From positions 1 to 32,171 of IMG/VR virus record IMGVR_UViG_3300009703_000066: 32,171 nucleotides of DNA; one strand, written 5' to 3'. This DNA comes from a virus. The notes under the pieces were generated by a model that had not been told where the DNA came from, did no database searches, and was given only the letters and a program-made list of their open reading frames with translations. The first letter of the stretch is position 1; the number at the start of each line of letters is the position of its first letter. This document shows positions 1 through 32,171 of this stretch, one piece after another. Position numbers and translations under genes: made by a program.

Positions 1-89
1 CCCTGCTGAACAAAGGTAACACCGGGAGCGACATTCTGTCCATCCTTGATGCTATCACCGAACAGCAGGTTGATAACACTCAGTACTGA
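1..89 (+). CDS. C-terminal end of an upstream protein (start outside window)
   Basis: A reading frame that is open from the window edge (first full codon at base 3) ends with TGA at 87-89. Its last 28 residues contain NKGNTGSDILSILDAI and end in QY. This is a plausible short amphipathic helix near a C-terminus. I do not recognise the protein with certainty; short hypothetical proteins with this kind of ending occur in cyanophages. A GC-rich hairpin begins 16 bases after the stop, which fits the end of a transcription unit. The start and true length cannot be seen from this window. Confidence 0.6.
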   Translation, partial: LLNKGNTGSDILSILDAITEQQVDNTQY

Positions 90-104
90 TACTCCGTTCG
101 TTCG

Positions 105-143
105 TTAACAGCAGTGGGGGGGTTTTATGCCCCCCCGTTGTTA
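105..143 (+). terminator. GC-rich hairpin after the upstream gene, probable terminator
   Basis: Seven G (116-122) and seven C (131-137) can pair around an eight-base loop. The flanking TTAACA (105-110) and its complement TGTTAA (138-143) can extend the stem across a short internal loop. It lies just after the TGA at 87-89. A run of T does not directly follow the stem, only GTTGTT, so it is not a textbook intrinsic terminator. It could also serve to block exonucleases at an mRNA 3' end. Confidence 0.55.
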
Positions 144-270
144 AAATCCATGGGTCCCCCTAGTCTACAAAGTGTTACGATGCCGCCCATAATCTCAAAG
201 CCGACCTTTTTTTCCCATCCCCATAAAAATTTTTTTCGCTATATAAAAACAAGCATAAAGTTTTATAGGT

Positions 271-441
271 ATGCAAAAAAATCCGCAGAAAAATTTTTCG
301 TCCATAGAGATTGATCAAGTCAGTGGCGAGCACTATGTGATTATTCCAGAATGGATATTGGATGAACAGGGATGGTATGAAGGAACCGAAGTTAATATTG
401 AGGTTGAAAATAATTGTATAGTGATTTCAGAGATTGAATAA
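271..441 (+). CDS. Small AbrB/MazE (SpoVT-AbrB)-like DNA-binding protein
   Basis: This is a 56-residue protein. The segment from about residue 22 has the swapped-hairpin AbrB pattern: YVIIPEWIL, then EQGWYEGTEVNIEVE, then a final strand CIVISEIE. The usual family signature is I-P-x-x-[IL], a GWxxGTxVxIxV core and a closing I-x-[IL] strand. Family members bind DNA as dimers and act as transition-state regulators or antitoxins. No toxin partner is visible next to it, so a free-standing regulator is more likely than an antitoxin. ATG 271 is the only sensible start, since an in-frame TAA lies at 256-258. There is no clear Shine-Dalgarno sequence; an AGG sits too close to the ATG. A sigma70-like promoter follows directly, so the protein may act on nearby promoters, but that is inference. 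Confidence 0.65.
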   Translation: MQKNPQKNFSSIEIDQVSGEHYVIIPEWILDEQGWYEGTEVNIEVENNCIVISEIE

Positions 442-456
442 GACACTTATACGATC

Positions 457-485
457 TTGACAAGATATACATAATGCAGTATGAT
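457..485 (+). promoter_or_regulatory. Near-consensus sigma70 promoter
   Basis: A perfect -35 box TTGACA (457-462) is followed by exactly 17 bases and a -10 box TATGAT (480-485), one base from the TATAAT consensus. It lies in the 66-base gap before the glycosyltransferase. The host-type promoter suggests early or middle expression by cyanobacterial polymerase. The structural genes downstream carry late-type boxes instead. Confidence 0.7.
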
Positions 486-507
486 TCGATTGTAATTAAT
501 TTCTATT

Positions 508-1260
508 ATGGCTAAAGGATTCACAGTAAAAGCAGCACCACCAACGACTCCTAAACAAGAATGGGACTATGACCTGGCAAAAGAGATGGTCAAAGGAAAG
601 GCAATTGTATTTTGCCTACCCGGCAGAGGAGTATCTTATACGTATTTGAAGAACTTTGTACAACTTTGTTTTGACCTTGTACAGGCAGGGGCAAGCATCC
701 AGATCTCGCAGGATTATTCCTCCATGGTCAATTTTGCAAGATGCAAGTGTCTTGGAGCCAATGTACTGCGAGGACCGGATCAGATTCCCTGGGACGGTAA
801 GTTACAATATGATTATCAATTATGGATTGATAGTGATATTGTTTTCAACAGTGAAAAGTTCTGGCAATTGGTTCTGATGGATAAGGATATTGCAAGTGGA
901 TGGTACTGTACAGAAGACGGAAGAACAACTTCTGTTGCTCACTGGATGGACGAAGAGGACTTTCGTAACAATGGTGGTGTAATGAACCACGAAACAATTG
1001 AGAGTATTTCCAAGCGCAAAAAACCATTTACGGTAGATTATGCCGGTTTTGGGTGGTTATTGATTAAGAACGGTGTATTTGAGCACACAGATATGAAGTA
1101 TCCATGGTTTGCACCAAAGATGCAGGTATTCGAATCAGGATCCGTACAGGATATGTGTGGAGAGGATGTATCATTCTGTCTTGATGCAATCGAAGCAGGA
1201 TTTGAAATTTGGTGTGACCCTCGTATTAGAGTCGGGCACGAGAAGACAAGAGTTATCTGA
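508..1260 (+). CDS. Glycosyltransferase (GT-A fold, family 2-like)
   Basis: A 250-residue putative glycosyltransferase that would move a sugar from a nucleotide-sugar donor to an unknown acceptor. Visible signatures are an N-terminal strand IVFCLPGRGVSYTYLKNF (about residues 33-50), a metal-binding DxD as WIDSD with D108 and D110, and a late GEDVSFC motif (218-224) followed by a C-terminal strand ending RVGHEK. That acidic ED after the DxD is typical of the GT-A acceptor or catalytic loop. There is no signal peptide or membrane segment, so it should act in the cytoplasm. Cyanophages often carry such genes; targets could be host surface glycans, virion proteins or modified DNA bases, and the sequence does not decide. 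A sigma70-like promoter lies 22 bases upstream. There is no good Shine-Dalgarno at ATG 508. Confidence 0.85.
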   Translation: MAKGFTVKAAPPTTPKQEWDYDLAKEMVKGKAIVFCLPGRGVSYTYLKNFVQLCFDLVQAGASIQISQDYSSMVNFARCKCLGANVLRGPDQIPWDGKLQYDYQLWIDSDIVFNSEKFWQLVLMDKDIASGWYCTEDGRTTSVAHWMDEEDFRNNGGVMNHETIESISKRKKPFTVDYAGFGWLLIKNGVFEHTDMKYPWFAPKMQVFESGSVQDMCGEDVSFCLDAIEAGFEIWCDPRIRVGHEKTRVI

Positions 1261-1263
1261 TGT

Positions 1264-1425
1264 ATGAAACAGACAAAATATACAATTCTCCACAAAGGGA
1301 AGACACTGTATAAAAACTTGACTCAAGAAGAATATTTTGATATTATGGAAGACCTTTCGATAGAATATTATCAGAAAGGTTCTCCAAGACCACAAGATCT
1401 TGAAACAAAAATGTTTGAATTTTAA
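1264..1425 (+). CDS. Small conserved cyanophage-type protein, unknown function
   Basis: A 53-residue protein starting MKQTKYTILHKGK and containing a QEEYFDIMEDLSIEYYQKG helix segment. ATG 1264 comes three bases after the glycosyltransferase TGA, so the two are probably co-transcribed and translationally coupled. The composition, with mixed charge and many aromatic residues and no membrane segment, looks like a small soluble alpha/beta protein. I recall similar short proteins in T4-like cyanophages, but no function is known to me. Confidence 0.7.
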   Translation: MKQTKYTILHKGKTLYKNLTQEEYFDIMEDLSIEYYQKGSPRPQDLETKMFEF

Positions 1426-1440
1426 GGAGCACACTGAACC

Positions 1441-1575
1441 ATGATGATGAAAGGCGGTACTTATGTTGAGACAAAGCCAAAGAAAACTCGACAGGGTAAT
1501 GGGAAGCACACCAAATGTGCAACGAGTTCTCGTAACTCGGCTCGCAAAAAGTATAGAGGGCAGGGTAAGCGATGA
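1441..1575 (+). CDS. Small very basic protein, unknown function
   Basis: A 44-residue protein, strongly basic, with GGTYVETKPKKTRQGNGKHT, then SSRNSARKKYRGQGKR. More than a quarter of its residues are Lys or Arg, so nucleic-acid or ribosome binding is plausible but unproven. Closely similar short basic proteins are common in cyanophages as I recall. There are three tandem ATG codons (1441, 1444, 1447); I take the first, but the AAGGAG at 1424-1429 would be better spaced for none of them (11 or more bases), so the start is uncertain by up to two residues. Its TGA overlaps the next gene's ATG in an ATGA junction. Confidence 0.72.
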   Translation: MMMKGGTYVETKPKKTRQGNGKHTKCATSSRNSARKKYRGQGKR

Positions 1576-2270
1576 GTCAACTTCTTGTAAATTTACCTGC
1601 ACAAAAGGTATGGGTACGTAAAGAATACTTACGGGATTTACAGGACGGGCACGGTGAATTTGTAGAGGGCGTCTGGGTATCGGCAAAATCGATTCCTGGG
1701 CGTGCTTTTTATTTTGAGACTTATTTACCAGAATATGGTGCAATGTATGATAAATTGCCTATATCTGCCTTTGTGGCTCGTCCTGAAACTCCGGAACCGG
1801 ATCTCGATTTACCAAATCTACAGTTTTGGAACTGTATGGACTATGGTATAACCAATATTTGCAAACAATTTGTTGGATCTATGAGTTGGGAGATTCGTAC
1901 TCGTCATTTTGGTAACATGACTGGTAGTTATATCTGTACACTGGACAATTATCATGCAGATTGTGATAGTATTGACTACTCAACCAGTGAAGTACCAGAA
2001 GAACACAAGTCATTTAACCTAATTGAACTTGATAATGGTCAGTTTGCACTGTATCCAAACAACAGATGTCGCATTTATGATGTTAGTTTGACTCCTCAAG
2101 AACCAAAAACACCCGATTTTAAGGTTTCGACTGAGTATTATCAGGTTGAAAATGGTATTAAGTGGGGTAGATTGGGTGATACCGATGAATATTTCTGGAA
2201 AACACCCGAAGAAATAATGTCTGACATTGATGATCAGTATTCTCACCGTTTTGGAGAACCAAATAAATAA
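1572..2270 (+). CDS. Conserved cyanophage hypothetical protein
   Basis: A 232-residue soluble protein of unknown function. Recognisable conserved stretches include VWVRKEYLRDLQDGHGEF (about 13-30), KSIPGRAFYFETYLPEYGAM (39-58), LDLPNLQFWNCMDYG (about 78-92), a LDNYH segment, and the C-terminal KVSTEYYQVENG plus KWGRLGDTDEYFW. I recall this family as widespread in T4-like cyanophages, always without an assigned role. It has no signal peptide or transmembrane helix. It overlaps the preceding small basic gene by four bases (ATGA), which implies translational coupling. Many Trp, Tyr and acidic residues suggest a compact folded protein. Confidence 0.8.
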   Translation: MSQLLVNLPAQKVWVRKEYLRDLQDGHGEFVEGVWVSAKSIPGRAFYFETYLPEYGAMYDKLPISAFVARPETPEPDLDLPNLQFWNCMDYGITNICKQFVGSMSWEIRTRHFGNMTGSYICTLDNYHADCDSIDYSTSEVPEEHKSFNLIELDNGQFALYPNNRCRIYDVSLTPQEPKTPDFKVSTEYYQVENGIKWGRLGDTDEYFWKTPEEIMSDIDDQYSHRFGEPNK

Positions 2271-2325
2271 AAAAAGGGATAGCAACCCCTATAAAAGTTC
2301 TGATTTTAACTAATTGGAGCAAAAA

Positions 2326-2541
2326 ATGGGTAACTATCACAAAGTTGATAAGGGAGAACTGTTTATAAAAGAAGGAATGACTTTAATTACTGAAGTTGAG
2401 AGTGAAAAATATTTAAAAATGGCAGAAAAACGTCGTCAAATTAAAGAAAAAGAAGACCTTTATCCAATTCCCGATGATCGTCTAGAGCGTCCTTGTGGAG
2501 GATCTCATGGATTTGATGACTTTGTGGAAAGATGGGATTAA
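2326..2541 (+). CDS. Small charged protein, unknown function
   Basis: A 71-residue protein from ATG 2326, with MGNYHKVDKGELFIKEGMTL at the N-terminus, a Lys/Glu-rich helix (about residues 27-45) and a C-terminal GGSHGFDDFVERWD. A longer reading from TTG 2314 is possible. I prefer the ATG because GGAG at 2316-2319 sits six bases upstream of it, a normal Shine-Dalgarno spacing. I recognise no domain. It is the last gene of the accessory strip before the late baseplate operon. Confidence 0.65.
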   Translation: MGNYHKVDKGELFIKEGMTLITEVESEKYLKMAEKRRQIKEKEDLYPIPDDRLERPCGGSHGFDDFVERWD

Positions 2542-2555
2542 TCTCAAATATGGGG

Positions 2556-2563
2556 TATAAATA
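2556..2563 (+). promoter_or_regulatory. T4-type late promoter before gp25
   Basis: TATAAATA, the T4 late-promoter consensus, lies 18 bases before the gp25 ATG in a 40-base intergenic gap. No -35 box is required for late promoters, which rely on a phage-coded sigma (gp55) and a sliding-clamp coactivator. It would start the gp25-gp6-giant protein transcription unit. Confidence 0.75.
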
Positions 2564-2581
2564 AATAAAACACTCCTGTAA

Positions 2582-2983
2582 ATGACAACTAAAAGGATAT
2601 CAAGGGTATATAAAGACATTGATTTGTCTTTTGTACCCCATCCTATTACAAAAGATTTAAAAATCCTTAAGAATGAGAGTGCTATTCGTCGCTCCGTTAG
2701 AAATATCGTTCAAACAATACCAACAGAACGATTTTTTAACCCTATTTTAGGTTCTGACGTACATAAATCACTCTTTGATTTTGTTGATTTTGGTACTGCA
2801 TCTACGATTCAGGATCAAATAGAAATTGCAATTAATAATTTTGAACCAAGAGTCGATAATTTGAATGTTTTTGTCAATCCATCACCGGATGAAAATACAT
2901 TTGAAGTGACTGTTTCATTTGATATTGTTGGACAGGAGTTTCCAACTCAAGAATATACATTTTTACTAGAGGCAACGAGATAA
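2582..2983 (+). CDS. gp25: Baseplate wedge protein gp25
   Basis: A 133-residue protein, almost the same length as T4 gp25 (132). It carries the GPW/gp25 family core: AIRRSVRNIVQTIPTERFF (about 34-52), then NPILGSDVHKSLFDF and a C-terminal beta region with FEVTVSFDIVG. In contractile tails, gp25 is a core wedge component that binds gp6 and helps nucleate the sheath next to the tube. The gene opens the baseplate operon directly behind a late promoter. It has no recognisable Shine-Dalgarno, so initiation may rely on a short leader. gp6 starts four bases after its stop. Confidence 0.95.
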   Translation: MTTKRISRVYKDIDLSFVPHPITKDLKILKNESAIRRSVRNIVQTIPTERFFNPILGSDVHKSLFDFVDFGTASTIQDQIEIAINNFEPRVDNLNVFVNPSPDENTFEVTVSFDIVGQEFPTQEYTFLLEATR

Positions 2984-2987
2984 TAAA

Positions 2988-4874
2988 ATGCCTTTTACCA
3001 AGTACGCTAATTTAGATTTTGATCAGATAAAAGATTCTATCAAATCATATCTCAGGGCAAATTCAAAATTTACAGATTTTGACTTTGAGGGATCTAATTT
3101 TTCAGTTTTAATTGATACGCTTGCATATAATACTTATATAACAGCCTTTAATTCTAATATGATTGTGAATGAGTCTTTCTTGGACTCTGCAACATTACGT
3201 GAGAATGTAGTCTCTCTGGCAAGAAATATTGGATATGTTCCGAAATCAACCACTGCCGCAAAGGCAACAGTAAGTTTTCAGGTAACAGGTATTGATTCTA
3301 ATATTTCATCATTAACATTAAAAGAAGGTATTGTTTGTGTAGGTAGTACTAATGATACTAATTACACATACTCAACACCCGAAAATATTACTGTTCCTGT
3401 TGTAGATAATACTGCATCATTTACTGATATTGTAGTATATGAAGGAACATTTCTAAGTAAAAAATTTACTGTCGATCAATCATTAAAACAAAAATTTATT
3501 TTAGATAATCAATCCATTGACACATCAACAATATCGGTATTTGTTAGTGATACGTCAGAATTGGGGGTTGAATATACATTAAATAAAAATATTTTTAATG
3601 TTGATTCAAACTCATTGGTATTTTTTATACAAGAAGTGCAAGATGAAAAATATGAAATATTTTTTGGCGATGGATTTATAGGTAGAAAAATTGCGGATAA
3701 TAGTACAATAACCGCAAAATATATCGTAACCAATGGTGAAGATGGTAATGGTGCATCTAACTTCACCTTTGCCGGTTCTTTGCTTGTAGGGACGGCGAAT
3801 TACTCTGGGGGTACCGTAGGTACTATAACGACTTTAACAAAGTCTCAGGGAGGTTCTAGCATAGAATCTATTAATTCTATTAAGTACTTTGCTCCCAAGA
3901 TCTATTCATCTCAATATAGGGCAGTTACTGCCAGAGATTATGAAACTCTTGTTAAAACAATTTATCCTGATACAGAATCTGTTTCTATTGTTGGTGGGGA
4001 GGAATTAGATCCTCCAGAATTCGGAACTGTTGTAATAGCAATTAAACCCCAAAATGGAACATTTGTTTCCGACTTTTTTAAAGAAAGAATATTATCACAA
4101 TTAAAACAGTATACTATATCTGGAATTAATCAGAGAATTGTTGATTTAAAAGTACTATATGTGGAATTAAATTCATCAATTTACTTTGATTATTCCAAGG
4201 CATCTAATGAAGATTCATTAAAAACCAAAGTAATGTCATCCTTAACGGAATATTCAAAATCAGATGATTTAAATTCCTTTGGTGGTAGATTGAAGTATAG
4301 TAAAGTGCTTCAGACAATTGATAATACTGATTCTGCAATAACATCTAATATAACAAAAGTTTTGATAAGGAGGGATTTGAAACCTGCCTTAAATCAATTC
4401 GCACAATATGAATTATGTTTTGGTAATGAATTTCATATAAATCCGGAAGGAAGAAATATTAAGTCTACAGGATTTAAAATTTCTGGAGAAAGTGAAACGG
4501 TTTATTTGACTGATATTCCTAATTCTGACAAGAAAACAGGTGTATTGTCGATTGTAAAACCAATTAGTGGTGATGATATTAGAGTTATTATAAAATCTGC
4601 CGGTACAGTTGATTATAAAAAAGGTGAAATACTTATTAATACAATTAATATAATATCTACATCTCTTGAAAGTGGTGTAGTCGAAGTACAAGCTTTCCCC
4701 GAATCAAATGACGTAATTGGACTGAAAGATCTTTATGTCTCAATGGACATATCAAAAAGTAAAATAAATATGGTTAGGGATGTAATTGCTTCTGGTGATG
4801 AGATCTCTGGCACCAAGTTTGTTAGAGACTTTTATACATCAAGTTATTCAAATGGTATTTTAGAAAGAAAGTAA
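2988..4874 (+). CDS. gp6: Baseplate wedge protein gp6
   Basis: A 628-residue protein, close to T4 gp6 (660). The N-terminus has the family hallmark FEGSNFSVLIDTLAYNT (about 32-48) followed by NESFLDSATLRENVVSLA and NIGYVPKS (baseplate J/gp6 type). A central SQYRAVTARDYETLVKTIYP stretch (about 307-326) is also typical. gp6 forms the ring around the baseplate hub that holds the wedges together and transmits the contraction signal. It sits directly between gp25 and the giant virion protein, as expected for a cyanophage. The codon use is very AT-rich. The stop is followed by one base and then the next ATG. Confidence 0.95.
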   Translation: MPFTKYANLDFDQIKDSIKSYLRANSKFTDFDFEGSNFSVLIDTLAYNTYITAFNSNMIVNESFLDSATLRENVVSLARNIGYVPKSTTAAKATVSFQVTGIDSNISSLTLKEGIVCVGSTNDTNYTYSTPENITVPVVDNTASFTDIVVYEGTFLSKKFTVDQSLKQKFILDNQSIDTSTISVFVSDTSELGVEYTLNKNIFNVDSNSLVFFIQEVQDEKYEIFFGDGFIGRKIADNSTITAKYIVTNGEDGNGASNFTFAGSLLVGTANYSGGTVGTITTLTKSQGGSSIESINSIKYFAPKIYSSQYRAVTARDYETLVKTIYPDTESVSIVGGEELDPPEFGTVVIAIKPQNGTFVSDFFKERILSQLKQYTISGINQRIVDLKVLYVELNSSIYFDYSKASNEDSLKTKVMSSLTEYSKSDDLNSFGGRLKYSKVLQTIDNTDSAITSNITKVLIRRDLKPALNQFAQYELCFGNEFHINPEGRNIKSTGFKISGESETVYLTDIPNSDKKTGVLSIVKPISGDDIRVIIKSAGTVDYKKGEILINTINIISTSLESGVVEVQAFPESNDVIGLKDLYVSMDISKSKINMVRDVIASGDEISGTKFVRDFYTSSYSNGILERK

Positions 4875-4875
4875 T

Positions 4876-7800
4876 ATGGTACAAGCTGGTTTTGAATCTA
4901 GAATAAAGATTCATCAAATTATTGAAAATCAACTACCAGGTTTTTTACTATCAGAAAGTAGTAATACCTCGGAATTTTTAAAGCAATATTATAAATCGCA
5001 AGAATATCAAGGCGGTCCAGTTGATATTGCAGAAAATTTAGATCAATATCTAAGGTTTGATAATCTTACTCCAGATGTAATTGTAAATTCTACTACTTTA
5101 ACTTCTGATATAACGAATACTCTTCCTACAAGTGATGCTGATGATGGAACAGTATATGTTGAGTCTACAAGAGGATTTCCAAGTCAATACGGACTTTTAA
5201 AAATTGTTAATAGTGATAATGAAGATGACTTTGAAATTGTTACTTATACTGGAGTAACCGCCAATAGCTTTACTGGATGTATAGGTGGATTTAGTGGAAT
5301 TACTAATTATCACAATCATATAGATCAAGAGAGTTTAATATTTTCTAGTTCAACCAGAAAAACTCATAAATCTGGTTCAAAAGTAGAAAATCTTAGTGCA
5401 TTATTTTTAAAGGAATTTTATAGAAATTTAAAAGCAACATTTGTACCAGAATTAGAAAATATTGATTTTAATGATCAAATAAATGCCGGAAATTTCATAA
5501 GGCATGCAAGATCATTTTACCAATCAAAAGGAACCAATGAGTCATTCAGGATTTTATTTAATGTTTTATATGGTGTAAATCCAAAAATTATAAATTTAGA
5601 AGAATTTTTAATAAAATCTTCAAGTGCAAGTTATATTAGAAGAGAAGTTGTAGTTATTGATATAATTTCTTCAGGAGATCCTAAAAATTTATTTGGACAA
5701 ACTATTGTAAAAACAAATGATTCATCTACATTTGCATCAGTATCTTCTGTAGAAACTTTTGAAAGAAATAGTAAATTATTCTATAAGTTAGAATTATTTG
5801 TTGGATATAATGACTCAAATGCTGTTTCTGGTAATTTTAAAATTACTCCTAGCACAAGAGTATTGGAGAATGTTTCTCAAGGTTCTAATGCAATATCTGT
5901 AGATTCAACAATAGGATTTCCCGAAAGTGGAACTATTTTTGTTGGGTCTGGAACAAGTATTACTTATACTGGTAAAAGTATAAATCAATTTTATGGTTGT
6001 GATACAAGTAATATTTCAAATATAAGTTCTACTGATGTAGTAAGATCCAATGATACTTACTATGGGTATGAAAATGGCGATTCTTCTAAGAAAATAGAAT
6101 TTATTATCTTGGGATCACTATCTAAATTTAATCAATTGGATAGTGATTTTGATGCTGATGAAAATGATAAAATTTATATTAGTAATTTAGGTAGGGTAAT
6201 TGAGAATAATAATGCAACATATGAAGAGGTTCTTGCAAATTCATGGATTTATAATGTTTGCCCTAGTTTTTTAATTGAATTTGGAACATCTGATAATGAA
6301 AATACTATATCATCAACAATATTATTTGATAAACCAATAAAAGATTATTTTAGAAAAGGTGACGTAGTAGAAATTCTTAATAGAGGAACTAATACTGTTG
6401 TTCATACAACTTACATATCAAGATCAATAGTAGATAAAAATTCCATTGTAATAGATATTGCCGAAGGTTATGATTATGGGCAAGGTCTTAGTGATGATGA
6501 TCTTTCTGGAATTGAATTAAAAAGAGTTAGTGGATTTGAGTTAAGGAGAAAGATAAGAAAATCTGGAAGAACATCTAGTGCTGTAGAATTTGAATTTGGT
6601 GATGATAGTATTATTTCAGATGTTCAAAATACTTATTTGGAACATGGTGATAGTCTATATGTAGCTTCAAATTCTTTACCATCCGGTAATAGAGAAGTAA
6701 TAGATGCTAATTTTCAATCATCATATGATATTCAAGAAAATATAAAGATATGTAATACTAGCAAATTAAAAAAGGTAGGAAGTAATTATTCAATTATTGA
6801 AGTATCTGATGCTGATGGTGTTCCATTTATTACTGGAGATAAGGTTTTTTATATTGCTGGAACTGAAAATCCCATCGCAGGATTGAGTGCCAGATCTTAT
6901 TATGTTGAGAAAATTTCTTCCAATGAATTAAAATTATATGGATCAGTTTCTTTTATTGGAACTGATAAAAATTTAACATTTGATCAAGATAGTAGTGTTG
7001 TAACCGGAAATAAATTAGTTCTTTATTCTCATAGGGATTTGGTCATTGGACCTCAAAAAATACTAAAGAAATTCCCTATCACACAAACAATAAAAAATAG
7101 TAGTACACCATTAACCCAACCAGGAACAGTTGGAATGATGGTTAATGGTGTTGAGATATCAAACTACAAATCTCATGAAAGTGTTTATTATGGACCATTG
7201 AGTAGATTTGATGTTTTAAGTGGTGGATCTGACTATGATGTAATTAATTTGCCTGGTATAGAATTATCTTCTAGTAATGGAACCACTGCATTAGTTCAAC
7301 CAGTAGTAAGTGGATCAGTTAAAGATGTATTTGTAGATCCTCAGGAATTTAATATTGATAAAATTGTTTCAGTCAATATTACTGGTGGTAATGGTCAAGG
7401 AGCAGTTATTGAGCCAATTTTAATCAAAAAACAAAGAGATATATTTTTTGATGGTAGAGAATCTGGTCGTGGAGGTGGTATAAGCACTTCTACCAATACT
7501 ATCGTCTTTTTAAAAGATCATAATTTGGTTGATGGTGATAAAATATCATATAATAATTCTGGAAATAGTTCTTTGGGTATAGGAACTACTTCACCAAGTG
7601 TAAATGGTACTACTTTCTTTATTGATGTAATTAATTCAAAAGCTATAAGATTGCATGATAATATATCAGACGCTCTTTCAGGAATTAATACCGTTGGATT
7701 AACCACAACTAATACATTTGGAATACATAAGTTTTTAACAACAGATCCAAATAACACTGTTTTGGATATTAAGGTTGTTAATGAAGGTAGTGGATATACA

Positions 7801-10800
7801 AATAGAAAATTAATTGTAAAATCATCAGGAATATCTACTGTTAGTGACACTATTACTTTTGAGAATCATAATTTTAAAGATGGAGATCTAATTGAATATT
7901 TGTATGAGAGTAGTATAGTATCTGGATTATCTACTAATAATCAATATTATGTTTTAAATATTGATTCCGATTCGTTCAGGTTGTGTGATGCTGGTATTGG
8001 AGGAACAATTACTTCAAATTATGAAAAACAGAAGTATGTTAATCTTACTTCATCTGGATCCGGGTATCAATATTTTAAATATCCGGATATTAGTGCATCA
8101 CTTTCGTATACTTCCATTACTTCAGATAATGTTACTGATGTTGTTAAATTAACACCTGTTGTACGTGGTAGTATTGTAGATGCCTACTTATATGAATCTG
8201 GAACTGGATATGGATCTACAATTCCAAATCATCAAAAAAATCCTTTAGTTTCTATAAAAAATGGTTCTAGTGCTAGGTTTAGACCTGTTATTGTAAACGG
8301 AACAATTCAAGATGTTTCTATTTTGTATGGTGGAAAGGATTACAATTCTTCTCCAGATTTAGAAGTTGTTGATCCAACTAATTTGGGTAATGGTGCAAGA
8401 TTAAGACCAGTTATAACTAATGGATCGATTACTGATGTTATAGTAGTTAATACTGGTATTGGATATTCTACAGCATCTAGTATTAAAGTAACATCGTCGG
8501 GGATAGGGGCATTATTTGATACTTCTGTAAGAGAGTTAACTATTAATAATAATAGAAAATATAAAAATTCTCTAGATGTTATTCATGAAACAGAATTATT
8601 GGTAGAATCTGAAAATAAAATTAAGTATACAGTCTCTGGATACTCTACTGCATTTTTAAATAATGGTGAAGGTATTGATAGTCATTCTCCTATAATTGGT
8701 TGGGCATATGATGGAAATCCAATATTTGGCCCATACGGATATTCCGATCCTAATGACATTGAATCGGATATTAAATTAATTGTTCCAGGATACACATTAA
8801 GTGAAACTAATATTATTGATAGACCGTCTGGATTTGATTATGGATTTTTTGTTGATGATTATGTTTATGATAATTCTGTAGGTGATTTAGATGAGCATAA
8901 TGGTAGATTTACTAAAGTTAGAGGTTTATTTGAAAATGGAGTGTATGGATATTTTGCAACTATTGAAGATTCTACTAAGAGTAACGTAGCAAAATACCCA
9001 TATTTTATTGGAAATAGATATAGATCAGATTTTATAAAAGAAAATAATTTATTGGATCAATCATTTGATTTTAATAATTCCAATTTAATTAGAAATACAT
9101 CAAAATATAATATAAAAGATAAAAATGTAGATTATGATTTTGTTTTTGAAAGTGCAAAATTATCAGATCAATTATTAACGGTAGAGTCTGTAACTTCAGG
9201 ATCTGTTGAAAATGTAGAGATTTTAAGTTCTGGTAGTAGATATAAAATTAATGATAATGTAAAATTTAAAAAGTCGGGTGGTGATCAAGGAGATGGATTA
9301 TCATTAAATGTTTCTGAATTAGAAGGAAAATCTGTTGTTGATGTAGAGTCTAATACATTGACATATGAAAATTCTATATTCGAATGGAATAATTCTAAAG
9401 AAGTTGAAGTTACTATTCAACCATCTCATATATTGTCAGATTCTGATAAAGTTACAATTTCTGGATTTTCTACAGAATCTGAGTTGAATGGTAATTTTGA
9501 AATAGGTGTAAAATCTAAGACGACAGTTTTACTTGAGAGTATTCCTTCAACAGCTTCTATTGGATCTACTGATATATTTGTTGAGAGTATTCCATCTACA
9601 CTTAATATAGGTAGTTTTATAAAAATAGGAACAGAGTCTTTAGAAATTTTTAATTTTAATAGAGAATCTAATTTTATTAGAGTTAATAGAGGTTCTACTG
9701 GTGTATCACACACAACAGGAACTGTAGTTGAATTTACTCCAGATTCCTTTACAATTGATGTAAATACTCCTCATTTCAATTCTAATGTCAATAATAAGGT
9801 ATATTTTAATCCAAATGAAGTCATAGGATTTGGAACAGTTGTTGGATTTAGTTCTTCAGTTACTGTAAGTTTTGGTGCGACAACAAAAGAAAGAGAAATT
9901 CTCACTCAATCAATTTTTATTGAAAATCATCCATTTACAGATAATCAAAAAATAACAATTAGTATACCTCATACTAATTCGGAAAGAATTTCAATATCCA
10001 CTTCACCGGCAGGTTCTACAACTGATTTACCATCAACTGCTGCAGGATTATCTACGAATGTATTTGTAAGTAATAAGGGTAGAGACATAATAGGAATAAA
10101 AACCACACTTAATTCTGATGAAGTATTCTTCATTGGTATTGGTGTGACAGATGGAAATGATTATAAGATAGAATCAAATTATACTCAAGTTCTTGGAAAA
10201 GTTGAGAGGGTATTAACTACTGTTTCTGTTTCAACTTCTCATGGAATGTTGAAGAATGATGTTATTTCTTTATCGCTTCAACCAAATCTTAATGTTGGTA
10301 TTGGAACTTCAACATCAGTTAAATTACGTAGATCTGATTATTTTGGTGTAGTTGCAAATAGAGAAACATTTGTTGCTGGTGGAATTTCTGTGGAAACTAA
10401 TTCCATAACTATTTCTTCTCATGGATTTAAGACAGGAGATAAAGTTGGATATTCTAAACAAACTTCATCTGAAGATTCACCTGGTGGATTAATTGAGTTT
10501 AATTCTTATTATATTTACAGAATAAATGATGATACTATAAAATTATGTGATACTTATATTGATTCTCAAAAAAATCCACCTACTGTAGTTGAAATATCTA
10601 GTGTTGGTGGATCAACTGACCATTATTTGGATCTTATAAATCCACAAATAGATATAGTAAGTGGAAATAATTTAGTATTTGATCTTTCAGATTCAACACT
10701 TAGTGGATACGAATTTAAAATATTTAATGATAATGAATTTAAAAATGAATTTGTATCTACAGGATCTACTAATAATTTTTCAATAATATCATCCCCAAAT

Positions 10801-13800
10801 GTAGGAAGTGCAGGGGCTGCATTAACTATAACTCATAGTGAAAATATACCAAATGTTCTTTTCTATAATTTAGAGAAATCTGGTTATATAAGCACTTCTG
10901 ATATAGATGTTAAAAATAATAATAAAATTTCATATATTAATAGTGTATATTCTAATGAATATACAGTTACTGGTACAGGAACAACTACTTTTGACATTGT
11001 ATTGAGAACCATTCCTGAAAGAAATTCTTATTTACAATCTGAATGTGATGTTCTAAAGTACACTACAACTTCAAAAACTGCAGAAGGAGCAATTGCAGGA
11101 TTAAAAATTATGTCCAAGGGTAGTGGATATAAAAAATTACCTGTTTTTGACGCTGTTACATCAACAAATGGAAAAGATGCTAACTTAATTGCAAAATCAA
11201 GTCTCATTGGAAATGTAAATCAAACTAGAATTGTTAATTCTGGATTTAATTATCCATCAGATAAAACATTAAGACCTTCTGCAAGCAGTACACAAGCATT
11301 ATCATTGATTAATGCTAATACTATTGGTATAGTTTCTGTTACAAATGGAGGATCTGATTATATTAATGAACCTTCATTGATTATTGTTGATTCTACTACC
11401 AATAAAAAAATAGATAGTGGGTTATTGAAGGCAAATTTACTCAATTCAACCATCCAAAATGTTGATATAGTATCCGAACCAACAGGACTTCCTGAAAAAA
11501 ATATAAATCTTTTTACAACAAATAATACTAATGGTGTTACTATAAGGGAAGTTCTTTCCAGTAATACTGGTATTTTTACTTGTGTTTTGACCACACCGGC
11601 TGAATTATTTGGTGCAGATCCATTTACTGCTGGAGATTTAGTTTTTATTGAAGGTATTCAAAAATATAGTTCCGGTGGTGATGGTTTTAATACAGAAGAC
11701 TTGCAATATCAATTCTTAAAAGTTCAAAGTTATGATGGTCCTCCATCAAATAATTCCGTAAATCCAGCAAAACTTACTATTGATGTAAATGAATTAACAT
11801 CTAATACGGGAATTGCAATTACTGATCAACAATCAAAACCAATTGTAATTAAAAAAACAGATTATCCATCATTTACTATTCAGACAGAATATAAATCATT
11901 CATTGTTGATGAGCAGTTAATTGTAAATGGAGTACTTAGAGATCTATTTTTAACTTCAGAAGTAGATAAAAATAAAATTAAAGTAGGTGGAACATATGAA
12001 GTATCGAAAGGTGATGTTTTAATTGGAAGTTCTTCTGGATCAAAGGCAACTGTGTTTTCCAGTAATAACAATTCTGGTGAATTTGAAGTTAATTACAATA
12101 GCCCCAAGAACATAGGATGGTCGGATGATACTGGAAAATTAAGTAATAATACACAATACTTACCTGATAATGATTATTATCAAAATTTATCGTATAGTGT
12201 TAAGAGTCCGATAGAATATCAAAAATCTGTAAGTGTTGTAAATGATTTGGTTCATACTATTGGGACAAAGAATTTTTCAGATACTGAGATTATTGGTGTT
12301 GCCAAAACAGTTGGAGTGTCAACTGATAGTGCAGTAGATTCTACAACAACATATGTTGATATAATTGACGATAGAAGAGTTGATACTTTAATGGATATTG
12401 GATTAGCAATAGATTCTAATATTTCAAATAATCAATCAAATTTTATAGAGTTTTCTAACCTTAGATTATCTCAATATACTGAGATTAGTGGTGATTTAGT
12501 TTTTACTATTGATAATATTAATAATCAATTCTCAAATTTAAAAGACAGGGAGAATTTAAAACAATATTTAGATTTATTTGCAGTAAGATCTTTAAATTAT
12601 TATAGTAATTTACTAATAAAAATAACTGATAATAATAATAATCAAGTTCAATTATCTGATTTAGTTCTTTTTAGTAATCAAAATGGAAATTATTTATTAG
12701 AAAGATCTGAATTATATAATAATTTTGAAAAACCTTATGGAAAATATTCTTTAGAATATTCTGACGTTGATAGCTCAAAAGTTTATTTTAGATTTACTCC
12801 AGATAATGAATATGCTTTTAATTATGACTATAATGTAGAAATTTTAGATCAATCTTTTATAGGAAATTCTGTCGGAGTTAATACTTATTCTATTGGAGAG
12901 TATATTGATTTAATTAGTTCAACTCAAAATATAGAAACAACAGAAACTAATATAGTTTCCTTGAATAAAAATTCTATAGAATCATTATATGCTGAAATTC
13001 AAATTACAGACTTAAGTACAGGAAAAATTAATTTCTCTGAAATATACTTAATTCATGATGGAACAAATACTTATATCTCAGAGACTAATACAGATTCTTC
13101 AAATATATTATTCAATTCCGATTCTATTGTATCTTTCGCATCAACTATATCATCAAATGATTTTATATTGAAGTGTTCTAATAATACTTCTAATAATGTT
13201 AAAGTAAAATCCAGAATTGTTGGATTTGGAGCAACAGATTCTAATAGTGGTACTGGATCTTATACTTTCCTTGCAACTAATCAACCAGAATCTTCTGCAA
13301 AAACTATTAAGTATCAAACAAATTATGTTAGTGGTACTGGAGATCAAACAATTTTAACTTTAGATTCTTCTGATTTTGCAGCATCTAAAATTATCGTTCA
13401 AGTATCCACAGGAACAGAAAAATCTTTACATCAATTATTATTGGTTCAAATTAATAATAATGCATATGTTCATCAGGATAAATTCAATTCTATAGATCAG
13501 AATGAGGAATATAGTTCTATTGGTGGAATAGGAACTTTTGGTACTGATTATAATTCATCTAATTATAGATTAAAATTCTATCCAGATTCTGATTTCTCTA
13601 GTGATACTATTGAAGTTACTTTATTGAGTCAAAATTTTTATAAGGATATAGATGTTAATATTCCAAACAATTTGGAATATGGAAATGTAACTGAGAAACT
13701 TTCCAGTAAAACTTATTATGGTATTAATAGTGATTCATTAAATAAAAATGATTTTGAGTTAACTACAGAATTTACACCAATTTTTGCAAAGAAATTTGAT

Positions 13801-16800
13801 CCATCGGATACAAATGTCGTATCCAATAGTGGAATATTTACAATAGAAAATCATTTCTTTAGGACTGGTGAGAAACTTCTTTATAGAGAAGGAACAACAT
13901 TTGGTGGATCTGCAACAAAAATGGAGTCTGCATCATCAACAGATTTTCCAGAAGAAGTTTTTGTTCATGTCTTGAACAAATCACAGTTTAAGTTAATGGC
14001 AACTAAAGCAAATGCTATTGCCGGAACTTCTGCGCTTACAGTTCATTCTCGTGGTACTGGTAATTCTCATGAACTTGAAATGGAATTGAAGAATGAAAAA
14101 ACTTTAATAACAGTAGATAATATTATACAATCTCCGATAGCATATTGTCCGATTTCTTATACTCTTTCAAATGGTATAAACAGTAATGATACTGTATTTG
14201 CATTATCTGGAATTACTTCAATAAGAGAAAATGATGTATTGAGATTGGATAATAAAGAATATGTTAAAGTTATTAATTCTGGATTAGGCACTTTATCTTC
14301 TGGTCCTATAACTGGAACTGGTACTAATAAATTGGTTCAAGTTGAAAGAGGATTCTTAGGAACTAATGCTGTTTCACATACATCATCTAAAGCAGCAGAT
14401 ATTTATAGAGGATCTTATAATATTGAAGGCAATAAAATATTCTTTACCGAACCACCTAGAGGTGAGGCAAATGTTGAGAGGAATGAAAGTAATTTAGAAG
14501 TACCAACATCAGATTTTGCTGGTAGAGTTTACTTTAAGAGTAATTATGATGATAGTAAAGTGTATGATGATATATCACATCAATTCACTGGAATAGGAAA
14601 AACATTTACTGTTACAGTTGGAGGAGCAAATACTTCTGGTATTGGTACTTTGGGTCGTAGTGGTTTATTATTCATAAATGGTTTTTTCCAAGCACCATCA
14701 ACTCCCAATAATACAAATAATAATTTTGATATATTAGAAACAGTAGCATCTGGAGGAGACCCTGGAATAACCACAGTTGTCTTTACTGGTATTAATGAAC
14801 CTATAAATGATGATATTAATGTAAATGAGGTACCAAGAGGAGGTATTGTAGTATCATATGGATTTACAGGTGGTCTTGGTTATGCACCTCTTGTAGGAGC
14901 ATCTGTAACTGCTATATTGGGTGCTGGTGGATCTATTACTTCATTTGGATATGAAGATTTAGGATCTGGATATTATGGTTCAGTTGGTGTTGCAGTAACA
15001 GATTTAATTTATGATCATAAATTTGTAAGTTGTGGTGTAAATTCAATTACTGATAATACTGGCAGTGAATATACTGCAACTGATGCAATTTATAATTCAT
15101 TAACAGGAGACTTAATATTAACAATTCCTAGACATGGATTGGATTTAAGTAATACTGTTGGTATTGATAATGGAGGAATTGTATTTACTTGCTCAAAGGA
15201 TGGACATGGAAGTGAACATGCTTATCCAAGAGCAATTTCTAAGACTCAATTGAGAAGAGGTAATAGTGGTGTTGGTGATCCAATATCCGGAATTTTAACT
15301 GCAATTACTGCAAAAACAAATAATACAATTACTATTAATGTTCATCCTGGGGGAGGGGCTGGTACTGGTGGTCAAGTGACGGCGGCAGTTGGAGCTGGAG
15401 GAACATTGACATTTAGTCTTGTTGGTCACGGGACAGATTATGTAAATCCGGAAATTTATGTGAATTCTCCATCGTATGCAAATCTTGGCATAAGTGGAAT
15501 TTCTAGATTAGATGGTTCTGCAGGTAGTGGACAAGGATTAAAAATATCTGTTGATGTTGGTTCAAGTTCAACAACTGGAATTGGATCCACATACTTTGAA
15601 GTAAAGGATATTAGTATTCATAATAATGGTTATGAATTTAGAAAAGGTGATAAAGTAAGTGTTACTGGATTAGTTACTGATCAAAGATTAGGAAGTCCTA
15701 TCGAACCTCTTGTTGTAGAAATATTAGAAACTTACACTGATTCATTCTCTATGTGGGAATTTGGTGATTTGGATTATGCAGATTCTATAGAACCTTTCCA
15801 AGATGGATTTAGAAAAAACTTTATTCTTAGATATGATAATGAGATAATTAGTTTTGAAGGTAGAAATAATGAAAGTATTAATTTTGAAAATTTATTATTG
15901 ATTTTTGTAAATGGAATTTTACAAACACCAGGAAAGGCATATACTTTTAATGGTGGAACATCATTTACTTTTGCAGATGCCCCTAAAATTGAAGATAAAG
16001 TCGATATTTATTTTTATAGAGGAATTACTTCAGAAGATAGTTCTGCAATAATTCCAATATATAAAACTATTGAGGAAGGGGATCAGATTCAAGGTATTGC
16101 AACTCATGATGATGAAAAAGATCAAAGTTTTAGAACAGTGTATGCTATTGAGTCTTCAGATACTTTGCAGACAAATTTATATTCTGGAGATGGTATATCA
16201 GAAAATGAAAAATCTATTAATCTAATCAAGCAAAAATCCGATTCAAAAATTGGTGGTCAGTTTAGATACAAAACTAGAGAATCATTGAAATCTTTGATTT
16301 ATCCTACTGCAAATATAATTAAAGATTTGAATACATCATCTACAACTTTGTATGTTGATAATTCTGAATTATTTAAAAACTATGTTTCTGCAGGAGAAGT
16401 TTATCAAATGCAGATAGTTTCTCAAGAACCAGTATCTTCTGCATGTACAATTACATCTTCTGTTGGTGCTGGTGGAACCGTTGTTTTATCCTTAGTTAGT
16501 GGTGGATCTGGATATAGTAGTGCTCCTACAATAAAAATTGCTGCTCCACCAATAATAGGTGTTGGTATAGGGACAACAGCACAAGCTACTTTGACTATAA
16601 ATTCAGGATCTGTAGACCAAATTCAAATTACTAATCCTGGATTTGGATATACTATTGCACCAAATATTATTGTTTCTGTTCCAAGTGCAATTAAAGAAAC
16701 TGTAACTGGAATTACTAGTACAAATACAAAAGGATTTACTGGTATTATTACGGGTATTGATACAAAGACTGATAGTGGTCAATTATACATTGAGTTTGAT

Positions 16801-17235
16801 TTGTATTCTAAAGATATTAATTTTGCTAGTAGTGATCTTCAAGTTGGTGATGCAATAGTTGTTTTTGATACAACAGTTGGTTCTGGAATAACATCAATTG
16901 ATAATAGTAGTTCAAGTATAGTTGGAGTAGGAACAACTTTTATTGATAATATCTACTATATTTCCGAAAGTCCTTCAGGAACAACTTCAACTGGTATTGT
17001 TACATGTAAGATTCAAAATGGTACTAGTACCACTGGATTGGCAATATCTGGAAATGTTGGAAGATTCTCTTGGGGTCGTATTGAAAACGTTACTAGAAGT
17101 TCCTCACCTGCTTCTTTTACTGTTAGTGGAAAGACAATTGATGTTGGATTCTCAACTTTCCCAGTTGGGCAAAGAAGAGGATCTGGTGATGGTGCCAAGA
17201 AGATTGGTATAAGGGACAGTGGATCTTTAGATTAA
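4876..17235 (+). CDS. Giant modular virion protein, baseplate wedge (gp7 position)
   Basis: One uninterrupted 4119-residue reading frame of about 450 kDa. The N-terminal 260 residues look like the baseplate-attachment part, with SEFLKQYYKSQEYQGG (about 35-50), DIAENLDQYL and SKGTNESFRILFNVLYG (about 216-232). The rest is a mosaic of beta-rich modules: 'GSGY' units (near 970, 1062, 1108, 1152, 1193, 2081, 2158, 3364, 3876, 3920), 'HGF-GD' units (near 646, 880, 996, 1847, 2992) and 'GFP-TG-RG' units (near 90, 340, 1550, 3100). A YHYH-like domain covers about 1265-1370. The C-terminus ends with FSWGRIENVTR and a QRRGSGDG tail. By position between gp6 and gp8 it should replace T4 gp7 (1032 residues), but I see no direct gp7 similarity. 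It probably forms an extended wedge arm or side fibre. There is no signal peptide or transmembrane segment. Confidence 0.85.
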   Translation: MVQAGFESRIKIHQIIENQLPGFLLSESSNTSEFLKQYYKSQEYQGGPVDIAENLDQYLRFDNLTPDVIVNSTTLTSDITNTLPTSDADDGTVYVESTRGFPSQYGLLKIVNSDNEDDFEIVTYTGVTANSFTGCIGGFSGITNYHNHIDQESLIFSSSTRKTHKSGSKVENLSALFLKEFYRNLKATFVPELENIDFNDQINAGNFIRHARSFYQSKGTNESFRILFNVLYGVNPKIINLEEFLIKSSSASYIRREVVVIDIISSGDPKNLFGQTIVKTNDSSTFASVSSVETFERNSKLFYKLELFVGYNDSNAVSGNFKITPSTRVLENVSQGSNAISVDSTIGFPESGTIFVGSGTSITYTGKSINQFYGCDTSNISNISSTDVVRSNDTYYGYENGDSSKKIEFIILGSLSKFNQLDSDFDADENDKIYISNLGRVIENNNATYEEVLANSWIYNVCPSFLIEFGTSDNENTISSTILFDKPIKDYFRKGDVVEILNRGTNTVVHTTYISRSIVDKNSIVIDIAEGYDYGQGLSDDDLSGIELKRVSGFELRRKIRKSGRTSSAVEFEFGDDSIISDVQNTYLEHGDSLYVASNSLPSGNREVIDANFQSSYDIQENIKICNTSKLKKVGSNYSIIEVSDADGVPFITGDKVFYIAGTENPIAGLSARSYYVEKISSNELKLYGSVSFIGTDKNLTFDQDSSVVTGNKLVLYSHRDLVIGPQKILKKFPITQTIKNSSTPLTQPGTVGMMVNGVEISNYKSHESVYYGPLSRFDVLSGGSDYDVINLPGIELSSSNGTTALVQPVVSGSVKDVFVDPQEFNIDKIVSVNITGGNGQGAVIEPILIKKQRDIFFDGRESGRGGGISTSTNTIVFLKDHNLVDGDKISYNNSGNSSLGIGTTSPSVNGTTFFIDVINSKAIRLHDNISDALSGINTVGLTTTNTFGIHKFLTTDPNNTVLDIKVVNEGSGYTNRKLIVKSSGISTVSDTITFENHNFKDGDLIEYLYESSIVSGLSTNNQYYVLNIDSDSFRLCDAGIGGTITSNYEKQKYVNLTSSGSGYQYFKYPDISASLSYTSITSDNVTDVVKLTPVVRGSIVDAYLYESGTGYGSTIPNHQKNPLVSIKNGSSARFRPVIVNGTIQDVSILYGGKDYNSSPDLEVVDPTNLGNGARLRPVITNGSITDVIVVNTGIGYSTASSIKVTSSGIGALFDTSVRELTINNNRKYKNSLDVIHETELLVESENKIKYTVSGYSTAFLNNGEGIDSHSPIIGWAYDGNPIFGPYGYSDPNDIESDIKLIVPGYTLSETNIIDRPSGFDYGFFVDDYVYDNSVGDLDEHNGRFTKVRGLFENGVYGYFATIEDSTKSNVAKYPYFIGNRYRSDFIKENNLLDQSFDFNNSNLIRNTSKYNIKDKNVDYDFVFESAKLSDQLLTVESVTSGSVENVEILSSGSRYKINDNVKFKKSGGDQGDGLSLNVSELEGKSVVDVESNTLTYENSIFEWNNSKEVEVTIQPSHILSDSDKVTISGFSTESELNGNFEIGVKSKTTVLLESIPSTASIGSTDIFVESIPSTLNIGSFIKIGTESLEIFNFNRESNFIRVNRGSTGVSHTTGTVVEFTPDSFTIDVNTPHFNSNVNNKVYFNPNEVIGFGTVVGFSSSVTVSFGATTKEREILTQSIFIENHPFTDNQKITISIPHTNSERISISTSPAGSTTDLPSTAAGLSTNVFVSNKGRDIIGIKTTLNSDEVFFIGIGVTDGNDYKIESNYTQVLGKVERVLTTVSVSTSHGMLKNDVISLSLQPNLNVGIGTSTSVKLRRSDYFGVVANRETFVAGGISVETNSITISSHGFKTGDKVGYSKQTSSEDSPGGLIEFNSYYIYRINDDTIKLCDTYIDSQKNPPTVVEISSVGGSTDHYLDLINPQIDIVSGNNLVFDLSDSTLSGYEFKIFNDNEFKNEFVSTGSTNNFSIISSPNVGSAGAALTITHSENIPNVLFYNLEKSGYISTSDIDVKNNNKISYINSVYSNEYTVTGTGTTTFDIVLRTIPERNSYLQSECDVLKYTTTSKTAEGAIAGLKIMSKGSGYKKLPVFDAVTSTNGKDANLIAKSSLIGNVNQTRIVNSGFNYPSDKTLRPSASSTQALSLINANTIGIVSVTNGGSDYINEPSLIIVDSTTNKKIDSGLLKANLLNSTIQNVDIVSEPTGLPEKNINLFTTNNTNGVTIREVLSSNTGIFTCVLTTPAELFGADPFTAGDLVFIEGIQKYSSGGDGFNTEDLQYQFLKVQSYDGPPSNNSVNPAKLTIDVNELTSNTGIAITDQQSKPIVIKKTDYPSFTIQTEYKSFIVDEQLIVNGVLRDLFLTSEVDKNKIKVGGTYEVSKGDVLIGSSSGSKATVFSSNNNSGEFEVNYNSPKNIGWSDDTGKLSNNTQYLPDNDYYQNLSYSVKSPIEYQKSVSVVNDLVHTIGTKNFSDTEIIGVAKTVGVSTDSAVDSTTTYVDIIDDRRVDTLMDIGLAIDSNISNNQSNFIEFSNLRLSQYTEISGDLVFTIDNINNQFSNLKDRENLKQYLDLFAVRSLNYYSNLLIKITDNNNNQVQLSDLVLFSNQNGNYLLERSELYNNFEKPYGKYSLEYSDVDSSKVYFRFTPDNEYAFNYDYNVEILDQSFIGNSVGVNTYSIGEYIDLISSTQNIETTETNIVSLNKNSIESLYAEIQITDLSTGKINFSEIYLIHDGTNTYISETNTDSSNILFNSDSIVSFASTISSNDFILKCSNNTSNNVKVKSRIVGFGATDSNSGTGSYTFLATNQPESSAKTIKYQTNYVSGTGDQTILTLDSSDFAASKIIVQVSTGTEKSLHQLLLVQINNNAYVHQDKFNSIDQNEEYSSIGGIGTFGTDYNSSNYRLKFYPDSDFSSDTIEVTLLSQNFYKDIDVNIPNNLEYGNVTEKLSSKTYYGINSDSLNKNDFELTTEFTPIFAKKFDPSDTNVVSNSGIFTIENHFFRTGEKLLYREGTTFGGSATKMESASSTDFPEEVFVHVLNKSQFKLMATKANAIAGTSALTVHSRGTGNSHELEMELKNEKTLITVDNIIQSPIAYCPISYTLSNGINSNDTVFALSGITSIRENDVLRLDNKEYVKVINSGLGTLSSGPITGTGTNKLVQVERGFLGTNAVSHTSSKAADIYRGSYNIEGNKIFFTEPPRGEANVERNESNLEVPTSDFAGRVYFKSNYDDSKVYDDISHQFTGIGKTFTVTVGGANTSGIGTLGRSGLLFINGFFQAPSTPNNTNNNFDILETVASGGDPGITTVVFTGINEPINDDINVNEVPRGGIVVSYGFTGGLGYAPLVGASVTAILGAGGSITSFGYEDLGSGYYGSVGVAVTDLIYDHKFVSCGVNSITDNTGSEYTATDAIYNSLTGDLILTIPRHGLDLSNTVGIDNGGIVFTCSKDGHGSEHAYPRAISKTQLRRGNSGVGDPISGILTAITAKTNNTITINVHPGGGAGTGGQVTAAVGAGGTLTFSLVGHGTDYVNPEIYVNSPSYANLGISGISRLDGSAGSGQGLKISVDVGSSSTTGIGSTYFEVKDISIHNNGYEFRKGDKVSVTGLVTDQRLGSPIEPLVVEILETYTDSFSMWEFGDLDYADSIEPFQDGFRKNFILRYDNEIISFEGRNNESINFENLLLIFVNGILQTPGKAYTFNGGTSFTFADAPKIEDKVDIYFYRGITSEDSSAIIPIYKTIEEGDQIQGIATHDDEKDQSFRTVYAIESSDTLQTNLYSGDGISENEKSINLIKQKSDSKIGGQFRYKTRESLKSLIYPTANIIKDLNTSSTTLYVDNSELFKNYVSAGEVYQMQIVSQEPVSSACTITSSVGAGGTVVLSLVSGGSGYSSAPTIKIAAPPIIGVGIGTTAQATLTINSGSVDQIQITNPGFGYTIAPNIIVSVPSAIKETVTGITSTNTKGFTGIITGIDTKTDSGQLYIEFDLYSKDINFASSDLQVGDAIVVFDTTVGSGITSIDNSSSSIVGVGTTFIDNIYYISESPSGTTSTGIVTCKIQNGTSTTGLAISGNVGRFSWGRIENVTRSSSPASFTVSGKTIDVGFSTFPVGQRRGSGDGAKKIGIRDSGSLD
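8668..8985 (+). other. YHYH-like domain inside the giant virion protein
   Basis: Residues about 1265-1370 hold HSPIIGWAYDGNPIFGPYGY (W1276, D1279, G1285-P1286) and DEHNGRF (1339-1345), which match the conserved core of the YHYH domain. The name-giving YHYH position reads Y1357-G1358-Y1359-F1360, so both histidines are lost. The domain occurs in secreted and phage virion proteins; its function is not settled. It has no ORF boundary of its own. Confidence 0.7.
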
Positions 17236-17239
17236 TAGT

Positions 17240-17247
17240 TATAAATA
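17240..17247 (+). promoter_or_regulatory. T4-type late promoter before gp8
   Basis: TATAAATA begins five bases after the giant gene's stop codon and lies 17 bases before the gp8 ATG. It is the same octamer, at nearly the same distance from the start codon, as the one before gp25. GAG at 17258-17260 may serve as a weak ribosome binding site. Confidence 0.75.
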
Positions 17248-17264
17248 TTTAAAAAAAGAGTAAT

Positions 17265-18857
17265 ATGTCAGCGTTAGTTACTGATAATTTTAGAATACAG
17301 AATGCATCAAATTTTATAGATGCTGTATTGAATGGTACTGATAATTATTATGCTTTTCTGGGATTAGCAAACCCAAATACACCAGCATCTTCTTTTGGTA
17401 GAGATACTGATGTTAAGTGGAATAATATTACAACTACACCATCTCCTGTAGATAATTTAGCATACTTATCTCATTATAGAGATACTTCTTTATTTGGTAA
17501 AAAGATAACAGGTGATTCTATCAGAAGAGTTGTGAAAAAGCATCAATGGACTGCTAATACTCGTTATGATATGTATAGGCATGATTATAATATTGAAAGT
17601 AATAGATCTCCAGTTTCAAATAAAGGCAGATTGTATGATTCAAATTACTATGTTGTAAATAGTGATTTTAAAGTATACATTTGTCTTTATAATGGATCTT
17701 CAGGAGCACCTGGATCCGATTCTTCTAAAGGTGTTGAGTCTCAAGACGAACCAACATTTACCGATTTAGAACCATCTGCAGCTGGAACGAATGATAAGTA
17801 TATTTGGAAATATCTATTTACCATTGCCCCTAGTGATATTGTAAAATTTGATTCAACAGAGTATATAGTTTTACCTAATAATTGGGATACTTCTACCGAT
17901 TCTCAAATTCAAACCGTTAGGGAAGCAGGAGATTCTGTAGTCAATAAGAATCAGATTAAAAGAGTGTATATTGAAAGTGGTGGTTTAGGATATGAAAAGG
18001 GAACATATTCGGTAGATATCCTTGGTGATGGTACAGGTGCTAAGGTAACTGTTAGTGTTAATAGTTCTGGAACTATTGATGATGTTATAGTTACTTCTGG
18101 CGGATCTGGATATACATATGGAATTGTGGATTTGGGATCAGTACAAGCAGAAAATAGAGATAATAATAATAGAGCAAAATTAATTCCCATTATTCCACCA
18201 TCAAGGGGACATGGATTTAATATTTACAGTGAATTGGGTGGTGATAAAGTTTTAGTTTATAGTAGATTTGATAATTCTACGAAAGATTTTCCAACAGAAA
18301 CAAAATTTAGTCAAGTTGGAATATTAAAAAATCCAATGGTATCAGGATCTTATTCAATAAAATTTACTAATACTAGTTTTTCTTCACTTTATTCTATAAA
18401 GTTGACTTCTATTATTTCTGAAGATTCCATTACTGTAGGTGATATTATTACACAAACAAGATCTGATGGCGATGTTGCCAAGGGTTATGTTGCATCTTTT
18501 GATAAAACTACTAAAGTTTTGAAATATTTTATCGATAGAACATTATTTTTTGATTCTGCGAATAAGTATGATCAAACAGATTATACTAATGTAAGTACTG
18601 AATCAAAGCATGTTGCTTTTGATGGTAGTGCCAGTATTAGTATAGGCAGTGCTACTGCTTCAGTAGATACTAGTTTTGGAGCATCGGAACCAACTAATAC
18701 AGTTGATGGTATTAATCTTGGTGTTAGTTTCAATAGTGGACTTGCAAATCCTGAGATAAATAGAAAGACAGGTGATATTATATACATTAATAATAGACCA
18801 GTAGTTACAAGAGACTCTAGGCAAAAAGAAGACGTTAAAATTATTCTGGAATTCTAA
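17265..18857 (+). CDS. gp8: Baseplate wedge protein gp8, enlarged
   Basis: A 530-residue gp8-type wedge protein. The N-terminus has the cyanophage gp8 pattern: NFRIQNASNFIDAVLNG (about 8-24), NYYAFLG, then a WTANTRYDMYRHDYN stretch (near 102-116). A central YIWKYLFTIAPSD (near 184-196) and a C-terminal KTGDIIYINNRPVVTR also fit the family. T4 gp8 has 334 residues; here there is extra sequence, including a GSGY module pair at about 235-290 (SGGLGYEKG and TSGGSGYTYG around a DGTGAKVTV strand). gp8 forms a dimer that joins gp6, gp7 and gp10 in each wedge. It has its own late promoter. The next gene starts seven bases downstream. Confidence 0.9.
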   Translation: MSALVTDNFRIQNASNFIDAVLNGTDNYYAFLGLANPNTPASSFGRDTDVKWNNITTTPSPVDNLAYLSHYRDTSLFGKKITGDSIRRVVKKHQWTANTRYDMYRHDYNIESNRSPVSNKGRLYDSNYYVVNSDFKVYICLYNGSSGAPGSDSSKGVESQDEPTFTDLEPSAAGTNDKYIWKYLFTIAPSDIVKFDSTEYIVLPNNWDTSTDSQIQTVREAGDSVVNKNQIKRVYIESGGLGYEKGTYSVDILGDGTGAKVTVSVNSSGTIDDVIVTSGGSGYTYGIVDLGSVQAENRDNNNRAKLIPIIPPSRGHGFNIYSELGGDKVLVYSRFDNSTKDFPTETKFSQVGILKNPMVSGSYSIKFTNTSFSSLYSIKLTSIISEDSITVGDIITQTRSDGDVAKGYVASFDKTTKVLKYFIDRTLFFDSANKYDQTDYTNVSTESKHVAFDGSASISIGSATASVDTSFGASEPTNTVDGINLGVSFNSGLANPEINRKTGDIIYINNRPVVTRDSRQKEDVKIILEF

Positions 18858-18863
18858 AAGACA

Positions 18864-21800
18864 ATGCCACAAAAAAGAAATTTAAATATAAATCCATATT
18901 ATGATGATTTTGATAAATCTAATAATTTTTATAAGGTTTTATTCAAACCAGGATTTCCCGTACAGACTAGAGAATTAAATACTTTACAATCTATATTACA
19001 AAACCAAATTGAAGATTTTGGCAGTCATATTTTTCAAGAAGGAACAGTTGTAATACCAGGTAATATTACGTATGACGACAAGTATTATGCAATAAAATTA
19101 AACGATACTAATTTTGGTACAGATATTTCATTATATCTTAATCAATATCTTGGCAAAACAATTACGGGTCGTAATTCGGCAATTTCTGCTACCATAGATT
19201 TTGTTGCTTTACCTACAGAATATGATGTAGATAGTCCAGTAATATATGTAAAATATATAAATTCTGATAAGAATTTCCAATTTAAACAATTTGAAGATGG
19301 TGAAGAACTAGTTTCAAATGTTTCTATAACATATGGAAATACAATTATTCAGGCAGAAACTCCTTTTGCCTCAACCATATCGGGAAATGCATCTTATATT
19401 GGTTCTTCAGCATCAATAGCAAATGGTGTTTATTTTGTTAGGGGTTATTTTGTAAATGTTGATGCTCAAACTATATTACTAGATGAGTATTCAAATACTC
19501 CGTCATATAGAGTAGGTCTAAGAGTAGATGAAACTATCATTACTGCTAAGGATGATGATTCATTATATGATAATGCAAAGGGATTTTCAAATTATGCATC
19601 TCCTGGAGCAGATAGATTAAAGATAAATTTAGTTTTAACTAAAAAACTTATTAGTGATATTGATGATACTAATTTTATTGAACTATTGAGGGTTCAAGAT
19701 GGTATTATAAGAAAGTTAGAGACACAAACTCAATATAGTATAATTCGTGATTATTTGGCAAAAAGAACTTATGATGAGTCTGGTAGTTATTCCGTTGAAC
19801 CATTTGATTTATCGGTACATAATTCATTAAATGATAGGATAGGATCTAAAGGTCTATTTTTTGAGGGATCTGTTACAGATGATAATAATCAACCATCTGA
19901 TGATTTGATGTGTATCAAAGTGTCTCCTGGTAAAGCTTATGTAAAAGGGTATGATGCTGAAACAACAGGAACATCTACTCTTGATGTGGAAAAACCAAGA
20001 GAAACTAGACGGTTAGAGAATAGAAATGTCCCATTTGTAATGGGAAATCTTTTAAGAGTTAATAACGTAGAAGGAACTCCAGAAATTTCAGATACTATAA
20101 CGTTACATAGTCGACATGATGGAAGTGGTGTTGAAATTGGTAAAGCAAGAGTATATACTTTTAATTTAACAGACTCTGCTTATGAATCTGTTAGTACAAA
20201 ATGGGATTTGTACTTATATGATATTCAAACATATACAATATTAACAATAGATAAGGCATTAACATCGGCAGAACAAAAAGTATCATTCTATATTGAAGGT
20301 AAAACTAGTGGAGCGAGTGGTTACGTTGTTACTGCAGGGGATGGGACAAATGATGAAGTAACTCTTAGGAATACTACAGGTCAATTTGTTAAAGGTGAGC
20401 AATTAATTATTAATGGTGTAGATAAAGTAAAAAGAAGCATAAAGACGATAAATTCATATGAAATTGAAGATATAAAATCAGTTTCCAATGGTAAAACTAA
20501 TGGAAATGATTTTAGTGCAGATGCATTTTTAGATAGTCTTCCCATTCCAAATGGAATTGATTCGGGTACTATTACTGGTACTAATTTATTAACAAGTTCT
20601 GGAAATGTATTTTCTGGAATAAAAACTGATACTGTTATTAGATATCAACATACAACTGGAGATGAAAAATTTGCAAGAGTAACAGGTGTTAGTGGATCTA
20701 CTTTAGATTTAGCTGATATAGGACAAAATGTTACTGGTGTTTATAATGGAACAGTAACTAATGGGACGTATAGTAATATAAGAATAGCAGCACCTATTCT
20801 TAGAAATATCGAGGATGGATATCTCTATACAGAATTACCTCATGAAAATATTGAATCTATAGATACAAATGATTCTCAAGTTTCAATTAGATTACAGTCA
20901 ACTCCTACGGCATCGCACGGTTCTAATAACACAGTAACTTTTAATATTGAGAATTTTACATTACCTACAGGAATTTCAACTGTATTATTTTCATCCTTTG
21001 ATGCTGATAATTACTCTTTACATGCGAATACTGGTAATACTGCACCAACATCAGTAACTGCAGATACATTTACTTTAAATACTACTAATAATTCTGTAAC
21101 TATAACTGGAGTTGCTAATGGTACTGATTATATTCTCAATGCTACATTTGCAAAACCAGGACTAACTAGTAAGAAGAAAATTTATAATCGTAGCAAAAAA
21201 ATAACAGTTACTGGAGGAATATCTGCAGTATCTACTTCAATTAGTGGGTTAACACCAAATGATTATTATGGAATGAGAGTTCAAGATAAAGAAATTTCTT
21301 TGAATTATCCTGATGTTGCAAATATTTTAGCAGTTTACGAATCACTTAATAGTAGTTCTCCAACTCTAGATCAGTTTACATTTGAATCTACGGCAAATGT
21401 TCATACTGAGACAATTATAGGTGAAAACATTTACAGCACTAATAGTAAAGCTGTAGCAAGAGTTGTTTCTAGTCCAAGTAATCATACTTTGGAAATTGTT
21501 TACTTAAATTCTGATAGATTTACAATAGGTGAAAAAGTTACTTTTAAAGAGTCTAATATAGAAAGTAAACTTGTTTCTATTAATACTGCTGCAGGAACAG
21601 GAAAATATAAAGATATTACCGATTCATTTATTTTGGATAAGGGTCAAAGAGAACAATATTATGATTATTCTAGATTGGTAAGAATTGCCGGATCAGCAGT
21701 TCCATCTAAAAAAATATTAGTGGTTTTTGATTATTATAGTGTTAGTGCTGATGACCAAGGAGATGTATTTAGTGTTTCTAGTTATGGTAAGGAAAGATAT

Positions 21801-24800
21801 AATAAAGATATTCCACTACTAAATGGTAGTATTAGATCTACAGATGTATTAGACTTTAGACCAGTAGTAACGACTCCTTTCGTATCAACGACATTATCTC
21901 CATTTGATTTTGGCGCAAGATCATTTGCTCTTAACAGAGTCATTACACCTAATGAAAACTGTTTACTTGATTATTCATATTATCTTGGAAGAATTGATAA
22001 GATTTATATTGATAAGAGATCTAAATTATTTGTGAGAAAAGGGACTTCTACTGAAACTCCTATAGAGGCATCAGAAAATGATGATGTAATGGAAATAGGA
22101 ACCATTACTTTGCCACCATATCTTTATGATCCATCAGACGCTCAAGTCACTATGGTGGATAATAAAAGATATACCATGAAAGATATTGGATCTATTGAAG
22201 ATAGAGTAGAAAATCTGGAAGAAGTTACAACTTTATCATTATTAGAAGTAAATGCACAATCTATACAAATAAGAGATTCTAATAATAATGATAGATTTAA
22301 GAGTGGTTTCTTTGTAGATGACTTTAAAAATAGAAATTATATTAATTTAAATGTTTCATCCATTGAAGTGGATAGGGAAAATTCTGAATTAATACCTATT
22401 ATTTCTTCAGATACTCTATCATTACAACCTGCACCAGCAGATAATATTGCAGAAAGTTCTTTAGATTTATCTACAAATTATAATTTACTTGATAGTAATG
22501 TACAAAAAACTGGAGAAACAATTACATTAAAATATGATTCTGTTGAATGGATACAACAACCTCTTGCTAGTAGGGTAGAGAATGTTAATCCATTCCATGT
22601 AGTTGAGTATTATGGTACTATAAAGTTAGAACCAGAACGTGATACATGGGTAAGAACTATTAGATTAGGATCCCAGCAAGTTAATAATTTCTCAAGTGTA
22701 GTTAGAGGAAGGGGAGGATTTATTAGATTTGGTGGGGTAACTCAATCCGTTAGAACACAAGATGTGGTGGTTTCTTCTGGTAGTGATCAATTTATGAGGT
22801 CTAGGAATATACAGTTCTCTGTTAAGAACAATAAACCTCTTACAGAGTATTTTCATTTCTTAGATGGAATTGGAACTTTAGATGTTGTTCCAAAACTGTT
22901 GGAAATTTCTCCGGATAATACATTATCAAATTATGGATCTTCAGGAACATTTACTATTGGAGAAGATGTTGTAGGAACATTTGATGGTGAAGAAAGAATT
23001 AGATTTAGAGTCGCTCAATCTAATCATAAATATGGTGCATATAATGATCCAGATAAAACTTTTAACATCAATCCATATGTAAGTAGTGATAATCTTGAAT
23101 CTGCATATAGTCAGGCATCAAAAGTACTTAATGTAGATACTTCTTCCTTACATGTGCAGGTAAGAGGTGCATATTTTGGATATGTTAAGATGGGAATGAA
23201 ATTGGTTGGACAAACTAGTGGTGCGATTGCATATGTTAAGGATGTTAGATTAGTTTCTGATAATTACGGAGATCTGATAGGAACAGTCTTTATAAGAGAT
23301 CCTTATCATAATAATAGTATTATTGCGAGAGATAATATTGTTAAGGTAGAAACTGGAACAAAAACTTTTAGAATAACAAGTAGTGCTACCAATACAACTC
23401 CATTAAAAGGAAGTAAATTAATTTCATTTGCAGAAACTAAATATCAATCTAGAGGAATATGGCAGCAAAGAAGATTTGTTACTACTGTAAATAGAACTAA
23501 TAATTGGTGGAGATATAGTGATCCTTTAGCACAATCATTTACGGTTGGTGGAAGTGTTCAGGTTCCTGGTGGATTTAGTTCGGGAGATGAGGATGATGAT
23601 GGAGCATTTGTAACAGCGATTGATTTATTCTTCGCACATAAGTCTTCCGGAAATGATCAACTTATCGTAGAGATAAGAGACATGGAGTTGGGAACACCCG
23701 TTCTTCAAAGAAAGGGAGAGCCTGCTGTTCTAGATCCTAGTGATATTAATATTTCTACTACTGGTGAAACTGCTACTCACGTAGTATTCCCAGAACCAAT
23801 TTATCTTGAAGGTGGTAGGGAATATGCTGTTGTATTACTTTCACCAACTACTGATCAATATGAGGCTTGGATTGCAAGAATGGGAGAAAAGACTGTAAAT
23901 ACTCAGTCGCTTCCAGATGCAGAAGCGGTCAGATATACAAAGCAATTTGCAATTGGTAGTCTTTTTAAGTCTCAAAATGGATCTATTTGGACATCAAGTC
24001 AGTATGAAGACTTGAAGTTTAAATTATATAAGGCTAAGTTTACATCAAGTGCAGGAACTGCATTCTTCTATAATCCAACTCTCGATAAAGGTAATGGATA
24101 TAAACCATTACTTCCTAATAATTCAATTAGAACTTTACCAAAAACTTTAAAGTTGGATCTTGATCCTGAAGTTAGTAATGGCACTGATAAATCAACTCTT
24201 GAGACAATAGGAACAAAAATTCTTGGTGCTTCAGTTGGGGTTGGAACTTCTGGTTATGGGTTTATTGCTGGAGTTGGTGGAACAGTAATCACTTCAGAAG
24301 TAGTTCTTGGTGGAGAAAATTATCATGCATCAAATCCAGGAGTTAATGTTGATACCTTTGCAATTACTGGACAAGGAAGTGGATTAACTCTTGATTTAAC
24401 TTCTACTTCAAATGTAATCACTGGATCTACAGTTGTTAGTGGTGGAAGTGGATATAAAGTTGGAGATATTGTTGGAATTGTTACTTCAGATACTGAAGGA
24501 GATAGAGGAACAGGCGCTCGTATCACTATCACATCTCTTGGTAATTATGATACACTTTATCTTGATAATGTTCAAGGTACTATAGGTGCAAATAGTGCGT
24601 TTCCAGATAATCAGGCATTGAAACATGGAGACTCAGGCACAGCTTTTAATTCTACTGTTACTGTAAATCTTGCCGGAAGTTCTGAGGGATCTGGATTAGA
24701 ATCTGGAACCATGCTTGAAATTAATCAGTTCAATCATGGAATGTATAGTAATACCAATAAAGTAGTACTGTCGGATGTTCAATCAAGTTATAATCCAACT

Positions 24801-26048
24801 AAATTAGATGCTCCATTGACATCCACCGGATCTTCCATTACTGTTGCCGACACATCAGATTTTGCTAGATTTGAAGGTGAACTTGTAAGTTCTAATAATC
24901 CAGGACTTATAAAAATTGGAAGTGAAGTAATAAAATATATTGAAGCTACTGGAACAATAATTACATTTGCTGGTAGTGGTAGAGCGATTGAAGGAGTGGC
25001 ACAACCACATGATACTGGAGATTTGGTTTATAAGTATGAATTAAATGGAGTTTCATTGAAGAGAATTAACGCCGAACATACAGTTAGTGATTTAGGTCTT
25101 ACTCAAGATCGTTATCATATATCAATTAATAGAGCATCCGGAACAGATATTACAAACAGAAGTGATGATAATCAAACAATAGCACCACAAGTATCATTTA
25201 TTGATGATTCTTATGGTGGTGGATCTGAGGCAAGAGCATCACAAAATATTATTTTTGGTGAAGTTATTCCTAGATTTGAAGTTTTTGCTCCAAGTGGAGA
25301 CACTGTTGCATCATCTTCTATAAGAAGTGTTACTGCAACAAGTATTAGTGGATCTGAAGCATCCTTTAATGATGTTGGTTATGAATCAGTCGAATTAAAT
25401 ATTCCAAATAAATTAACTACTCCTAGAATAGTATGTTCGGAAGTTAATGAAAATGAATATCTAACTAACCTTCCAAGAAATAAATCATTTACTGCAGGAG
25501 TATCTTTAAAAACTGAAAATACAAATCTTTCACCAATTATTTACTTAGATAGATCTGTAGTCGAATTTAGATCTGCAAGGATTGATAATCCAATTTCAAA
25601 TTATTCTGATAATAATCAAATTAGATCCAATGATAATGATCCCCATTCCGCAATTTATGTTTCTAATAGTGTTAATTTAAAAAATCCTGCAACTTCATTA
25701 AAGGTATTATTAAGTGCTTATAGGCATGAATCTGCCGACTTTAGAGTTCTTTATCAATTAATAAGATCGGGATCTAGTGAGATTAATCAAACATTTAATT
25801 TATTCCCTGGATATGATAATTTAGAATTTGCAGATCAAGCAGGATTCTTAGTCAGAGATGAGTCAAAAAATTCGGGATTACCTGATAGATTTGTAAGATC
25901 TAGTTTAGAAAATGAATATTTGGAATATGAATTTAGTGCTGATGTTAATGAAGAATTTATTGGATTCGCTATTAAAATTGTTATGAATTCTAAAAATCAA
26001 GCAGAATATCCAAGAATTAAAGATCTTAGAGCTATAGCAGTAAGATGA
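18864..26048 (+). CDS. Giant virion protein with DUF4815-type N-terminus (gp9/gp10 region)
   Basis: A 2394-residue structural protein. The N-terminus (NINPYYDDFDKSNNFYKVLF, then PGFPVQTRELNTLQSILQNQ) matches my memory of the DUF4815 family found in T4-like cyanophages. A short coiled coil (GSIEDRVENLEEVTTLSLLE, near 1110) is followed by a region around 1550-1690 with DPLAQSFTVGG and a GGREYAVVLLSPTTD strand. TSGA modules (near 485 and 1450), a GSGY module (near 1859) and a 'RAIEGVAQPHDTGD' module (near 2040) are shared with the neighbouring virion proteins. Position between gp8 and the neck genes suggests a role like gp9 or gp10, connecting fibres to the wedge; that is inference. The gene overlaps the following small gene by four bases (ATGA). 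Confidence 0.85.
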   Translation: MPQKRNLNINPYYDDFDKSNNFYKVLFKPGFPVQTRELNTLQSILQNQIEDFGSHIFQEGTVVIPGNITYDDKYYAIKLNDTNFGTDISLYLNQYLGKTITGRNSAISATIDFVALPTEYDVDSPVIYVKYINSDKNFQFKQFEDGEELVSNVSITYGNTIIQAETPFASTISGNASYIGSSASIANGVYFVRGYFVNVDAQTILLDEYSNTPSYRVGLRVDETIITAKDDDSLYDNAKGFSNYASPGADRLKINLVLTKKLISDIDDTNFIELLRVQDGIIRKLETQTQYSIIRDYLAKRTYDESGSYSVEPFDLSVHNSLNDRIGSKGLFFEGSVTDDNNQPSDDLMCIKVSPGKAYVKGYDAETTGTSTLDVEKPRETRRLENRNVPFVMGNLLRVNNVEGTPEISDTITLHSRHDGSGVEIGKARVYTFNLTDSAYESVSTKWDLYLYDIQTYTILTIDKALTSAEQKVSFYIEGKTSGASGYVVTAGDGTNDEVTLRNTTGQFVKGEQLIINGVDKVKRSIKTINSYEIEDIKSVSNGKTNGNDFSADAFLDSLPIPNGIDSGTITGTNLLTSSGNVFSGIKTDTVIRYQHTTGDEKFARVTGVSGSTLDLADIGQNVTGVYNGTVTNGTYSNIRIAAPILRNIEDGYLYTELPHENIESIDTNDSQVSIRLQSTPTASHGSNNTVTFNIENFTLPTGISTVLFSSFDADNYSLHANTGNTAPTSVTADTFTLNTTNNSVTITGVANGTDYILNATFAKPGLTSKKKIYNRSKKITVTGGISAVSTSISGLTPNDYYGMRVQDKEISLNYPDVANILAVYESLNSSSPTLDQFTFESTANVHTETIIGENIYSTNSKAVARVVSSPSNHTLEIVYLNSDRFTIGEKVTFKESNIESKLVSINTAAGTGKYKDITDSFILDKGQREQYYDYSRLVRIAGSAVPSKKILVVFDYYSVSADDQGDVFSVSSYGKERYNKDIPLLNGSIRSTDVLDFRPVVTTPFVSTTLSPFDFGARSFALNRVITPNENCLLDYSYYLGRIDKIYIDKRSKLFVRKGTSTETPIEASENDDVMEIGTITLPPYLYDPSDAQVTMVDNKRYTMKDIGSIEDRVENLEEVTTLSLLEVNAQSIQIRDSNNNDRFKSGFFVDDFKNRNYINLNVSSIEVDRENSELIPIISSDTLSLQPAPADNIAESSLDLSTNYNLLDSNVQKTGETITLKYDSVEWIQQPLASRVENVNPFHVVEYYGTIKLEPERDTWVRTIRLGSQQVNNFSSVVRGRGGFIRFGGVTQSVRTQDVVVSSGSDQFMRSRNIQFSVKNNKPLTEYFHFLDGIGTLDVVPKLLEISPDNTLSNYGSSGTFTIGEDVVGTFDGEERIRFRVAQSNHKYGAYNDPDKTFNINPYVSSDNLESAYSQASKVLNVDTSSLHVQVRGAYFGYVKMGMKLVGQTSGAIAYVKDVRLVSDNYGDLIGTVFIRDPYHNNSIIARDNIVKVETGTKTFRITSSATNTTPLKGSKLISFAETKYQSRGIWQQRRFVTTVNRTNNWWRYSDPLAQSFTVGGSVQVPGGFSSGDEDDDGAFVTAIDLFFAHKSSGNDQLIVEIRDMELGTPVLQRKGEPAVLDPSDINISTTGETATHVVFPEPIYLEGGREYAVVLLSPTTDQYEAWIARMGEKTVNTQSLPDAEAVRYTKQFAIGSLFKSQNGSIWTSSQYEDLKFKLYKAKFTSSAGTAFFYNPTLDKGNGYKPLLPNNSIRTLPKTLKLDLDPEVSNGTDKSTLETIGTKILGASVGVGTSGYGFIAGVGGTVITSEVVLGGENYHASNPGVNVDTFAITGQGSGLTLDLTSTSNVITGSTVVSGGSGYKVGDIVGIVTSDTEGDRGTGARITITSLGNYDTLYLDNVQGTIGANSAFPDNQALKHGDSGTAFNSTVTVNLAGSSEGSGLESGTMLEINQFNHGMYSNTNKVVLSDVQSSYNPTKLDAPLTSTGSSITVADTSDFARFEGELVSSNNPGLIKIGSEVIKYIEATGTIITFAGSGRAIEGVAQPHDTGDLVYKYELNGVSLKRINAEHTVSDLGLTQDRYHISINRASGTDITNRSDDNQTIAPQVSFIDDSYGGGSEARASQNIIFGEVIPRFEVFAPSGDTVASSSIRSVTATSISGSEASFNDVGYESVELNIPNKLTTPRIVCSEVNENEYLTNLPRNKSFTAGVSLKTENTNLSPIIYLDRSVVEFRSARIDNPISNYSDNNQIRSNDNDPHSAIYVSNSVNLKNPATSLKVLLSAYRHESADFRVLYQLIRSGSSEINQTFNLFPGYDNLEFADQAGFLVRDESKNSGLPDRFVRSSLENEYLEYEFSADVNEEFIGFAIKIVMNSKNQAEYPRIKDLRAIAVR

Positions 26049-26245
26049 TTAGAGTAGAAGGGTATCAAAATTTATACCGAGATGAAAATAGTGGTGCTAT
26101 AGTGAATTGTGATTCAAATGCATATGATACATATCTTTCTTCATTAAAAAGACAAGAAAATTCTAGGAGGGAAATTGATGAAATGAAGAAAGATATCGAC
26201 GAATTAAAATCATTATTAAAGGAGTTTTTAAATGGATCCCGATAA
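26045..26245 (+). CDS. Small coiled-coil protein A
   Basis: A 66-residue protein. The N-terminal half has VEGYQNLYRDENSGAIVNCD, a pattern I recall from many small cyanophage proteins encoded among structural genes. The C-terminal half is a charged heptad-like helix, RREIDEMKKDIDELKSLLKE (about 42-61), likely a coiled coil. The ATG overlaps the giant protein's TGA, so translation is probably coupled. The last 14 bases overlap the next gene in another frame. The function is unknown; a virion minor component or assembly chaperone is possible. Confidence 0.78.
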   Translation: MIRVEGYQNLYRDENSGAIVNCDSNAYDTYLSSLKRQENSRREIDEMKKDIDELKSLLKEFLNGSR

Positions 26246-26405
26246 CATAGAATTAGAAACTATAACTAGATTGTTTTCATATGAAAAACAATGTAGAGAA
26301 ATTGACGAGTGTAGAGATATTGATGAGTTAAAATCTATGCTTAAGACTTCTATAAAGCTATATTTAAAGCAACAAGAAGTAGTTTCAAAACTTCCAGGTC
26401 TTTGA
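26232..26405 (+). CDS. Small coiled-coil protein B, likely paralogue of A
   Basis: A 57-residue protein. AAAGGAG at 26218-26224 stands seven bases before ATG 26232, the best Shine-Dalgarno in the window, which strongly supports the gene. Its core CREIDECRDIDELKSMLK (about 21-38) matches the helix of the preceding protein with one residue deleted. It lacks the N-terminal YRDENSGA part of protein A. Two Cys at positions 21 and 27 are absent from A. The role is unknown. It is the last gene before the third late promoter. Confidence 0.75.
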   Translation: MDPDNIELETITRLFSYEKQCREIDECRDIDELKSMLKTSIKLYLKQQEVVSKLPGL

Positions 26406-26407
26406 AA

Positions 26408-26415
26408 TATAAATA
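26408..26415 (+). promoter_or_regulatory. T4-type late promoter before the fibre and neck genes
   Basis: TATAAATA starts two bases after the TGA of small protein B and lies 24 bases before ATG 26440. It would drive the fibre-neck-terminase run. It is the third intergenic copy of the same octamer in the window. Confidence 0.75.
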
Positions 26416-26439
26416 CCTAAAGATATATTTTATTAAATA

Positions 26440-26775
26440 ATGGCAATATTTGTATCCAACATAGTAATTGAACAGGGGTTTGACTTTCAGACTTCCTTTC
26501 AGTTAGAGGATACTAGGACTAATACTTTTTTGCAACTCGGTATTTCGACAATATCGGGACAGATGAGAAAAACATATTCAAGTTCTTCTGCAGTTTCTTT
26601 TGCATCTACTATTACTAGTCCGGATGTTGGTTTGATATCAATATCATTGACACCAGATCAAACTTCTGCATTAAAACCGGGAAGATATGTCTATGATATA
26701 AAAATCTTTAATGATGGAAAACAGTTCAAAGTTGTTGAAGGATCTGCACTTGTACGAGCAGGAGTAACAAGGTAA
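26440..26775 (+). CDS. Small beta-rich structural protein, cyanophage type
   Basis: A 111-residue protein with alternating hydrophobic strands. It starts with VSNIVIEQGFDFQTSFQLED (about 5-24), has a central GQMRKTYSSSSAV segment, and ends with KPGRYVYDIKIFNDG and VVEGSALVRAGVTR. The layout resembles small immunoglobulin-like or BppU-N-terminal-like domains that anchor phage fibres, but this is a fold impression only. It follows a late promoter and abuts the fibre gene (stop then ATG with no gap), so the two may form a complex. No T4 homologue is apparent. Confidence 0.75.
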   Translation: MAIFVSNIVIEQGFDFQTSFQLEDTRTNTFLQLGISTISGQMRKTYSSSSAVSFASTITSPDVGLISISLTPDQTSALKPGRYVYDIKIFNDGKQFKVVEGSALVRAGVTR

Positions 26776-27780
26776 ATGCCTAGTATAAACGATAGAATTG
26801 GTTCTCAGAATGTAATACGTGTTTTATCTAATGCATCTTCACCACCGACAAAGTTAATTGATTTAACTGACGTTGATTCTACGTTGAAAGGAACGGATGG
26901 TCTCCTCCTTATTTGGGATGTGGCTACTGAAAAGTTTGTAATGAATAATGTTGTTGATCAACAACTACGTATTACAAATAATACTTCATCAAATTCTACA
27001 AGTTCTGGAGCATTAATTGTAACCGGTGGTGTAGGTATTGGACAGAATTTACATGTTGCTGGTAATGGAGATATTACCGGCACATTAACAGTAGGAACTG
27101 ATAGTGTTCTTATTAATGGTGATACAAATGTAATTACTGTCGGTACTGGAGTAACTATTAGTAGTACTGATGGTATTACTTCACCATCTATTAAAATTTC
27201 AGGACAACTTAATGCCGAGTCCTTATATATTTCCGGAATAACAACATTATCAGCTCTTAGTGGAGTTACAACTACTGGTAGTGATTTTTATTCTGGACGT
27301 GATATTTTTGTTGGAAGAAATTTAAAAGTAGAAGGAACATCAGAATTTATAGGACAGGCCACTTTCAAGGGAGGGACTATAAATCTTGGTGATGAAAATA
27401 CTGATGATATTAATGTCGTAGGTGAATTTATATCAAACTTAGTTCCAGATGTAGATAATACTAATGATTTGGGTACACAAACCCAAAGATGGAGAAATGT
27501 ATATGTAGCAGGATTAACTACAACTAATACTTTACATGTAAGTAGTTTATCCACATTTAAAGATAATGTTAGTGTTACTGGATTTGTAACTGTAACAGAA
27601 GGTATATATTATGATGATGAGTATACCGGTCCAAATGGTATTGCATATTTTGATAATACTGGAAAATTAATAGGTGCAGCAGCAACTGCAACAGCACAAA
27701 CAGTAACCAATTTTGTTCTTACAACCAATAATTCAGGAATACCTGTTTGGTCTTCGATTATTGATGGAGGAGAATTCTAA
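26776..27780 (+). CDS. Fibre-like virion protein (gp12/wac position)
   Basis: A 334-residue Gly/Thr/Ser-rich protein. After an N-terminal head with IDLTDVDSTLKGTDGLLLIW (about 33-52), it has repeated short strands of the beta-fibre type, such as GALIVTGGVGIGQNLHVAG (near 78-96), GRDIFVGRNLKVEG and LGTQTQRWRNVYVAGLTTTN. It ends with TNNSGIPVWSSIIDGGEF. Such repeats usually fold as trimeric beta-helical shafts. It lies where T4 has gp11, gp12 and the whisker protein wac, so it may be a short fibre or whisker; sequence identity to those is not visible. It is preceded by an AAGG ribosome binding site and directly joined to the upstream small protein gene. Confidence 0.78.
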   Translation: MPSINDRIGSQNVIRVLSNASSPPTKLIDLTDVDSTLKGTDGLLLIWDVATEKFVMNNVVDQQLRITNNTSSNSTSSGALIVTGGVGIGQNLHVAGNGDITGTLTVGTDSVLINGDTNVITVGTGVTISSTDGITSPSIKISGQLNAESLYISGITTLSALSGVTTTGSDFYSGRDIFVGRNLKVEGTSEFIGQATFKGGTINLGDENTDDINVVGEFISNLVPDVDNTNDLGTQTQRWRNVYVAGLTTTNTLHVSSLSTFKDNVSVTGFVTVTEGIYYDDEYTGPNGIAYFDNTGKLIGAAATATAQTVTNFVLTTNNSGIPVWSSIIDGGEF

Positions 27781-27782
27781 AA

Positions 27783-28622
27783 ATGGCAAAAGCAAATACA
27801 AGGCAAGGACTTGTTGATTATTGTTTAAGACAGTTAGGTGCTCCTGTATTAGAGATTAATGTTGCTGATGATCAAATAGATGATTTAGTTGATGATGCAC
27901 TTCAATACTTCCATGAAAGGCACTTTGATGGTGTTGAAAGGATGTACTTGAAATATCAAATAACTCAAGATGATATTGATAGAGGAAAAGGTCCTGGGGC
28001 AACAGGAGTAACTGGTATAAGCACAACAACTGTAAGTCATAGTGTTGGTGTAACAACTCAATTTTCCTATGAGGAAAATAATAATTATATTCAGGTACCA
28101 GATTCTGTAGTTGGTATAGAAAAAATATTTAAGTTTGATACTAGCTCAATTTCAGGCGGAATGTTTAGTATTAAATATCAATTAATGTTGAATGATATTT
28201 ATTTTTTTAATTCTGTTGAGTTACTTCAATATTCTATGGTTAAAACGTATCTTGAAGATATTGATCATTTATTAACACCTGATAGGCAAATTAGATTTAA
28301 TAAAAGACAAAATAGATTGTATTTAGATATTGATTGGGAGGCACAAACAGCAGGAGAATATATTATTTTAGAGTGTTATAGAATTTTAGATCCCGATACT
28401 TTTACAAGTGTATATAATGATAGTTTTTTGAAGAAGTATTTAACTTCATTGATAAAGAGACAATGGGGTCAAAATCTATTAAAGTTCCAAGGAGTTAAAC
28501 TTCCTGGCGGAATTGAATTAAATGGTAGGCAGTTATATGAAGACGGTAATAGAGAACTTGGGGAAATAATACAAAAGATGTCTATGGAATATGAATTACC
28601 TCCTCTTGATCTTATTGGATAA
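27783..28622 (+). CDS. gp13: Neck protein gp13
   Basis: A 279-residue neck protein (T4 gp13 has 309). The N-terminus TRQGLVDYCLRQLGAPVLEI (about 6-25) followed by DDQIDDLVDDALQYFHERHF is the hallmark of the family. The C-terminal half has LKKYLTSLIKRQWGQNLLKF, then GGIELNGRQLYEDG, and ends YELPPLDLIG. gp13 joins gp14 in the ring that closes the filled head and receives the tail. Residues about 62-88 form a Thr/Gly/Ser-rich loop. gp14 follows two bases after the stop, matching the expected stoichiometric pair. Confidence 0.95.
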   Translation: MAKANTRQGLVDYCLRQLGAPVLEINVADDQIDDLVDDALQYFHERHFDGVERMYLKYQITQDDIDRGKGPGATGVTGISTTTVSHSVGVTTQFSYEENNNYIQVPDSVVGIEKIFKFDTSSISGGMFSIKYQLMLNDIYFFNSVELLQYSMVKTYLEDIDHLLTPDRQIRFNKRQNRLYLDIDWEAQTAGEYIILECYRILDPDTFTSVYNDSFLKKYLTSLIKRQWGQNLLKFQGVKLPGGIELNGRQLYEDGNRELGEIIQKMSMEYELPPLDLIG

Positions 28623-28624
28623 TC

Positions 28625-30064
28625 ATGGCACTAAATCCCTTTTTTCTTCAAGGATCTTCTAATGAACAATTTCTTGTTCAAGATTTAATAAATGAGCAGT
28701 TGAAAATATATGGTATAGAAATTTATTATCTACCAAGAAAAATATTTCAAACTGATGATATTATTAAAGAAGTGCAATCTTCAAAATTTGATGATTCTTT
28801 TCTAATAGAAGCATATCTCAATAACTATGAGGGATATTCTCCAAGTAGCGATATAATGACGAAATTTGGGTTACAATTGAAAAATGAAGTTAGTTTAACA
28901 ATATCCAGAGAAAGATTTGAAGAATTTATTACTCCATTTATGGAGGCAATTTCAACAGGACTTAGAGATAATATTCAAACAGATTTTACTTTTCAGGATT
29001 TAGTCAGTAGACCAAGAGAAGGAGATTTAATATATTTCCCATTAGGAGAAAGATTATTTGAAATTAAAAGAGTAGAGTTTGAAAAACCATTTTATCAGTT
29101 AGGAAAAAATTACATTTACGAATTGAGTTGTGAACTCTATGAATATGAAAATGAACTTGTTGAGACTTCAATTGAAGAAGTTGATAATACTGTAGAGGAT
29201 GAAGGATATAATACTGCAATAACTCTTGTTGGTAATGTTGTAGAAGCATCTGCTATTGCAAGAGTTGGATCTGCCGGAATGGTTGGACAAATAATCCTCA
29301 ATAATGATGGATCTGGATATACATCGGCACCAACAGTTACAATATCGAATCCTTCTGGAGTTGGTGGAAAAGTAGCAACTGCGGTTGCTATTACCACAAG
29401 TATTTTAAATGTTACTTCTATTGATACAATAAGAATAATTAATCCAGGATCTGGATATGATTTAAATAATCCTCCAACAATTACAATAAGTGGTGGTGGT
29501 GGAGTAGGAGCAGCTGCAACTGCTGTTATCGTTGATCATGGTATTGAAGAGATTGAATTTTCCCAGAATGGTGGAGGTTATTTTGGAGATACATCTGTAA
29601 TTATTTCAGGTCCAGGATCTGGAACGACTGCAGTTGTAAGTCCGGTTATTTCTAGTGGAGTCATACAATCTGTTCAATTTATTAATGCTGGTGCCGGATA
29701 TACTGGTATCGGTACTACAACGGTATCAATTACAGGAATATCTTCGGTTGGAGTTGGCACATTTGTTTATAATGAAATAATTACTGGTGAGAGTAGTGGA
29801 GTTACTGCAAGGGTTAAGGATTATAGGAAGGGTGTCTCTACAGTACCCAATGTTCCTGCAGAGACTATTCTAAAAGTAGCACTAAATACTGGTAAATTTG
29901 CTAGTGGTGAAGTTATAGTTGGTTCAAGTTCATCTGCTAGATACTATGTCAAATCTCATAATTTAGAGAGTTATGATAATGAGTTTGATTCTAATGAAGA
30001 TATAGAATTAGAAGCAGATTTAATATTAGATTTTACAGAGTCTAATCCATTTGGAGATTACTAA
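28625..30064 (+). CDS. gp14: Neck protein gp14 with a large internal GSGY-module insertion
   Basis: A 479-residue protein; T4 gp14 has 256. The N-terminal 200 residues (NPFFLQGSSNEQFLVQDLIN, then IYYLPRK and EKPFYQLGKNYIYELSCELY) and the C-terminal 33 (SYDNEFDSNEDIELEADLI, then FTESNPFGDY) look like ordinary cyanophage gp14. Between them, from about residue 203 to 446, lies a beta-module block. It has GSGYTSAPTVTIS, a second GSGYDLNNPPTITIS, GAGYTGIGTTTVSI and two TSGA-like units (ITGESSGVTARV and IVGSSSSARYYV). Removing the block leaves about 235 residues, near the T4 size, so it reads as an insertion into a loop. The neck role is with gp13 at the head-tail joint. It overlaps gp15 by one base. 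Confidence 0.9.
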   Translation: MALNPFFLQGSSNEQFLVQDLINEQLKIYGIEIYYLPRKIFQTDDIIKEVQSSKFDDSFLIEAYLNNYEGYSPSSDIMTKFGLQLKNEVSLTISRERFEEFITPFMEAISTGLRDNIQTDFTFQDLVSRPREGDLIYFPLGERLFEIKRVEFEKPFYQLGKNYIYELSCELYEYENELVETSIEEVDNTVEDEGYNTAITLVGNVVEASAIARVGSAGMVGQIILNNDGSGYTSAPTVTISNPSGVGGKVATAVAITTSILNVTSIDTIRIINPGSGYDLNNPPTITISGGGGVGAAATAVIVDHGIEEIEFSQNGGGYFGDTSVIISGPGSGTTAVVSPVISSGVIQSVQFINAGAGYTGIGTTTVSITGISSVGVGTFVYNEIITGESSGVTARVKDYRKGVSTVPNVPAETILKVALNTGKFASGEVIVGSSSSARYYVKSHNLESYDNEFDSNEDIELEADLILDFTESNPFGDY

Positions 30065-30861
30065 TGTTAGGAACGTATTTTTATCACGAAATTATAAGAA
30101 AAACTATAATCTCGTTTGGCACATTATTTAATAATATTCATATTAAACATGAAAATCAATTAAATAATACTATTGATGATACTAAAGTAAGTCTTTCTTA
30201 TGGTCCTCAGCAAAAGTTTCTGGCAAAAATTGTTGAACAAGCACAATTAGCAAAATCAACGGCAATATCTTTACCAAGGATGTCTTTTGAAATGACATCA
30301 ATATCCTATGATCCAACAAGAAAGGCAGGTGTTACTCAAACATTTAAAGCTTCTGATGGGAGTAACATAAAAAAAGTTTTTATGCCAGTTCCATATAATA
30401 TTGGATTTGAGCTTAATATTTTTACAAAGTTAAATGATGATGCTCTGCAAATAGTTGAGCAAATTATACCATTCTTTCAACCATCATTTAATTTAACTGT
30501 TGATTTAGTAAAATCAATAGGAGAAAAGAGAGATATGCCTGTAATTTTGGATAATATATCTTTTCAGGATGATTATGAAGGAGATTTTTCTACTCGTAGA
30601 GCATTAATTTATACTTTAAGATTCACTGCCAAAACTTATTTGTTTGGTCCTATATCAGATAGTAGTGATGGATTAATTAAGAAAGTACAAGTTGATATGC
30701 ATACATCTACTGACACTAAGTCAGCAAAGAGAGAAATGAGATATATAGCAACTCCAAATCCAATTGATGCCGGACCACAAGATGACTTTGGATTTGATGA
30801 AAATTGGGGGTTCTTTACTGATTCTGGAGATTATAGTCCAACTAGAAAGGAAGATATTTGA
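30064..30861 (+). CDS. gp15: Tail sheath stabiliser and completion protein gp15
   Basis: A 265-residue protein (T4 gp15 has 272). Recognisable parts are MLGTYFYHEIIRKTIISFGT at the start, LPRMSFEMTSISYDPTRK (about 75-92), FMPVPYNIGFELNIFTK (about 116-132) and LRFTAKTYLFGPI near 190. gp15 forms the hexameric ring on top of the contractile tail, holding the last tube and sheath ring and docking to the neck. The start codon overlaps the gp14 stop by one base (TAATG), so the two are translationally coupled. gp16 follows nine bases downstream. Confidence 0.94.
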   Translation: MLGTYFYHEIIRKTIISFGTLFNNIHIKHENQLNNTIDDTKVSLSYGPQQKFLAKIVEQAQLAKSTAISLPRMSFEMTSISYDPTRKAGVTQTFKASDGSNIKKVFMPVPYNIGFELNIFTKLNDDALQIVEQIIPFFQPSFNLTVDLVKSIGEKRDMPVILDNISFQDDYEGDFSTRRALIYTLRFTAKTYLFGPISDSSDGLIKKVQVDMHTSTDTKSAKREMRYIATPNPIDAGPQDDFGFDENWGFFTDSGDYSPTRKEDI

Positions 30862-30869
30862 GGTAATTT

Positions 30870-31289
30870 ATGTCTAATAATTATGATAGTCTTGATGATG
30901 CTTTAAATACTGAAAGTAGTATTGTGGAAACTACTCCTGAGAAAGCAGAAATATTAAAACCAAAAGATAATGATATTCAAAAAGATTATGAATATACAAG
31001 AGCAAATTTATATTCATTAATTGAAAAGGGTCAAGAAGCAATTAATGGAATTATGGAACTTGCAGGTGAAGGGGCAAGTCCCAGAGCATATGAAGTCGCT
31101 GGACAATTAATTAAGAGTGTTGCCGATACAACTGATAAATTAATTGATCTTCAAAAGAAACTTAAGGATGTTGAAGAAGATACTATTAAGACTACAAATA
31201 ATGTGACTAATAATGCCGTATTTGTTGGATCAACATCAGAACTTCAGAAGATGTTGAAACAAGGTTTTCTAAATAATAATACGGATTAA
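30870..31289 (+). CDS. gp16: Terminase small subunit gp16
   Basis: A 139-residue, mostly helical and acidic protein (T4 gp16 has 164). It includes YTRANLYSLIEKGQEAINGI (about 42-61), then GASPRAYEVAGQLIKSVADT and a helix with KLIDLQKKLKDVEED, ending SELQKMLKQGFL. The central part matches cyanophage small terminases as I recall. It forms rings that recognise concatemeric DNA and activate the large terminase ATPase/nuclease. GAGG (30860-30863) six bases before the ATG is a good ribosome binding site and overlaps the gp15 stop. The expected partner gp17 is not in the window. Confidence 0.9.
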   Translation: MSNNYDSLDDALNTESSIVETTPEKAEILKPKDNDIQKDYEYTRANLYSLIEKGQEAINGIMELAGEGASPRAYEVAGQLIKSVADTTDKLIDLQKKLKDVEEDTIKTTNNVTNNAVFVGSTSELQKMLKQGFLNNNTD

Positions 31290-31298
31290 AGATAAAAG

Positions 31299-32171
31299 AT
31301 GAATAAGTGTAAGAAAGGGTATTATTATTGTTATACTGATATGAAGTGTAAACCCATTTCTAAGGGGATGAGAGTTACTGCAAAATATTCTGGTGGGGGT
31401 AGAGAGCCTGAGGAAGTTGGTATTGATAAACCTATTAATGGTAATGGAACTTCTAATGGTAATGGAACGAATGGTAATGGAGGTGGTGTAAGTGAATCGA
31501 AAAGTGGTGATAGTTCTTTGCGTGACTGGTTTGGCAAGAGTCGCTCTTCTGATGGTACCCCTGGTTGGGTTCAGTTGGGTGGCAAATACGCAGGAAAACC
31601 CTGTGCCAAACAACCAGGACAAACCACTAAACCAAAGTGTGGATCTTCAAAAATGAAGAGAAACCTTGATAAGGATGAAGAGCAGGCAGCATTTCGTCGT
31701 AAGCAACGTCAAGATCCAAATCCAGATAGAAAAGGAAAGGCAATTAACGTAAAGACTGAGGAAAAAATGGAAGAATCTAAGCAAAGTTTTACAAAAAAAG
31801 AAATTGAGAAGAAATTGCCTTCGGGATATAAATTAGATTCTGATGAAAAGAAAGGAAAAGGTGATCATGTAAGTCATAGTGTGGTGGATAAAAAAGGTAG
31901 AGAAATAGCAACTCAATATGGTAAAGTTGGTGGTGGTAGAAGAGGTAAAGATAAGTATTCACCTTCGGCAAAAGCAAGAGCTACTAGAATTGGAAATGAA
32001 ATAAAAAGAGTTCATAAGGCAATTGATGATGTTCAAAAAGAAGCAGCAGGTGAAAAAGATGCTTGTTATAAAAAAGTCAAGTCTCGTTATTCTGTATGGC
32101 CTTCTGCATATGCTTCCGGAGCACTTGTAAAGTGTCGTAAGAAAGGTGCTGCTAACTGGGGAAATAAGTCA
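31299..32171 (+). CDS. Cys-containing basic cyanophage protein, C-terminus cut by window
   Basis: An open frame of 291 residues from ATG 31299, still open at the window end. The N-terminus has paired Cys residues (NKCKKGYYYCYTDMKCKPIS), then an Asn-Gly linker (about 46-62). Next comes SLRDWFGKSRSSDGTPGWVQ (about 69-88) with two Cys, and an RRKQRQDPNPDRKGK basic part. The last 40 residues carry a conserved ending, YSVWPSAYASGALVKCRKKG followed by ANWGNKS. I recall the WFGKS and PSAYASGALVKCRK segments as widespread in cyanophage proteins; their function is unknown to me. The repeated Cys and high Lys/Arg content suggest nucleic-acid binding or a metal site, but no canonical zinc finger is visible. 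By analogy the stop should lie soon after the window end. Confidence 0.8.
   Translation, partial: MNKCKKGYYYCYTDMKCKPISKGMRVTAKYSGGGREPEEVGIDKPINGNGTSNGNGTNGNGGGVSESKSGDSSLRDWFGKSRSSDGTPGWVQLGGKYAGKPCAKQPGQTTKPKCGSSKMKRNLDKDEEQAAFRRKQRQDPNPDRKGKAINVKTEEKMEESKQSFTKKEIEKKLPSGYKLDSDEKKGKGDHVSHSVVDKKGREIATQYGKVGGGRRGKDKYSPSAKARATRIGNEIKRVHKAIDDVQKEAAGEKDACYKKVKSRYSVWPSAYASGALVKCRKKGAANWGNKS
31437..31481 (+). repeat. Short tandem repeat encoding an Asn-Gly linker
   Basis: Three copies of AATGGTAATGGA (31437-31448, 31455-31466, 31470-31481) are separated by irregular gaps of six and three bases. They encode NGNGTSNGNGTNGNG between the Cys-rich head and the WFGKS domain, probably a flexible linker that varies in length by slippage. 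Confidence 0.7.

Follow-up and report, generated by a model that had tools for sequence, protein, structure and literature searches.

The DNA analysed here, called the window, is the whole 32,171-base stretch of a virus record and covers the late region of a marine phage related to T4. Its genes occur in the order gp25, gp6, a giant protein at the gp7 position, gp8, a DUF4815/VrlC protein, small genes, gp13, gp14, gp15 and gp16. An identical gene order, including gp25-gp6-gp7-gp8, is found in Prochlorococcus phage P-SSM2 (family Kyanoviridae). Two of the proteins considered below, gp14 (PF11649) and gp8 (PF09215), are T4-like both by family profile and by structure match: T4 gp14 was the sole clear match in the Foldseek pdb list for the gp14 model, and the gp8 model aligned with T4 gp8 (1n7z) with a Z of 11.8 over 247 residues. 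The first-pass annotation of this DNA had described a recurring beta module in four virion proteins located at both the baseplate and the neck, and the families of the host proteins bear out these locations. Coordinates of the four genes and of the units within them are given in Table 1. Two other features of the giant protein were seen. One is a YHYH domain (PF14240, E 2.4e-24) at window positions 8632-8970, directly after the block of four units. The other is a separate short direct repeat at window positions 9533-9611, with two copies 48 bases apart that are 77% identical; it is unrelated to the GSGY units.

Table 1. Unit-bearing genes of the window and the predicted units within them (window coordinates; unit numbers are residues of the respective protein)
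Feature	Coordinates	Strand	Basis
Giant protein, gp7 position	4876..17235	+	4119 aa; about twelve units; ORF; phrog_2885 baseplate wedge subunit, E 0; gene order of P-SSM2
gp7 unit 778-814 and probable degenerate partner near 831	7198..7455	+	Unit HMM; partner by eye
gp7 units 1055 (weak), 1100, 1144 and 1185, probably two pairs	8038..8553	+	Unit HMM; pairing partly by eye
gp7 units 2073 and 2150, each with degenerate partner (2114, 2193)	11092..11550	+	Unit HMM; partners by eye
gp7 C-terminal pair 3869, 3913	16480..16737	+	gp14-only HMM, iE 1.0e-5 and 8.8e-6; phrog_460, 3e-12 at 3850-3946
gp8 baseplate wedge protein	17265..18857	+	530 aa; PF09215, 3.1e-10
gp8 pair, residues 231-313, extra to T4 gp8	17955..18203	+	HMM; pLDDT 84-91 over most, 68 near residue 300
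DUF4815/VrlC-type virion protein	18864..26048	+	2394 aa; PF16075, 4.6e-61
DUF4815 pair: weak unit 1808 and GSGYKVGD-type unit 1852	24285..24539	+	HMM; the weakest carrier
gp14 neck (head closure) protein	28625..30064	+	479 aa; PF11649, 3.5e-29; PDB T4 gp14, 3.5e-24
gp14 units 1 and 2 (residues 220-304)	29282..29536	+	HMM; pLDDT 83-93 nearly throughout
gp14 units 3 and 4 (residues 307-388)	29543..29788	+	HMM; pLDDT 61-92

The unit is about 40 residues long and has three strands, with a GSGY core followed by PxVxI and GxGAxA strands. It is present in the gp7-position protein, gp8, the DUF4815 protein, where it is weakest, and gp14. The motif G falls at residues 1109, 1153, 3877 and 3922 of the giant protein, 240 and 280 of gp8, 1861 of the DUF4815 protein, and 229, 275, 316 and 356 of gp14; the units named at first pass lie within one or two residues of the positions then given. 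The motif as originally worded was too strict; in the 14 proteins of the window there are just two exact matches to G-[SG]-GY-x3-P-x-[IV]-x-[IV] (giant protein 3877 and gp14 229), and the remaining units fit a looser profile. Additional units were located in the giant protein at 778, 1055, 2073 and 2150, and the units were found to occur mostly in twos. Among the units of the giant protein, those of the C-terminal pair are nearest to the gp14 units. A second motif (F-x-x-GE ... SGA), sought by pattern as a repeat, occurred once in the window, in gp14.

An iterated unit HMM was run on the ORF products of the fetched loci and of the window, after identical ORFs had been merged to reduce the count from 2165 to 1991. 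At iE<1e-3, 558 units were identified in 231 of these 1991 distinct proteins, and neither shuffled nor reversed copies of the same proteins yielded a single unit. Thus the profile search of window and other phages that had been suggested at first pass recovers units beyond chance. Carriers were 82 of 92 gp14 proteins, 67 of 93 gp7 proteins (the windows masked when this role was assigned were chosen by hand), 67 of 93 gp8 proteins, 9 of 135 DUF4815-type proteins and 6 others. With this model no units were found in the gp13, gp15, gp16, gp6 or gp25 proteins of the fetched loci and the window. The copy in the DUF4815 protein of the window is weak; a model seeded with giant-protein units found this protein only at a whole-protein E of 0.008, and the converged unit model missed the copy at 1e-3. 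We accepted it because related DUF4815 proteins have recognisable units at approximately the equivalent place, and it is probably homologous to the units of gp7, gp8 and gp14.

Searches of Pfam, NCBIfam and PDB sequences placed the unit in no known family, and no Pfam family, whether Ig-like, Calx-beta or other, passes its curated cut-off over the units. When T4 gp6-gp12, gp14, gp15 and gp18 were scanned with six unit models, the best iE was 0.15; therefore these models recognise no unit in T4 gp7, gp8 or gp14. No paper describing the repeat was found in the literature searched, which took in few subscription journals.

The number of units in a run is usually even. In gp8, 83 of 85 runs consist of two units; even runs make up 80 of 85 in gp14 (73 with four units) and 89 of 110 in bacteria (68 with two; see below). 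The gp7 runs do not follow this rule (189 of one, 65 of two and 42 of three), perhaps owing to degenerate partners, which were read by eye. AF2 models of gp14 (pLDDT mostly 80-93 in the units) and gp8 (mostly 84-91) predict three strands per unit and therefore six per pair. Helices of four or more residues are absent from the models of gp14 219-388 and gp8 231-313. The alignments used for folding held 48 of 81 gp14 proteins and 36 of 81 gp8 proteins, drawn in each case from 80 loci and the window; the N-terminal domain of gp14 was badly modelled (pLDDT 26-46, pTM 0.43). From these models, two consecutive units would make up one six-stranded barrel-like domain, which forms part of the explanation that we favour. 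In the gp14 model, residues ~194-215 and 390-450 (window 29207-29278 and 29789-29974) jointly align to barrels of the EF-Tu/aIF2-gamma type with Z ~5-6, and the four units appear to be inserted between the two halves of this EF-Tu/aIF2-gamma-like barrel region.

The unit is also found outside the phage late region. When contigs of bacteria and archaea were searched with a degenerate DNA pattern for GxGYTxAPTVT, at least 118 stretches matched. Among the matches listed, the HMM called units in 79 of 80 loci; of the 82 ORFs with units, 74 had at least two, spaced mostly 36-41 residues apart. Because the loci were picked by the motif, the weight falls on the tandem neighbours. Four bacterial carriers were scanned for other domains, of which one has fn3 and another has dockerin and GH64. 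Pair profiles (at most 120 pairs each, with at most 40 proteins per null family) were compared by hhalign, and the bacterial profile matched gp14 at a probability of 99.7%, gp7 at 98.9% and gp8 at 97.7%. Some cyanophage tail fibres bear units as well (ACG-2014j). A Foldseek search of viral models returned 56 matches at E up to 0.001, spread over many phage structural proteins. Since bacteria bear the unit, an origin in this late region is not required.

Structural comparison of the predicted pairs pointed to the T4 tail sheath. The top VIA-align row for gp14 units 1 and 2 (221-304) was T4 gp18 99-188 (77-78 residues, 3.1 A), and the sole row confined to the gp8 pair (232-312) was T4 gp18 domain I (74 residues, 2.9 A); both have a Z of 6.1, a value below the 8 advised for the tool and in a range where unrelated folds score too. 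Ig-like families were absent from the VIA-align rows for the units, an absence that excludes nothing. In all three proteins the motif G is 8 residues past the start of the aligned range (gp14 229, gp8 240, gp18 107). In 53 distinct rows of T4-type sheaths, I103, G107, Y110 and D114 are 100% conserved; sheath rows having at least 60 gaps were left out. Sequence searches gave lower signals. Unit HMMs run on 152 sheath proteins together with those of T4 and S-SM2 gave a best iE of 0.0024. The hhalign comparison of sheath and pair profiles reached just 0.7-6.9%, with 0-2 of 51 null windows scoring as high. The reciprocal sheath HMM had a top match at iE 0.019 against a best reversed match of 1.1, and 1 of 51 null windows did as well, counting only matches in role-labelled proteins. 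This null window, from the DUF4815 family, matched the gp8 units in what looked like a chance flank match. In a separate observation, phrog_26741 was matched both by residues 100-146 of T4 sheath gp18 (L296:517-2496; E 5.9e-4) and by the giant protein at the gp7 position.

Taken together, the sheath results are suggestive, and we lean slightly toward the view that the pair barrel and T4 gp18 domain I are domains of one kind. The units are termed related to domain I rather than members of it because the alpha helix of the T4 domain is absent from them. Several of the results would also fit units that are an independent family, acquired from (or lent to) bacterial extracellular proteins, with the resemblance to sheath domain I being that of a common barrel arrangement. 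Thus bacterial and gp14 pairs agree at 99.7%, two of the four scanned bacterial carriers have fn3, dockerin or GH64, and the sheath sequence tests are weak. However, the gp14 and gp8 models both point to this one sheath domain, in each case with the motif aligned in register, and the G and Y are invariant in the 53 distinct sheath rows. We therefore consider an independent family unlikely, though worth bearing in mind.

The claim that the units constitute one family rather than four separate inventions is supported by the pair profiles of the phage proteins, for which hhalign gave 98.9% between gp14 and gp7, 97.8% between gp7 and gp8, and 95.3% between gp14 and gp8, over 56-79 columns. Models built while leaving proteins out found one another's units to differing extents. 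The gp7-only model found units in 82 of 92 gp14, 13 of 93 gp8 and 8 of 135 DUF4815 proteins; the gp14-only model in 45 of 93 gp7 proteins and just 1 of 93 gp8; and a bacterial-only model in 82 of 92 gp14, 52 of 93 gp7 and 21 of 93 gp8. No matches to these models were found in reversed controls. The first-pass annotation had stated that its proposal would be refuted if the units grouped strictly by protein and aligned only at low-complexity glycines. On the second point, the alignments of the pair profiles extend far past the glycines, but cross-protein matches of single units nearly vanish once the G..Y core is masked: matches of the gp14 model to gp7 fall from 45 of 93 to 0 of 93, and those of the gp7 model to gp14 from 82 of 92 to 2 of 92. 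Once the core was masked, a bacterial-unit model still found 73 of 92 gp14 proteins. We take the gp7, gp8 and gp14 units as homologous on the strength of these profile comparisons, with more signal in pairs than in single units. Convergence, in which glycine-turn motifs would have arisen separately in beta-rich proteins, would account for the effect of masking on single units and for the poor resolution of the unit tree (see below), but it is improbable in view of the high pair-profile scores among phage and bacterial units (95.3-99.7%), the persistence of bacterial-model matches after masking, and the empty reversed controls.

The first-pass annotation had further proposed that the units are a mobile, interchangeable block spread by recombination inside the late region; with the sampling used here, this part of the proposal is not supported. 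Among units with a G..Y/F-like core, the nearest neighbour in another contig belongs to the same protein for 664 of 684 (shuffled labels gave a mean of 246 and a maximum of 297). By role, this is true of 316 of 316 gp14 units, 92 of 92 gp8 units, 242 of 246 gp7 units, 14 of 17 DUF4815 units and 0 of 13 units from unassigned proteins. For only 3 of 669 units does a second unit on the same contig lie closer. The test was repeated on 12 named phages and the window because the full set is rich in close relatives; here 76 of 100 nearest neighbours are from the same protein, compared to a shuffled mean of 33 and maximum of 51. In the 74 proteins with exactly four called units, out of 92 with the gp14 role, the order of the gp14 units is kept in every case (74/74). 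A tree of the same 100 units, in which recent exchange should have shown as grouping across proteins, is poorly resolved, with 7 starred of 97 inner branches; its labels cluster by protein (25 changes versus 45.9 when shuffled), whereas clustering by phage is not seen (77 changes). The carrier genes share no long DNA repeats; the longest family of between-gene repeats is 42 nt at 67-71%. We rejected recent exchange between genes on the basis of these nearest-neighbour, order, tree and DNA-repeat tests. A block that is still mobile and interchangeable would suit the occurrence of one family in four neighbouring late genes and the varying unit number among phages (called gp14 units range from 2 in S-RIM2 to 7 in S-CAM9), but in light of the same four tests it is very improbable.

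The nearest neighbours, the fixed order in gp14 and the absence of long DNA repeats indicate that the copies are old and fixed. As part of the favoured explanation, spread between the proteins would predate the divergence of the sampled Kyanoviridae or have come from outside the late region; ancient exchange between the proteins is possible.

Although no Pfam family represents the repeat, it is present in most of the sampled gp14, gp7 and gp8 proteins and in many bacterial proteins. One practical consequence is that profiles containing it label proteins at baseplate positions as head closure proteins. The phrog_460 profile (head closure Hc2) contains gp14 units and, through them, matches the giant protein (3e-12) and gp8 (2.9e-5). 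Unlike the unit, phrog_460 is a whole-protein family, and for this reason its name misleads when a protein matches through the repeat alone. In Pelagibacter phage HTVC008M, I899_gp055 (L177:33435-36485) lies between gp6 and gp8, which is the gp7 position, and carries the annotation 'head closure Hc2'. Its matches include baseplate wedge families as well as phrog_3465 and phrog_460, which both bear the Hc2 name; the annotation is probably a naming error that stems from the shared repeat. The same phage has genes annotated curli CsgF, CsgG and CsgB at L177:7562-9557. Beyond the first-pass annotation, the analysis adds that units pair, that bacteria have relatives of them, that the barrel may be identical with the T4 sheath knob, and that sharing of the repeat leads to wrong protein names. 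If the sheath-knob assignment is true, a solved structure exists for the domain and much of the sequence of the giant cyanophage baseplate proteins can be interpreted.

The explanation that we prefer, with somewhat better than even confidence, is that of a homologous repeat family whose paired units form a six-stranded barrel that is plugged into virion proteins, is fixed in each protein and may serve as a surface spacer or decoration. By this account the barrel would be inserted several times in gp7, once in gp8, once in the DUF4815 protein and twice in gp14; alignments show the units of gp8 and gp14 to be extra to the T4 protein. The barrels would presumably lie in surface loops and face outward. 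Their putative role would be that of an outward spacer or decoration, perhaps through weak host-surface contact or through packing on neighbouring subunits, and no catalytic role is envisaged. The gp14 units occupy the region corresponding to the C-terminal region of T4 gp14 (178-256), which one account describes as disordered in the isolated neck and in contact with gp15 in the virion (PMC12270204). A broader reading, to which we give an even chance, is that contractile-tailed phages use the paired-unit barrel generally as a plug-in surface module. It would then form the outer knob on the T4 sheath; in Kyanoviridae it would decorate the baseplate (gp7, gp8, DUF4815) and the neck (gp14) as well as some tail fibres, and bacterial extracellular proteins would carry the repeat too.

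These predicted domains can be compared with three known kinds. Ig-like and other small beta domains are described as additions to the sheath and other tail proteins and are thought to help adhesion or stability (PMC9230969). The barrels resemble these in being small beta domains added to phage proteins, but they have no Ig-like Pfam match and are built from a paired 40-residue repeat. The bacterial GSGY repeats have the same unit, the same tandem spacing and even runs, but they occur in long multidomain proteins that are not virion components and for which no Pfam family was found. The third kind is T4 gp18 domain I (residues 98-188; PDB 3FO8, 3FOA), described as a six-stranded barrel with a helix, inserted into domain II and situated in the protease-resistant, solution-exposed part of the protein (PMC3004832). 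The gp14 and gp8 pairs share with it the predicted six strands and the G..Y at the same offset, and it is their best structural match, at a Z that unrelated folds also reach. However, domain I carries an alpha helix that the units do not have, its second half is degenerate, its sequence match to the units by hhalign is not significant, and it is located on the sheath, whereas the units are on the neck or the baseplate.

Follow-up and report, generated by a model that had tools for sequence, protein, structure and literature searches.

A variable beta-repeat insertion in the C-terminal arm of the gp14 head-closure protein of T4-like cyanophages

Results

Identity of gp14 and its ring core

The window analysed here is a virus record of 32,171 bases, taken at its full length. 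In the phage collection, it is most closely related to Kyanoviridae and other T4-like cyanophages of this sort. One of its genes encodes a T4-type gp14 head-closure (stopper) protein (Table 1). The product matches the Pfam family PF11649 (T4_neck-protein; E 3.5e-29, 102.4 bits, the curated cut-off being 25) and PHROG 460, annotated "head closure Hc2" (E 1.3e-115). A PDB sequence search recovers solved T4 gp14 with an E value of 3.5e-24, and the identity in fold searches is approximately 29-38%. The predicted model matches T4 gp14 in Foldseek (9mkb_0, E 2.3e-9), and its residues 1-175 superpose on the solved T4 core with a VIA Z score of about 11; against the T4 gp14 chains of 9lu4-9lu7, the core model gives Z 10.9-11.5 and an rmsd of 3.8-5.5 over 124-135 aligned residues. 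The gene order gp13-gp14-gp15-gp16 is also found in the window (PHROG 211, PF16724 and PHROG 445 terminase small subunit).

The PDB sequence search returned no virion structure of a T4-like cyanophage gp14, T4 gp14 being the only solved relative. In the T4 protein, the core spans residues 55-177; the C-terminal residues 178-256 show disorder in the isolated neck, and in the virion they bind gp15 (PMC12270204). The window protein resembles T4 gp14 in the fold of the ring core, in gene order, in a C-terminal region directed toward gp15 and in an (N/S)PF(G/D) motif near the C-terminus. In contrast, T4 gp14 has 256 residues, its arm carries neither a barrel nor GxGY repeats, and the whiskers of T4 are formed by fibritin on domain III of gp13. 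An origin of the long form by frameshift or gene fusion was rejected, as the 479-residue frame is unbroken, full-length orthologues occur in the same gene order in the cultured phages P-SSM2, S-SKS1 and S-T4, and the architecture recurs in over 200 of the gp14s sampled.

Table 1 Coordinates of the gp13-gp15 region, of the parts of gp14 and of a related baseplate stretch in the window
Feature	Coordinates	Strand	gp14 residues or length	Remarks
gp13, ring partner of gp14	27783..28622	+		PHROG 211, E 2.6e-46
gp14 ORF	28625-30064	+	479 aa	between gp13 and gp15
gp14 ring core	28625..29185	+	1-187	N-terminal helix; beta-barrel with stopper loop
First barrel strands, C-terminal arm	29201..29266	+	~193-214	model strands 195-202 and 209-214
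"A" array, four GxGY beta repeats	29267..29737	+	~215-371	profile matches and AlphaFold2
"B" repeats, two, "GxFxxGExIxGxxSGA"	29738..29983	+	~372-453	remainder of the small barrel
Conserved C-terminal tail	29984..30061	+	454-479	ends ...ILDFTESNPFGDY
gp15, tail completion protein	30064..30861	+		PF16724, E 2.8e-84
gp14-insert-related stretch of the 4119-aa baseplate-wedge ORF	16432..17133	+		32% identical to gp14 residues 207-445, E 4.1e-6

A repeat array nested in a small barrel

A sequence-only reading of this DNA had proposed that gp14 carries an insertion at residues 203-446, made of two kinds of beta module of baseplate type. These residues correspond to positions 29231-29962, and an insertion relative to T4 gp14 is indeed located there, in the C-terminal arm. 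Its extent requires revision: the ends are better placed at approximately 193 and 453, and the insert consists of two nested parts, a small beta-barrel (residues ~193-214 and 372-453) and a GxGY array (residues 215-371) in a loop of that barrel. With profiles built from gp14 homologues, both repeat types, GxGY (A) and SGA (B), are recovered far from chance (whole-protein E values of 2.7e-32 and 7.8e-31, respectively). The A repeats, each of ~40 residues, lie at 215-256, 263-303, 302-339 and 342-380 (49.7, 36.8, 17.1 and 15.9 bits, respectively), and the B repeats ("G.F..GE.I.G..SGA") lie at 372-407 and 412-453. Because the B segments together with strands 193-214 match one compact solved barrel, the A array is read as an insertion into a barrel loop; in the 292-residue gp14s of S-RIM44 and S-CAM1, the B segments run uninterrupted. 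The same form corrects the earlier estimate that gp14 would be about 235 residues long without the insert, since this closest repeat-free cyanophage form has 292 residues and retains the barrel. Beyond the barrel, NPFG is found inside the final 30 residues in 325 of 328 gp14 relatives. A Pfam search of residues 203-446 gave no domain, including any carbohydrate-binding domain.

The A array is confidently predicted by AlphaFold2 to fold independently as a beta domain: it has a pLDDT of about 95 inside full gp14, and it reaches a mean pLDDT of 95.1 and a pTM of 0.89 when folded alone. Residues 370-450 of the full model have a pLDDT of about 70-88. The full model has a pTM of 0.49 and a linker near 189-193 falls below 50 pLDDT, so the packing of core, barrel and array relative to one another is uncertain. 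In fold comparisons, the barrel model (range 195..450, discontinuous) aligns over 79 residues with residues 767-846 of 9f4a_A0 (Z 8.8, rmsd 2.5) and more weakly with YgfZ (1nrk, Z 6.8) and with aIF2-gamma and EF-Tu (Z about 5.7). The B barrel of the model is likely to share its arrangement with phage baseplate, EF-Tu domain III and YgfZ barrels, which is not proof of kinship. For the A-array model, no Foldseek match in the PDB was better than E 1.4, and a second look had as its top match an Ig-like domain of filamin (Z 3.1, rmsd 3.2, 67 residues), which is weak. The modelled array may represent a fold that lacks a near relative among solved structures, although this does not follow from a match that is weak or absent.

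Distribution of the insert among relatives

A set of 415 gp14s was drawn from environmental as well as cultured phages; its class counts reflect the collecting queries and not population frequencies. In this set, protein length ranges from 219 to 1109 residues and the number of A repeats is 0, 2, 4, 6, 8 or about 10. Three classes recur: a barrel without A repeats (BB; 76 of 415, 292-296 residues), a barrel interrupted by two repeats (B-AA-B; 85 of 415, 372-393 residues) and four repeats ahead of the B segments (AAAA-BB; 208 of 415, 456-491 residues). The arrays reach ten A repeats in gp14s of 753-1109 residues. The number normally shifts by two; odd counts (3, 7 and 9) may reflect missed weak repeats, and the excess of even numbers is one among related sequences. 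A folded beta domain that is present in some relatives and absent from others, the outcome that the sequence-only reading had named as support, is what AlphaFold2 and the 415 sequences give.

Among cultured phages, S-RIM44 and S-CAM1 carry the barrel without A repeats, S-RIM2 and ACG-2014j (374-390 residues) carry two repeats, P-SSM2, S-SKS1 and S-T4 carry four, as in the window, S-SSM7 carries six and S-CAM9 carries eight. Profile search detected neither the A repeats nor the barrel in gp14 of T4, KVP40 or Acidovorax phage ACP17. When 13 cyanophage records were picked from the match list at regular intervals, the barrel was found in 12 and A repeats in 10; two had the barrel only, and S-B68 had neither. 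The idea of an insert peculiar to the window phage is not supported, and these records place it as the usual state in T4-like cyanophages. The gp14s of the Prochlorococcus phage P-SSM2 (470 residues) and the Synechococcus phage S-SKS1 (491 residues), annotated only as neck protein or head closure Hc2, share with the window protein the core, four A repeats, two B repeats and the ILDFTESNPFG tail; they are 48-51% identical to it over the full length, with no essential difference. By such comparison, gp14 of the window is a known protein in a modified form that is common in marine T4-like phages.

In addition to its six A repeats, the S-SSM7 gp14 (L086:1501-3786) possibly contains a lectin-like domain inside the head-closure protein: residues 323-448 match Laminin_G_3 (concanavalin A-like) with an E value of 7.6e-6 and 26.6 bits, just below the cut-off of 27.6. 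No other lectin-like match was obtained in the family, and the window protein does not share this one. A lectin domain suspected by eye in the gp14s of 1022-1109 residues (motif DDAWHYVYI...LYLDG) is not claimed, as no Pfam match and no meaningful PDB sequence match was obtained. In an S-B68-like gp14 (L427:1501-2856), this C-terminal arm is longer by ~100 residues of unrelated sequence.

Gain, loss and exchange of the array

Across 64 relatives, the mean pairwise identity is 0.67 for the ring core and 0.68 for the last 20 residues, compared with 0.39-0.57 for the A and B regions. Closely related pairs differ by the array itself. The gp14s of L414-L416 (372 residues, B-AA-B) and L337 (292 residues, BB) are 90-91% identical over 184 core residues and 87-93% identical in their last 45 residues, with upstream DNA 83-84% identical, and they differ by ~80 additional residues in the barrel, giving a filled and an empty pair. 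Similarly, L207 and L126 have cores 92% identical, and L207 has ~85 additional residues that make up two A repeats. In a tree of 80 cores, well-supported branches force at least three changes for the B-AA-B class and four or more for arrays with at least six repeats; branch support in this tree is only approximate, and three long branches of the outgroup cannot be relied on. On these sequences, the array has been gained or lost repeatedly in cyanophage gp14.

The insertion site also varies. In the S-RIM2 type, the A repeats lie between "...GEEIVG" and "RAEVKSW", and in the window type they precede "GTFVYNEIITG". The two sites fall in adjacent loops of one barrel, which means that the array either entered twice or moved. 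Finally, L414 and S-RIM44 have gp14 cores that are 93% identical, against 52-63% identity in their barrels. Relative to S-RIM2, the L414 core is 43%, the insert 65% and the following barrel segment 78% identical, with 55-78% identity across barrel and array. A core like that of S-RIM44 combined with a barrel and array closer to those of S-RIM2 points to a cassette exchange, by which barrel and array would have been swapped together into the L414 gene.

Kinship with baseplate and tail proteins

The description of the modules as baseplate-type is borne out. Residues 203-446 alone match PHROGs annotated as baseplate wedge, tail fiber and virion structural protein with E values down to 2.9e-15, and a paralogous stretch occurs in the window's own 4119-residue baseplate-wedge ORF (Table 1), where the A profile matches residues 3872-3946. 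A recent copy from this gene is not favoured, as the insert is 47% identical to that of the AG-345-L05 gp14 orthologue, compared with 32% to the baseplate-wedge ORF. In genome-wide profile searches, each of nine cyanophage genomes had A repeats in several structural ORFs, belonging to baseplate and tail genes, and none were found in the T4 or KVP40 genome.

The 4119-residue ORF (window 4876-17235, PHROG 2885) also has a YHYH domain at residues 1253-1365. The baseplate-wedge protein encoded at 17265-18857 (PHROG 438) matches PHROG 460 at residues 211-286 and seems, from this match, to share the GxGY repeats. Beside the baseplate cluster, an ORF of the ferredoxin family (1572-2270; PHROG 3704, E 2.2e-111) is likely to be an auxiliary metabolic gene.

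Fibritin and its binding domain

Domain III of T4 gp13 (residues 190-239) binds fibritin (PMC12270204). In an alignment with T4 and KVP40 gp13, the gp13 of the window lacks ~40 residues that match this domain; they are missing from all ten cyanophage gp13s compared, including that of the window, and present in T4 and KVP40, which encode wac. The window itself is a fragment; in nine complete cyanophage genomes, neither PF07921 nor T4 wac gave a match, with T4 and KVP40 as positives. In agreement, wac is listed as missing from cyanomyoviruses by Clokie et al. 2010, who also mention an unpublished cyanomyovirus from St. Kilda that bears distinct whiskers and in which a wac gene was expected (PMC2984593). 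To judge by its name alone, this isolate may be S-SKS1 (L092, North Atlantic), a phage with four gp14 repeats in which fibritin was undetected. A literature search on S-SKS1 and St Kilda returned nothing naming the whiskered isolate.

Discussion

The presence of a variable, folded insertion on the gp14 arm is well supported, and its exposure at the virion surface is likely. Six inserts of 244 residues would occupy ~195,000 cubic angstroms, compared with ~91,000 cubic angstroms in a lumen of 44 x 60 angstroms that must also pass DNA, a size in which the 44 angstroms come from the T4 gp13 tunnel at its narrow end (PMC12270204) and the 60-angstrom length is assumed; the six inserts of the longest relatives would require ~700,000 cubic angstroms. 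Because the inserts exceed the volume of the DNA channel, and because the array is flanked by the conserved ring core and by a C-terminal tail whose T4 counterpart docks on gp15, we infer that the array points outward. The string of beta repeats most likely projects at the neck as a decoration, and the C-terminal arm of cyanophage gp14 has probably been elaborated into a surface appendage there, with a possible adhesive or spacer role.

In the proposed arrangement, the arm that reaches down to gp15, as in T4, would carry a small barrel between the ring core and the C-terminal anchor peptide, and paired GxGY repeats of ~40 residues, four in the window phage, would grow from one loop of that barrel. 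Six short beta arms, one from each subunit of the gp14 hexamer, would then surround the head-tail joint, and these could project outward as weak, avidity-driven adhesive or spacer decorations where T4 has its fibritin whiskers.

A neck appendage that acts as a weak adhesive or spacer is the best-supported reading, and it may be compared with the neck passage structure (NPS) proteins of lactococcal 936 phages, which likewise combine a conserved core or N-terminus with a module that varies (PMC6669499). In NPS, this module is a carbohydrate-binding domain that binds the host weakly (PMC6669499), and the gp14 appendage may work comparably without belonging to the NPS family. NPS is a separate collar protein of unrelated sequence, with trimeric coiled coils and a proposed attachment to the portal, whereas the gp14 module lies inside the head-closure protein itself. 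A counter-example is phage A-1(L), in which a neck-fibre carbohydrate-binding module failed to bind the host (PMC10966104).

The foremost alternative, which we regard as rather unlikely, is that the barrel and repeats are packed among gp14, gp15 and the first sheath ring, where they would stiffen the head-tail joint as an internal brace and would not be turned outward for host contact. The arm does sit between two anchors at the gp14-gp15 interface, and T4 residues 178-256 bind gp15 in the virion; the near-universal barrel of the sampled cyanophages (12 of 13) may be structural, and S-CAM9 and S-SSM7, which have long gp14s, also carry ~90 additional gp15 residues. Tight packing is, however, hard to reconcile with a repeat number that runs from 0 to ~10, even among close relatives with a near-constant core, and the gp13 and gp15 that flank the four-repeat gp14 of the window are of ordinary size.

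Fibritin is largely a coiled coil and is poorly conserved, so that its absence by homology is not final. This weakens a second alternative, in which the six gp14 arms would do the job of T4 fibritin, to hold or sense the tail fibres, in phages that lost wac. The lack of a detectable fibritin gene in the nine complete genomes, a cyanophage gp13 without the fibritin-binding domain the published absence of wac and the whiskered St. Kilda isolate (PMC2984593) would fit such a substitution. Phages with the BB form only, and S-B68, have neither gp14 repeats nor fibritin, so any such job is not always done by the array, and we consider the substitution unlikely. Also doubtful, if slightly less so, is a broader proposal in which cyanophages replaced whiskers by exchangeable gp14 arms, with length and tip tuned to host or environment through cassette swaps; if true, the tip would consist of GxGY pairs and possibly, in some relatives, of a lectin-like domain. 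Between fibritin (gpwac) and the gp14 array, the likeness is that of a projection at the neck of a T4-like myovirus, outward in the gp14 case by the placement argued above; fibritin is a separate trimeric coiled-coil protein on gp13, not homologous and undetected in cyanophage genomes.

Least probable is that the repeats are functionless in gp14 and spread there by recombination between low-complexity beta repeats, as their occurrence in several structural ORFs per cyanophage genome and an insert identity of 0.48, below the 0.67 of the core, might suggest, because the four-repeat form is kept in over 200 of the sequences sampled, although many of these are closely related, the GxGY and GGGG positions are well conserved, and change in steps of two repeats fits a structural unit.

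Head-closure proteins are regarded as conserved plumbing. In the cyanophage gp14s, widespread ocean phages would gain, lose, double and trade folded modules around a ring core that stays nearly constant, and this modularity accounts for the 219-1109 residue range of gp14 in T4-like phages. The array is also a candidate neck decoration for phages without a fibritin gene. A search of open-access papers found no description of a variable gp14 repeat insert.

Neighbouring proteins of the neck show insertions of their own. The gp13 of S-B68 (L089:359-1483), a phage in whose gp14 no A repeats were detected, has GxGY repeats with two weak A-profile matches (genome-wide match E 1.3e-4). Insertions of ~90-100 residues of other modules are present in the gp13 of S-CAM9 (L085:371-1492) and in the gp15 of S-CAM9 (L085:3482-4561) and S-SSM7 (L086:3814-4896), which suggests that gp13, gp14 and gp15 all tolerate inserts in cyanophages.
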